DNA of 64,000 nt from Malus domestica (lineage: Eukaryota > Streptophyta > Magnoliopsida > Rosales > Rosaceae). The number at the start of each line of letters is the position of its first letter. Within the stretch, counting starts at the first letter, position 1. The DNA is taken from contig NC_091674.1 in NCBI RefSeq assembly GCF_042453785.1, positions 25,895,001 through 25,959,000 on the forward strand, given 5' to 3'. Made by a program: the position numbers and the translations under genes. Below the pieces are notes generated by a model. That model was not told the origin of the DNA and made no database searches. It saw only the letters and a program-made list of their open reading frames with translations. This document shows positions 1 to 64,000 of the stretch, piece by piece.

Positions 1-107
1 TAAAAATATATGAAAAAAGATAAATTTATTTCTTGTCGTGAAGGAAAGCTAATTCTTTCTCCATCAAGGGCATGAAACTTTCATGCCACTCCTTTTATTT
101 AAAAAAA

Positions 108-257
108 AACTAATGAAAAAAATTTGAAAACTTTGAGTTTTAACGATAAGAACAAAATAAAGGATAAAGTGAACAGTACCAAGATTGACTTTTTAATGTT
201 AAAATATGGTTTTTCGTTAAAGTGAACAGTACCGGGAGCTTTCGTTAAAATTTCCTT
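108..257. repeat. MITE-like repeat, copy 1
   Basis: This AT-rich segment carries two copies of the string GTGAACAGTACC separated by a GACTTTTTAATG-type spacer. Essentially the same sequence returns in inverted orientation at 61302-61466, so it is a dispersed repeat. No target-site duplication was resolved. It resembles a common short non-autonomous DNA element of Rosaceae genomes, but that identification is from memory. Confidence 0.5.
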
Positions 258-371
258 TATTTTTTGGAACATTTTATAGAAAATATATCACTAGGGTTAG
301 TCCTATGATGAGAGAAAGTACATATAAGATAATAGATAATAGGCTAGACTTTGAGAGTAGACATAAGATAA

Positions 372-1225
372 TGGAAAAATTAGTATCCAGTTCCTAATTA
401 CTAATATTCATTGATTGAAACCTTATTAGTTTTTAGATTTTGATCCAAGTCCCTAGCATTAATGTAATAATGAATTTACATGTCAGTTACATAATTTTTT
501 TAAATAAAAATTAATAATTGATTTAGAATTTTAATACTCACACCTTTATTAAACTCCTAACTAATTTTCAATTCAAAACATTTCCAAAAATAAATAAAAA
601 ATTAGAATAAGTTTGTACCCATTAGCTTTTTTTTTTTAAATGTTTTCAATTTGTTAATCTTATATGTACCCATTCATGTAATTTTTTCAAATTTTTAATC
701 TTAAAATGTATCCATTCTTAAATATACCAATTTGTTATATGTAAAATGTACACTTTTTTTTATATAAAATCTATTCAATTTTTTTCTAATCCATTTTTAA
801 ACTTATATAGGTACATTCTTTTTGCTTTGATTTGAGAATGTATCAATGTCAAGTTTAATCGAAGAAATTTACTACTGTTATTAAGCCTAACATCTTTTTT
901 TTTTTGGTGGTTTTGAAGAATGTACCCATGTTTTGGTACAATGATTTTTTGGTTAATTTTGATGAATGTAGCCATGTTTATATGCAGACACACACACACA
1001 CCATAGTAATAACTTATATTCTAAAATTTTTAATCCCACAAATTATGGGTTTTTATTTAAAATCTCATTAACATAAACAACTATAAATTTTAATTTTTAA
1101 ATTAAAAAATATAATAACATACATAGAAATAAATTATCACATTAAATTCAGGGATTTCGATAAAAAATTGAAAACCAATAAGATTTCAGTTAAAGAATAT
1201 TCATAACTAAAGATCATATCCAAAG
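372..1225. mobile_element. Fold-back element with long imperfect terminal inverted repeats
   Basis: The left end (about 372-460) and the reverse complement of the right end (about 1140-1225) align over some 80 bases, including the shared patterns GAAA(C/T)CTTATT(A/G)GTTTT and CCCT. The interior is extremely AT-rich and contains repeated TGTACCCAT-type strings (about 615-930). No coding capacity is visible. The element at 9012-10087 has a similar design with TGTACC-rich internal repeats. Ends are approximate. Confidence 0.45.
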
Positions 1226-1824
1226 TCTTCCTAAGATAATATATCACTTGGGTTAGTCCAATATATATCGCCATCGATGCTGAATAAAATCATTAGCTTA
1301 CGTTGTTTTGACACTGAATGCATGTACAATTAGGATTACTGTAGGAGAAGGAAAACAATGCGGTTAAGGTTATATATATATGATGGTCCCTTCTCATTGT
1401 GCCAAGTTGTGTTAGTGGACTATATCTAATCACATAATTGTGTTGTAGTTAACTTTAATTTGGGGTTGGGAATTTGGTTCAAGTTTCATCTTCTCTATTG
1501 ATAAGATGTATAGTGTTTTAAGATTCTTTGGACCCGCTAGCTTGAGTCCACCCATGACCCATGAACCCATCCCCACCACTACAAATCAAGTCAAAAGTTG
1601 CAATTAGAGCGCCTTGAGAAGAAACACCCTTTATGTCCAATCACAAAGCTAAAGGGATAACCCTGATTAAAATTTCCTGTCCCCAATTGATAACCAAAAT
1701 TTCGATTTGACACCAATATTATATCCTAAATAAGACCTTTAGCGTGTCCACATGCTTCTCCTCTAACTAATTAAAATCTGCTTTTAGCTCGCTCAAATTA
1801 TAGGGCAAATATACATGATGACAT

Positions 1825-1985
1825 GTATAGAATAATGTTATTTACACACTTATTTTTACTTTTTACATATCTTTTTTAATTTTCAATTATCGAATCGAAT
1901 GAATTGAAGAAGATCTAACTACATAAATTAACAAGGGTTGTGTAGGAAGTAAAAATTGATGTGTAGATAACACCACGTATGCCAA
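1825..1985. mobile_element. Small MITE with inverted ends
   Basis: The left arm ATGTTATTTACACACTTA and the reverse complement of the right arm (GTGTTATCTACACATCA) pair over about 25 bases, each followed by ATTTTTACT. The interior is AT-rich without coding potential. The size of about 160 bp and the inverted ends fit a non-autonomous DNA transposon; no clean target duplication was resolved. Confidence 0.45.
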
Positions 1986-2609
1986 AAATTAGACAATATT
2001 GCTGTTCAAATTCTCTAAAAGTAAGTTCGAGTGTGGCTGGTTAATTTTACGTTGTAATTTGAGTCCACTGTAACACCATAAGAAAGTTAACAAATATCTT
2101 TTTTTTTTCTTTCCAAAGTGTTAGCAGACAAATCTCACTTGATTTTACAACTTGAGATCACATAATATAAATGTTAGGTCGATGGAGTCCGACAATGGTT
2201 TGCTTGAAAAACAGAAAAAGTGGCTTGTGAAGATGAATTTAGGTTAGATACTAGCTATGATCTACATATTAAGCATTGCAAATGTTTTTGACACAGTAGA
2301 CTTAAACCTGCCTTGTCGGTTAAATTCATGACACAAAAAGTGTTTTGTGCTTTCATTATCTTGGTAATCCCACATTTATATATCTTTAAAAATGATTAAG
2401 TCATGTATACTTTTGCAACTCATTGTCAACGGTGAAAACATGCTTGCCTCTTAGATTAATTTATTAATTAACAATTAATTCCTAATTCCATTAGGCAGCC
2501 ATTCCATTATATTACAATCAGTTAAACATATCAATTATGAGTTATGATGTTCCAGACTGACCCTTTTAGTTTGGGGTCGAATACATTCTACACCTCCGTT
2601 ATTTAGTGT

Positions 2610-2755
2610 AAGTAAATATTTTTTCTTTATCAAATGATAGATTTTGTTAGATTGGATGTTAGATTAGCCACTGACGGAGTTTGAACTCAGGTCGTCATAT
2701 AAGGGCTCAACATCTTTCCACCATTGTGGTAAATAACCACTTGTTGTATGTAAAT
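2610..2755 (-). repeat. SINE-like (tRNA-derived) repeat
   Basis: On the minus strand this reads as a tRNA-like head with a box-B-like GAGTTCAAACTCCGTC followed by AGTGGCTAATCTAACATCC. A partial copy with the same GACGGAGTT...GAAC core and GATAGATTTTGTTAGAT tail lies at 42505-42585. The recurrence and box-B likeness support a SINE; the family name is not known to me. Confidence 0.4.
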
Positions 2756-4257
2756 ACTTTTAAACAAAGAAAAAACAATTCTTAAAGTTATGAATACTTA
2801 AAGCCAAAATTTTGATTATATTGGTCTTTTTGTTTTTTGTTTTTTTTTTTACTTAGAGGCCAAATGGGTGGCATGTAGATTAACATGCGCCACATAAACA
2901 ATAATAAGACATTTTAAAATATCAAAATGGGCATAAGATCCTCCCTGGATTCCTTTCCATTCGGATTTTCCGGATTCTTCAATCTTATCCATTCAACTGA
3001 AAATCGAATGGCCAAGAATTAATCTTGTTCACCTTCACTTTCACATTTTGTTCATCTTCACTTTCACATTTTGTTCATCTTCTTCCATCTTTACCTTCTC
3101 ATGTTCATCTTCTTCCCTCTACTCCATCTTTCTCTCCAACTTCAGAATTGAAGGATCTAGAGAGAATCCCGATCCATCAAATAGACACATGTGGCATCAT
3201 GTACGCAAAACATGAGTCCACCGCATGCTCATGTAACAAATTTAACTTGATAGTTTGATAGACAAAACGATTGATGCTGTAATAATGTGTAATCCATCCT
3301 TTGGTTCATGCTTTAAGAACTTGACCGCAATGTATCACGTTGTATGCAGTTCTTGTCTTCTTCAATTTCTCAAATATCAAAACAATTTAGTAAACAAAAT
3401 GTACCATCTCTACATCCCAATCAAACTTTAATACTTGTACACGAGCTCGATGGTATTGGATTACTCTGTTTTTCGGTACCATTGGAGGGATGACAAAAGA
3501 AAACCTAAAACCCAAAAATATCATAGGGCAAAGAGGCTTGCTCAAAAACACAGGTACCCTAACTCAAACTTATGGCCCAAGTTGGCAGACACGTTAAATT
3601 TTTTATTTATAAGATGTACTTGAAAGTGCATTCTGTAAAAGTATTTGTCACATGCTTCTTCAAAAATCACTTTTATGATTGTAAAACACATCTTAGAAAT
3701 GAAATTAATTCGGCTCCTCAATGGTTGAGGCGGAGTTCCTCCTCAATTCACTTTATGTCCAATTAATGGGACTTCAAGCTTATGATCGAACACCTAATAT
3801 TATTAATCACTCTCTATAAAGATGATCTCTGTAAAAATTCAATAAAATATGAGATCATTTAGTCATCAAACTATAGGAAAACAGAAGGACGAATTCAGTA
3901 AAAGTATTATAAACCGTCAATCTATTTGCTCCAGTTGATGACTAAACGACCTTAGTTTAATTGATTTTTTTATAAGGATGATCTAAAAAGTGATTTATAA
4001 TATAAATTGTTTCAATCATAAATACAAAGTTATGTGAATCGAACAAAAGGCAAATTAAGGAGGAACTTCTCTTCAATCTTAAAAGAGCAAGCACCTCTCT
4101 TTACAAGATGTCCACCATATTTGGTTGGGTTTCATTTTTCTTAAGCAGGCCTCATTGGGCTCTTAGCTACCCACGACCCGCTTCTTCTTCTTCTTCATCG
4201 CTTACTTTTGTGTACAAGACGACTCGTCGTACGTTGCTTACTAACAATTTCCAGCTC

Positions 4258-4304
4258 CCCCCCCCTCCCCCAAACAAACCATTCCAGTCGATAGAGAGAG
4301 AGAG
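4258..4304 (+). promoter_or_regulatory. C-rich and GA-repeat 5' leader of the HDA6-like gene
   Basis: Just upstream of the start codon lie a cytosine tract (about 4258-4270) and a GAGAGAGAGA run (about 4294-4303). Pyrimidine tracts and GA/CT repeats are frequent in plant 5' leaders and core promoters. An open frame beginning at ATG 4108 and ending at 4365 overlaps the real start in another frame. It could only act as an upstream ORF if transcription starts before 4108, which the sequence does not show. Confidence 0.4.
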
Positions 4305-7113
4305 ATGGACTCGGAAGGCGGAGCGTCACTGCCGTCAGGCCCAGACGCGAAGAAACGGCGAGTGAGCTACTTCTACGAGCCCACCGTCGGCGATTACTAC
4401 TACGGCCAAGGCCACCCGATGAAGCCCCACCGTATCCGCATGGCCCACAGCCTAGTAGTCCATTACGGCCTCCACCGTCGGATGGAGATCAACCGCCCCT
4501 TTCCCGCCGGCCCCATCGACATCCGCCGCTTCCACGCCGACGACTACGTCGACTTCCTCGCCTCCGTCACCCCCGAGACCCTCGCCGATTCCGTCCACTC
4601 CCGTCACCTCAAGCGCTTCAACGTCGGCGAGGACTGCCCCGTATTTGACGGCCTCTTGGGTTTCTGCCAGGCCTCCGCCGGCGGCTCAATCGGCGCCGCC
4701 GTTAAGCTCAATCGCCAGGACGCTGACATCGCTGTTAACTGGGCCGGTGGGCTCCATCACGCCAAGAAGGCCGAGGCTTCTGGATTCTGCTATGTCAATG
4801 ATATTGTGCTCGGCATTCTTGAGCTCCTCAAGGTTCACAGGGTAAGACCAATACAACTTCTTTATTTTTTTTGTAATTAAATTATTACTTTTTGAATTGA
4901 AGCAATGATTTTTGTTCGAAACTCGATTAGCTTTAGCTACAAATTTAGGGTTCATGATGATTTTTACTGCATATTTTACTTGCATTGAGTGATTTTCAGT
5001 TATTGTACTATATGAATTTTATGCTTGCTTGCAATTAATCGGTAGTAAGTTGTTTGGAGCTCAGTAAAATTGAATTTGATAATATTTCGAACGGAATGAA
5101 ATCTACTTGTGAAAGACTGAAAGTATTCGTCTTTTATTCGGATTATATGTATGGTCTTAAGTTTTCTGCTGTCGTCTATGTCGTCATTGCTTTTGATTGT
5201 TTACCGAATTACTTATGTAATCCGGTCATTGTCGTCACTGTGCAGCGTGTGCTTTATGTAGACATTGATGTGCACCATGGAGATGGAGTTGAGGAGGCAT
5301 TTTACACTACTGATAGGGTCATGACTGTGTCTTTCCATAAGTTCGGGGATTTCTTTCCTGGCACCGGGCACATTAAAGACGTTGGGGCGGGGACTGGGAA
5401 AAACTACGCCCTGAATGTCCCGCTAAATGATGGAATGGATGACGAGAGTTTTCGTAGTTTGTTTCGGCCCATCCTCCAGAAAGTCATGGAGATGTATCAG
5501 CCAGACGCAGTTGTTCTTCAGTGCGGAGCGGATTCCTTGTCTGGTGATAGGTTGGGGTGCTTCAACTTGTCTGTCAGAGGCCATGCAGATTGTCTTCGTT
5601 TTCTTAGATCTTTCAATGTTCCTCTGATGGTGTTGGGTGGTGGAGGTTATACAATTCGTAATGTGGCCCGTTGCTGGTGTTATGAGGTTTATCTCTAACG
5701 CCTTTCTCTCTATTTTGGCAATCTTATATTTGTGTTTCCTGTTTCTTAATTGATTTGCAACAAGTATAATACGATGTAATATCCTTATGATTGCATCTAT
5801 TACTTTGTACCAGACAGCAGTAGCGGTCGGGGTGGAGCCTGATAATAATTTGCCCTACAATGAATACTATGAGTATTTTGGACCAGATTACACTCTTCAC
5901 ATTGCCCCATCCAACATGGAAAATCTAAACACGCCCAAAGATATGGAGAAAATAAGGTCTGGTTGTTGCTTCATTACTTATGACAGTCCGTGCTAGTGGA
6001 TTTTATTGTACTGCATTTTAGTTTTACGCTATAATGTTTAATTCGTGATTGCTGACACCAGCAATCTCAACTCTATCATACTTTGCCACACCATGCTTGA
6101 ATTATAGAACTGAGATCTTGTAAAAAAGAAATAGCTCATCCTTGATTTGTTTCTATTTGAAAATATTTTGGCGTTCTGAGCTCCAAGCTTAGCTTCCCTT
6201 TCCAGAAATTTTCAGGACGTCATGTAATTACTTTGACCCATTAGATATTGGATTTTAAGTTCAGATGCCGATAATTGTTTGTACTTGGTGTTGCACATCA
6301 TATGATATAACACTTTGTACCTTGATCCTTTAGTAATTCAACAGTTGTGCTATTTTTCTTTCAACTTTTTTTGCCTGGTGCAACGGAAACTTCAACTAAT
6401 AGCATTTATTGAGAATTCTGGACTGTATATTTAACTAGCGGTGAACTCTGTTGTCCCTTTCTCATCATTTAAGTTTTATTAATTGTTTTTTTTTCCTTCT
6501 CTCAGGAATGCACTGCTCGAGCAACTTACTCGAATACCTCATACACCCAGTGTTCCTTTCCAGACAACACCACCAACTACAAAAGTTCCAGAAGAGGTTC
6601 GTATCAGTGAAAAATTAAATTAGATACTTTTCCAGGATTTTATGTATTCACCTTGTTTCTTATAACCTTAGTTTGAATGGATGCAGGTGGAAGAGAAATT
6701 GGACGAAAGACCAAAGCCTCGCATTTGGAACGGCGTTATTTATGACTCTGATCCTGAAGACGACAAGCATTGGACTATATTCCCCACCGCTGCTCGTCAG
6801 CACGCTGTTATGGATGTGTGGTAAGTTTTTTTATTTTTATTATATGGTAGGTTAGGTTCTTTTCGCTTTCAAGTTAACACTGCCCTTTTTGGAGGTTGAT
6901 TTGATACTGGTGCATTAAAAAAATAATCTGACCACATGGTTATCACGTTAACAAGATTTGCATCAAAACGGTATATAGGATTTTTCTCTTGATAAAGAGC
7001 CTTTTGACTGTTGCCCCTCTTCCAATGTTCAGAGATTTGGTTGTTAATGTAGGGATGACGAAGATGAGATGGAAGAAGATAAAAAGCATCATCATCGTCA
7101 TCCTTCGTGCTGA
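4305..7113 (+). CDS. HDA6: Class I (RPD3-type) histone deacetylase, HDA6-like
   Basis: This zinc-dependent lysine deacetylase would remove acetyl groups from histone tails in the nucleus and act in transcriptional and transposon silencing, as known for Arabidopsis HDA6. Six exons are read: 4305-4841, 5246-5686, 5814-5956, 6506-6596, 6687-6820 and 7053-7113, all with GT-AG introns. They give 468 residues, against 471 recalled for Arabidopsis. The N-terminus [11 protein letters not shown] leads into the deacetylase domain. Catalytic features are all present: the His pair in GGLHHAKK (H151-H152), DIDVHHGDG with metal ligands D187 and H189, [11 protein letters not shown] with ligand D275, and GGGGYT with Y314. 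The tail is acidic, then unusually basic ([19 protein letters not shown]), and diverges from Arabidopsis. The ATG at 4305 follows a C-rich tract and a short GA repeat. The gene looks intact; the HDA6 versus HDA19 assignment rests on recalled similarity of the N-terminus and the FP-rich C-terminal region. Confidence 0.93.
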
Positions 7114-7840
7114 CGCAGATGGAGTTTTATATCTTCTAGTCGTTGTGTCCCTGTATCACCTCGACACGCGATGTTGTGTTAAGCAGGGTGAGCTTGGTTA
7201 AAGCCACTCATAATTTGTAGAAGGGAATCCTATTAATTAGTGAGGTATTAGAGTAGCTAGTGATGCCCTTGTTATATTTTGCTCCCTTTTGTTTAGAGTC
7301 GCAATACTTTGACAGCGGCAGGCGAATATATGAAATAGAAAACCTTCTGATTAGATAGTTGAAAAGGTTTACTCTTGTTTTACTTATTCTAATGTGGGAA
7401 CTCAGAAAATTTAAAGTATAATTGATCAAAATCTAACAGTTTAAAGCTCCGTAGTAGTACAAATCATGTCATTTATTTGAAAATTTGAAAAATTTAACCC
7501 GTAACATCATGTGTCAATGATACAATGATGTGTGAGTTTCACGATGGGTTACCCCGTACTATGTAAATTCTTACTACCAATTATCTTTTAAGGAGACGTA
7601 CTTACCTAGACTTGTGTAACTGTGGGCATCTCAAATAAAAAGTGCAAAGTTATATGTTTTAACTTTTTATAAGAAATTTACATTATTAATTTGGGACGTC
7701 ATGGTAGGCTGGTAGCAGATGTAGTGAAGTCTTTCCATTTTAAGGGATTAATAAGTTAAAAATGCTCCAATTAAAATGGAGTCCAATTTATGATGGTATC
7801 TTACGCGCCCATTCATTTTTTATGCTTTTCACCCTGCTAA
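7114..7840. other. 3' flank of the HDA6-like gene, no gene seen
   Basis: AT-rich DNA that presumably includes the 3' untranslated region of the deacetylase, with an AATAAA-like string near 7635. The minus-strand open frame at 7208-7429 has no recognisable motif and is treated as chance. Confidence 0.5.
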
Positions 7841-8650
7841 GTGCAAAACAGATTACAGAGAGCAAAACGCAATTTCGCTTCTGCAAAATCCCCACCAAAT
7901 TCGACCGTTAAGTCCCTATCCAATTCAAAAATTCCCCATCCTACATCTCCAAACCTCCATTTATCCCCCAAAACACCTCCAAAACCACTCCTCTTCCACC
8001 CATGGACCCCCAAATCCCAACCCGCCCACCACCCCACCCGGAAACCAAGACCCAGGACGATGGCACCCCCCGAGGATGTCAAAATCCTCGCCAAATTCAA
8101 GTCCATGCACAACTACATTCGGGTCCTCGAGGTCTCGAAAAGGGCTGACGACCCCTTTACCGGCTCAAGACTCCTCCTTCTTGACAACCCTGGAAACATC
8201 CACAGCATCTCTTTCATTTTCAAGTCCCTCACAAGCACTTACTTCGACGTCTTCACCTTTCCGCCGATTATCCCTCCCGGACCCATAGGCATTCTTGGGT
8301 TCGGGGCGGGATCCGTGGCAAGGTCGATTCTTGATCTGTACCCAGAAGTTGTGGTTCATGGGTGGGAGCTTGACCCATCTGTGATTGGTGTGGGCAGAGA
8401 GTACTCTGGACTCTCAAAGCTTGAGAGGCAATACACAGATAGGCTTATAATTCATGTCGGAGATGCCTTCAAAGTCAGCACTCGAGGAGGTAGCTGTGTG
8501 GAGGCTGAAGATTCACTGAGACATGGGAAATTGGTTACGGAAGAAACTCTTGAAGGAAATGCAACGGGTTTTTGGAGACAAGCTTTTCGTGTTGAGTCTT
8601 GGGAATCGATAGGAAGATAGCTCCCTTGCTATGACGGGTGACATGCCGAC
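7841..8650 (+). pseudogene. SAM-dependent methyltransferase (spermidine-synthase-like), internally deleted and frameshifted
   Basis: The frame from 7841 (no ATG before 8060) contains a spermidine-synthase-like start: FKSMHNYIRVLEVS, SRLLLLDNPGNIHSISF, then the SAM-binding glycine motif GILGFGAGSVAR and the acidic-strand motif VVHGWELDP. The family continues with an ILVDLF-type segment and a MVN(V/C)GG segment. Here the sequence jumps from FKVSTRGG directly to SCVEAEDSLR, so roughly 50 residues appear to be missing at a GG-to-GG junction near 8490. A frameshift follows near 8558: the +1 frame reads MQRVFGDKLFVLSLGNR, then hits a stop before EDSSLAMTGDMP. The copy cannot encode a normal enzyme. 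A related 3' fragment lies at 12373-12540. Confidence 0.7.
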
Positions 8651-8692
8651 TGATATAAAATTTATGCCTTACTATGGTCAAGTAGTATTTTT

Positions 8693-8830
8693 TTTTTTAA
8701 TTTGTAAGTGAGAGGTCTATGTTCGATTATCGCGAAAGGTGAATTTGAATCATATTATTGCTAACCCATTATGAGGCTAAGCTTACGATCCCCACCATCT
8801 CCTTAGTATAAATAATATTGTTTGTTCAAA
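8693..8830 (+). repeat. Au-like SINE, 5'-truncated copy
   Basis: The segment begins in the tRNA-derived head (GTAAGTGAGAGGTCTATG, box-B-like GTTCGATTA), continues with GGTGAATTTGAATCATATTATTGCTA and a MGAGGCTAAGC-type body, and ends near TAGTATAAATAATATTGT. Copies in the other orientation lie at 20221-20392 and 60283-60452. The arrangement matches the Au SINE family as I remember it. The body string is given in pieces only. Confidence 0.55.
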
Positions 8831-9011
8831 AAAACAAAAAAATCATTTATCTTTGCATTTTTCACAAGTATCCCAAAGGATCTCGTATCAACAGTGTTCC
8901 AACACATATTTGATCACACATCGCAATTCATAATATATTGAATTTATTGCATAACCAGAGAAAATATTTACATGCGTTTAACGTACTTTAATAGTACAAG
9001 AGATTAGAATA
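8831..9011. other. AT-rich spacer
   Basis: Nothing recognisable is seen between the SINE copy and the fold-back element. Confidence 0.4.
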
Positions 9012-10087
9012 AGGGGGTTTTTGAACATTAGTCCTTGCAAAAAGATTAAAATTTAAAAAAAAACCTGATGCTAGATTAAATATTCAATTTAATCCCTTGA
9101 GTGTACTTTTATCAAAATTTACATTCAATTTTTCTTATTTAATGTGTATTTTTATTTAATCTCTCCATATTAAATTTTAATTTTATTAATATGCACATAT
9201 TTAATTTGTTTTAATTAGAAATGAACATAAATGAGAAAATATTAAAAAAAAATTTGTGATACAAAAATATATAGATATATAAGTGTACAAAAATGATTGT
9301 GCCAAAATATATAAAATTGACTTTTTGTACCAAAATATTTGTACCTACATGATTGTACCGAAATATATTATAATGAACCTAAATGTATGTACTGAAATGT
9401 ATTATATTGAATTAATGTACCTAAAAGTCAATACCGAAATGTATGTACCAAAATGTACGAACCTAAATGTCAATACCGAAAATGTATGTACCTAAATAAA
9501 AAAATGTCAATACAAGTGTACCTAAATGTCAATACCGAAATGTATGTACCAAAATGTACGAACCTAAATGTCAATACCGAAAATGTATGTACCTAAATAT
9601 CAATACCAAAATGTATGTACCTATATGTATTTACCGAAATAATAATTGAATTAATGTACCTAAAAGTCAATACTCAAATGTGTGTATCAAAGTGTACGTA
9701 ACGAAATGCATTATATTGATCGAAATGCATTATATTGAATCAATGTAACTACATGTTTGTACCGATAGATATACCAAAATATTCAAATGTATTAATGTAC
9801 CTAAATGAAGAACATACAAAATTGTTATCGGAATATATATTATAAAAAATTTAGTTGCCTAAATGTAGACATTAAAATATATTATGGTGAATGAAATAAA
9901 AATTAAATGTAAATGTAATTAATACATTAAAATAAAAATAAAAAGATAAAATAAAACATCAAAATACAACTAATAAATGATATGATTAAATGTGCTAGGG
10001 ACTAAAATTGGATTTTAATCTTACATATGGTTATAATCTAAAACTTATCTTTTTTAGGGATTAAAATGAAGTTTTCTATTAGAATAA
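9012..10087. mobile_element. Fold-back element packed with TGTACC-type internal repeats
   Basis: The ends pair as imperfect inverted repeats: the left GAACATTAGTCCTTGCAAAAAG matches the reverse complement of the right end, CTTCATTTTAATCCCTAAAAAAG, in pattern. The interior (9283-9860) is a degenerate minisatellite of units such as AATGTCAATACCGAAATGTA and TGTACCTAAATG. No coding capacity is present; the 9283-9495 open frame is a product of the repeats. Confidence 0.5.
9283..9860. repeat. Degenerate minisatellite (ATGTACC/ATACCGAA units)
   Basis: Units of roughly 20-30 bases alternate ATGTACCTAAATG with CAATACCGAAATG. A compound block of about 75 bases beginning CCTAAATGTCAATACCG occurs near 9465 and again near 9520 with almost no change, showing recent local duplication. 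Confidence 0.65.
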
Positions 10088-10115
10088 TTAAACAGGGAGG
10101 TATAAAAATGATTAT

Positions 10116-10319
10116 ATGAGTGTTAACCATGTATTGACTCATCTTAATCACCCCAACGACATTCCTCGGTCATTTACCACCCAAATCTTGGTCTTGTTCG
10201 GGGCTGGTCAATATGAATGGCGTACACTGTATCTCATCTCGTTAGCCATTTTTGGTGGGCTGATCCCCACAACCATCCATATCATAGATGCGAGTTATTT
10301 GGCGTATATGGCTAAATAG
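10116..10319 (+). other. Unrecognised 67-codon open frame
   Basis: The frame encodes a peptide with one hydrophobic stretch (LISLAIFGGLIPTTIHII) and no motif I recognise. It begins directly after the fold-back element and has no visible introns or partner exons. It could be a chance frame or an exon relic; I give it little weight. Confidence 0.12.
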
Positions 10320-10557
10320 GGAAAAGTTTTGGCTCTATCGAGCATACATGAAATTAGGGGTACTATTCTACCGATGTTAAGTGATGTGACTTTTTCTTAA
10401 TAAGGGTGAGACGTAGAAAGATATCTAACTCACAGTTAATTTTTAGTTTCCTTCAATATCTCAATCAACCAATTAGAGCATATGGATTGTCCATTAATGT
10501 TTAAAGAAGAGAGAGAGTAAAAATTTGATCTTTGGCTTTATACATATTTGATGGGGA

Positions 10558-10676
10558 AATATTATTGGCACTCTAAAAATTTCATTTTACACTCCTCACA
10601 AGTGTATTTTTCTTTCCTAATATAGGAAGTTTGAAATGTAAAATGAGATTTTTGGAGTGCTAATAACAATTCTCAT
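10558..10676. mobile_element. Short palindromic MITE
   Basis: The left arm TTGGCACTCTAAAAATTTCA and the reverse complement of the right arm (TTAGCACTCCAAAAATCTCA) are inverted repeats, followed by TTTTACA on both sides. Total length is about 120 bp with no coding capacity. Confidence 0.55.
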
Positions 10677-10859
10677 TTGATGTGAAAAGTTGAAATGATA
10701 CAACTCGTAGAATAAATGTGATTTTTGGTGAAGTCAATTAACATGTATTTCTTGAAATGAAAAATTCATTCTATCTTAAGCGAAACAACATGTGTTGTTC
10801 ATGTCGAAGACCGGACAGAAAACACTAAGGTTTGTTAGATCAGGATGCTCAATTGTTGC

Positions 10860-11170
10860 CAAGGGAATAGATAGGTTTCAACTAATTGTGGCCTCATTTG
10901 CAAGTCCATTTTGTCTTTGGGGTCTTTATACAATCTATTTGAATCACAAATTGTATAATGTTTTTCAAAATTTTATGAGAAAAAGGGCTCTACATTTTCT
11001 ATAGACCTTGGAACTGAAAAGTCAAATTGTGACAATGCCTTCCCTAAAGCAAGGTGAGTGAACGTATGAAGTAGGTGAAGATTCGTCTTTCGTGTGAGAG
11101 CGATCGGAAAGATGACATGGTCGGACAACGCCACCCAAGATTTCTTGGTGATGTAGAGGTCAAACTCCAT
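10860..11170 (+). promoter_or_regulatory. Relic 3' end of a lost subfamily-1 gene and distal promoter of copy A
   Basis: The string CCTCATTTGCAAGTCCATTT with GGGGTCTTTATACAA (10892-10935) matches the 3' flanks of subfamily-1 genes B, E, F and G, so an older copy probably ended here. From about 11018 the sequence (AAGTCAAATTGTGACA, TGCCTTCC, AACTCCATAATT) matches the upstream regions of C, E and G, marking the promoter of copy A. The coding part of the lost copy is not found. Confidence 0.5.
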
Positions 11171-11181
11171 AATTAATTTTT

Positions 11182-11625
11182 GGCTAAATTGGATTGTTCA
11201 TCCCCGTGGTCATAGGACACTTGTATGATGACCCCCGTGATGAAAAAACTAGGAATTAAACCCCCGTGGTCTAGAATGTTAGCAAATTTAGTCCAAAAGT
11301 AAGATTTCTGTTAAAGTACTGTTAAAAGTTGGGATAAAACTGTATTTTATGTTCCAATTGACATTGAATTGGGGCTTTTTTTTATTTAAAAAATTAAGCA
11401 TTATTTTTTTTGTTAATTGTTATAAAAAAATATTTATTTTAAATGTTAATTGGAACTGAAAATACAGTTTTACCCATACTTTTAACAGTCATTTAACAGA
11501 AATCTTACTTTTGGACTAAATTTGCTAACATTCTTGACCACAGGAGTTTAATTCCTAATTTTTTCACCACAGGGGTCATCATGCAAGTTTCCTATGACCA
11601 CGGGGATGAATAATCCAATTTGGCC
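11182..11625. mobile_element. Mutator-like MITE with very long inverted repeats in the promoter of copy A
   Basis: The element is 444 bp with arms of roughly 180-190 bases. The left end GGCTAAATTGGATTGTTCAT pairs with the reverse complement of the right end, GGCCAAATTGGATTATTCAT, and pairing continues through the CCCCGTGGTC and AGTAAGATTTCTGTTA blocks. A 9-bp target duplication TTAATTTTT flanks it (11173-11181 and 11626-11634). A 9-bp duplication with long inverted repeats is typical of Mutator-like elements. It lies about 165 bp upstream of the copy A start codon. Confidence 0.85.
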
Positions 11626-11789
11626 TTAATTTTTCAAACAAAACCATTAATTCACAACCTTTTTCTAGCTACCGCCCACTTTATTTAAGACAAACACACA
11701 CACACACATATATATAATTATATTTTAAAGACTACTTAGCTCAGATCTATAAGCCTTGCTTCTACAAGTTCTTGCTCTTGCTTTCCAAG

Positions 11790-12249
11790 ATGAGCAGTTT
11801 TCTGGCGAAGTTGGTTTTAGCTGTTGTAACGGTATATCTTCTTCTTGGTGTTTTTCCTGCAACTTCTTCATCAGTAGTACTTCTTCATGGTAATGTTATC
11901 TTCCTTCTGTGATCAGATCCGTATTTACATATTTACTTACTATGTTGGCTTGAATATATCAAAGTTTTCAGGGATCGAACTTTCTAGCTGTTAACATTTC
12001 TTGCTGTGATTTCATGTGGGTGAAGGCGCTGAGAAGAGTAGTTTATCGAGTGTTGACTGCAGAGGTGGCTGGAGAAAGATAATTTGGAGAAAAGAAGGTA
12101 GCTTTGGATGTCTAAGCAAGATTGTTAGCAAGAAAACTGTGCCCATCCGGCGTAGCCTGAGAAAAATCGTTACATCCTCTCCACCGTCACCCCTTAAAAA
12201 TCGACATAAATCACAGGGTGGCTATGCACCTCCTCCACTTATTGCATGA
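11790..12249 (+). CDS. Small secreted peptide precursor, subfamily 1, copy A
   Basis: Two exons, 11790-11889 and 12026-12249, with a phase-1 GT-AG intron give 107 residues. Exon 1 encodes a signal peptide (MSSFLAKLVLAVVTVYLLLG, then VFPATSS). Exon 2 encodes a basic region with two cysteines (VDCRGG and FGCLSK), the block VPIRRSLR, then SSPPSPLKN and a proline tail APPPLIA. RRSL matches the RRxL signature cut by plant site-1 protease (SBT6.1), so the C-terminal PPSP segment is inferred to be released outside the cell as a signalling peptide. The acceptor TGAAG is at the same place in all paralogues. The promoter carries a long-arm MITE at 11182-11625. The family is unrecognised; the gene looks intact. 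Confidence 0.75.
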
Positions 12250-12372
12250 TGATGGCTATCTACGCTTATAAATTTGTCTATGTTTGTTGATCATTCCTTT
12301 GAAATTTATTGTTTCAACTTGTTGCCTCATTGCAAGTCCAATATTTGGCTTTGACGTTGTTTGTCACCAACA

Positions 12373-12540
12373 AGCTCTTTGTGTTGAACCTTGGGAGTCG
12401 ATGGAAGATAGCTCCGTTGCTCTTACACGTACGGCTCGGGTGATATTCCTCCAAATCTCAAAGCTGGGAAGAAGATCATGCTGCCCTGTGCTTACATTAG
12501 GAAGTTTATTGGTGCTAATCCTTGTTTTTCATCTTTTTTC
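12373..12540 (+). pseudogene. Displaced 3' fragment of a methyltransferase-like gene
   Basis: The sequence CAAGCTCTTTGTGTTGAACC, then TTGGGAGTCGAT and GAAGATAGCTCC, matches the region around 8570-8620 of the methyltransferase pseudogene. Here it continues past that copy into GDIPPNLKAGKKIMLPCAY in one frame. It lies directly behind the 3' flank of copy A (CTTGTTGCCTCATTGCAAGT). The parent 3' end is inferred; the reading frame is broken relative to the upstream part. Confidence 0.5.
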
Positions 12541-13080
12541 CTAATTGAATCAACATTGATGTATATCGGATTATTACAATATAAATTTATTGCAATGAGA
12601 AGTTTATTTTAGTGGTTGCAGTAGTAGGTTTGAGATGTATTGTTGGCCTGTGTCCTCATTATTATTTGATTATTAGCCAGGTAATTCAAGTGGAAGAATA
12701 CATCTCAAAATATATAACTTGTATTCTTCAATGGTTTTATACCCAATTTTGACGATGAATTTTGGATTTATCCACCTTCATATTGCGTATATTTTTTTTT
12801 TGAATAAAACAATGATGCACATTATCTTGATCAACTGACATAATTTAAGCATGTAATATAATTATTTTCACACGTCTTACTTTTCCCTTGTAAAGTTTCA
12901 AGATAGAGAGACAACGAGACTCCTTATTGAAAAAGGTGACAAAAGCAAAATTTTCAAAATCGGCTGCTCTATTCATCATAAAGCCTTTAGACCAACATTT
13001 CTGCCCATCTCCTACCACATTGTCAACTTGGGTTTTCTCTTTGTGCCAATTTGGTTTATATATTATATATTATATTAGAT
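12541..13080. other. Spacer between copies A and B
   Basis: AT-rich DNA with no recognisable gene or repeat. Confidence 0.4.
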
Positions 13081-13108
13081 AATATAACTCAAGAAATTAA
13101 ACAGAGAC

Positions 13109-13117
13109 TCTATAAAT
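13109..13117 (+). promoter_or_regulatory. TATA box of copy B
   Basis: CTATAAATC lies about 75 bp upstream of the copy B start codon. The same CTATAAAT string at a similar distance precedes copies D, H and K, which supports it as the core promoter of this family. Confidence 0.55.
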
Positions 13118-13186
13118 CTGGCTTTCAGGGTTCTCACTAGTATGTATTCACACTGAAGTCTAGCTTCTGCAAGTTCTTGTTCTTCC

Positions 13187-13653
13187 ATGATGGGCAGTTT
13201 TCTTGCAAAGTTGGTTTTAGCCCTAGTAGCAGTACATCTTCTTGTGTGTGTTCTCCCTGCAACTTCTACATTACTCCCTCACGGTAAATATAAAAACTCA
13301 AAGCACGACATCATTCAGTTTTACGATTTACCATTTACTGATATTGCATATTGCATTACATGCGTTGTATAGATATAGTTGGATTTTTACTCGATCACTG
13401 TAGCTTATCATATTTTCGAGGATCACACTTTCTCGGTATTAACCTAACAACATTCCTTGATTGGTGTAAATTCTTGTGGCTGAAGGTAGAAAGGAGAGTT
13501 TGTTACATGCTGGGTGCAGAGATGGCTTGAGGAAGATAATTGGAAGAAATCCTGGCTGCAGTCTAAAGAACAATGGTTTCCTCGCCGCCTGCACCGGCTA
13601 AAGGTCAACGATCATCGATGGGTCATTCTACACCTCCTCCTATTGCTAAATGA
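13187..13653 (+). pseudogene. Small secreted peptide precursor, copy B, truncated by a deletion-frameshift
   Basis: Exon 1 (13187-13283) encodes a good signal peptide (MMGSFLAKLVLALVAVHLL) and ends in the usual phase-1 donor. Exon 2 starts at 13486 and reads GRKESLLHAGCRDGLRKII with the family pattern. After NPGCSLKNNG it loses the RRSLR block and shifts frame, ending at 13599-13601 as a 70-residue product. The expected tail survives in another frame as SSPPAPAKGQRSS...TPPPIAK with a stop at 13651-13653. So the inferred cleavage site is gone and the mature peptide is out of frame. A product lacking the peptide could still be secreted. Confidence 0.6.
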
Positions 13654-13795
13654 TTGCTCTCTTCTTTTACCTGTTATATGGATATAGGCCATTCCCAAGA
13701 GAAGTGATAGTGTTTCAACTGTGCTGCCTCATTTGCAAGTACACTTGGCCTGGGGGGTCTTTTTTCAATTCTACAGAAAATCTGTTGTTGCTCTG

Positions 13796-13796
<1 letters not shown>

Positions 13797-13835
<39 letters not shown>

Positions 13836-13836
13836 T
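13797..13836. repeat. (TTA)n microsatellite
   Basis: About twelve TTA units occur in the 3' flank of copy B. The poly-Asn open frame on the minus strand here is an artefact of this repeat. Confidence 0.9.
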
Positions 13837-14059
13837 ATCCAGTTGCTCTGATCTAAATATCTGAACCTTTCCGTTTCAAAAAAGAAAAAAAAAATCCTAA
13901 AATCTGAACTGTTAGAACAATCAAATGTCAAGTGTATAATATATAACAATTATACAGTTTATCTTGAATAGAAATTTCACAAATATACGATATATCTTAC
14001 AATATGAACAATTTAATGAATTTGAATAACAAATCACAAAAAACAAAAAAACACTGACT

Positions 14060-15343
14060 TGTTTTCGGAAGATAGATACTTGCAGAGCAATCTCCTAAGA
14101 CAGAAATACGTCCCTACACCGGTGTAGTAGTTCAAAGGACGTCTATCTTGCAGGATACAACTATCTAATCCAAGTTCTTGCACACGAACTTGGATTCTTG
14201 ACGAATTAGTAGTGTTGTTCTCTATAAGGAATAAAAGGAGTGATTGAATTGATGTATTTCGTTTCTGAGCGGACTGCCATAAATTAAAAACGGACGTAAC
14301 TGTTCACTTAGTTTTATCCTTTCGGAAAAACTGAATCCAAAAATTAAAAACAAAAAATTAAACTGAATCCAAGGCCCATCTTTGACATTTAATATATACA
14401 CCTAAACCTCCATTTATAAGGCCCAATGTCCATAGCTTGGGCCCAATTCATTTTAAACCATAAGTGAGTTAAACCACTTATAAAGAGGTGTTTAACAATT
14501 TGTTTGGGCGATGTGGGACTGAGTCCCACACTCACAAGTTCCAACAATACCCCACATTTTCTATTCAAACGCTAGCAATACCCCACATTTGAATAGAAAA
14601 TAAGATACTAACTAAATTAGTAACATCGTTTCAAAGAACTGAGATATGATATGCATCGGGATAGGTGTCTTTTGGACTTGAACCTTCTCTAGTGAGTACT
14701 TATCAGATTTACCTAATGAAGCAGTGAATTTAATATCTTGAACTGATCATTGTAAGTAGTAAATCGAAACAAGAAGTATCACACATATCACAGCTTGACA
14801 CACGTCAATTCATACGGTTGTGTTCATTTTGGTCCTAAACATATCCTGATTTCATGAGACATTTAGAGAATTGTAGCCATATCAAATCTCAAAGATGCGA
14901 CCCCACATCAATCTCATATAGGTAATGCTAACTAAGAATAACCTGTTCTATTCATCTCAACTATAAGATGTTAGCATTATTAAGAATAATGATTCACCCT
15001 TTACGTCTTACAGGTAACACACTGTTTGCCATCATAGGAATAAGTAAGGATTGTGTGTTTCTTACCTTGAGTTTTCCTCAACTAGTTTGCCTATTGAACC
15101 TAGACCATTGGATCTCCAATTAGCTAGGTTAGGTTTCCGTCAAGTTATAACTCATTGAGTTGGCTTTAAACCCATTCCCCTCGATGTAAATGCTACTTGA
15201 TCCTTGGATAGGCCTTTTGTCAAAGGATCGGCAATATTCTCCTTTGATTTAATATAGTCAATGGAGATAGTTCCATTCTTGAGTAGCTGTCTAATGGTTT
15301 TATGTCGTCGCCTTATATGTCTTGACTTTCCATTATATTCAGT
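14060..15343 (-). mobile_element. 3' end of a Copia retrotransposon (LTR, PPT and RNase H tail)
   Basis: Read on the minus strand, a 60-codon open frame (15341 down to a TGA at 15152-15154) encodes the Copia RNase H tail (KSRHIRRRH, IDYIKSKENIADPLTKGL, TSRGMGLKPTQ). After about 600 bases comes a purine-rich AAAATGTGGGGTAT tract and an LTR that begins TGTTGGAACTTGTG and ends CCGAAAACA (plus-strand 14060-14546, 487 bp). The upstream pol, gag and 5' LTR are missing, so this is a truncated copy. Confidence 0.75.
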
Positions 15344-16230
15344 ACCATGAGTTTTTCGTTAAAGTTCTCTACTTTTATTTACGGCCTCCGGAACTCCATT
15401 TTGATCTTATTTTGTCATCTGTAATTCAAAAGTCACTCTCACAACTTTACTTCCTGACACTAAAAATTCGTTCCACTTTGATTTGTAGACTCTATTTTCT
15501 CTCTAAAACTTATAGGTTGCCTCCTAAAATATATGTGGGACCCAACACCTAACCAGACTATGCCACATATACAATAAATTTAATTATAAATCTCCATTAT
15601 GCATTAACATTCAACAATAAGAGAATATTAAGTTTAATGAAAATTGAAGGGATGAAAAAATCAAAAAGAAATTTATTAGCCTTGCGCACCCAAATCAAAT
15701 TTACATAAGAAATTAACATATCTAAGCAATGTGGAACGAATTTTGAGTTTTATAAAAACGACTTTTAAGTTTTATGGGTAAAATAAAGCAAACTTTGAGT
15801 TTTGAAGAGTAAAGTGGTGACTTTTGCGTTACAAGGAGCAAAGTGAGATTAAATCAAGTTCCATGGGGTGTAACTAAAAACAAGCCTAAAAGAAAATTTT
15901 ATAGATATGTGAGGATTTTTTTTTTTTTTGTACAAGACACGTAATAAGTTGAGAAACTCACTTGTACTCATGAACTTAGATCTCATTTATTGACATGATT
16001 AATTGATATCGTTACCAGTGTAGATCATTTCAAGCCGACTTTAGGTTTTTTATCACAAATTAGTTAATACCTTTGATTTTAGGTTTGATGTCCTAAAAAT
16101 TGATAATCCAAAACTTAAAAATGAACCTCTAAAACCACCATTCTATACCCTAAAATAATCAATCATATCGAGTTATCAACAAATTAGATCAAAGGTGGAG
16201 AAAATTAAATACAAAATAGGTTTTTCCGAC
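15344..16230. other. Intergenic stretch and distal flank of copy C
   Basis: No gene is seen at 15344-15930. From about 15935 the sequence (GAACTTAGATCTCATTTATTGACATG region, GATCATTTCAAGC, TTTAGGTTTGATGTCCTAAA) recurs upstream of copies D/E (17330-17960) and F (24775-25010). It therefore forms the distal part of the duplicated module. Confidence 0.5.
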
Positions 16231-16328
16231 ATTTCCTTCTATAAAACAGAAATCACATATCTTGCATGAAGTATTTCTCTAAAATACAAAAGCAGCATAT
16301 GAATTGAATCTAGACAATGAAGCTTCCA

Positions 16329-16329
16329 A

Positions 16330-16381
<52 letters not shown>
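16329..16381. repeat. (AT)n expansion in the copy C upstream region
   Basis: About 26 AT units sit where copies F and G have only AATATATATAACC. This is an expansion of a short ancestral motif in the duplicated promoter. Confidence 0.85.
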
Positions 16382-16800
16382 CACTACTTGCAGCTTCTTC
16401 ATCAAAAGCTAAAGTTATCAGAATTGTCACACAAATGGTATAGTTTTTGTCGGTTCAGTTGTGCAAGTTGTATTTTAAATTTAAGTAAAAAATCCAAAGT
16501 CAAATTGTGTCACTATATGGTGACTGATATTGCCTTCCTAGAAAGCAACGGGAGTAGTAAACGTGTGTGAAAAGTAGATGTCAACTCCATAATCTCTAAA
16601 CATAAACCTTAAACAATGCAATTTGTACCAAATTTTCATTAAATTAGGCAGAAAAACATTAATTATAATACATTTCAATGTCATTTCGCAATAAGTCTGC
16701 TTGCTTTCAGGGTTTTCAATCTCCTTGAGGTCACCAGATTCGCTACGAATAATTTCATACTGCAGGCTTCAGCAAGTTCTTGTTCCTGCAATTTACAAAG
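16382..16800 (+). promoter_or_regulatory. Conserved subfamily-1 upstream region (copy C)
   Basis: This 0.4-kb block (from GCAGCTTCTTC through GTCACTATATGGTGACTGA, GCCTTCCTAGAAAGCAACGG and TTCTTGTTCCTGCAA to the ATG) is repeated before E (18145-18559) and G (41260-41670). It is repeated with a deletion before F (25140-25418) and partly before A. The palindrome GTCACTATATGGTGAC inside it is kept in C, E and G. Confidence 0.6.
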
Positions 16801-16908
16801 ATGAGCGGTTTTCTAGCAAAGTTGGTTTTAGTTGTTGCAGCATTGTATCTTCTTCTCGGTGTTTTCCTTAAAAACCATCCACAATATAAGGATAAAGATG
16901 ATGAGTAA
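16801..16908 (+). pseudogene. Small secreted peptide precursor, copy C, exon 1 fused to downstream flank
   Basis: The frame starts like its paralogues (MSGFLAKLVLVVAALYLLLG, then VF) but after GTGTTTTCC continues with LKNHPQYKDKDDE and stops at 16906-16908, for 35 residues. The sequence after the junction matches the intergenic DNA that follows E and precedes H (CATCCACAA...AAGGAT...GATGAG). A deletion has therefore removed the end of exon 1, the intron and all of exon 2. A 35-residue product made only of a hydrophobic leader and an acidic tail is formally possible. Confidence 0.7.
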
Positions 16909-17133
16909 TGTATATTCATTCGCGTTTCTGATGATCAAAACTCTCATTTAATAGTCTAAATATTTTATCAGAGAGAAGATGTAAAGAAACTTCCATTAAT
17001 TCTCTTTTAAAGATAGCTAGTTTTAAGTTGCAAATTTCAATGTGAAAGCACTTACCAAGGGGTAGAAATTGTGGGCTATGGGGGACTAAAAAAGTCCAAG
17101 GTTGAAGTCTAATTTTTGAATAGGAAGAAGTAG

Positions 17134-17142
17134 TCTATAAAT
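17134..17142 (+). promoter_or_regulatory. TATA box of copy D
   Basis: TCTATAAAT lies about 70 bp upstream of the degraded start of copy D and matches the strings before H and K. Confidence 0.5.
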
Positions 17143-17207
17143 CTTACTTCTCGTTCACTTCATCTCAATATGTTGTGGATTTTCTAAGTTAATTGTTTCT
17201 GCTTCCG

Positions 17208-17307
17208 GTGAAGATTTGTTTCCCGGCAAAGTTGGTGGTAATTGTTGCATTAGTTTTGTTGTTTCTTTTGGCCCATTTCCGAACAACTTGTGCATTACTT
17301 GCTCATG
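17208..17307 (+). pseudogene. Subfamily-2 peptide gene, copy D, exon 1 relic
   Basis: Exon 1 is open for 33 codons (ICFPAKLVVIVALVLLFLLA, then HFRTTCALLAH) and ends in the phase-1 donor CATG/GTACTT as in copy H. The expected ATG is GTG (17208-17210), because the ATGATGAAG context of H is shortened to GTGAAG. No exon 2 follows; from about 17330 the distal flank of the next module (copy E) begins. It pairs with C just as H pairs with F. Confidence 0.65.
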
Positions 17308-17462
17308 GTACTTAACATATTAGTTGAAAAACTTCACTTGTACTCTTGAACTTTGATTTCAATTTATTGACATGATTATTTGATCTCTGTACCGGTGTAG
17401 ATCATTTCAAGCTTGGGGTTTAGGTTTTTAGTCTCATACTAGTTAATACCTTTGACTTTAGG

Positions 17463-17870
17463 CAGTGACGGAGTCATGATTTTATGTGGGGGAGGGCCTC
17501 TCACATACATAGGTAATTTGAACTCAGAACATGAGGAAATTAAAGTAATTTGCATAAAAATTAGAAGACCCTAACTTCAATAGAGCAACCTAACATTGCA
17601 AATATGAGGTAAAGAGTAAGCAAGAAAAATTTTAAAATATAAGTTAAAGCAAATTAAAGAAAAGTTGATAGAATAAGGAAGGGAAGTGAAGATTGCACTG
17701 CAATAAGAGGAATGGAGAGAAATGAGGCTGGCTTGGAACCGAAAAAAGTTTGGATTGAGAACACACTCGAATTTTAAGAGTATTAAACTAATATGCAGTT
17801 GAAGCATTATAATAGTAGCAAGAAAACAAAAGGTAGGATGGGTTAGGGTCCCTTAGTGGCTCCGCCACTG
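17463..17870. mobile_element. hAT-type non-autonomous transposon upstream of copy E
   Basis: The ends CAGTGACGGAGTCA and the reverse complement CAGTGGCGGAGCCA form terminal inverted repeats. The insert is flanked by an exact 8-bp duplication ACTTTAGG (17455-17462 and 17871-17878). The uninterrupted target is seen in the equivalent flank of copy C (about 16075-16095). An 8-bp duplication with CAGTGGCGGAG ends fits the hAT superfamily. The open frame inside on the minus strand has no transposase likeness. Confidence 0.88.
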
Positions 17871-18559
17871 ACTTTAGGTTTGATGTCCTAAAAATTGATA
17901 CTCAAAACCTAAAAATGAATCTCTAAAAGCACTATTCTATATCCTAAAATTATCAATCATATCAACAAACGGGATCAAAGTTGGAAAAAATTAAATACAA
18001 AAGAGGCTAATTTTCCAGACGTGTCGGTCTTTGAAAAAGAATTTACACATCTTGCACAAAGTATTTCTCTTAAAATACAAGAGAGCTGCATATGAATTGG
18101 TTCTAGACAATAAAGCTTTCGAGAACAATATATATAATTAACCACCTGCAGCTTCTTCGTCAAAAGCTAAGGTTATCAGAATTGTCACACAAATGGGCTG
18201 GTTTTCGTCCTTTCAGTTGTGCCAGTTGTATTTAAATTTAAGTCAAAAATCCAAAGTCAAATTGTGTCACTATATGGTGACTGACATTGCCTTCCTAGAA
18301 AGCAACGGGAGTAGTAAACGTTTGTGAAAGTAGCTGTCAACTCCATAATCTTAAACATAAACCTTAAACAATGCAATTTGCACCAAATTCTCAATAAATT
18401 AAGCTAAAAAACATTAATTATAATATATTTCAGTGTCATTTCGCAATAAGTCTGCTTGCCTTCAGGGTCTTCAATCTCCTTAAATAGGATCACTAGATTC
18501 GCTACAAATAAGTTCATACTGAAGGCTTCATCAAGTTCTTGTTCCTGCAATTTACAAAG

Positions 18560-18986
18560 ATGAGCAGTTTTCTAGCAAAGTTGGTTTTAGTCGTTGCAGC
18601 ATTGTATCTTCTTCTCGGTGTTTTTCCTGCAACTTCTTCATCACTTCCTCATGGTAATGATGTTTTTCTTGTTGGCGTTTTTCAGCTTTAATATAAGTTT
18701 TCAAGGATAATTTCTTGCAACTGACAATTTTCTTTCTTGCTGCGATTTTCTTGTGGCTGAAGTCAACGAGAAGAATACTTTATCGCAGGTTGACTGTGGA
18801 GATGGCTCGACAACGATGATTGGAAGAAAAGAAGGGAAGTTTGGTAGCCAAAGTGAGATTGTTAGCAAGAAAACTGTGCCCGTCCGGCGCAGCCTAAGAT
18901 TAATCCTTAAGTCGTCGCCGCCTTCACCCGTTAAAAACCCAACAAAGTCACAGGCAGGCACTGCACCTCCTCCACTTCTTATATGA
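18560..18986 (+). CDS. Small secreted peptide precursor, subfamily 1, copy E
   Basis: Exons 18560-18653 and 18763-18986 with a phase-1 intron give 105 residues. The signal peptide (MSSFLAKLVLVVAALYLLLG, VFPATSSS) is followed by VNEKNTLSQVDCGDG, a basic stretch, VPVRRSLRLILK and SSPPSPVKN, ending TAPPPLLI. The second family cysteine is replaced by serine (FGSQSE), so any disulfide between the two cysteines is not possible here. RRSL is kept as the inferred site-1 protease signature. The 0.4-kb promoter is shared with C and G. A hAT MITE lies at 17463-17870 and a second element just after the stop (19009-19448). It looks intact. Confidence 0.78.
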
Positions 18987-19008
18987 TAATGGCTATATAT
19001 GTTTATAG

Positions 19009-19448
19009 TCAGTTTTCTTAAAAGCACCGGTTAGGCGGTTGGGCACGATCACCGTAGTACATAAGCATTTAAAAAATAAAAAATAACGTCTAAACCTACT
19101 TTAGACATCCGTCTAGATCTGCTTAGATCACGACTGTCACTTAGATATAAATTTTATCTTTCATTTTGCATTTTATTTTCTAATAAATTGTAAGAGACTT
19201 ATATGATAGCTAGTTGGATTAACACTCACTATATGCTTCTCCCCATATTTTCAATATGTTCTGTTATTTAAAATTTACATGTCATTCTATTTTGCAATTT
19301 ATATATTACAAGACAATTATGTATTTTTTTTTTAAATTTAGTAGACATTTATTCATATGTTTTAATAAATTTTGTTAAAATTAGGTCTCACCTATACGCT
19401 TAGGCGCTAGACTCTACCTGTTGCCCGATTAGTGCCGAATAGAACTTT
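19009..19448. mobile_element. hAT-like MITE with CCTAGGCG-type ends, downstream of copy E
   Basis: The insert is bracketed by an 8-bp duplication GTTTATAG (19001-19008 and 19449-19456). Its ends are rich in TTAGGCG/CGCTTAGGCG strings and the core is AT-rich. A related element sits at the same point after copy G (42125-42478), and a freestanding one at 40488-40990. Copy F has no insert there. Confidence 0.7.
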
Positions 19449-19666
19449 GTTTATAGTATTGTACCTGTGGAAGATTTATCATTCTTAGGTAGTTAGTGTT
19501 TCAACTTTTTGCCTCATTTGCAAGTCCATTCGGCTTTTAGACCATTCTGCAAGCCACTTACTCGATTTATACTTCCAAGCATGTCAATGTGCATGTTTGA
19601 CTAATTTTCAAGCATACAATCCACTTATCTCTGGAATTTCTATACAAGGAACTCAAAAGACCGGAT

Positions 19667-19760
19667 TGTGTGTGTGTAGCTTAGTGGTTGATAGCATTCT
19701 TTCATGTATCTGAGGTCCTGAGCGCAAGTTGCATTTTCTCGTTATCACTTGTATTAAACA
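19667..19760 (+). repeat. tRNA-like SINE head, copy 1
   Basis: GTGTAGCTTAGTGGTTGATA resembles a tRNA box A region and is followed by a degraded box B (GAGCGCAAGTT). A better kept copy lies in the equivalent place after copy F (26262-26350). It is likely a tRNA-derived SINE relic, not a functional tRNA. Confidence 0.45.
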
Positions 19761-19914
19761 CAAAAAAAGGAAATGACTTTTACACACTCTTTTTGTTGTA
19801 GCTGTTAAATTAAACAATTAAAGTAAAATTAACTGTCAAGATTAATAGAGAATGCACAAAGTTAAAAAGAGTATTGAAATCAACAAAAAAAAAAAACCGA
19901 ATAAGACAAACCCA

Positions 19915-20460
19915 CCAACCATCCACAAGATAAGGATGAAGAGATGATGAGTCCATCCACAAGGTAAGGATGAAGAGATGATGAGTAATGTATATTCATT
20001 CGTGTTTCTGATGATCAAAACTCTCATTTAATAGTCTAAATATTTTATCCGAGGGAAGATGAAATGAAACTTCCACTAATTATCTTTTAGAGGTAGTTTT
20101 AAGTTGCAAATTTCAATGTGAAAGCACTTACGAAGGGGAAGAAATTGTAAGCTATGGGGGACTAAAAAAGTCCAAGGTTATTAGTCTATTTTTTTGTTAA
20201 ATTTAGGCAGAAGTATATCATTTTTTTTCGGAACACAAATGATATTATCTACACTAAAGGGATGGGATGGGTTGAGTCTCACAATGGACTAGCAATAATG
20301 TGGTTCAAATTCGTCTTTAACGAGAATCGAACCTAAGATCTCTCACTTATAAGTGCAGAGGAATACCGCTAGACCGAAGTACTAATTTTTAAAAACTTTC
20401 TCCTTCACTTCATCTCAATATGTTGAAGATTTTCTAAGTTTAATGTTTCTGCTTCCGATC
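19915..20460 (+). promoter_or_regulatory. Relic subfamily-2 promoter after copy E
   Basis: A 35-bp direct duplication (CCATCCACAAG...GATGATGAGT) at 19919-19987 leads into DNA matching the promoters of D and H (TCTCATTTAATAGTCTAAAT, GTGAAAGCACTTAC, TATGGGGGACTAAAAAAGTC). It ends with ATGTTTCTGCTTCCGAT at about 20440-20459, exactly where the coding exon should start. The gene itself is absent. A SINE (20221-20392) interrupts the promoter. Confidence 0.6.
20221..20392 (-). repeat. Au-like SINE
   Basis: On the minus strand the head reads GGTCTAGCGGTATTCCTCTG, then TAAGTGAGAGATCTTAGG with box B GGTTCGATTC, then AATTTGAACCACATTATTGC and TGAGACTCAACCC. This is the most complete of the three copies in the window. 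Confidence 0.65.
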
Positions 20461-20462
20461 AA

Positions 20463-22029
20463 AGCTCAATTTAAACCCTTTGAAAGACTTGATTGTGGGT
20501 TAACCTTGAATGTTTGAACTTTGATTTTGATGTCTTTGATTCAAGTTGGAATGCTTGTTTTTATATTGATCTTGAGAATTTTTCTTTGAAAAAAAAATTT
20601 GAACCGGACTGAAAAAAAACAGAATCGACCAAAAACTGCATTGAAGAAAACTAACAGAAAACCGAACTAAACCAAATTGATCAGTAACTTCGGCTCAATT
20701 TTCGATTTTGCCAAAAACCGAACCAAATAATACTAAACCCACCCCTAATCCATTGAACCCTAAAATAAACAGTCTAGATTAAAATTTAAAAGCATTAAAA
20801 AGTAATTACGTGCTTCCAAAGTCTTAGTTGGTTGCTTTCTTCGCCATTCACCACTAAATGTATCTACAATGGCCCTATGGATGTATACTTATACAATATA
20901 TGCAACTTGATTTGATCAATTTCATATGGATGTGGTCTTACGAGGACGTCAACAATTTTATGGGTGCATGAGATCACGAGTGTGTGCTTTAAATGATGAG
21001 AAATACTAGTGGCTACCACATAATTAAGAACATGGAACATGACCCTTCGAAGAATTATCTGAATTGGATTGAAAGCAAAGTCAACTTTTCTATTTATTTT
21101 TAAGTTTCACCTATTACAAAGACGTTAATATGGCAACCTCTCACAAGAAGTGGAGTGTGGCAGCTTTCTCACAAGGGGTGGAGTGGATTTTTGCCTGTGA
21201 GCGTTATATATATACATAAGTCTCACCCCTTTATGAGAAGCTACGATACATTGATACCGGGAAAAACCAACGTATTCCTTATCTGACACATGAGGATATG
21301 GATACGTGGAGGAAAAGTGCCTGATACATAGCGGGGTATGTGGATATATTGTTGACCAATGGGATACGGGTATCCTAGTGTTGAGATATGAGTATCCTCA
21401 AACTAAAATAAGAGGATAATCAGAAAAAATAAGTAAAATATAATTACCCTAATCCACACAAAATCGTGATTGATTGAAGGTTGCTAAATTGAAATGATTC
21501 TTTAACAAAAAAAAAAATCAAAACGATTTTTTGTATAAAATTCGGATCTACCTATTTTTCCTCACTCGAATCTCAAAAATCACTCCTTGGGAGAGGCTTT
21601 CACCATTAATTGTCATCTGCAACTGATCTGTCATCTCCGTCTGCAACTACTGCGTCTTATCTTTTGCAACTGCTGGTGAGAGTTGGGTTTCGAATTCCAT
21701 GCTTTCCTTAAGCTTTCGTTTTCATTTTGTTAATAATTTCGATGTTTTCTTGATCTTATTCCTTTGCTTTACTGATTCAGTGATTCTCCATTCGATGCAT
21801 AATCTGATTCCCATTTTGCTTTTCTGAGGCCAAAGCCCATCTTTGAACGAAAAGCCCTCTTTTGCTTTTCTGCTTTTGTATATTATAATAATATTATTGT
21901 ATAGTAGACTGGAATAATTTAGATTATAATATTCTTATATATGCTTTCATGAGGCGTTTTTTATCTCCTTATAATATTTTTATATATCCTACTCTAGGGT
22001 CAAGTTTCATTTATTAAAAACATCTGGAA
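20463..22029. other. Intergenic stretch before the hAT-like transposase
   Basis: No gene is seen. At 21240-21415 there are many GGATAC/GTATCC strings, including the palindrome-like GGGATACGGGTATCC, which look like subterminal motifs of a DNA transposon. At about 20585-20745 the sequence is rich in AAACCGAACC-type repeats. Confidence 0.4.
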
Positions 22030-23615
22030 ATGAGATCGCGTCTTGCAACAACGTTACTAATGAAGAGTTCTGCTCTTAGGCATGTTTCTTTGCCCAATAC
22101 TAGTTCTTTTGGTTATGATCTACCTGAAGTTAATCTTGATCTAAAGAAGAGAAAGGGAACAAGTGGGCCTCTCAGTAAAGCTTTTAACAATGAGGCTCGA
22201 GATCAATGTGATGTTGAAGTTGCAAAGATGTTTTACATATATGGCTTATCATTTAACCTTGCAAGAAATCCGCACTATCGTAACTTATATTTGCGTGCTT
22301 CTACACTTCCAGAGTATGTTCCATTAGGTTACAATGCATGCAAAACTATTCTTTTACATCAAAAGAAGAGTCACATTGAGTGGTGCCTCCAACTAATCAA
22401 GCTCACATGGAGCACTAAAAGTATAAGTCTGTGTGTTGATGCGTGGACAGATGCACAAAGGAGACCACTTATTAATATTATGACAACTTGTGAAAGTGGG
22501 TTATGTTCTTAAGGGCAATTAATTGCGAAGGTGAATAAGACAAGCATTGTATTGCCAACTTGCTATTAAAGAAATTGGTTATGAAAATGTTGTAAAGCTG
22601 CTGGGTTACTTATTGAAGCCCACAATCTTAAGCTCTTTTGGATATCCTGTGTTGTTCACACGCTTAATCTTGCTTTGAAGAGTATATGCTTGCCGAAACA
22701 AAATGTTTGGTATGATGAATGCAAGTGGATTTCAACTATTTCTAGAGATGCTTAGTCCATAAATTTTTTTTTATTATGAACCATAACATGAGATTGCCTA
22801 TGTTTAATGAACATTGCAAACTAAAGTCCTAATTTTCTTGTTCAATTATATAAGCTGTCCTAATTTTTCTTGTTCAATTATGAGATTGCCTATCTTTCTA
22901 TTTTTCTTGTTCAATTATGTGCTGTCCTAATTTTTAAAATTTTCAGATTTGCTTCCACACTTGTGTGATGCTTAGAAGTTTAAGGAAGTAAAGGAAGGTT
23001 TACAACAAATGGTGATTAGTCCATATTGGGCTTTGTACAAAGAAAATGATTTGGTTAAAACAATGATGGTGAAGCAAAAGATATTGAAAGAGTATTTTTG
23101 GGAGAATATTGATTATATTATTTTCTTTACAACTCCAATACATGATATTCTAAAATGGTTGACACAAATAAATCTTGTCTTCATTTGGTGTATGAGTGGT
23201 GGGATGCTATGATTAAAAAGGTGAAAGCTGCTATCTACAGGAATAAGTGCAAGGCATTACATGAAAATAACAGTTTTCTTTATGCATTGTATCACATTTT
23301 ATTGGAGCGATGGACTAAAAGTAACACGCCACTTCACTGTTTGGGACATTCATTAAATCCAAGGTAATGATTTTGCTAATTTCCTTGTAAATTCTTTTAA
23401 ATTTTTCTTTAGCTTTATGATTATATTTTCAAAGTGCTATTTCTTTTATTTTAGATATTATAGTTGAGAAAGGCTCCAAGAAGACCCTAGTTGTGTTGCT
23501 TCACATCGAGATGTTGAGCTTACAACTGAAAGGAAAAAGTGCTTTGAGAGATACTTTTTCAACGAAGAAATTAGAAGAAATATCAATGTGGAGTATGCCT
23601 CTTTAGCTTTATGAA
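22030..23615 (+). pseudogene. hAT-like transposase with DUF659-type region, decayed
   Basis: The first open frame (22030-22512) encodes 160 residues with features of plant hAT-derived DUF659 proteins: FNNEARDQCDVEVAKMFY, YGLSFNLARNPHYR, VPLGYNACKTILL and VDAWTDAQRRPLINIM. After the stop the homology continues in several frames: IKEIGYENVV near 22570, NLALKSICLP near 22665, KEVKEGLQQMVISPYWALYK near 22985, EWWDAMIKKVKAAIYR near 23195, TPLHCLGHSLNPR near 23330 and ERKKCFERYF near 23530. The many stops and shifts exclude a working protein. It stops abruptly where the chitinase relic begins. Confidence 0.75.
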
Positions 23616-23617
23616 TG

Positions 23618-24512
23618 ATAGGTTTCATCAAAGCGCCCCGAACCAAAATCCCGAATTCATCAAAGTGTTCCGGACCAAAATCCCGCCCGTCACCACACTC
23701 CTGTACATAAGAGGCGGTGACAATTAACAATGCAACCGTGTTTGCACTCATGGCTTCCACGCAGGCGACCAGAGAAGTTTTCATCAACTCCACAATTCAG
23801 GTGGCTCGGAAATACGGGTTCTACGGCGTTGACTTGGTCTGGGTATTTCCTAAGGATGCTGCGGAAATGTCAAATCTTGCCTTGTTATACAAGGAATGGA
23901 GAAAGGCTCTAAATAATGAGCCTAGAGTTACCGGGAAGCCCCGTTTACTTTTAACCTCCGCGGTATATTATGCATCGAAATTTACTTTTTACGACGGTCC
24001 GAGATCGTATCCGGCCGGGGCAATAAGTAAATATTTGGATTGGGCCAGCCCAATGTGCTATGATTATCATGGGTCATGGGAAAATTTCACCGGGATGAAT
24101 GCTGCGTTGGATGATTCCAACAGTAATATTAGTACTCGTTACGGAATCGGGTCGTGGATTGAAGCCGGTGTCCCACCCAAAAAGCTGGTCGTGGGTCTGC
24201 CTTTGTACGGGCGGACTTGGACGCTCAAGGACTCGAAAGTGAACGGGATCGGGGCACCGGCTTTGGGTGTGGGCTCTTGGGATGGTGTTTTGGTCTATCA
24301 CCAAATCGTTCATTTTAACAAGAGAACCAATGCAACAGTTGTGTTTGATACCGAATCAGCGTCTTACTATTCTTATTCGGGTAGCTCTTGGATCGGGTAT
24401 GATGGTGTCCGGTCCGTGAACGTGAAGGTCCGGTGCGAAGTCGTTGGGCTTGGGCGGATACTTCTCTTGGGCTCTGGGCCAGGACAATGAATGGGCCATA
24501 TCAAAACAAGGT
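23618..24512 (+). pseudogene. GH18 class V chitinase-like relic with ablated active site
   Basis: Homology begins at FHQSAPNQNPEFIKVF (23622), shifts frame near 23725 by one extra base, and continues as a 257-codon frame at 23717-24490. Typical GH18 features are visible: MASTQATREVFINSTI, the barrel strand WASPMCYDYHGSWEN and KKLVVGLPLYGRTWTL. The catalytic strand normally reads FDGVDLDWEFP; here it is FYGVDLVWVFP, so three acidic residues, including the proton-donor Glu, are lost. Near 24434 a two-base deletion shifts the frame; the expected SLGLGGYFSWALGQDNEWAI is read in the next frame to about 24510. The N-terminal third and signal peptide are missing. Confidence 0.8.
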
Positions 24513-24536
24513 GAGGTTCCAACCCAAACTCAATTT

Positions 24537-24640
24537 GAATTCAATATTTTTTTAATTTCAAAATTCATGTAGGTTTGAGTTTATAAATTTGAATTCAATA
24601 TTTTTTAATTTCAAAATTTATGTAGGTTTGAGTTTGTCGT
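24537..24640. repeat. Tandem duplication of about 55 bp
   Basis: Two adjacent units each contain AATTCAATATTTTT, TTTCAAAATT(C/T)ATGTAGG and TTTGAGTTT. They lie just after the chitinase relic. Confidence 0.7.
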
Positions 24641-25418
24641 TGTGTTTTTTGTTTGGCAGCTTGTAATGCTTGGAAATACTGAGGATTTATTTTTAATGGA
24701 ATATGAATGCTTCAAATCCCGAGCTTCGTGGATATATCTCTGCCGCTTGATTAGCACCTAATAATGTCTTTTAGAACCTTGCTTGAACTTTGATCTCATT
24801 TGTTGACATGATTAATTGATCTCGGTACTGATGTAGAACATTTCAAGCTTGGACTTTAGGTTTTTAGTCTCGAATTAGTTAATACCTTTGATTTTAGGTT
24901 TGGATGTCCTAAAAATTGATACTCAAAACCTAAAAACGAACATCTAAATGCATCATCCCATACCCTAAATAATCAATGATATCGACAAATGAGATCAAAT
25001 TATGAGAGTTAAATACAAAAAAAAAATTTCCGGTCAGTCTTTAAAAATGAAATTACTCGTCTTTCTTTCTCTTAAAATACAAGAGAGCAGCATATGAACT
25101 GGATCTAGACAATAAAGCTTCCAAGAAGAATATATATAACCACTTGCAGTAGCTTCGTCTGAAGCTAAAGTTATCAGAATTATCACACAAATGGGCTGGT
25201 TTTGTGGTTTCAGTTGTGCCAGATCTTAAACAATGCAATTTGTACCAAATTCTCATTAAAGTAGGCAAAAAATCATTAATTATAAAATATTTCATTGACA
25301 TTTCCCAATAAGTCTGCTTGCTTTCAGGGTAAATCTCCTTAATTAGGATCACTAGATTCGCCAGAAATAATTTCATACCGAAGACTTCCACAAGTTTTTG
25401 TTCCTGCAATTTACAAAG
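24641..25418 (+). promoter_or_regulatory. Upstream module of copy F
   Basis: From about 24775 the DNA matches the distal flank of C and E (GACATGATTAATTGATCTCG, TTTAGGTTTGGATGTCCTAA), then the proximal promoter. Relative to C, E and G it lacks about 120 bases, including the GTCACTATATGGTGAC palindrome (the join is near 25220). It then resumes at CTTAAACAATGCAATTTG and runs to the ATG. Copy F may therefore be regulated differently from E and G. Confidence 0.55.
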
Positions 25419-25824
25419 ATGAGCAGTTTTCTAGCAAAGTTGGTTTTAGTTGTTGCAGCATTGTATCTTCTTCTCGGTGTTTTTCATGCAACTTCTTCAT
25501 CACTTCCTCATGGTAATGTTATTTTTCTTCTTGGTGTTTTTTGGCTTTAATATAAGTTTTCAAGGATAACTTTCTTACAACTACCAATTTTCTTTCTTGC
25601 TACGATTTCTTGTGGCTCAAGGCAATGAGAAGAATACTTTACCGGGTGTCGAATGTGGAGATGACTTGATGAAGATAATTGGAAGAAAAGAAGGGAAATT
25701 TGGATGTCAAAGTGAGATTGTTAGCAACAAAATTGTGCCCGTTCGGCGCAGCCTAAGATTAATCCTCAAGTCGTCGCCACCCTCACCCATTAAAAACGCA
25801 CAAAAGTCACAGAAAAGGTCTTGA
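25419..25824 (+). CDS. Small secreted peptide precursor, subfamily 1, copy F
   Basis: Exons 25419-25512 and 25622-25824 with a phase-1 intron give 98 residues. The signal peptide matches copy E apart from FHAT in place of FPAT. Exon 2 reads GNEKNTLPGVECGDD, IIGRKEGKFGCQSE (both cysteines kept), then VPVRRSLRLILK and SSPPSPIKN. The product ends KSQKRS, eleven residues or so earlier than E, because the GTAPPPLLI tail is replaced by a stop. If the tail matters for processing or activity, F would make a different mature end. It is the first half of a module whose second half (H) was pushed 5 kb away by the Copia insertion. Confidence 0.78.
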
Positions 25825-26261
25825 TGAAGGCTATATATATATATATACCTATGGAAGTTTTATGATGGGTAGTTAGTGGTTGAACTTGTTGCCTCGTTTG
25901 CAAGTCCATTTGGCTTTTAAACAATTCTGGAATCCACTTACGCTCGACTTAAACTTCAAAGCATGTCCATGTGTTTGACGAATATTTTGGTATACGATCC
26001 ACTTATCTCTGCAATTTCTACACAAGGAACTCAAAAGACCCGATCGTGTGTGTGTATTTGTACAAAAACACATATAGAGTTCTAATAGGAGAAAACCCCC
26101 TTAATTAACCACTTTTTATGTTCTAATTGATTCTATAGGAGTGCTAAACACTTTGCGTGCCTTCTCATGTCAGTAGCGTTTTTCTTTCCCTGAAGTATTG
26201 AACTTCAAGTAGTTTTCCCCAGTTGTCACATGGCATATACGAAAAGCACAATCAGGTAAGG

Positions 26262-26350
26262 AGCGTGTAGCTTAGTTGGTTCATAGCATTCTCCCATGCA
26301 TGTGAGGCCCTGAGTTCGAGTTGCCCTTCCCCAATATCACTGGTATCAAA
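26262..26350 (+). repeat. tRNA-like SINE head, copy 2
   Basis: GCGTGTAGCTTAGTTGGTTC resembles a tRNA box A region and GAGTTCGAGTTGCCC a box B. The spacing is tRNA-like, but the acceptor stem does not pair well. The equivalent copy after E is at 19667-19760, so the insertion predates the module duplication. Confidence 0.5.
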
Positions 26351-26533
26351 CGATAAAAACAGAAATGACTTTTACACAACCCTCCTGTTTTGTAGCCTTT
26401 AAATTGAAAAATTAAAGTAAGATTAATGCTCTAGATTAACAGAGAATGCACAAAATTAAAAAGAGTATTGAAATCACCAAAATAAAAGGCAGAATAAAAA
26501 AAAACTAACGAACCATCCACTGATCCACAAGAC

Positions 26534-26835
26534 TGTAAAATCTAGAGACTCAGTTTGTTTCACTTCAATTGCATACCCCATCAATCATGGGATGCATGTA
26601 TTTATAATACTTCCATACTTACAGATTAGGTTTGAAAACCCTAGATACAAGAAGTTGTGAACAACTAAAATACAATCAGATCCTAAAGATAGGATTACAA
26701 CCAAAAGATCAGATTACAACAGAAACAAATACCAATCATTCCTATAAACTAGGAACGGCTGAAAAGATAGAAGTTTAAACCAAAGTAAACTCCACAGGTT
26801 TCGTTGATGTGCTGGACAACTGACTTCGTCTAACA
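26534..26835 (-). repeat. 3' LTR of the young Copia element
   Basis: 302-bp terminal repeat. The pol reading frame runs into it and stops at 26775-26777, so the last 20 or so residues of the polyprotein are encoded by the LTR. Confidence 0.95.
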
Positions 26836-29800
26836 GCCCCCCGCAAGCTGACAGGTTGTGGAACAACCGGAAGGTTGGAGACAAGAAACTTAAACCGAGA
26901 CGACGACAGGCCTTTGGTAAACAAGTCCGCAATTTGATCTTGGGAACAAATATAATTAACCAATAGTTGACCACGAACAACCTTCTCCCTGACATAGTGA
27001 TAATCAACTTCTAAGTGTTTTGTTCGTGCATGAAATACGGGATTGGACGCTAGGGCAATGGAGGAGATATTATCGCACCATATTTGAGGAGGAATCAAAT
27101 GCAAATGCAAGTCTTTGAATAAAGACCTGAACCAGGAGAGCTCCGCCGCAGTGTATGCTAACTGCCGGTACTCGGCTTCAGCACTAGACCGAGATACGGT
27201 CTTCTGTTTCTTAGAGCTCCAGGAGACAAGGTTGGAACCAAGATATATACAAAAACCACCCGTAGAATGCCGAGTATCCGGATTGCCTGCATAATCTGCA
27301 TCAGAGAAGGCACTGAGTTGAGTAGTCCCAGGCTTATAGAGAAGACCATGATTATGCGTAGCCTTCAAATATCGCAAAATCCGTTTGACAGCCATCCAGT
27401 GAGACGTTGTAGGAGCATGCATAAATTGGCACACTTGGTTGACAACATAGGACAGATCGGGGCGTGTAATGGTGATATATTGTAGTGCTCCAACGACACT
27501 ACGATATACCTCAGGTTTGTCAAACGAGTCTCCCTTATACGCACTGAGCTTATGTCCCGAAGAGACCGGAGTAGAGATAGGCTTGGCTTCAGTAAATTTT
27601 GTACGAGAAAGCAAGTCTAATGCATATTTAGACTGACACAAATGCATTGCAGTCCTATAGTAGTTGACTTCGATACCTAAAAAATAACGAAGATGACCTA
27701 AATCTTTCATCGAAAACAACGTACCAAGTCGCGTAATCAACCTGGAAATTTGAGGAGGACTATTGCCGGTGATTAGTATATCATCGACATAAATTAAAAG
27801 AATAATATACACACCTTGCTTTCTGAAGACAAACAAACTGTAGTCACAACTAGATTCGTGAAAACCAAGTTCAAGCAGAAAATCGGAGAACCTTTGAAAC
27901 CAAGCCCTGGGCGCTTGTTTTAAACCATAAATACTGCGTTGAAGCTTACACACATGTGTAGGGCATTGTTGATCAACAAAACCCGGTGGCTGACGCATGT
28001 AAACTTCTTCCTGCAAAAAACCATGCAAAAACGCATTTTGCACATCCAGCTGCCTGACAGGCCATTTGTTGGACACGGCAAGACTTAAAACAAGCCGTAT
28101 CGTACTGTGCTTAACAACGGGACTGAAGGTCTCACTGTAATCCACTCCAGCCTGTTGATGAAACCCGTTGGCGACAAGTCTAGCTTTATAGCCTTCAATC
28201 GAACCATCAGCACGTCGCTTCAACTTGAACACCCATTTATTTGGCAGCAGATTCATGTTGGGACGATGAGGAACCAAACTCCAAGTTCCACATCACTGCA
28301 GGGCATTAAACTCTTGAACCATGGCATGCCTCCACTCCTGAGACTTGACAGCTTGACTGAAACACGTTGGTTCAACATGGAAGTTGTCAACAGTTAAATG
28401 CATAGCATATTTTGGATTGGGTTTATGGATGCCTGACTTGGAGCGTGTGGTAATTGAATGGGGTTGGCCACTGGCAGTGACAAGGAGCACAGATTCAGAA
28501 GGTACGCCAACGTGCTCATTTGATGGTTGGATAGTCTGGGCAGGAGCGGATGACACTGGTATTGGAGGGCAGGGTGGGACGGCAGGAGGGTGAGATTGGG
28601 TAATAGGGTGGGAGGCTTCTGTGGCAATAGGTATTTGGGTGGGAGTAACGGCTTGGGCAAGGGATGGTACGACCAGATCAAGATGACGAGGTTGAGGCAT
28701 ACTAGGGCAACTAGGGTTATCAAAAGTTAATAATAAGTCTGTGGCTTGGGTAGTACCTGAGGGTGTGACACTTGCCGAAGAAGATGTGAGACCCTTAAAA
28801 GGGAAGGAGTCCTCATCGAATAGGACATGGCGAGACACATAAATGCGTCTTGTAGACAGATCCAAGCACTTGTAACCTTGGTGATTCAGTGAATAACCTA
28901 AGAAGACACACGGTTTTGATTTTGGTTGAAGTTTATTTTGCATGTAAGGTACCAACCAAGGAAAACATCGACATCCAAAAACCTTTAAAGTGTCATACTT
29001 TGGCTGTTTTTGAAAAAGTTTTTCATAAGGAGACGCATAGGATAGAAGTTTGGTGGGAAAACGATTTATCAAATACAAGGCCGTGGAGCATGCATCAAAC
29101 CAAAATCGGTTAGGCATGTGAGATTTAGAAAGCATGACTATGCTTGTTTCAACAATATGGCGATGTTTGCGCTCGGCAATTCCATTTTGTTCAGGGTGTT
29201 TGGGACATGAAAACCTTTGTGAAATGCCATTAGCAGCGAGAAATTTAGTAAAGGCATGACTTTTATATTCGCCACCTTCATCACATTGAAGAGTTTTAAG
29301 TGGAAAATTCAGCATTTTTTCAACATTGGCCTTAAATTGAACAAAGATTTGAAACACTTCACTTTTGTTTTTCATTGGAAAAATCCAAGAATAGCGAGAG
29401 TAATCATCCACAAACAAAACATAGTAACGAAAACCTTCATTTGAAATAATGGGAGAACACCACACATCAGAATGTACCAGTTGCAACGGAAACTTAGAAA
29501 CAGACTCGGACAATTGAAAAGGTAACTTAGTACTCTTACCTAAGGGACAAGACTCACAAAAATTGACCTTTGAAGTACCATGAATTGGTACCAAATTATT
29601 TGAAATTAAAAACTTAATGATAGAATTGGCAGGATGACCTAGCCTCGCATGCCATGTATTCACTGAACACCGAAGCCCTACAAATGCAGATATTGGATGC
29701 TTGAGTTGTCCAATGCCACATGGAAATGGATATAATCCATTCTCACATCTCCCTTGGAAAAGCGTCTTCCGGGTCTTGAGGTCCTTAACAAGGAAAAAGG

Positions 29801-31133
29801 AGGGAAAAATCAGTAGGTAGCAATGGTTGTCTAATGTAAATTTATGTGCGGAGAGAATATTTTGGGAGGCAGTGGGACAGTGATGAATATTAGGTAAGTC
29901 AAATGAGCAAGTGGAAGTATGTAATGTAGTTGAACCAGTATGAGAGATAGAAATGCCAGATCCATTACCTACACCCCCAATAGTTTCATTACCATTGTAC
30001 TCTTTAGGGTTAGCCAGATTCTGAAGATCAGGAGTAATGTGAGCGTTGGCACCTGTGTCGAGAAGCCAGGTTCCATTCTTTTGTTTGTTGACAGAGACTG
30101 GAGAAGACGTCATTGCTGTGAGCTTGGTCGCGGGAATTCTGCCTTCAAATGCAGCATTCATTCTGTGATAACAATCAAGGGCCGGATGACCTGGTTTGCC
30201 ATAGATTTGGCAAACAATTCTCTCACCATTAGAGTTAACCCGCTCGCTACTGCATGGCAGAGTGCGGAAGTGGGTGTTGTTGTTGTTACGAGGTGCAGGT
30301 CCTCGTTGATTGAAAGAATTACCCCGAAAGGATGAAGATGCTCCTCTTCCAGTCCCTCGAGTGCGACCAAACCCTTGTCCTCGAGAGGCAACAAAGGCAT
30401 TAACCGGCGCAGATTCCACCAACGAAGCAGTGTGCACAGCCATGCGACGTTCAGTGGTTAACAGCAAAGCCTCAAGGGTAGGGTAGGTAATTGGTGAATC
30501 ACGGGCTTGAGCTGCACTGACAGTCATCTCAAAAGCAGGTCCGAGATTGTTCAACACAATCTGAACAAGTTCATCATCACTCACAGGTTGCCCTGCTAGG
30601 GCAAGGTTGTCAGCGATCGCGTTCATGCGATCTAGGTAATCTGCCACAGAAAGATCACCTTTCTTTGTCTGCATCAATTCATTCCGCAAAAACAAAATCC
30701 TGTTTTGAGAAGTAGAAGCATACCGTTGCTCGAGTGCTTCCCAGGTGGCGCGAGCAGTCCTCTTGCTTGCCACGACAGACAATACAGACGCTGTTAAAGA
30801 TCCATTGATCCAGCTGAGGATCATTTGATCCTGTTGAACCCATGCAGTGTAGGCAGGATCCACAGTTGTTGAACCAGATACGTACTTGGACGGGGACACC
30901 AAGGTACCATCCACATATCCCATCAGATCTCTACTTTTGAGAATTGGGAGAATTTGGGCCAACCACAGTGGGTAGTTGGTCCTGTCAAGTTTGATGTTAA
31001 CGACGGTGGAAAAAGGGTGGAAGGACGGATTTGTAGTGGGGTTGGGAGTAGGGTTGGTATTGGAGGATGAGGGGGAAACATTGTTTTCAGCCATTGGAGC
31101 GTGGGGAAGAAAAGGATCGATGTCGTTAGACAA
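26775..31133 (-). pseudogene. Copia gag-pol polyprotein interrupted by one in-frame TGA
   Basis: The frame starts at 31133 and is open for 946 codons. It meets TGA at 28293-28295 after FNALQ, then continues in the same frame (CGTWSLVPHRPN...) to 26775. Domain order is gag (from WLAQILPILKSRDL), a zinc knuckle CQIYGKPGHPALDC, protease LLDTGANAHIT, integrase zinc finger HARLGHP...CESCPLGK, integrase core with D, D and E (HSDVW, DDYSRYSW, EQNGIAERKH), reverse transcriptase with IYVDDILITG, and RNase H (SDADYAGNPDTRHSTGG). In the knuckle the second Cys of the CCHC pattern is Tyr. One nonsense change (TGA could derive from CGA) separates integrase from reverse transcriptase. Otherwise the element appears intact. 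Confidence 0.93.
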
Positions 31134-31151
31134 AAAAAGGGCTCAATACCA

Positions 31152-31453
31152 TGTAAAATCTAGAGACTCAGTTTGTTTCACTTCAATCGCATACCCCATC
31201 AATCATGGGATGCATGTATTTATAATACTTCCATACTTACAGATTAGGTTTGAAAACCCTAGATACAAGAAGTTGTGAACAACTAAAATACAATCAGATC
31301 CTAAAGATAGGATTACAACCAAAAGATCAGATTACAACAGAAACAAATACCAATCATTCCTATAAACTAGGAACGGCTGAAAAGATAGAAGTTTAAACCA
31401 AAGTAAACTCCACAGGTTTCGTTGATGTGCTGGACAACTGACTTCGTCTAACA
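31152..31453 (-). repeat. 5' LTR of the young Copia element
   Basis: 302-bp terminal repeat, nearly identical to the other LTR. On the minus strand it starts the element and is followed by the primer-binding site. Confidence 0.95.
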
Positions 31454-31458
31454 AAGAC

Positions 31459-31781
31459 AAGGATGAAGATGATGAATAATGTATATACATTCGTGTTTCT
31501 GAGGATCAAAACTCTCATTTAATAGTCTAAATATTTTATCCGAGAGAAGATGAAAAGAAATTTCCACTAATTATCTTTTAGAGGTAGTTTTAATTTGCAA
31601 ATTTCAACGTGAAAGCACTTACCAAGGGGTAGAAAGTGAAACCTATGGGGGACTAAAAAAGTCCAAGGTAGAAGTCTAATTTTTGAAAAAATTAGGCTGA
31701 AGTAGTCTATAAATCTTACTTCTCCTTCATTTCATCTCAATATGTTGAGGGATTTTTCAAATGTAACTGTTCCTGCTCCCG
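31459..31781 (+). promoter_or_regulatory. Promoter of copy H
   Basis: This matches the upstream regions of D and the lost partner of E (TCTCATTTAATAGTCTAAAT, GTGAAAGCACTTACCAAGG, ATGGGGGACTAAAAAAGTCC). A TATA-type TCTATAAAT lies at 31707-31715, about 70 bp before the start codon. The Copia insertion leaves only this 0.3 kb of native upstream DNA. Confidence 0.6.
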
Positions 31782-32206
31782 ATGATGAAGAATTGTTTCC
31801 CAGCAAAGTCGGTGCCAATTGCAGCATTAGTAATGTTGCTTCTTTTGGTCCATTTCCAAACAACTTGTGCATTACTTCCTCATGGTACTTAACTATATAA
31901 TATCTTCCCTTGAGATACGTATGTATGTAACGTGTTAGATAGTTACACTACATTTCATTTGAGGTTTTTCACTTTCTTGACTCAATCATCTGGTACGAAT
32001 TAGTTTCTCGATTGCTATGATTTTCTTGTACAGCTGAAGGTGGTGATCATGCCAAAAACTTTGTGCCGCATGTTGAATGTAGACTCAAAAGTGAGATTCT
32101 TAGCCATTGTAATACAATAGTCCCCATTGGGCGCAGCCTAAGACCAGTCACCCCGCCGAATCCACCTTCGCCCACCAGAAATCTAGTCAAGCACCCTTAT
32201 ATTTAA
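31782..32206 (+). CDS. Small secreted peptide precursor, subfamily 2, copy H
   Basis: Exons 31782-31884 and 32040-32206 with a phase-1 GT-AG intron give 89 residues. Exon 1 encodes a signal peptide (MMKNCFPAKSVPIAALVMLL, LLVHFQTTCALLPH); a second ATG at 31785 is equally possible. Exon 2 reads GGDHAKNFVPHVECRLKSEI, with cysteines in VEC and SHC, then VPIGRSLRPV and PPNPPSPTRN, ending LVKHPYI. The first arginine of RRSL is Gly, so the inferred site-1 protease signature is weakened to GRSL. The C-terminal NPPSPTRN matches I and, more loosely, K (PSSPDRN). The exons are short and easily missed. It looks intact and is the best representative of subfamily 2. Confidence 0.72.
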
Positions 32207-32495
32207 GGCTTTACTGATTTCTCATCTCTTGATTTTAATAGGGTTGCATAGTAACTATAATATTTCTTCTCTTTGTAATTAAATTTATTCTATCAATGTA
32301 GCTAATGTCCCTATTTAAATGGCTCCAAATGTAAGTGCAAGACAGTCAATTTAGTGAATTATGATTTATCCAAGAAGAGAGCGAGTTTTCTCCTTCTTAA
32401 ATCAAGTGTTAGGGTTGGTTGTGTTGAGCGAATCAACGATTAGCGACATGAATGATTCCATTGGCCCTGATTGAGTGATTCCCAAGTCATCTATA
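32207..32495 (+). other. 3' flank of copy H, duplicated at 40060-40385
   Basis: Strings such as GTAGCTAATGTCCCTATTTAA, cut here to their first part, and TTGAGCGAATC...ACGATTA recur at 40060-40385 in front of copy G. That copy keeps the uninterrupted site CATCTATCTCTTG, where here the Cassandra LTR is inserted. Confidence 0.7.
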
Positions 32496-32789
32496 TGTAA
32501 CATCCCACATCGCCCATGGGAGTTGATCCTATAAGCTTTATATACATATTCTAATCTCTATTTAGCACGAGGCCTTTTGGGAACTCACTGACTTCGAATT
32601 CCATCGAAACTCCGAAGTTAAGCGAATTCGCACGAGAGCAATCCCATGATGTGTGATCCACTGGGAAGTTCTCGTGTGAGTTCCCAGAAACAAAACCAGT
32701 GAGGGCGTGGTTGGGGCCCAAAATGGACAATATCGTGTTACGGCGAAGTCAAGCCCGGGATGTGGTGGGGGCCGGGCCGGGATGTGACA
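32496..32789 (+). mobile_element. Cassandra-type solo LTR with 5S rRNA-like segment
   Basis: The 294-bp unit starts TGTAACATCCCACATCG and ends CGGGATGTGACA. Its middle (about 32581-32685) resembles 5S rRNA: AACTCCGAAGTTAAGCGAAT, GAGAGCAATCC, GATCCACTGGGAAGTTCTCG. Flanks CTATA and CTATC form a near 5-bp target duplication, and the empty site is seen at about 40335-40345. No primer-binding site or second LTR follows, so it is a solo LTR. Confidence 0.88.
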
Positions 32790-32872
32790 CTATCACTCCT
32801 CTCCCTGAGACTCCTTGGGTTCTTACTACATTAAGTAGCATCAAAGCAGGTTTTCTGTTAGGTTAGAAGATC

Positions 32873-33015
32873 ATGGATGATATTTTCTATTTGTTTGAAT
32901 ATAAAATGGTTGAAGAGATTAGCTTGGTTGATTTAAATTCTCCGCCAGTTTATGACAAGTATGTTGAGGATGATGAGTATATTGTTGATGTGGCTCATCA
33001 AGAGGTTTATCTGCT
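32873..33015 (+). other. Open frame of a sequence split by the long-LTR element
   Basis: A frame begins MDDIFYLFEYKMVEEISLVD, continues NSPPVYDKYVEDDEY and runs to EVYLL, where the long-LTR element is inserted at the CTGCT target. After the insertion the frame resumes at 39118 (LGDKGFVD, then a stop). A repeat copy lies at 35008-35150. The acidic SPPVYDKYVEDDEY pattern looks like the gag-pol linker of some retroelements, and GCATCAAAGCAGG at about 32840 resembles a primer-binding region. I cannot name it. Confidence 0.35.
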
Positions 33016-33692
33016 TGACACGCCCGACCTTGATATTCTCCAAACACCAGGGTAGGCACGTGCTGGCCGACACTCGAAGGTGATGAAGCCATATTAGGAT
33101 GCATGAGAACTAATAACAATTAACCGACATAAATAAAACTTGTAAATTTAATTATAATGAATATGCATTTATAAAATGTATTCAGAGCATACAACTAAAT
33201 TGAGACACTAAAAAGAAATAATATAAAATTGAATGAACAAAAGGATGGGTCCTACATCGAGAGGACTCGAAGATGCCATGCGGGAGTGCTTTAACGCTGG
33301 GATTGTACACCTCGATTCTAAGTCCTGAGGGGGCACAAAACAAAAAATGAATGGACCAAGTTGATATATAAGTAGTACTAAAATAGTTAATCTTTAACGT
33401 ACTAACCCCTAGGTTTAGAAAATTTGTATATCATAATAAGTAATAGGTTTTTCTGAAAACCCTAGCATGCCATAAAACCTTTCGTAAAACATATTCATAT
33501 AGTGTGCTTAATAATGTTATCATAATCGACCGAAGCCACCAACCCACACATGGCCAAAGCCATAAATAAGTATATCTCGGCCGAAGCTACCAACCTACAC
33601 CCGGCCGAAGCCATATAAGTATCATTCGCTTGTAGGCAGAATCATTCGAATAACCACTAAATAAGCACATAAAAATATTAACATAATGTTTC

Positions 33693-33694
33693 TA

Positions 33695-33754
<60 letters not shown>

Positions 33755-33755
33755 C
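33693..33755. repeat. (AT)n(GT)n microsatellite inside the long LTR
   Basis: About 10 AT units followed by about 20 GT units. The same LTR position in the other copy (37712-37758) has (AT)n(CT)n instead. Confidence 0.9.
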
Positions 33756-34760
33756 TCAAATTGGAGCTCAGTAACTAAAACGTCATATCGTAAAACCACG
33801 TTCATAAGTAGGTATATAGTCATCAATCATATATACCATAAAGAATGTAAAGTTGATAAAGCATAATAATATAACATAAAGTGTAAATCCAATTTACTCA
33901 TAAACATTTCATAAAACGTAACCAACAAATCATGCTTTTCATGTATGCATTTCTAATAGTAAAATAATGCATTTTAGAAGGGGTCCACTCACAAATATTT
34001 CGTCATCGAAGAACCGTGTAACTAGAGAGAACGGAAACGCCATAAATAATTACACCTAAGCACATAAAAGTACCAATTAATAAAACTATACTAAAACGAT
34101 TGAATTTGAGAAAACGGACGTTGGAAACGGATTCATGACATCAAATTACCCTAAGAAGGGTCTCGGGCAAATTTTATAAAAGTCAACAAAAAGTCAATGC
34201 GAGAATATTCCATTGGATTCGATCTGGGTTGGGCCGGCTCAGGCGGGTTGGGTCAAGGGTTTTGGGCCGATTTATTCAATTAGGTTTAGACTTATAACTC
34301 GGCTGGGTTATAAAGGTGGGCCTGAGGTATTTGAGTTGGGTTGGCCAATTGGGCTGAGTTTCATGGCCCAAAAAGTTGGGCCGATTTAAGCTGGTGGGTC
34401 GGGTTTTGACCCGTTTTCAGGCCGGGTTGGCCATTTCGAGGAAGAAGAAGGCTGGAGCTTTTCCAACTCCGTTCAACCCCAAAACTCAACTAAAATCAGT
34501 GATGCAATATATCAAAATGAAGGCCAAAAAACGAGGAGGAGAACTATACCAATATCAAGACGAGTGATGGCAGCAGTTGGCCGGCAAACAGTCTGAAAAT
34601 CACGGTATTCTCGTCAGAATTTGGGAAAGCCTTTCCCGACGTGTTTTTGTGTTCAAAACAACCATATAAACTCTTTAAAATACTCTAAACGTATTCCAAA
34701 ACATGATCCAAGAAGATTTAAGGATTTCTCAAAGCTTACCCTCACCAGGAACGTCAAGAG

Positions 34761-34924
34761 TTCGTGCGAGAGCAATCCCATGATAGGTGATCCACTAAGA
34801 AGTTCTCGTGTGCGTTCCTAGAAACAAAAACCTTGAAGGCGTGGTCGGGGCCCAAAACGGACAATATCGTGTTACGACGGAGTCAAGCCCGGGATGTGGT
34901 GGGGGCCCGGGCCGGGATGTGACA
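34761..34924 (+). repeat. Partial Cassandra LTR in the second duplication unit
   Basis: Only the 3' 164 bp of the LTR are present, from within the 5S-like segment (GCGAGAGCAATCCCATGAT) to CGGGATGTGACA. It was carried along by the tandem duplication and is not an independent insertion. Confidence 0.85.
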
Positions 34925-36430
34925 TTATCACTCCTCTCCCTGAGACTTCTTGGGTTCTAACTACATCAAGTAGCATCAAAGCAGGTTTTCCGTTAGGTTA
35001 GAAGATCGTGGATGATATTTTCTATTTGTTTGAATATAAAATGGTTGAAGAGATTAGCTTGGTTGATTTAAATTCTCCGCCAGTTTATGACAAGTATGTT
35101 GAGGATGATGAGTATACTGTTGATGTGGCTCATCAAGAGGTTTATCTGCTTGACACGCCCAACCTTGATATTCTCCAAACACCAGGGTAGGCACGTCCTG
35201 GCCGACATCCAAAGGTGACGAAGCTATATTAGGATGCATGAGAACTAAGAACAATTAACCGACATAAATAAAACTTGTAAATTTAATTATAATGAATATG
35301 CACTTATAGAATGTATTCAGAGCATACATCTAAACTGAGACATTGAAAAGAAATAATATAAAATTGAATGAACAAAAGGATGGGTCCTACATCAAGAGGA
35401 CTCGAAGATGCCATGCAGGAGTGCCTTAACGCCGGGATTGTACACCTCGATTCTAAGTCCTGAAGGGGCATAAAACAAAACATGAGTGGACCAAGTTGAT
35501 ATATAAGTAGTACTAAAACATGGTGACATTCACCCATTTCCATTCGCATCCCCAGTGGGTCCCCGACAACCCAAGAATGACAACCATGGAAATTTCTTCC
35601 CATCTCTGAACAGGAATAGAAACAAATTGAGATAAGCCCGATGGCTTCCATTTCAAACTTAACCATTTTTGTGTGAGACACACTACAACATCTTTGGTCA
35701 AAAGGATGCAACATTTCTCGCCGTAGAGAAAACATCACCAGATTTTTACAGCAAGAAAGGTTTTTATTAGCTCTAGGTGAAAGATAGGATGGTTCACATC
35801 ATGCGGTTCCAATAGTCAAGAGGTACATGCGTTACTCGATCATGTTGCCTCAATGTGCAGCCAACATTTAATAATACACCACCATAAAATTCAAAAAGTG
35901 TAAGAACTACGATCAGATAAGACAATACCCCATTTTCAAAAACTTTGTTCACCGTCAGCATCGCACTAGAGTTGACTAGTTTCTTAGCAAAAAAGGAAAT
36001 AGGTCTAAACTCAAAGAATAGTTAAGAACTGTTGATAAGATTTGACGAGGTCAAAGGCATTTTGTATTTCATAACACCATGTGAAGGTTTTCAATTTCCA
36101 ATGGTCGTAAACCCTTTAGGAAATTGATAAGAATATCGTCTGCTACCAAAGAATCTCTCAAGAAGAGTATCTACTCTAAACAACAATAACGTTCGAAGAA
36201 ATTGACGTATAGCTGACTGTCAATGTTTAGTGAACCTGACCTCGTGGTTGGAGTAAGCAAGAATGATATCGATAGAACAATCGCCAGAATTGTTCTAAGG
36301 ATCCAGCGGGAGCGAGTCAGAAGACATTGATTCGATCACACCAAAATAACATTTACTACACTTTGCAACATCTAGCGCTTACTTGCTCTCTCCAACACGA
36401 ACTTTGAATGTTTCGAGCAATTTCCATATA

Positions 36431-36796
36431 GATGTGACTCTGCCTGCCATTCCTAGGGAACACATGTCGCAGAATAACATCACCAATTCAGATATTCCAA
36501 ACTTAAACCACTTAGATTTTTCCGTTTCACCACACTTTTATGTAGATACGACTCTGCCCGTAATTCTTAAGGAACACATGTTACAGAGTAACATCACCAT
36601 TTCGGGTCTCTAGTTGGTCTTAACCAACTTATACCATTAAAAACTTTCCATTTCCAACACTCATATGCAGATTTGACTCTGCTAGCAATTCCTGAGGAAC
36701 GCATGTTGCAGAATGACATCGCCACTTTGGATCTGCAGTTGGTCTTGTAAAACTGACTCTGCCTATAATTCCTAAGGAACGCATGTTGCAGAGTAT
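36431..36796. repeat. Four imperfect repeats in the retroelement interior
   Basis: Units containing GACTCTGCC(T/C)G, AATTCCTAAGGAAC, (A/G)CATGTTGCAGA and TGACATC(A/G)CCA recur at about 36431-36487, 36545-36600, 36669-36725 and 36751-36796. In the plus frame from 36383 the first two encode D(V/T)TLPxIxxEHMxQxNIT, so a repeat-bearing peptide is possible there. The element itself is oriented minus. Confidence 0.65.
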
Positions 36797-37705
36797 TGGT
36801 CCGATGTTGAAAGTCGTCCAACAATCCATTTTGTCATTGATGAGGCACAATCCCGACACAAAATTTCTTATTCTTGAATATGATGTGACTATTCACCCAA
36901 AATGAAGGTTGCACAACCGTGCCGAATGACAATAAATCTGGAAGTCATGACATCCAAATGACATCATGACCGACACACTACTAGAGTACGATATGATCCT
37001 AAGTATGCTCTGAACAAACCACATTCTGATACCAAATTGGCACGCCCGACCTTGATATTCTCCAAACACGAGGGTAGACACGTGCCGGCCGACATCTGAA
37101 GGTGACGAAGGCATATTAGGATGCATGAGAACTAAGAACAATTAACTGACATAAATAAAACTTGTAAATTTAATTATAATGAATATGCATTTATGGAACC
37201 TATTCAGAGTATACAACTAAACTGAGAAACTAAAAAGGAATAATGTAAAATTGAACAAACAAAAGGATGGGTCCTACACCGAAAGGACTTGAAAATGCCG
37301 ATGCGGGAGTGCCTTGACGCCAGGATTGTCCACCTCGATTCTAAGTCCTGAGGGAGCGTAAAACAAAACATGAGTGGACCAAGTTGATATATAAGTAGTA
37401 CTAAAACAGTTAATACTAACCCCCATGTTTAGAAAACTTGTATAGCATAATAAGTAATAGGTTTTTCCGAAAACCCTAGCATGCCATAAAACCTTTTGTA
37501 AAACATATATCATATAGTGTGCTTAATAATGTTATCATAATCGGCCGAAGCCACCAGCCCACACCCGGTCGAAGCCATATATAAGTATCTCCTGGCTGTA
37601 GCCACCAACCTACACACGGCTGAAGCCATCTATAAGTATCATTCGCCCGTAGGCAATATCATTCGAATAGCCACTAAATAAGCACATAAAAACATTAACA
37701 TAATA

Positions 37706-37711
<6 letters not shown>

Positions 37712-37745
<34 letters not shown>

Positions 37746-37758
37746 CTCTCTCTCTCTC
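37712..37758. repeat. (AT)n(CT)n microsatellite inside the long LTR
   Basis: About 14 AT units followed by nine CT units, at the same LTR position as the (AT)n(GT)n at 33693-33755. Confidence 0.9.
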
Positions 37759-39122
37759 AAATCGGAGCTCAGTAACTAAACCATCATATCGCAAAACCAC
37801 GTTCATAAGTAGGTATATAGTCATCAATCATATAATATAACATAAAGTGTAAATCCAATTTACTAATAAACGTTTCATAAAATGTAACCAATGAATCATC
37901 TTTTTCATATATGCATCTCTAATAGTAAAATAATGCATTTTAGAAGGGGTCTACTCACAGATACTTCGCCGTCGAAGAGCTGTGCAACTAGAGAGAATGG
38001 AAATGCCATAAACAATTGCACATAAGCACATAAATGTACCAATTAATAAAACTATACTAAAATAATTGAATTTGGGAAAATGGAAGTTGGAAACGGATTC
38101 AGGACATCGAATTACCCTAAGAGGGGTCCCGAGCAAATTTCGTAAAAGTCAACGCGAGAATATTCCTTAACGGAATATTCCACAGAATATTCCATTGGAT
38201 CCGATCTGGGTTGGGCTGGTTTATTCAATTGGGTTTAGACTTGTAACTGGGCTGGGTTATAAAGGTGGACCAGGGGTATTTAAGTTGGGCTGGCCAATTG
38301 AGTCAAGTTTCATGGCCCAACAAGTTGGGCCAGTCTAACCTGATAGGTTGGATTTTGACCTGTTTTCAGGCCAGGTTGGCCATTTCGAGGAAGAAGAAGG
38401 CTGGAGCTCTTCTAGCTCTATTCAACCCCAAAACTCAACTAAAATCAGTCATGCAATATATCAAAATGAAGCCCAAAGAACGAGGAAAAGAACTATACCA
38501 ATTTCAAGACGAGTGGTGGCCTGAGTTGGCCGTCAAATGGTTTGAAAATCAGGGCGTTCTCGCCAAAATCTGGGAAAGCCTTCCCCGACGGGTTTATGTG
38601 TTCAAACAACCATATAAACTCTCAAAAATATTCTAAACGTATTCCAAAACATGATCAAAGAAGGTTTAAGGATTTCTCAAAGCTTACCCTCGCCGGGAAC
38701 ATCGAGAAATCGCTAGAGGAGGGGAGTGTACAGTGGCAGTGCCACGGTGCATGTGATACAGGGAAGTTTGAGTGTTCTTCCCTTGCTCCAAGGTTCATGG
38801 AGCTCGCAGGGCCAAAGGGTGAAGATGGTGAGTGGTGCACAGGGGACGGAAATGATGCAGCGATTGGGAGAGAGAGGCCCGAGAATGAGAGAGACAAAAT
38901 TGGAACAGAGAGAGAAAAGAAAAGAAGACCTATGGGGAGAGAAGAGATGAGGGTGGACCGGAGGTGGACAACACCAAAAGCAAGTGGGCCCTATGGGCAC
39001 ACACATGAAGATCGAAAAAGTAACCCATTTCAAAAAAATATCTAGCCTACAAGGTAAAAATACCAAAATGCCCTTCTGTTCAAAAAATCGTAAAATTATT
39101 CAGGACGGGTTGTTACACTGCT

Positions 39123-40059
39123 GCTAGGAGATAAAGGCTTTGTGGATTAGGGTTATCCACCTAAGATGAGTACATTGGTGGAAGCATTTTACATACAACT
39201 TCATGAAAGGTAAAAACATTGTGTTGATGCACAAAACCGGAGGGGTCTTGGAACAACGTAAATCCGACCGTGAATATGCAAGAAAGTAAAGAACACAAGA
39301 CGTATCGTGGTTTACCCCAATGTTTGGGCTACGTCCACACTGATGTTGATTGTATTTCTCTCTAACTGTATGTATGGATTACAAGGGTGAAGGGAGTCCC
39401 CCAGAGAAAGAGAGAGTTTGAGAGAGCTCTCTAATGAAAGTGAGGGGATTGTGAGGGTGAGAGCCCTGTTTAGGGGATGTGTGGCCTTGAGGATTGTGAG
39501 GGTGAGGTAGACTAAGGGCTCCTCACTTATTACATATTTGCCTCTTCATTTATTACATAATTACATTTGAGTCCCCCAAGTATTTATACGAGATCTAAAT
39601 ATGGAGGCCCTAAGTATGGTATAAACACATTGCATGTGTAAAGTGATTGTGTTTAGGAAGATTTCATTACTCACGATCTAGAGAGGAAGTTTTTGAAGAA
39701 AAGAATCGGTGAATTTGATTGTGCTTCCTCAATATCCCTCCAACCCTAATCACAACAAACAATAATTTGGAAATCCTATGTGCTTGATTTGAAGTCAATT
39801 TCTATTAACAAGGAGCTAAGGTATACTTGCTAATAACATACGTGGAAGTGGAGTTCAAATGAATATTTTGTGGGATGGAACAGCTTGCCAACTCCGAATT
39901 TGCTTTTTATATTGTGACCGTTGTTGAGAAATTTGAAAGGTCATCCGAAATATCGTAGAAAATTAAAAAACAAAAGACTCGAGAACGAGTTTTTTTTAAG
40001 ATGATGAGAATGACACAATGCATGGAGAATAAATATATTTGAGGCTTTCTTGACTTTTC
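39123..40059. other. Flank of the long-LTR element; no gene seen
   Basis: 39118-39230 continues the sequence interrupted by the retroelement (frame ...LGDKGFVD then stop). At 39270-39350 the string CGTGGTTTACCCCAATGTTTG with GGCTACGTCCACAC resembles the start of the element at 54130-54180, suggesting a fragment of a related non-autonomous retroelement. The rest shows nothing recognisable. Confidence 0.4.
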
Positions 40060-40385
40060 ATCTCTCAAAGCCATTGTCATCTTGTCCTATTAATGGAGTC
40101 GCCTAGTAACTATTATATTTCTTCTCTTTATAATTAAATCAATGTAGCTAATGTCCCTATTTAAAAGAGCTCCAAGTGTAAGTGCAAGATAGCCAATTTA
40201 GTAATTATAATTAATCTAAGAAGAGAGTGAGCTTTCTCCTACTTAAATCAAGTTTTAGGCTCGGTCGTATTGAGCGAATCCACGATTAATGATGTGAATA
40301 AATTCATTACTCCTGGTTGAGTGATTCCCAAATCATCTATCTCTTGTCTTCCCGAGACTCTTTGGTTTTTTACTGCGTCACCAAG
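40060..40385 (+). other. 3' flank relic of a lost subfamily-2 gene
   Basis: This matches the 3' flank of copy H (32224-32495 and 32790-32830) but has no coding exons upstream. It marks a lost H-like partner preceding copy G and preserves the empty target of the Cassandra LTR. Confidence 0.65.
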
Positions 40386-40487
40386 CCTTATACAATGATC
40401 CTAGCTCTCTTGATCATGAGTAATGTTACGTGGACCGTATCTCAATCAAATGAGAAAGTTATACCTTTATGCAAGATTTTAAAAGAC

Positions 40488-40990
40488 GCTAGATGCTAGT
40501 CGAGCGGTAGGCTGGGGCCTAGTGCCTAGATGGTTAGGCGGGGCCTAGGCAAGTGCCTAGGCGGACTAGACGGATTTAAGTAAATCTATTATATTTCGTG
40601 TAGATAAGTGTCTGCTTAATTATACTTAATATATATATAATTTCATCATAATCTGCAAAATAGATTGACATATATATTATGAAGTATTGGAACATAAGGA
40701 AACCTGGGGAAAAAAAGAAATAATGTGTGTCCATTTAAATATGCAACAAGTCTTTTAAAATTTATTGAAAAAAGCAAAATGCAAAATGAAAATTATTTAT
40801 TTTCTGTTTAAGTAAGTTGCGACCTGTGCGGGTGCCTAGGTGGGTTTGGGCAAGCTAGGCGGGTGCTTGGCGGTCTAGGTGGGCGCCTTAACAAGTCTAG
40901 GCACCCTTTCTTAATCTTCAAACACCTAGACATTAATCGGGACGGTGACCAACCCTCTAGCGCCTAGGCGGAGAGTTTCAGAACAGTGCT
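40488..40990. mobile_element. hAT-like MITE with CCTAGGCG-type subterminal repeats
   Basis: Both ends carry many TGCCTAG, CCTAGGCGG and GCGCCTAGGCGG strings, and the 200-bp core is AT-rich. It resembles the inserts after E (19009-19448) and G (42125-42478). No transposase is encoded. Confidence 0.55.
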
Positions 40991-41259
40991 GTTATGTGAT
41001 ATTAGATGAGAAATTTATATAAACGCGAAAGTTTAATTATTGTTTGCTTTTATATAGCTTACCATAATCAAAGGGTGATTATATACCTCTACTACTTATT
41101 ATGTGATGATCGATGGCTCTATCTATGTTTTTTTTCCCTTTAGAAAACTTCTGTAGTATGAGAGTAATTTTATTGAAACGAAAAATAAAGTCACACCCGG
41201 TCAAATGGCTCTATCTATGTTGATTGATATAAAGCTTTCCAAGAAGAATATATATAACC

Positions 41260-41670
41260 ACTTGCAACTTCTTCGACAAATGCTAAAGTTATCAGAATTG
41301 TCACACAAATGTGGTGGTTTTTGTCGTTTCAGTTGTGCCAGTTGTATTTTAAATTTAAGTAAAAAATCCAAAGTCAAATTGTGTCACTATATGGTGACTG
41401 ATATTGAGCAACGGGAATAGGTGAAAGTGTGTGAAAGTAGATGTCAACTCCATATTCTCTAAACATAAACCTTAAACAATACAATTTGTACCAAATTGAT
41501 CATTAAATTAGGCAAATAATAATAATAATAATTATAGTATGTTTCAATGTCATTTCGCAAAAAGTCTGCTTGCTTTCAGGATTTTCAATCTCCTTAAGTA
41601 GGATCACTGGATTCGCAAATAATTTCATATTGAAGACTTCAACAAGTTCTTGTTCCTGCAATTTACAAAG
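41260..41670 (+). promoter_or_regulatory. Conserved subfamily-1 upstream region (copy G)
   Basis: This matches the promoters of C and E, including the GTCACTATATGGTGAC palindrome and TTCTTGTTCCTGCAATTTAC just before the ATG. A short (AAT)n-type expansion lies near 41517-41531. Confidence 0.55.
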
Positions 41671-42143
41671 ATGAGCAGTTTTCTAGAAAAGTTGGTTTTA
41701 GTTGTTGCAGCATTGTATCTTCTTCTCTGTGTTTTTCCTGCAACCTCTTCATCACTTCCTCATGGTACTGATGTTTTTCTTTTTGGTCTTTTTCAGCTGT
41801 ATTGTAAGTTTTAAAGGATAACTTTCATGCAACTGACAATTTTCTTTCTTGCTGCGATTTTCTTGTGCCTGAAGGCAACGAGAAGAATACTTTATCGCAC
41901 GTTGGCTGTGGAGATGGCTTGACGAAGATAATTGGAAGAAAAGAAGTAAAGTGTGGATATCAAAGTGAGATTGTTAGCAACAAAGTTGGGCCCGTCCGGC
42001 GCAGCCTAAGATTAATCCTTACGTTGTCGCCGCCTTCACCCATTAAAAACGCACCAAAGTCACAGACAGGAACGCTCTGCTCCTCCCCCACTTCTTATAT
42101 GATGATTGCTATATATGTTTATAATCAGTGTTCTAAGCGTTAG
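41671..42143 (+). CDS. Small secreted peptide precursor, subfamily 1, copy G, with transposon-derived tail
   Basis: Exons 41671-41764 and 41875-42143 with a phase-1 intron give 120 residues, the longest copy. Exon 1 matches E apart from FLEKLVL and LCVFP. Exon 2 reads GNEKNTLSHVGCGDG, IIGRKEVKCGYQSE, then PVRRSLRLILT and SPPSPIKN. The second cysteine has moved two places (KCGYQ instead of FGCQ). After KSQTGT a small frameshift replaces APPPLLI with LCSSPTSYMM, and translation runs on into the MITE at 42125, ending NQCSKR with the stop inside it. The inferred RRSL site and PPSP core are intact, so a peptide with a changed C-terminus is possible. Confidence 0.68.
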
Positions 42144-42478
42144 GTAGTAAGGCACTGCCACGTAATCTATAGGCATTAAAAAAATAAAAAAGAGTGTCTA
42201 GATCTGCCTAGACATCCGCTTAGGAACAAAAAATTTATATTTTTATTTTGCATTTTTATTTTTTTAATAAATTAGAAGAGACTTATTGAATAATTGTTCT
42301 AGTACATTATAAAATATATGTTATTTCATTTTGCAATTTATGTATTTTAATACAATTATGTATTTTTTAAGTATAAGTAGACATTTATCTATATGTTATA
42401 TAATAAACTTAGTTAAAATTAATAAAACTGCCTAGGCGCTACCTCATGTTCGCAGCCCGACTAGCACCTATTAGAACC
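42125..42478. mobile_element. hAT-like MITE overlapping the end of copy G
   Basis: It starts CAGTGTTCTAAGCGTTAGG and ends near GACTAGCACCTATTAGAAC, in the same place as the insert after copy E. The first 19 bases supply the last codons and stop of G. Core strings shared with E include GTCTAGATCTGC/GTCTAAACCTAC-type segments and AGACATTTAT(T/C). Confidence 0.65.
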
Positions 42479-42504
42479 TATGGAAGTTTTATTTTCTTAT
42501 TTTT

Positions 42505-42585
42505 TTGTCAAACGATAGATTTTGTTAGATGAGATGTTAGATTAGTTAACGACGGAGTTCGAACACACGCCGTTATGCAAGGGTA
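42505..42585 (-). repeat. Partial SINE-like repeat
   Basis: GATAGATTTTGTTAGATGAG...GACGGAGTTCGAAC matches the segment at 2630-2700 and is the second copy of that repeat in the window. Confidence 0.4.
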
Positions 42586-42981
42586 GTTAGTGTTTCTACT
42601 TGTTGCCTCATTTGCAAGTCCGTTTGGCTCTCAGACCATTCGCAAGCCACTTTCGACTTAAACTTCAAAGCGTGTCAATGTATTCGGTTTAAACTTCAAA
42701 GCGTGTCGATGTGTTCGACTAATTTTTGAGTATACAATCATCTCTGCAATCTCTACACAAGGAACTCAAAAGGCCGGATCGCGTGTGTGTATTTGTACAA
42801 AAACAGATATAGAGCTCTATAAAAAAAAAAACAAAAAAAACAAAAACCTTAACAACTTGTTATATTCTGATTGATTCTACAAGAGTGCTATATACTTTGT
42901 GTGCCTTCTCCCTCTCTTTTTTTTTTTTTTTGAGAATCTCGACGGTATGAGATAAATTTATTGATATGAAAAAAGAAGAAG

Positions 42982-43318
42982 TTACACCTAGTCAGGGGGT
43001 CATAAACCTTATCCCTTATAAAGCAAGAAAAACCAAAAATACTTGATATGGAAAAAATAAGTTACACCTAGTTGGAGAACATAAACCATACCCCTTATAA
43101 AGCAAGAAAAATAAAAAATACAAGAAAAGAGGGGTTTTTTTTTGGGGGGGGGGGGGAGGGGGGGAGACATACACCTTATCTCTCTTTGAAAAAAAAATAC
43201 AAGAAAAAGAGGGGGAGGAGGGGGACAAACACCTTATCCCTCTTGAAAAAAAAGAGGGGGGGGGGGACATACACCTTATCTCTCTTTGTAAAAGAAAATA
43301 CAAGAAAAAAAGAGGTAG
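42982..43318. repeat. Purine-rich tandem repeats with long G runs
   Basis: Units built on AAGTTACACCTAG or GACATACACCTTATCTCTC, followed by AAAATACAAGAAAAAGA and a G run, repeat four or five times. G runs of 8-14 bases occur at about 43142-43164, 43210-43223 and 43255-43267. Long open frames here on either strand are by-products of low complexity. Confidence 0.7.
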
Positions 43319-43324
43319 ACACTG

Positions 43325-44354
43325 TGTAACATCCCACATCGTCCAAGGGAGTGGATCCTCTAAGCCTTAAAAGTATATTCCCATCTCTAACTAGCACGAG
43401 GCCTTTTGGGAGCTCACTAGTTTCGAGTTCCATCGAAACTCCGAAGTTAAGCGAGTAGCATGCGAGAGCATTTCCAGGATGGGTGACCCACTGGGAAGTT
43501 CTCGTGTGAGTTCCTAGAAACAAAACCGTGAGGGCGTGGTCGGGGCCTAAACCGGACAATATCGTACTATGGTGGAGTCGAGCCCGGGATGTGGTGGGGG
43601 CCCGGGCCGGGATGTGACAATTTGGTATCAAAGCCAATCTCTGGCCGGAAGTGTGCCGAAGAGGACGTCGGGTCCTTAAAGGGGTGGATTGTAACATCTC
43701 ACATCGCCCAGGGGAGTGGATCCTTTAAGCCTTATATGTATATTCCCATCTCTACCTAGCACGAGGCCTTTTGGGAGTTCACTGGCTTCGGGTTCCAGCG
43801 GAACTCCGAAATTAAGCGAGTTCGCGCGAGAGCAATCCCAGGATAGGTGACCCACTGGGAAGTTCTCGTGTGAGTTCCCAGGAACAAAATCATGAGGGTG
43901 TGGTCAGAGCCCAAAGCCCAAAGTAGACAAAATCATGCTACAACAGAGTCGAGCTCGAGATGTGGTGGGGGCCTGGGCCGGGATGTGACAATTTGGTATC
44001 ATAGCCAATCCTTAGCCGAAAGTGTGCCAACGAGGATGTCGGGCCCCTAAGGGGGGTGGATTGTAACATTCCACATCCCCCAGGGAAGTGGATCCTCTAA
44101 ACCTTATATGTATATTCTCATCTCTACCTAGTGCGAGGCCTTTTGGGAGCTCACTGACTTCGGGTTCTAGCGGAACTCCGAAGTTAAGCAAGTTCGCGCG
44201 AGAGCAATCCTAGGATGGGTGACCCATTGGGAAGTTCTTATGTGAGTTCCCATAAACAAAACAGTGAGGGTGTGGTCAGAGCCTAAAGCGGAAAATATCA
44301 TGCTACGGCAGAGTCGAGCCCGGGATGTGGTGGGGCCCGAGCCGAGATGTGACA
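43325..44354 (+). mobile_element. Cassandra array of three LTRs and two internal domains
   Basis: Three LTRs, 43325-43619 (295 bp), 43690-43990 (301 bp) and 44062-44354 (293 bp), each start TGTAACAT(C/T)(C/T)CACATC and end GATGTGACA. They are separated by two 70-71 bp internal domains beginning ATTTGGTATCA(A/T)AGCCAATC (a primer-binding site for initiator-Met tRNA) and ending in a GGGGTGGAT purine tract. Each LTR carries a 5S rRNA-like core (for example 43410-43513). This is an LTR-int-LTR-int-LTR multimer. No protein is encoded. Flanking bases CACTG and CATAG do not match, so the target duplication is lost or never formed. Confidence 0.9.
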
Positions 44355-44887
44355 CATAGGACCAAACCCCTCTAATATAAAAACTAAAAGGTAAAAAAAG
44401 CCTACAAGACAAGCTGCAAAACAAAAAAGGAAAATCCAAAAGATTAAGTCAAAAAAGAAAATTGCACATCAAGAAGGAGAGACAAACCTATAAGCCGGCA
44501 TGCTCAAGAAATTTGAATGCAAAAAATGAAGAATCTCTATAGAATGAGCGACATGCCAAACAAGTGAAGACGAGAGAAGCCCTAAAATAGTTCTCTCATG
44601 TTAGTAGGGTTTTTCTTTCTCTAAATAAGGGATTATTACTTTTTAGATTCTTCACTGTTGTTTAATCTCAAGAGTTTTCTCACATTTTTCCCACTTTCCG
44701 GATACGTTTAAACTGAAATGTACCAACACATTCTATTTTCCATATGCATTTAAATTGAAACTTAGCAACACAATGTTATTTCCAAATTGGTATTTTTTTT
44801 AAGCTGGTACGTGACTTCGAACACCGGCCTGCGCTCTGGTGATTGAACCGAACTGAGGGGTATGATAGAGAATGAATGGATAAATAT
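44355..44887 (+). other. Flank resembling the upstream region of copy J
   Basis: From about 44630 the DNA (TTAATCTCAA, TTTTCTCACATTTTT, AAGCTGGTACGTGAC, CACCGGCCTGC, TGGTGATTG) matches 61975-62250 in front of copy J. It is a relic of the same duplicated module, but no coding exon follows before the next transposon. Confidence 0.5.
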
Positions 44888-45424
44888 TAGGGGCGATGGG
44901 CAACGGTTATGGCGGGCGGTTAATCATGATTATTTACCCATAATTGTTTATGTTAATACATGCATAACCGTTTACCCATTGGGTAATTGTCTAAACGGTT
45001 ATACACATACCCATAGCCGTTTATAAACGGTTAACCATACTCATAACCGCATGCCCATTTAACCGTAACCGTTTAATATCTGTTTACCCATTTACCATTT
45101 TTAACCCGTTTATCAATTTTTTTACTATTACCCCTTTTTCACCCGTTTACATGTTTTTTAACAACTTGAAAATTAAAAAATAATTATCATAATTTTTTTT
45201 TGACAATTAAACACCGTTATAGGTATATTCATCATCCATTTCCGTATTTTAAATTTTTAAGTCCTTATATCATTCCAATAATTGAAATAATAGTTTACGA
45301 ACGATATTTTTAACTGTTACCAATGAAAGTAATATAATATTTGCTAAGTATTCTTGGGTTACGAAAACTGTTTAGCAGACAGTATTCATGGGTTATTTAA
45401 CCCATAATGTAAAGTATTAACATA

Positions 45425-45455
<31 letters not shown>

Positions 45456-45694
45456 GCTACATTATATTATAATAAACCTAAATGTTAATTTTACATATAT
45501 AAAATAAATGAGTAAATGGTTACCCGTTTATAACCGCGGTTAATATCCATAACTACCCATTTAAATTTCACGAGTAAACGGTTATATCCATAACCGTTTA
45601 TTTATCTAAACGATTACCCATAACCGTAACCGTGAAGTTTAAATGGACGGGTAACTGCAGTTACCTATAATCGCGTGTATTTTGCCCATCCCTA
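44888..45694. mobile_element. hAT-like non-autonomous element with GATGGGCAA ends
   Basis: The left end TAGGGGCGATGGGCAAC and the reverse complement of the right end, TAGGGATGGGCAAAAT, form terminal inverted repeats. The interior is filled with ACCCATAACCGTTTA-type motifs in both orientations. No transposase is seen and no clear 8-bp target duplication was found. Confidence 0.6.
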
Positions 45695-45885
45695 ATTGGG
45701 GGAAAAGAATCCATGATCCAAAGGTGGAAGACTAAAGTCAACCTTTTCAAAGTCCAAACATAAACAGAATTGCAGGTAATTCTTCTTCTGCAAACCCCAC
45801 TACTTTGAAGTCAAGTTTTTTATACTGTTATTCGCATTTATATAGGTGGCTAAATGCATTGCACAAGGACTCCATAGACTTCGAT

Positions 45886-46090
45886 GAGGGAAAGGGATCC
45901 TCTCCGGATCCCTTCCACCTGAGCCTCATGACCCATAAATTCGGGTTCTTAAAATTTAATCCAACTGCTAAAGTTATTATTACTTTTAATGGGGACCCCT
46001 GTCTGTAGTTGTTAGATCAAATTTCAAGTGTCTGAATTTGTGGCTCATGAGCCTCAGGTGGAAGGGATCCGACGAGGATCCCTTTCCTTC
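45886..46090. mobile_element. Palindromic MITE
   Basis: Inverted arms contain AAAGGGATCCTC, CGGATCCCTTCCACCTGAG and CTCATGA(C/G)CCA. Total length is about 205 bp. The short open frame over it (45805-46008) is not considered a gene. Confidence 0.7.
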
Positions 46091-46127
46091 AATGAGTGTA
46101 ATTAAACCAAACTAATTTAATAATAGA

Positions 46128-46298
46128 TAATGCTAGCGAGATCAAATTCTTAAATCAAATTTGCTAACCAAATGATGTGTCATGAATAGAAAATAAGAAT
46201 GTTAATCAACACTTAAGTAATAATTCAATCATCAACATCCACATTATATAGTTTACAAAATTTGATTTAGAAATTTGGTTTCCCTAACATTACCTTTT
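46128..46298. mobile_element. Small MITE
   Basis: The left arm AATGCTAGCGAGATCAAATT and the reverse complement of the right arm (AATGTTAGGGAAACCAAATT) pair, followed on each side by AAATCAAATTT. Total length is about 170 bp. Confidence 0.6.
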
Positions 46299-46842
46299 AA
46301 TAACAATCAATTAGGGGGTGGGGGTTGAGATCACATCACTTTAGTGGGGGTGAGCAAAAAAACACTCCAATATGTGGGAGATGTGAGACTTGTGAATACA
46401 AAAAATACACTACGAAATTTCTCAAATCTCTCAAAATCATTCACTTTTAAAGTTTTTTTTAATCAAGTGATCAATAAAATGTTGTGGAAATAATTTGTAA
46501 AAAGATACAAAGAGAGTAAAATCTCTACCTGGCCACCACATGAATAAGAACAACTGGGAACCACCGGTATAAACCTACCACAATAATGGCAAACAAGATA
46601 AACTAATACTGAGAAACACAAAAGTTATCACCAAAAACCGAGACCACTTCACTTGCTAAGCGACATAAATAACTACACCAAACTAAACAAACCAATCTAA
46701 ATCGAGAAACAACGAATCCACCATCAGCTCCATTTTATAATGAATGTAAAACAGCATCGTCATCACTTTTGGAGAGATTTGCAGTGACCAAACATACAGG
46801 ACAGTTGAGCGGCCAAATATTGTCGCACCAGGTGGCATTGCT
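46299..46842. other. Flank of the old Copia element, no gene seen
   Basis: Nothing recognisable apart from the target site TTGCT at 46838-46842. A 27-bp segment (GGCATTGCTTGTAGAATT plus nine bases) is duplicated across the junction at 46835-46878, so the left end of the Copia element is locally rearranged. Confidence 0.4.
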
Positions 46843-47354
46843 TGTAGAATTGTAAGTAATGGCATTGCTTGTAGAATTAGTGAATAAGAAGCCTTGAATG
46901 CTAACTGTGTATGCATTTAGTCTTTTAGAATGACAAGTGTGAGGTTCCAATATGTAAGGTTAAAATAGCCATGTGTAGTGATCCTAGAAATTAGCTAGAT
47001 GTGTGGCCGAGATCAAATGTGATGTGTGTGGATCCAGCTAAGGCTAACAGTCATGAAATGCATGTGTGTTATGCTCATTTTTCCATTAAGAGAAATATAT
47101 TCCTCTCTGCAATTTCGGCTAGAGAGAAGAAAAACATTCATTCTTTTTCCATCCTTCAATCTTCTCTCTATCTCCATATCGCATAACTCAGATAAACCAA
47201 GAACACTAACATGGCCTCAAAGCCAGGTTCGATCATCTGAGCCTGGGAGTAAACCTGTGAAGTCACTGAGCTAAATCGAAGTTCACTCGAAGCTCAGTGA
47301 AAGTCGTCGGAGTCTCATTATCATCTGAGAAGAGAAATCAACATTCAAACCAAG

Positions 47355-50300
47355 ATGTCTGGATCTGGAAGCTCGGAGGTGAGAACTCCAATTTTCTCCG
47401 GTGAGAACTACGAGTTTTGGAGGATTAAGATGGTAACGATATTCAAATATCTTGGGTTATGGAATCTGGTAGAAAAGGGGATTACAACCCCTGATTTGAA
47501 GAAGAAGAAGAAGAAAGCTCAATGGTCAACGGAAGATGAAGATGAAGAAATGACCTATGTGTTCATGAAGGATGTGAAGGCTCTAGGAATCATACAAAAT
47601 GCAGTCTCTAACCAGATCTTCCCTCGGATTGCCAACGCTGATTCAACTAAGATGGCATGTGATATGTTGTATAGAGAATACCATGGTGGTAATCAGGTTA
47701 GATCGGTAAAACTTCAAAATCTTAGATAAGAATTTGAATATGCTAGGATGTGAGATGATGAATCTCTATCTAGTTATCTTACAAGGAATGAATTGATGAA
47801 TTAGATGAAAACATTTGGTGAATCTCTATCTAATGAGAGACTTGTGCAAAAGGTTCTGATTAGTTTAAGTAAACTGTATGATCCTATCTGTTTGGTTATA
47901 TAAAATACAAAATGTTTGGAGACTGTAAAATTGCATGAGGTAATTGCAATCTTAAAGAGCCAAGAACAACGGATTGATTTACACATTGTTGATACTACTG
48001 GGAACGTATTTACATCCCTCTCAATGAGTCCAAAAGGGCAAAATAGAAGTGGAGCTCAATTTGGTCCATCTCAGTTCCAGAAGGATTGGAATTCTAAGGG
48101 TAAGAAATAGGATTCAAGACCCAAGTTTCAACAGAAATTTCATGCTAGTCTTGCACAAAATGCATATTCATCACAGTTAATGGGCCAGGCAATTACAAAA
48201 CCACAGTGTAGAGTATGCTCTAAATTTCACTTTGGTGAGTGTAGATATAAGGGGAAGCCTAAATGCTACAACTATGAAAAATTTGGACATTGCGCTAGAG
48301 AATGCACTGCAGGCAAACTAGTGCAAAAGGAAAACTGTGCTAATCAAGTAGAGGTGACAGAGAACTTATTCTATGCCAATAACACTATCTCTGGATCAGT
48401 TGTCAATGGTGAATGGCATATTGACAGTGGTTGCAGCAACCACATGACTGGAAATGAGAAGCTATTGGTTGATATAAAGATAAATCTGATAGGCAAAGTA
48501 CAAATGCCAACTGGTGAGCTTATGAATGTAGCTAGAATGGGCACTCTAGTAATTGATACTAGCAAAGGCAGAAAGTACATCAAAGAAGTAATGTATCTAC
48601 CTAGGTTGAATAAGAACTTACTAAGTGTGGGACAGATGGATGAGCATGGGTATTACTTGTTGTTTGGAGGTAAAATGTGTAGCATTTTTTATGGTCTTTC
48701 ACTAGAATGCCTAGTAATTAAAGTATAAATGAAAAGGAATAGATGTTATCCTTTAGTACTATTACCTAATAATCATATAGCTCTGAAAGCAAGTATGTCT
48801 CAATCTACTTGGACCTGGCACAAAAGGCTAGGCCATTTGCATCTAAGGAGTTTAAAACAACTCAAAGAGAAGTAAATGGTGTATGGACTTCCATACTTAG
48901 AAGAAATTGATGAAGTCTGTGAAGAAATTGATGAAGTCTGTGAAGGGTGTCAGCTTGGAAAACAGCATAGAGAGTGGCTTCCAAAGAATCAGGCATGGAG
49001 AGCAAGCAATCCCCTAGAGTTAGTTCATGTGGACTTATGTGGGCCTATGCAAAATGAGTCCATTGTTGGTAACAAGTATTTTATGCTTCTTGTAGATGAC
49101 TGCACAAGAATGATGTGGGTTTACTTTCTAAGATACAAGTCATATGCATTGAATTGTTTTAGAAAAATCAAATCTATAGTAAAGCTACATAGTGGTTTTA
49201 GAGTAAAATGCCTGAGAAGTGACAGAATGGGTGAATTCACATCCTATAAGTTTAACAAGTTGTGTGAAGATGAAGGTATTCAAAGACAACTCTCGCCTAT
49301 ACTCCACGACATAATGGAGTGGTAGAGAGAAAGAACAGAACTGTAGTTGAAATGGCAAAAACCATGCTTCATGATAAAGGATTACCTTACTATTTGTGGG
49401 CAAAATCTGTACACACAGCTGTTTACATACTGAATAGGTGTCCTACAAGAGCTCTCGGAGATATAACTCAATTTGCAGCATTCAGTGGAAGAAAACCAAG
49501 GATTGCACATCTTAAAATCTTGGTTGCTTGTGTTATGTGCACCTATCAAGTGAATTGAGACATAAGCTAGATGCAAAGAGTATCATGGGCATATTTGTAG
49601 GTTATGTAACCTGTGAAAAAAGGTACAAAGTGTATGATCCTGTCACTAAGAAGATTATACTCTCAAGGGATGTTGTGTTTGATGAATATGCAACTTGGGA
49701 TTGGAAGAATGTCTTTGAGAATTATGCAACTGTGATCAATCATGATGAGTTATCTGAGCTGCCTAAAGCTACATCACCAGAGACGACTCTTGGAAGTCAT
49801 GATTATGCTCAATCACTACCAGAGATGACTCTTGAAAGTCATGACTATGCTCAGTCACCAAGTTTGTTATCTTCTTATGAATCAACAAGTGATGTAAGTA
49901 GCAGCATGAGAAAATCTCAAGCATTTGATCATACTCTATTGAGGTGGAGGAACTTGGATGATGTTCTAGCTCAATGCAATCTCTACATTATGGAACTTGA
50001 AAAGTTTGATGAGGCAACCAAGGATGAATCATGAATGAAGGCTATGAAAGATGAATTGTCAATGATTGAAAAAAATGCAACATGGGAGCTAGTGGACAGA
50101 CCAACTGATAAACCTATAATTAGGGTTAAGTGGGTGTTCAAGACCAAGCTTAATCTTGATGGATCAGTGCAGAAGAATAAAGCAAGGCTGGTAGCCAAGG
50201 GCTATGCTCAGAAACCAGGTGTTGATTATAATGATACCTTTGCACCTGTGGCTAGACTCAATATAATTCGAACAATAGTTGTATTGGTAGCACATAAGAG

Positions 50301-51549
50301 TTGGAGAATGTACCAATTAGATGTAAAATCTGCTTTTCTGAATAAAGTACTCGAATATGAGGTTTATGTAGAACAACCAGATGGTTTTGTGGTCAAAGGG
50401 AGTGAAGACAAAGTGTACAAGCTTCATAAAGCTTTGTATGGCTTAAAACATACACTAAGGGCTTGGTATAGTGAAATTGACTCTTATTTTGCTCAATGTG
50501 GATTTGAGAAGAGTCAAAGTGAGGCCACTTCATATACCAAAACCAGAGGAGAAGCAAAAATTCTGATTATGTCTCTATATGTAGATGATATTGTGTACAC
50601 AGGGAATAGTTAACCAATGTTGGAGGAATTCAAGAGAGACATGATGACAAAGTATGAAATGACAGATTTGGGGCTCGTGCATCATTTTCTGGGAATGGGA
50701 GTCATCCAAACACACATAAGCATCTTTGTTTATCAAAGAAAGTATGCTACATCTTTGTTGAGTAAATTTGGCTTAAGTGACTGTAAACCTGTCTCTATAC
50801 CTCTGGTTACAACTGAAAAGCTGAGTAAATATGATGGTAGTGGTCCAGCAAATGAAGAACAATACAGGAAGATAGTCGGAAGTCTTTTGTATTTCACAGC
50901 CATAAGGCCTGATGTGATGTATGCATCTAGTCTACTTGCTAGATTCATGCACTGCCCCACTAATAAACACTATGGAACTGCAAAAAGAGTTCTCAGGTAC
51001 ATCAAAGGAACTCTTGATTATGGTTTGGAGTATGTGGAAGGAAGAAATGCAATCTTAATTGGCTACTGTGACAGTGACTGGGGTGGTTCAATTGATGATA
51101 GTAAAAGCACCACAGGGTATGTTTTCTCTTTTGGCAGTGGGATTTTTTCTTGGGCTTCAATCAAACAGAACTGTGTAGCACTCTTTACTGCTGAAGCAGA
51201 GTATATTAGTGCATCAGAGGCAATTGCACAATCAATTTGGCTCAGGTTTGTGTTGGAAGATTTTGGTGAATTTCAAGCTGAGGCTACTCCACTTCAATGT
51301 GACAATACTGCTGCAATTGCCATCACAAAGAACCATGTGTTTCACCAGAAGACTAAGCATATCGATCGAAGATATCACTTCATCAAGAATGCTTTACAAG
51401 AAGGAATCATTAATCTGGTTTACTGCCCTACAAATGAGCAACTGGTTGATATCTTCACAAAGTCATTAGCTAAGGATCGATTCTACTATCTCAGGGATAA
51501 ACTTGGAGTGAAACCAGCTCAAAACTTAAAGGGGAGGGTAGAATTATAA
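47355..51549 (+). pseudogene. Copia gag-pol with multiple stops and frameshifts
   Basis: Pieces in order: gag from 47355 (TPIFSGENYEFWRIKM, stop at 47727), more gag to 48110, a zinc knuckle CYNYEKFGHCAREC at about 48265, protease WHIDSGCSNHMTG at about 48414, and the integrase core (HVDLCGPM, VDDCTRMMWVY) at 48876-49325. The frame then shifts twice by 49530. Reverse transcriptase follows at 50035-50613 ([26 protein letters not shown]) and RNase H at 50617-51549 (CDSDWGGSIDDSKSTTGY, FTAEAEYISASEA, HIDRRYHFIK). At least five in-frame stops and two frameshifts are present. The second knuckle Cys is Tyr, as in the younger element. Confidence 0.92.
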
Positions 51550-51604
51550 GTAAGAAGCTGATTAGTAAATAAGAAGCCTTGAATGTTAATTGTGTATGCA
51601 CTTA

Positions 51605-51978
51605 GACCTAGTTTGGGAGTGAGGTGCTTAAAAAAAAAGCACCCATGAAAAAAAGCTGTGAGGGTTTTAGGTGTTTGGTAAACTGAAAAAAAAAGGCTTA
51701 TTTTGGAAGCTGCTGTGAGAATAAGCTGAAATCAAAGGAAAAAGCTGAAGCTGCTATTTGTAGCTTTGGAAAACTGGCTTTTTTTCAAAGCACACGGAGC
51801 TACAGTGCTTCTTTAATGAAAAGACCTACTATTAGACTACTTTTTTTTCCAAAAGCACTTTTACAAAAAAGTTTACCAAACACTCTGCTGATTTATTTCA
51901 CAGCCGCTTATTCTCACAGCACAGCCGCTTATTCTCACAGCAGCTTTTTTTCAAAGCACAGCTATACCAAACCAGCCC
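51605..51978. mobile_element. PIF/Harbinger-like MITE inside the 3' LTR of the old Copia
   Basis: The ends GACCTAGTTTGGGAGTGAGG and the reverse complement GGGCTGGTTTGGTATAGCTG are imperfect inverted repeats. The insert is flanked by TTA on both sides (51602-51604, 51979-51981), and the other LTR shows the empty site. A related copy with TAA flanks lies at 60618-60827. A TWA target fits PIF/Harbinger-type MITEs. Confidence 0.8.
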
Positions 51979-52278
51979 TTAGTCTTTTAGAATGACAAGT
52001 GTGAGGTTCCAATATGTAAGGCTAAAATAGCCATGTGTAGTGATCCTAGAAATTAGCTAGATGTGTGGCTGAGATCAAATGTGATGTGTGTGGATCCAGC
52101 TGAGGCTAACATTCATGAAATGCACGTGTGTTGTGCTCATTTTTCCATTAAGAGAAATATATTCTTCTCTGCAATTTCAGCTAGAGAGAATAAGAACATT
52201 CATTCCTTTTGCATCCTTCAATCCTCTCTCTATCTCCATATCGCATAATTTAGATAAACCAAGAACACTAACATTGCT

Positions 52279-53455
52279 GCCATATCTGGTTGAACAGGGT
52301 GGCAAAACTACCAGATCTGAAAGCACAAGTCGTGTAGCAACAAAATTGGCTCGATGACAGGATTACCACCATGAAATCAAGCTGACAATGGTGGCCTTGC
52401 CCACCAACAACCACAAATCCACCCCTAAGCTCAAATCAAGACCCAAAACAAAGAAGAGACCTTAAGATAGGTACGACCTTGATCTGGACACGGCTGATTA
52501 CAAAATGGTGGAGGAGGAACTAGAAGATGAGAGAATGTACTAAAAAAATCAGTGCAATCCAAGAGAGACAAAGGGGAGGGAAGGCTGAGTGAGATGGGGA
52601 AGAGATGAAAAGCTAGGAGGAGAAGGGGAAGAGCTGCCACCTGTTATATTAGGTATATGTTTTTTGAGATGTAGAGTGACGGAGTCATTGAGAGAGAATT
52701 TTCTCATTTTATGCATTTGTTTCCAAACAGAGCGTAATTCCTAATTGAATACACATATACTTTTATAAATTCTTTTAAGTTCTAATTGAATACATTCAGA
52801 TTTCTGTGAGATTTTCATATACTCTGTTAAAATCAAGATTGGATACTCTTACAATTTCAGAGAGTCATTTAATATCATGATTAATTGCGCCCCTAAAACA
52901 TTAAAATTTAATATTGTAAGGGAACATTTTTAAAATGTCATATGAACTTATACATTTTTTTTCAATTTCAATTTGTCATATCAATTTTCTAAAATCATTA
53001 ATTTGTCATCTCACCCGAACTCCGTCAAGTTTTCCATTTAAAATAAGTCACATGCTTTGCACATGACTTGTGTTCAAGGTTATTTCTAACATTTCAACAT
53101 TAAAATATCATCTAACCTCACCATAGATTGGAGGCTTTGTAATGACTATATATTTTTAGTCATCTTCACTTCGAAACACGAGAGAAGTGACTCCAGGTCG
53201 TTCCCTTTTTTGAATGGCAAACCCTCAGATCCTAGAATTATTTTCCTCAAAGGCAATTTATTACAAGGACAGTAGGATGTTGAAACGTTTGAAATAACAT
53301 TGAACACAACTCATGTACCTTGCACATGAATTATTTTGGTTGGAAACTTAATAGAGTTAGGGTGAGATGACAAATAATAATTTCGCAAGTTGATATGACA
53401 AATCACTTAATGTTTAGGTCATATGACAAACTAAAAAAGTGTATAAGTTCATATA
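52279..53455. other. Intergenic stretch after the old Copia element
   Basis: No gene recognised. Short frames such as 52431-52640 (minus) are low-complexity. 52660-53450 is AT-rich with no repeat I can name. Confidence 0.4.
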
Positions 53456-54070
53456 CAACAACAACAACAACAAAGCCTTTTCCCACTAAGTGGGGTCGGC
53501 TATATGAATCCTAGAACGCCATTGCGCTCGGTTTTGTGTCATGTCCTCCGTTAGATCCAAGTACTCTAAGTCTTTTCTTAGGGTCTCTTCCAAAGTTTTC
53601 CTAGGTCTTCCTCTACCCCTTCGGCCCCGAACCTCTGTTCCGTAGTCACATCTTCGAACCGGAGCGTCAGTAGGCCTTCTTTGCACAAGTCCAAGCCACC
53701 GTAACCGATTTTCTCTCATCTTTCCTTCAACTTCGGCTACTCCTACTTTACCTCGGATATCCTCATTCACAATCTTCTCATTTCTCGTGTGCCCACACAT
53801 CCCACGAAGCATCCTTATCTCCGCTACACCCATTTTGTGTACGTGTTGATGCTTCACCGCCCAACATTCTGTGCCATACAACATCGCTGGCCTTATTACC
53901 GTCCTATAAAATTTTCCCTTGAGCTTCAGTGACCTACGACGGTCACACAACACACCGGATGCACTCTTACACTTCATCCATCCAGCTTGTATTCTATGGT
54001 TGAGATCTCCATCTAATTCTCCGTTCTCTTGCAAGATAGATCCTAGGTAGCGAAAACGGTCGCTTTTTGT
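53456..54070 (-). mobile_element. RTE-like LINE, 3' fragment with TTG-repeat tail
   Basis: On the minus strand the frame encodes the C-terminal part of a LINE polyprotein ([46 protein letters not shown]) and ends at 53486. It is followed by the 3' end and a (TTG)n tail (53456-53474, seen as ACAACAACA on the plus strand). It is 5'-truncated at about 54070, within the region after the reverse transcriptase core. The tail type and protein fit the RTE clade. Confidence 0.85.
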
Positions 54071-55576
54071 GATCGTCGCTAGATTGCTCCGGTCATTAGT
54101 GTGGATAAGTATATAAATGGATAGAGATAGGAAAGCAAACACCAGATGTACGTGGTTCACCCATATTGGCTACGTCCACGAAATAGAGGAGTTCTCATTA
54201 ATTGTGAAGGGTTTACACAAGTACATAGGTTCAAGCTCTCTTTTAGTGAGTACAAGTGAATGATTTAGTACAAATGACATTAGGAAATATTGTGGGAGAA
54301 TGATCTCGTAATCACGAAACTTCTAAGTTCCGGAGTGTGGTATCATCTTGACTTGCCTTATCTGTCTCGTAGGTAGATGTGGCGTCTAGTAGGTAGATGT
54401 GGCATCTTCTCTGGAAGTACTCTTCCTCCATCCAGGGGTGGTATCTTTCACTGGTGGAGATGCACAAGGTAATGTATCAATTTCACTTGAAGCTTACTTG
54501 TAGTTTCAGGCTTGGTCAAGCGCGATACAAACCATGTAGTAGGAGTCCTCCAAGTCGCCGAGCTAGGGGATCTGCTGAAAGAGGTGACAGACAAGGTAAG
54601 CAATCAGAGCTCCAAGCAATCAGTCCCAGATCAGAACTTTGATTTCGAGTTCCGGCTGATTGTTCACATTCTCCCTATCTTGCAGGCAGCATGAAGGATA
54701 AAGAGAAGAAAAATGAGAAGAGATGATATGGGATACTTTTGCTTTTTAAGAAGTAACTTTCCACAGGCTTATTCTTGAACTGGGCTGGAGGGTTTTCTGG
54801 TTTCCTCCAGAGTATAAGGCCGATTGAAGAATTTGAGGGTCAAAACAAGTCCATCAAATCTATAGTACGTTCGACCCTGCTGATATGAGATACTTTTGCT
54901 TTTGACAGAGTAGTGGATGTATCGGCATGTGTGCTGTTACGCTTGTCTCCACATGCTTCCTTGTATCCTTCTCACTTGCCCTATATGTTCCTCAGGCAGA
55001 TGCGGTATCTTCCCTAGAAGCATAAGATGTTAAAGATGAGTACTCGAGAGCAATGCCAGGTAAGTAATCAAGTAAGGGGTTCCAGGCAGTCAGTTCCTGA
55101 CTCGAAGCTTGATTCCAAGTGCTGACTGATTGCTCTCTTTCTCCTTGTCTTGCAGGTAAGATCAAGGACAAAGAAAAAGACAGGGAAAAAACATGATATG
55201 GGATACTCTTGCTTTTAACCCTGATGATATAAGATATTCTTGCTCTAGTATAGCTTGTTTGCAGAGGTATTATCGGGGGGAAAGAAAGCTGAATATTTCG
55301 AAAGGCTTCTTTGGGAGTGCCCTCTCAGATATGAGGAAGGGTTGAGCATTTTTCCAGGTCTGCCTGTCTGTTGGGGATGGAGGTCAACATATATAGGAGT
55401 CTCCCTAACAATAAGTAGTAATGCTATTCTTTTACCCTGCTTGGTCATAACACGGTAGTGGGAGCTGCCAGCTTCACAAGTTTTAACTCTGTCAGAGCAC
55501 TTTGAAAAAGTGGTCTGTGGTATCTGGAAAGCTGATGTTTCGTGTAAAGATTACAGACAAGCTCTATCCAAGGAGA

Positions 55577-55830
55577 TCCGGCTCTTGAAGTTGGGAAAGT
55601 GGTGCCTCTTCGGTTTTCGAACAAGCAATCCTGTTAGAGATCTGGCTCTCGAGATTCGGAGAACGATGCCTTTTCGATTTTTGAGAAAGCAATCCTGCTA
55701 GGGGTCTGGCTCTCGAGATTCGGAGAGCGGTGTCTCTTCGATTTTTGAGAAAGTAATCATGTTGGGAGTCTGGCTCTCGAGATTCGGAGGGCGGTGCCTC
55801 TTCGATTTTGGAGCAAGCAATCTTGTTGGG
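55577..55830. repeat. Four tandem repeats of about 64 bp
   Basis: Units begin (T/G)CTGGCTCTCGAGATTCGGAG and continue with GGTGCCTCTTCGATTTTTGAG and AAGCAATC(C/A)TGTT. Clear starts lie at 55641, 55705 and 55769, with a more diverged first unit at 55577. Confidence 0.8.
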
Positions 55831-56257
55831 AGTGTTTTCTCGAATGTGAGAAAAGGTTGGGCATGTTTGCTAGTCTATCTTGCCACGAAGCACAGAGGTT
55901 GACACACAGGGACTTTCCAATTATCCAGCAGTGGTACTGTTCCTTTACCCTTGTGGGTAATAATATGGTAGCTAGACCTTCAAAATTTATGTGTCTAAAC
56001 TTTGTTAGTGCTGTTTCTTTGCTATCCTTTTACCCTTCTTGGTCAAAGCGGTGTAGTGGGAGCTACAAGTTTCACGTGTCTCAACTTTGTCAGAGAACTT
56101 TGGCAAAGTTATCTATGGTACCCATAAGCTAATGTTGCGTGTGGGAAGTGGGTGATTGAACAGTAAGATTCATGTGCTTTCTACTTCACCAGAAATCTTC
56201 GACATAATGCCCATAATTTCCGCAAAGCTGACAGGTGCTGACAAGGCTGGAAAAGTA

Positions 56258-56455
56258 GGTGCCTCTTCGATTTCTGAGATCGGCCCTCGTGGTCTCTGAG
56301 CAACCCAGCTTTTGAGAAAGCAAGCGCCTCTTCGATTTCTGAGATCGGCCTTCGTGGTCTTTGAGCAGCCCAACTTTTGAGAAATCAAACATCTCGTGGT
56401 CTCTGAGCAGCCCAGTTTTTGAGAAAGCAAACGCCTCTTCGATTTCTGAAGCTCC
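56258..56455. repeat. Three tandem repeats of about 67 bp
   Basis: Units contain GCCTCTTCGATTTCTGAGAT, CGTGGTCTCTGAGCA and CCCAGCTTTTGAGAAA. The third unit is shortened. The CTCTTCGATTTxTGAG core is shared with the 64-bp repeats at 55577-55830, so both arrays derive from one motif. Confidence 0.75.
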
Positions 56456-56588
56456 GTCGAGTGCAGATTTTTATAGAGGCTGGCATTAAGTTCCAAAGCA
56501 CACTTGAATCTCCACCAGTATAAGCTCCATTCTTGCACTTCTAAGATCTTGATTTGTCCGACCTCTTCTCTCTTCAACACCTTTGAAA

Positions 56589-57263
56589 ATGTCTGGCCCC
56601 TCCGACCGTCGTTTTGACTTGAACCTTGTTGAAGAGGCAGCCACGCCTTCTCCAGACAACATATGGCGCCCATCCTTCGTCTCCCCTACTGGTCCTCTTA
56701 CCGTTGGGGATTCCGTGATTAAGAATGATATGACCGCTGCGGTAGTGGCCAGGAACCTTCTCACTCCCAAAGATAACAGACTACTTTCCAAACGGTCTGA
56801 TGAGTTGGCTGTTAAGGATTCTTTGGCTCTCAGTGTTCAGTGTGCAGGTTCTGTGTCTAACATGGCCCAATGCCTATTTGCTCGAACCCGCCAAGTTGAA
56901 TCATTGGCGACTGAAGTGATGAGTCTCAAACAGGAGATTAGAGGGCTCAAGCATGAGAATAAACAGTTGCACCGGCTCGCACATGACTATGCTACAAACA
57001 TGAAGAGGAAGCTTGACTAGATGAAGGAATCTGATGGTCAGGTTTTACTTGATCATCAGAGATTTGTGGGTTTGTTCCAAAGGCATTTATTGCCTTCGTC
57101 TTCTGGGGCTGTACTGCGTAATGAAGCTCCAAATGATCAACCTCTGCTGCCTCCTCCTTCTAGGGTTCTGTCCAGTACTGAGGCTCCAAATGATCCCCCT
57201 CCAGTGCCTGCTCTTTCTGGGGCTCTACCGACTGTTGAGACTTCTCTTAAGCAACCTTTGTGA
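56589..57263 (+). pseudogene. Coiled-coil protein ORF of the non-autonomous element, with internal TAG
   Basis: The frame starts MSGPSDRRFDLNLVEEAATP and continues with a Thr/Lys-rich part and a heptad-like segment (TEVMSLKQEIRGLKHENKQL) at residues about 115-140, predicted as coiled coil. It ends in a proline-rich tail (NEAPNDQPLLPPP, EAPNDPPPVP). A TAG at 57018-57020 after KRKLD interrupts an otherwise open 225-codon frame; a CAG-to-TAG change is the simplest explanation. It has no enzymatic motif. It might be a gag-like structural protein of the element, but that is a guess. Confidence 0.55.
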
Positions 57264-57521
57264 AGGCTCCCTCTTGTTTGTTTATTTTGACTCATGTATA
57301 TGTACATATTTGTGACTTATCGGGGATATCAATAAATAGCTTTCCTTCATTTCAACGTATTGTGTTAAATACACCAAAGCCTTCTTCGCTAAATTCTCTG
57401 AATTTTCTTTTGTTGAAGCTTGTAAGTTGAAGCTTTGTGAGTAGAGCATGTAGGTTGAGGTAGTATTCCCTTAATTTCCCGACTGAGGAAAACTTCTCGG
57501 TTGGAGACTTGGAAAATCCAA

Positions 57522-59210
57522 GTCACTGAGTGGGATCGGCTATATGAATCTTTGAACGCCATTGTGCTCGGTCCTGTGTCATGTCCTCCGTTAGATCCAA
57601 GTACTCTAAGTATTTTCTTAGAGTCTTTTCCAAAGTTTTCCTAGGTCTTCCTCTACCCCTTCGGCCCTGAACCTCTGTCCCATAGTCGCATCTTCTAATC
57701 GGAGCGTCAGTAGGCCTTCTTTGCACATGTCCAAACCACCGTAACCGATTTTCTCTCATCTTTCCTTCAATTTCGGCTACTCCTACTTTACCCCGGATAT
57801 CCTCATTCCTAATCTTATCCTTTCTTGTGAGCCCACACATCCAACAAAGCATCCTCATCTCCGCTACACCCATTTTGTGTACGTGTTGATGCTTCACCGC
57901 CCAACATTCTGTGCCATACAGCATCGCCGGCCTTATTGCCGTCCTATAAAATTTTCCCTTGAGCTTCAGTGGCATACGGCGGTCACACAACACGCCGGAT
58001 GCACTCTTCCACTTCATCCATCCATCTTGTATTCTATGGTTGAGATCTCCATCTAATTCTCCGTTCTTTTGCAAGATAGATCCTAGGTAACGAAAACGAT
58101 CGCTCTTTGGTATTTCTTGATCTCCGATCCTCACCCCTAACTCGTTTTGGCCTCCATTTGCACTGAACTTGCACTCCATATATTCTGTCTTTGATCGGCT
58201 TAGGCGAAGACCTTTAGATTCCAACACTTCTCTCCAAAGGTTAAGCTTTGCATTTACCCCTTCCTGAGTTTCATCTATCAACACTATATTGTCTGCGAAA
58301 AGTATACACCAAGGAATATCATCTTGAATATGTCCTGTTAACTCATCCATTACCAACGCAAAAAGGTAAGGACTTAAGGATGAGCCTTGATGTAATCCTA
58401 CAGTTATGGGAAAGCTTTCGGTTTGTCCTTCATGAGTTCTTACGGCAGTCTTTGCTCCTTCATACATATCCTTTATAGCTTGGATATATGCTACTCGTAC
58501 TCCTTTCTTCTCTAAAATCCTCCAAAGAATGTCTCTTGGGACCCTATCATACGCTTTTTCCAAATCTATAAAGACCATGTGTAAATCCTTTTTCCCATCT
58601 CTATATCTTTCCATCAATCTTCGTAAGAGATAGATTGCCTCCATGGTTGAGCGCCCTAGCATGAACCCGAATTGGTTGTCCGAAACCCGTGTCTCTTGCC
58701 TCAATCTATGCTCAATGACTCTCTCCCAGAGCTTCATTGTATGACTCATTAGCTTAATACCCCTATAGTTCATGCAATTTTGTACGTCGCCCTTATTCTT
58801 GTAGATAGGCACCAAAGTGCTCGTTCGCCACTCATTTGGCATCTTCTTCGTTTTCAAAATCCTATTGAAAAGGTCAGTGAGCCATGTTATACCTGTCTCT
58901 CCCAAAACTTTCCACACTTCGATTGGTATATCGTCTGGGCCTACTGCTTTTCTATGCTTCATCTTCTTCAAAGCTACAACCACTTCTTCCTTCCGGATTC
59001 GACGATAAAAAGAGTAGTTTCTACACTCTTCTGAGTTACTCAACTCCCCTAAAGAAGCACTCCTTTCATGCCCTTCATTGAAAAGATTATGAAAATAACC
59101 TCTCCATCTATCTTTAACCGCGTTCTCTGTAGCAAGAACCTTTCCATCCTCATCCTTGATGCACCTCACTTGGTTTAGGTCCCTTGTCTTCTTTTCCCTT
59201 GCTCTAAGGT
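57522..59210 (-). mobile_element. RTE-like LINE, larger fragment with reverse transcriptase
   Basis: The minus-strand frame (to 57523) encodes the reverse transcriptase and C-terminal region: [93 protein letters not shown], then [12 protein letters not shown]. The catalytic box is normally FADD; here the second Asp is Asn (AAT), which should abolish polymerisation. The endonuclease domain is missing (5' truncation at about 59210, in [12 protein letters not shown]). The 3' end lacks the TTG tail. The first 12 codons of the frame belong to flanking DNA. Confidence 0.88.
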
Positions 59211-59359
59211 TCCACATGATCAGTTCTCTTTTAGGATATACTTGCAAGTGTGAAAGACAAATTCGTCAACTATTGAAAATATTAAAGCATGGAATTCTTC
59301 TTCATCCCAACCAACCATCCAAAGTCTATTAAAATCTATGCTTCTCCCTGCTTCCAGTG

Positions 59360-59821
59360 ATGAAGAATGGTTTCCCAGGAAAGTTGGTGGTAATTGCAGC
59401 ACTAATGCTTCTTCTTTTGGCGGATCTCCGAGCAACTTGTGCATTAGTTCCTCATGGTAAATAATAATATCTTCCTCTTCCTCATGGTTATTTCTTTTTA
59501 TGCTTCGCTATTTTCTCGACTGGATCATCTGGTAACAATTAGTTTCTTGCTTGCTTGGTGTGATTTTGTTGTGTGGTTGAAGGTGGTGATCATCATTAGA
59601 GTTTGATATCGCATGTTGACAATAAAGATGGCACGAGAAAGGTCACAAAAGAAGGTTGCTTTGGATGTCAAAATGAGATGTTTAGCAAGACTACTGCTAT
59701 AATATTGCCCATCCGACGCAGCCTGAGACCAATCAACCTGCCAAAGCCACCTTCACCCACAAGAAGTGGATTACACAGCCAGTTTGTTCCGGCACCGCCA
59801 GACCTGTCCGTTGATGTTTAG
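59360..59821 (+). pseudogene. Small secreted peptide precursor, subfamily 2, copy I, with premature TAG
   Basis: Exon 1 (59360-59456) encodes MKNGFPGKLVVIAALMLLLL, ADLRATCALVPH and ends in the normal phase-1 donor. Exon 2 starts at 59583 and reads GGDHH, then TAG at 59596-59598. Beyond it the frame is open for 74 codons: SLISHVDNKDGTRK, EGCFGCQNE, ILPIRRSLRPINL and KPPSPTRSG, ending PAPPDLSVDV. No alternative acceptor restores the frame. Everything except this one codon looks preserved, so it is either a recent pseudogene, an allele, or a gene needing readthrough. A LINE ends about 150 bp upstream. Confidence 0.68.
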
Positions 59822-59837
59822 TTGAGAAATCATATGA

Positions 59838-59937
59838 TGCTCTTCTTCCAATAATAAGTCAGTAGGTTAAGTGATTTGAATTTGAGATACTCTTCTTCCA
59901 TTAATAAGTCAATAGGTTAAGTGATTTGAATTTGAAG
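59838..59937. repeat. Tandem duplication of about 50 bp
   Basis: Two units contain CTCTTCTTCCA(A/T)TAATAAG and AGGTTAAGTGATTTGAATTT, in the 3' flank of copy I. Confidence 0.8.
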
Positions 59938-60042
59938 GTTTTTAATCTAAAGTGTAATCGTATCAAAGTGAACAATCTTTGGTTAGGCATTGCTTCTTGA
60001 TGTGTTTCAGTGATTTGATTTGGATGGTGGATATTCCAAAGC

Positions 60043-60174
60043 GAACAATATTTGATGTTGTAAAAACTCAATCCAAGATATACAATACGGAATAAATTCA
60101 CCTAAAAAGCGAACAATATTTGATGTTGTAAAAACTCAATCCAAGATATACAATATGGAATAAATTCACCTAAG
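60043..60174. repeat. Tandem duplication of about 66 bp
   Basis: Two nearly identical units, GAACAATATTTGATGTTG... and AATAAATTCACCTAA, follow each other with one or two differences, indicating a recent duplication. Confidence 0.85.
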
Positions 60175-60282
60175 TCTCTCTTTTAGGATAGCTCTTAAGC
60201 GTGGAAAAGCTTATTGAGGGGGTACAGAGAATGAAAGTTATGGGACTAAAAAGTCTAAGTTGAAGCCAAATGCGTTTTTTTT

Positions 60283-60452
60283 ATTTTTATTTTTAAATAA
60301 ACGATCTTATTTACGCTAAGGGGGAGGAAGATGAGTTTAGACTCATAATGGACTAGCAATAATGTAGTTCAAATTCGCCTTGGCGAGAATCAAACATAAG
60401 ACCGCTCACTTACAAGTGAAGAGGAATACTACTAGATCGTTGTATTAAGCGG
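60283..60452 (-). repeat. Au-like SINE
   Basis: The minus strand reads CTAGTAGTATTCCTCTTCAC, TTGTAAGTGAGCGGTCTTATG, box B GTTTGATTC and GGCGAATTTGAACTACATTA, like the copies at 8693 and 20221. Confidence 0.6.
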
Positions 60453-60617
60453 CAATTCGTTAACCTTTTTAGCCCCGCATAAAAAACCGTCAACTTTTTG
60501 AACAAGAGCCTCTTACATACCCTCTCAAGTTTTGGTTGTTGGATCCAATGATTTGAAGAAAATCAATAGACAAAATTAACGACGGTATGTGAGAGGTAAA
60601 AAAGAGTGTGTGACTAA

Positions 60618-60827
60618 GTACATGTTTAGTACTGAGGTGCTTTTATAAAAAGTGGGTATCAAAAAAAGATGAGCTCAAAAAGGTATTTGGTAAACACTTT
60701 AAAATAGCTTATTTTCACAGTTTTGGGTGAAAAAAGTTGAAAACGTGAAGCAGCAAAAATGAGCTTATTCTCACAGCACAGCAGAAGCAGTTTTTTTATC
60801 AAAGCACAACAATACCAAACCAGCCAC
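60618..60827. mobile_element. PIF/Harbinger-like MITE, second copy
   Basis: TAA flanks both sides (60615-60617, 60828-60830). The right end AATACCAAACCAGCCAC and internal GCTTATTCTCACAGCACAGC match the MITE in the old Copia LTR (51605-51978). It is shorter, at about 210 bp. Confidence 0.75.
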
Positions 60828-60910
60828 TAATCTTGAAAAATCTAAATTAATTATTCAGTCATGTAAAATTCTTCTTCATTCCTGAACCATGCAGAGTCTA
60901 TAAAATGATC

Positions 60911-62286
60911 AACGTGGGAGGTCACACCTAATGTACACTGAGATCATTTGTGATAAAATCTCACACGTACAATAGATAATTAAATTGAAAACAATATCAG
61001 TGCCAAACTTAAAAATTTATCAAATACATGTTGCGAGTTATATATTAGTTAAAATGTAAATAGTAGTTTGTTGTCTCACATTGACAAAGTGTATATGTAA
61101 TATCAATTGTAACTCCTATATATTCCACTTTAAAGATTAATGATATACAAAACATTACCAAATATTGTCAGATATATATTTTTGGTATTTACCATATTTA
61201 ATTTAACTTGGTATACATTGTATCTACGAGTATTTTTGCTAGCATTCTCTTTCTTGGAAATAGTGCTACCACGGCTACCAGTTGTGAGAATACTTAATTT
61301 CCATTGAAAATAGGGTTTTAACGAAAAATTTCTGGTACTATTCATTTTAACGACAAATCATATTTTTACACTAAAAGTCAATCTTAGTACTATTCACTTT
61401 ACCCTTTATTTTGTTCTTATCGTTAAAATTCAAAGTTTTCAAACCTTTTTAATTAATTTTCTTTTGAAAATATGGTATCGACAAAGAATAAACTAATCAA
61501 TCACTTTACTTCAACTTTTGTTGGCTGGTCAACTATGGTATACGACCTTTATTTATTTATTTATTTTTGGTAAAAAGGAAAGTCCACATCAAGGACTAAC
61601 AAAAAAAACTAACCAAAAAAGAAAAGAGAAACAAGGCCAGGGAACGACACAAGCAACAACGTTATGTCCCCTTAACTCCCTTTATCTAGACTTGACTTAA
61701 TGTGGGCAAAGTAGATCATCTTTGTTCAGAATATGAACAATCGAAGATTGGAGTCTGTCGATCTAAGTATAGTTGCTCATCTCTAAAATCTTTACAAATG
61801 CAAGTCTGTCAGCCACAAATTAGCAGATCTAGAAATCCAAGACCATTTGCATTGTTGGAAGGCACCTTTCAGCTGCAAAGCTTGACCGAGCACAGGAACC
61901 TTCTGCCAACTGCCTTGATAAATAGAATTACATATACGGCCTTTATAGGGATTATCATTTTTTCAGATTCTTGATTGTGGATTAATCTCAAATTTTTCTC
62001 TCATTTTTTAACATTCGGAATACATTAATTAAATTGAAATATGGCAAAACAATCTGATTCATTTCCAAAATGATTTTTATTTTTATTTTATATAAGCTGG
62101 TACGTAAGACGTGAAAATTTTAGTGGAGGAAAATAAAATAAAATACAATGAGGCACCTAATGCAAGTGATGATTTATTCGTCCAGAGATGTCTCTCATAT
62201 TTTAGTAGACTTGTGACAAGTGACTTCTCACACCGGTGCACTGGTGATAGGATATTCAAAGTTATTTTTTCTGCTAGCTACCGGAA
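60911..62286. other. Upstream region of copy J
   Basis: No gene is seen. It holds the MITE-like repeat at 61302-61466. From about 61960 it matches 44630-44850 (module-level duplication). Frames at 61518-61974 are low-complexity or unmatched. Confidence 0.45.
61302..61466. repeat. MITE-like repeat, copy 2 (inverted)
   Basis: In reverse complement this matches 108-257: AACTTTGAATTTTAACGATA, AGGGTAAAGTGAATAGTACT, AGATTGACTTTTAGTG. Confidence 0.55.
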
Positions 62287-62386
62287 GTGAGTGGTTTTCC
62301 GGCTAAGTTGGCGGTGGTAATTGTAGCACTAGTACTATTACTTCTTGTGCAAGATTTTTGAACAACATGTATATTACTTCCTCCTG
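62287..62386 (+). pseudogene. Subfamily-2 peptide gene, copy J, exon 1 relic
   Basis: The frame SGFPAKLAVVIVALVLLLLV followed by QDF, a TGA stop and TTCILLPP matches exon 1 of H and I in position and donor site (CCTG/GTAATT). The ATG is GTG (62287-62289), a stop lies near its end, and no exon 2 is found within the following 0.5 kb. It is clearly dead. Confidence 0.65.
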
Positions 62387-62819
62387 GTAATTAAGAAAAA
62401 TAATAAACACACACTCCTTTTATAGCCTTTCACACACTTATTTAGTTATGTCCGTTATCTTTATTTGATTTATTTAGTCTAGTGACCAAAAGTTAAGAGG
62501 TGTGGTAAGAACCCATTTTAAATGTTTACAACCTGTCCTTGCCAGCCATCCTACCAAACGGCTCTTAGGGGACTTGTGAGTCTGTGACAAGTTAGTTGTC
62601 ACAACACATATTGGTGATTGCACTAAATTGAGGAGCATGATAAGTGAGATTCTTTTATGTAATTAAGTTTTAGTCTGAGTGACATTAAATTTTTAAAGAA
62701 TTAAAATGTACACTACCTTCAATGAACGTATGAAAGAATATGCTATTAGAATAAATGAAAGCTAAATATGGGACGAAAAGAATGGAAGACTTAGAGGTCA
62801 ACCTTTTGAAAGTTAAAGT

Positions 62820-62828
62820 CTATAAATA
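62820..62828 (+). promoter_or_regulatory. TATA box of copy K
   Basis: CTATAAATA lies 57-65 bp upstream of the copy K start codon, in the same GTCTATAAAT context as in D and H. Confidence 0.55.
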
Positions 62829-62884
62829 TCATCGTTATTAACGTTGCGGTGACAGGATTTTCGAAGTTATTGTTTCTGCTTCCA

Positions 62885-63266
62885 ATGATGAATGGTTCTT
62901 CAGCAAACCTGGTGGTCATTGCAACATTAGTGTTGCTTCTTATGGGGGATCGCCTAGCAACTTGTGGACTTCTTCCTCACGGTAATTAATAATTATCTTC
63001 CTTGTTTTTGAGATCTCTAAGTATTGGAAACTTTAATTGACTTTAGTTAAATTAAATTTAAATATCCTTCACCAAATTAATGCCTTGATTTTATTTGGTA
63101 ATTAATTTCTTGCTTGTGATTTGCTCATATGGTTGACGACGGTTGCTTTGAATGTCAAAGTGATATTGATCAACAAGTAATACCCGTTCGCCGCAGCCTT
63201 AGGCCAGTGACTGGGTCGAAGCCGTCTTCACCTGATAGAAATCCAAGACCAGGAATGGGCCGTTAG
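62885..63266 (+). CDS. Small secreted peptide precursor, subfamily 2, copy K, with changed splice acceptor
   Basis: Exon 1 (62885-62981) encodes MMNGSSANLVVIATLVLLLM, GDRLATCGLLPH with the normal phase-1 donor. At the expected acceptor the family GAAG is GACG (near 63135), so no AG is available there. The downstream frame is intact: DDGCFECQSDIDQQ, VIPVRRSLRPV, GSKPSSPDRN, ending PRPGMGR at 63264-63266. An AG at 63176-63177 would join exon 1 in frame at 63178, producing a 62-residue precursor that skips the cysteines but keeps RRSLR and the C-terminal peptide. Whether it is used is unknown; it may be a pseudogene. Unlike A-I it keeps a compact Pro/Arg tail. Confidence 0.5.
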
Positions 63267-64000
63267 AATTTAGTGTTGTGTTGTAAGTTATTGGCCTAGT
63301 TTTACATTATATTGGACTTGGGAGTCTTTGTACAAGCTACTTAGAGCTGGGTTTTATTTGTTAATTTAGTCAGTTTTTTCGTTTTCCCACGGGAGCTGAA
63401 AAAAATTGGGTTTCTTATGTTAAACAAAATTGAATATCCTTATTCAATGTTTTCATGTTATCTCTCAATTATTCAAACCTGCAAAATTGGATATCCATAT
63501 CGAGTGTTTTCATATTATGTACTTCACAGTTTTTGAACGTTTTGAATAAATAATATCAAGTTAAACGAAGAGCTAAAAGAAAAACTGTATATTATCAGAA
63601 TTAATGGAACAAACCAACCAACCAACCAAGAAATTAAGAACACAAAATTAAGCCATAATATTCAAGCAAGATGACCAATATATATAATTGAAAAGCAAAA
63701 GGGCATGAAAATACAAGACTCAATCGACATGTTTATCAGTCTCTTACTTTCTCTGTTATTTAGATATGTCGTAGACACACTTCTTCTTGTAGTTTATGAC
63801 AAAAAGAAAGAAAAAATTGTATTAAGCAGAGATTTCAATCGATAGGCACACTAAACAATTGGCATTGAAACACATGTGCGCAAGCTCTCCTTCACATCAT
63901 CACTTTACCCTAATATTTCTCTTGCGAGCAGGTTTGTAGTATTTATTTCTTCTTCTTCTTTTTCTCGCTCTACCTTCCTTTTCTTTTTTGGTCGGATCTC
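63267..64000. other. 3' flank of copy K to the window edge
   Basis: AT-rich DNA without a clear gene. At the edge, the minus strand (64000 down to about 63900) has open frames rich in Lys/Arg, such as EIRPKKKRKVEREKEEEE, which could be the basic 3' end of a gene extending past the window. The tract is low-complexity (TTCTTCTTCTT), so this is weak. Confidence 0.3.

Follow-up and report, generated by a model that had tools for sequence, protein, structure and literature searches.

A tandem array of small genes in apple belongs to a candidate secreted-peptide family seen so far only in Rosaceae

A 64-kb stretch of apple DNA, referred to here as the window, carries a tandem array of small genes that look like putative precursors of a short secreted peptide, in a family seen so far only in Rosaceae. 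The interpretation that we consider most likely, drawn from sequence comparisons, is a Rosaceae family of peptide-ligand precursors, which would resemble IDA and GLV in its logic while being a member of neither. That the complete copies in the window are themselves precursors of a secreted peptide ligand is judged to be about an even chance.

Results

Composition of the array

Sequence matching within the window, using copies E and I as exon-1 queries and copy E as the exon-2 query, detected 11 exon-1 copies, all of them on the plus strand; each of the nine remaining copies was matched by at least one of the two exon-1 queries (E value 1.1e-6 or better). The sequence-only reading had proposed at least eleven tandem copies, and the 11 signal-peptide exons confirm this number. 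The two-exon plan that it assigned to all copies from A to K was found complete in A, E, F, G and H, whereas C, D and J consist of exon 1 only and B, I and K are damaged; five of the 11 copies are thus complete genes, the other six being damaged or partial, and eleven working genes are not supported. Exon 2 of copy E matched F (1e-27), A (6e-27), H (1.5e-26) and I (5e-12), and more weakly K (2e-6), G (1e-4) and B (in pieces, 6e-4).

Among the complete copies, A (11790..12249) has its exons at 11790-11889 and 12026-12249, stop codon included, and encodes 107 amino acids, with the core RSLR-KIVTSSPPSPLKN. Copy E (18560..18986; exons 18560-18653 and 18763-18986) encodes 105 amino acids, with the core RSLR-LILKSSPPSPVKN, and copy F (25419..25824; exons 25419-25512 and 25622-25824) a short-tailed product of 98. 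Copy G (31785..32206; exons 31785-31884 and 32034-32206) is a class II gene of 90 amino acids with the core RSLR-PVTPPNPPSPTRN; an alternative acceptor is possible at 32040. Copy H (41671..42143; exons 41671-41764 and 41875-42143) encodes 120 amino acids and has an altered C-terminal tail, a change likewise present in its Malus counterpart P0003.

Damage takes several forms in the other copies. The signal-peptide exon of B (13190..13653) is intact, its exon 2 being frame-broken and devoid of RSLR. Copy I (59360..59821, class II) has an in-frame TAG five codons past the conserved acceptor, and its core ends in TRS in place of TRN; the Pyrus relative P0014 is annotated as an open protein. The class II copy K (62888..63266) retains exon 1 (62888-62981) and a piece of exon 2 (63138-63266). 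The exon-1 remnants are C (16801..16866), with the class I upstream flank present; D (17211..17310, class II), which has no ATG and matches copy G at 86% over flank and exon; and J (62287..62388), in which GTG takes the place of the start codon and a stop interrupts the exon. The coordinate 10860 does not mark a twelfth gene, the segment at 10860..10911 on the plus strand being a short class I 3' flank relic with no coding part (81% match to 42578-42625, in the flank of copy H). Class III queries from Rosa, Fragaria and Prunus matched, within the window, only the copies already known.

The five complete copies retain the phase-1 intron proposed to follow the signal-peptide exon, with GT..AG ends (136 nt in A, 109 nt in E and F, 149 nt in G and 110 nt in H); this intron could not be upheld for K, which has no conserved acceptor. 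The annotated relatives imply the same junction between exons 1 and 2, and the database records P0009, P0015 and P0016 apparently run from the intron into the same exon 2. All five complete copies showed a hydrophobic N-terminal segment, with best 12-mer hydropathy values of 2.97-3.14; beyond residue 35 the best values were 0.60-1.15.

Relatives and conserved core

Twenty-five database relatives were collected, 20 of which carry a species name; all 20 are from Rosaceae, bearing out the sequence-only reading's guess of this family, and represent six genera, with open members present in each genus. Copies A, E, F and H correspond to Malus P0005 (104/107 residues), Malus domestica EV2_015834, here P0001 (103/105), Malus baccata P0002 (97/98) and Malus P0003 (119/120), respectively. 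These four counterparts are annotated as 'hypothetical'. The source names of P0011 ('Wall-associated receptor kinase'), P0013 ('Secreted protein') and P0025 ('Expansin-like EG45') were set aside; those of P0011 and P0025 were not used because Pfam shows no such domain in either protein. Neither five motif strings nor five locus tags of the family are mentioned in the open text of PubMed Central.

The database proteins and the five complete window copies form a set of 30 sequences, from which 14 representatives covering three classes were drawn after near-duplicates, partial models and fused models had been dropped. A tree was built on 21 rows (15 of the 25 database proteins, copy I and each of the five complete copies of the window). 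The R-x-L-x motif, a putative cleavage site of the SBT6.1 type known from GLV/RGF/CLEL precursors, occurs in all 30 sequences (25/25 database proteins and 5/5 complete window copies), RSLR being its form in the window. PPxP occurs in 29/30, the exception being P0005, which lies outside the 14-representative comparison. In that comparison the only invariant columns were R74, L76, P84, P85 and P87, that is, the R and L in R-x-L-x and the prolines of PPxP, and N90, after PPxP, was shared by 12/14. The motif R-x-L-x stands 13 residues ahead of the terminal Asn in the five complete window copies and 13-15 residues ahead of it in 22/25 database proteins; P0012, P0014 and P0022 break this spacing. 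A stricter pattern, R.L. followed by 13-15 residues ending in (K/R)N, matched 11/14 representatives vs 0.08/14 after per-sequence shuffling, the rows being related and not equivalent to 14 independent events. The two-Cys region put forward as a family trait proved not to be diagnostic, as the number of Cys residues ranges from 0 (P0007) to 7 (P0006) across the 30 sequences.

Selective constraint

The pooled pN/pS of A, E, F, G and H was 0.67 (0.51-0.88), below the value near 1 that the sequence-only reading had named as evidence against itself, yet the E-H pair reached 0.88. The core gave the lowest point estimate of all regions in both copy sets, 0.34 (bootstrap 0.13-0.70) for A, E, F and H pooled and 0.51 (0.27-0.83) when G was included; it is not clearly distinct, since both exon 1 (0.42, 0.20-0.92) and the middle region (0.71, 0.43-1.45) have ranges overlapping with it. 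The tail yielded 1.06 (0.50-2.18), and with such a range the idea of an unconstrained tail was dropped. The W-box core was likewise discarded as a sign of immune control, TTGAC occurring 1-4 times per 1000 bases upstream of the 11 copies vs 2.41/kb window-wide.

Searches for known families

Pfam returned nothing above cut-off for the 12 members of set A1 (8 of the 9 database proteins then known and four window models) or for 10 further relatives. Sub-threshold matches were disregarded, both in A1 (two families, best E values 0.069 and 0.19) and in the 10 further relatives (DUF2112, WLM, DUF4179 and Mfp-3, 0.095-0.16). A second set, A2, held 13 of the 22 database proteins then known. Three PDB matches (E values 0.49-1.3) were taken as chance.

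Fourteen patterns of known peptide families were run on the 30 sequences, and 12 of them matched none; SxS was present in 14/30 and a bare HN in 1/30. There were no matches (0/30 in each case) to the IDA/IDL core P.PPS.PS[KR]RHN, the DY sulfation site or the P(I/V)HN end of GLV/RGF/CLEL, the CLE core P.G[PS].P.H[NH], the cores of CEP, PIP, PSK, PEP (at the extreme C-terminus only) and CAPE, or RALF YI.Y; RALF was also absent from the Pfam matches. The CTNIP motif with its two required Cys was found in 0/30 as well, and the conserved C-terminal SxS of SCOOPs had no equivalent, as the SxS occurrences lie anywhere in the proteins and outside the conserved columns. Pfam, PDB and peptide-pattern results therefore agree with the initial failure to recognise any known family.

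Discussion

Comparison with known peptide systems

The family resembles IDA/IDL in having a predicted signal peptide and a short Pro/Ser core, PPS(x)P, followed by a basic residue and Asn and then by a tail. The active form of IDA is a dodecamer, and the 13-15 residues predicted here are about that size. It differs in having no RHN (PS[KR].HN, 0/30), in carrying R-x-L-x just ahead of the core, and in the intron after the signal peptide; IDA genes are not known to contain introns. The (R)HN end shared by IDA, CLE and GLV was absent in the pattern test on the 30 sequences. The closest approach to the IDA sequence PPSAPSKRHN, as given in PMC8110903, is PPPAPSKN of Rosa P0024. With GLV/RGF/CLEL the family has in common that the precursor carries an SBT6.1 site of the RRLR type and that the peptide contains Pro and has Asn close to its end, but neither DY...HN nor the P(I/V)HN ending, and its R-x-L-x site directly adjoins the proposed peptide, unlike that of GLV/RGF/CLEL. 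Like the SCOOPs, which are confined to Brassicaceae and of which twelve are described in tandem on Arabidopsis chromosome 5 (PMC8448819), it is restricted to one plant family and tandemly duplicated, although SxS is not a conserved column. The HSL3 ligands CTNIP/SCREW are also small secreted precursors; CTNIPs are reported to carry two conserved Cys (PMC9191895), whereas Cys number is variable in the Rosaceae family.

A possible route to a peptide signal

A signal peptide encoded by exon 1 is strongly indicated, in line with the hydrophobic N-terminal segment and with the single helix modelled at residues 2-21 of P0001. In the secretory pathway, an SBT6.1/S1P-type subtilase might then cut the precursor at R-x-L-x (RSLR here); this is a short motif, and its use for cleavage in these precursors is assumed. 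The account of GLV1 in PMC4983112 describes cuts by SBT6.1 in vitro after RRLR and RRRAL and likens these sites to the canonical RXXL and RXLX; there, activity fell only partly when the RRLR site, which resembles RSLR most closely, was lost, and SBT6.1 cuts alone did not yield the mature peptide. Trimming of the tail beyond PPSPx(K/R)N would release a peptide that ends in Asn and is about 13 residues long, or 13-15 in most of the relatives, with prolines that may be open to hydroxylation; the IDA precursor, too, is described as extending past its last Asn (PMC8110903). The least certain step is recognition by a leucine-rich-repeat receptor kinase, which could clamp the free C-terminal Asn in the way of HAESA, where Arg407 and Arg409 are reported to hold the carboxylate of the last Asn of IDA and extended IDA is not bound (PMC4848090). 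Tandem duplication, decay and C-terminal change together give the array the look of a local signal with fast turnover, much as in the SCOOPs of Brassicaceae.

Alternative explanations

The whole small protein could be the working unit, for instance as a secreted cell-wall or receptor-regulating protein in which R-x-L-x and PPxP serve as internal contacts. Conserved positions are found outside the core as well, the pro-region included: G56, F58 and G59 of a second block, EGxFG, as well as K67 and the tail proline P101, are each shared by 13/14 representatives, and the class I tail KSQGGYAPPPL is alike in Prunus P0004 and window copy A. Nor does the core clearly surpass exon 1 in conservation: its identity is marginally higher within class I (0.68 vs 0.66), higher between classes I and II (0.51 vs 0.40) and lower from classes I/II to III (0.30 vs 0.41). 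A whole-protein function is nevertheless considered unlikely, given that Cys is not constant and no known domain was found; the model of P0001, near-identical to copy E, has one helix (residues 2-21) and otherwise no structure (mean pLDDT 59.4, pTM 0.21), which is weak evidence, as the model is of low confidence and was based on a 13-sequence alignment.

A basic, proline-rich antimicrobial defence peptide acting directly on microbes, with no receptor, would fit the fragment that follows RSLR in the five complete copies, which is short, has a charge of +2 to +5 and contains 3-7 Pro; tandem turnover with decay, as observed here, is common among antimicrobial-peptide genes. The five invariant positions at near-fixed spacing across three classes suggest, however, that what is kept is a fixed surface for recognition and not composition alone, and we rank this explanation after the preceding one, as unlikely too. 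Finally, the array might be what is left of a lineage-specific family that is now mostly decaying along the apple lineage and retains little function, the modest dN/dS recording past constraint. Six of the 11 copies are indeed damaged or partial, pairwise w among the complete ones is 0.49-0.88, and the C-termini of F and H are changed; but A, E, F and H are only 1-3 residues away from annotated Malus proteins, open members persist in every one of the six genera, and the pooled pN/pS of the five complete copies is 0.67 (0.51-0.88); we consider this explanation quite improbable.

Significance for Rosaceae

Within the preferred interpretation of a peptide-ligand precursor family, a more specific proposal is possible, though we hold it rather doubtful: a hormone private to Rosaceae, in which a PPxP ligand of 13-15 residues, cut at R-x-L-x and ending in Asn, would act through its own LRR receptor kinase and, by analogy, play in apple, peach, rose and strawberry a role like that of SCOOP-MIK2 in Brassicaceae. 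If this is true, a family of crops (apple, pear, peach, strawberry and rose) would have its own peptide signal, invisible in work on model plants, and, like Brassicaceae with the SCOOPs, would have evolved a tandem peptide-signal array of its own. The core is short enough for direct synthesis and testing. If the general interpretation alone holds, it would still provide a testable hypothesis for genes currently filed as hypothetical.

Gene copies and the duplicated unit

Eleven signal-peptide exons (copies A to K) were found in the whole window (64 kb, GC 37%), all on the + strand; the sequence-only reading had counted at least eleven two-exon genes, but only five copies (A, E, F, G and H) are complete, the other six being damaged or reduced to exon 1. 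In these five, exon 1 is followed by a phase-1 GT..AG intron (109-149 nt) and an open-frame second exon, giving predicted precursors of 107 (A), 105 (E), 98 (F), 90 (G) and 120 aa (H). The second exon is still recognisable but damaged in B, I and K, and C, D and J consist of exon 1 alone. Judged by the shared flanks, the duplicated unit was larger than the gene. In class I, long upstream stretches were common to C, E, F and H, downstream stretches were also common to E, F and H, and A and B had shorter stretches in common with the C, E, F and H flanks; in class II, a flank of more than 300 nt was common to D and G, which I, J and K resembled around exon 1. Position 10860, previously taken as the start of the cluster, turned out to be a 3'-flank relic. 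A class II upstream-flank relic at 19966-20459, which matches the flank of G at 90% and 84% and has no coding exon, is perhaps a further lost copy.

Neighbouring elements

A Copia-type retrotransposon (26534-31453, - strand; gag, integrase and reverse transcriptase domains) is bounded by terminal repeats (26534-26835 and 31152-31453 at least) that were identical where compared, which marks it as a recent insertion; on the right it ends some 330 nt upstream of the G start codon and so may reach into the G promoter. Between E and F lies a GH18 chitinase-like reading frame (23711-24487, + strand; Pfam Glyco_hydro_18, E 3.3e-48), and directly before I an RVT_1-type, LINE-like reverse transcriptase frame (57523-59262, - strand), part of which recurs as a 92% copy at 53484-53783. 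Left of the cluster, two successive + strand frames at 4245-5695 span a histone deacetylase profile (1-141 and 140-295), probably an HDAC gene, either interrupted by an intron or broken, and a degenerate short tandem repeat with units like TGTACCTAAATGTCAATACCGAAA occupies 9374-9737. The inverted repeat immediately upstream of A (11175-11632; 194-nt arms, 89% complementary, 70 nt apart) is MITE-like.

Relatives in Rosaceae

Three database searches yielded 25 different proteins (9 out of 24 candidates in the first, 22 out of 7682 in the profile search, and 8 out of 1641 in the search with a divergent Rosa member). All 20 relatives with a species name were from Rosaceae (Malus, Pyrus, Prunus, Rubus, Fragaria and Rosa), although distant relatives outside this family could have escaped, because the searches rely on shared 5-residue words in a very large database. 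The genes are already in databases, mostly filed as hypothetical proteins. Copies A, E, F and H differed from Malus proteins at 3/107, 2/105, 1/98 and 1/120 positions, respectively, which places the window in Malus or a very near relative. The names of the relatives were mostly hypothetical, uncharacterised or unnamed, and the few odd ones received no support from Pfam. Tandem pairs are suggested in Rosa sericea, too, by the consecutive locus tags ABKV19_012168/012169, and in Prunus campanulata by ACE6H2_017941/017942. Five annotated Prunus models (P0012, P0017-P0020) combine a class II-like start and a class III end in a single protein, the Prunus mume one being annotated 'isoform X2'; the cause is either splicing that runs from one tandem copy into the next or faulty annotation.

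In a midpoint-rooted tree of 21 rows, class III (Rosa, Fragaria, Prunus) was set apart from the remaining rows with support of 100/99, and the same support was obtained for class I (Prunus, Rubus, Fragaria, Rosa, Malus, and copies A, E, F and H). The broad class II (G, I, Prunus P0011 and P0013, Pyrus P0014) was not recovered as a single clade, and G had a long branch. As both classes I and III have Prunus and Rosoideae members, their split looks older than these lineages.

Conserved core and selection

A hydrophobic N-terminus and a conserved motif can be read directly from the sequences. Across 14 representatives drawn from all three classes, five columns were invariant, R74 and L76 of an R-x-L-x site and P84, P85 and P87 of PPxP, with N90 present in 12. 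Among 30 sequences (25 database proteins and the five complete copies), R-x-L-x occurred in all and PPxP in 29, the exception being P0005 from Malus. The site was spelled RSLR in 15 database proteins, RCLR in P0013, RSLQ in P0022 and R(R/K)LQ in eight; its distance to the Asn was 13-15 residues in 22/25 (P0012, P0014 and P0022 deviate) and exactly 13 in all five complete copies. A stricter core pattern was matched by 11 of the 14 representatives, whose rows are related, against 0.08 expected from shuffled sequences. The two-Cys region does not define the family, since cysteines range from 0 to 7 per sequence.

Two observations count against a simple reading in which the core alone is kept. EGxFG in the middle region, K67 and a tail proline were also kept in 13 of 14 representatives, and the mean identity of the core was barely above that of exon 1 within class I (0.68 vs 0.66), further above it between classes I and II (0.51 vs 0.40), and below it between classes I/II and III (0.30 vs 0.41).

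Pairwise w (Nei-Gojobori) of the five complete copies was 0.49-0.88 over the whole gene and reached about 1 in single exons of close pairs (E-H exon 2, 0.98; F-H exon 1, 1.07). Pooling A, E, F and H gave a pN/pS of 0.63 (0.45-0.91) for the whole gene, 0.42 (0.20-0.92) for exon 1, 0.71 (0.43-1.45) for the middle, 0.34 (0.13-0.70) for the core and 1.06 (0.50-2.18) for the tail; the core was lowest, yet the ranges overlap, and the sample comprises few, close paralogues with a bootstrap that takes codons as independent. With G added, the core gave 0.51 (0.27-0.83) and the whole gene 0.67 (0.51-0.88), rather than the ratio near 1 that the sequence-only reading had named as evidence against it.

The AlphaFold2 model of P0001 (Malus domestica EV2_015834) contained a single helix at residues 2-21 and nothing further (mean pLDDT 59.4, pTM 0.21); as its input alignment was shallow (13 sequences) it is weak evidence, and it agrees, as expected, with a signal peptide and an unstructured pro-region.

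Known families and proposed processing

Judged by its motifs, the family is a member of neither IDA nor GLV, since their RHN/HN core was found in 0/30 sequences, the sole HN lying inside the pro-region of P0024 from Rosa. The closest case in style is that of the SCOOPs of Brassicaceae, which are tandem and confined to a single plant family (PMC8448819). Five motif strings and five locus tags retrieved no paper in open PubMed Central text, and a term search for RSLR and PPSP gave no match in the first 300,000 characters of a 2025 plant peptide hormone review (PMC11756074).

GLV1 is cut in vitro by SBT6.1 after RRLR and RRRAL, sites that recall the canonical RXXL and RXLX; replacement of the second strongly suppresses the overexpression phenotype and replacement of RRLR partly reduces it, and the mature peptide is not obtained from SBT6.1 cuts alone (PMC4983112, PMC7162652). 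RSLR fits RXLX, and RRSL of A, E, F and H also matches RXXL. HAESA reads IDA as a dodecamer, with two arginines holding the carboxylate of its last Asn, and does not bind an extended IDA (PMC4848090); the IDA precursor runs on past its Asn (PMC8110903). For the Rosaceae peptides, cleavage, trimming, hydroxylation, a receptor and a role are inferred: the precursor would be cut at R-x-L-x, an SBT6.1-type motif, and trimmed after the Asn, so that E would yield LILKSSPPSPVKN and G PVTPPNPPSPTRN, and the family would act in a manner resembling GLV processing crossed with IDA reading.
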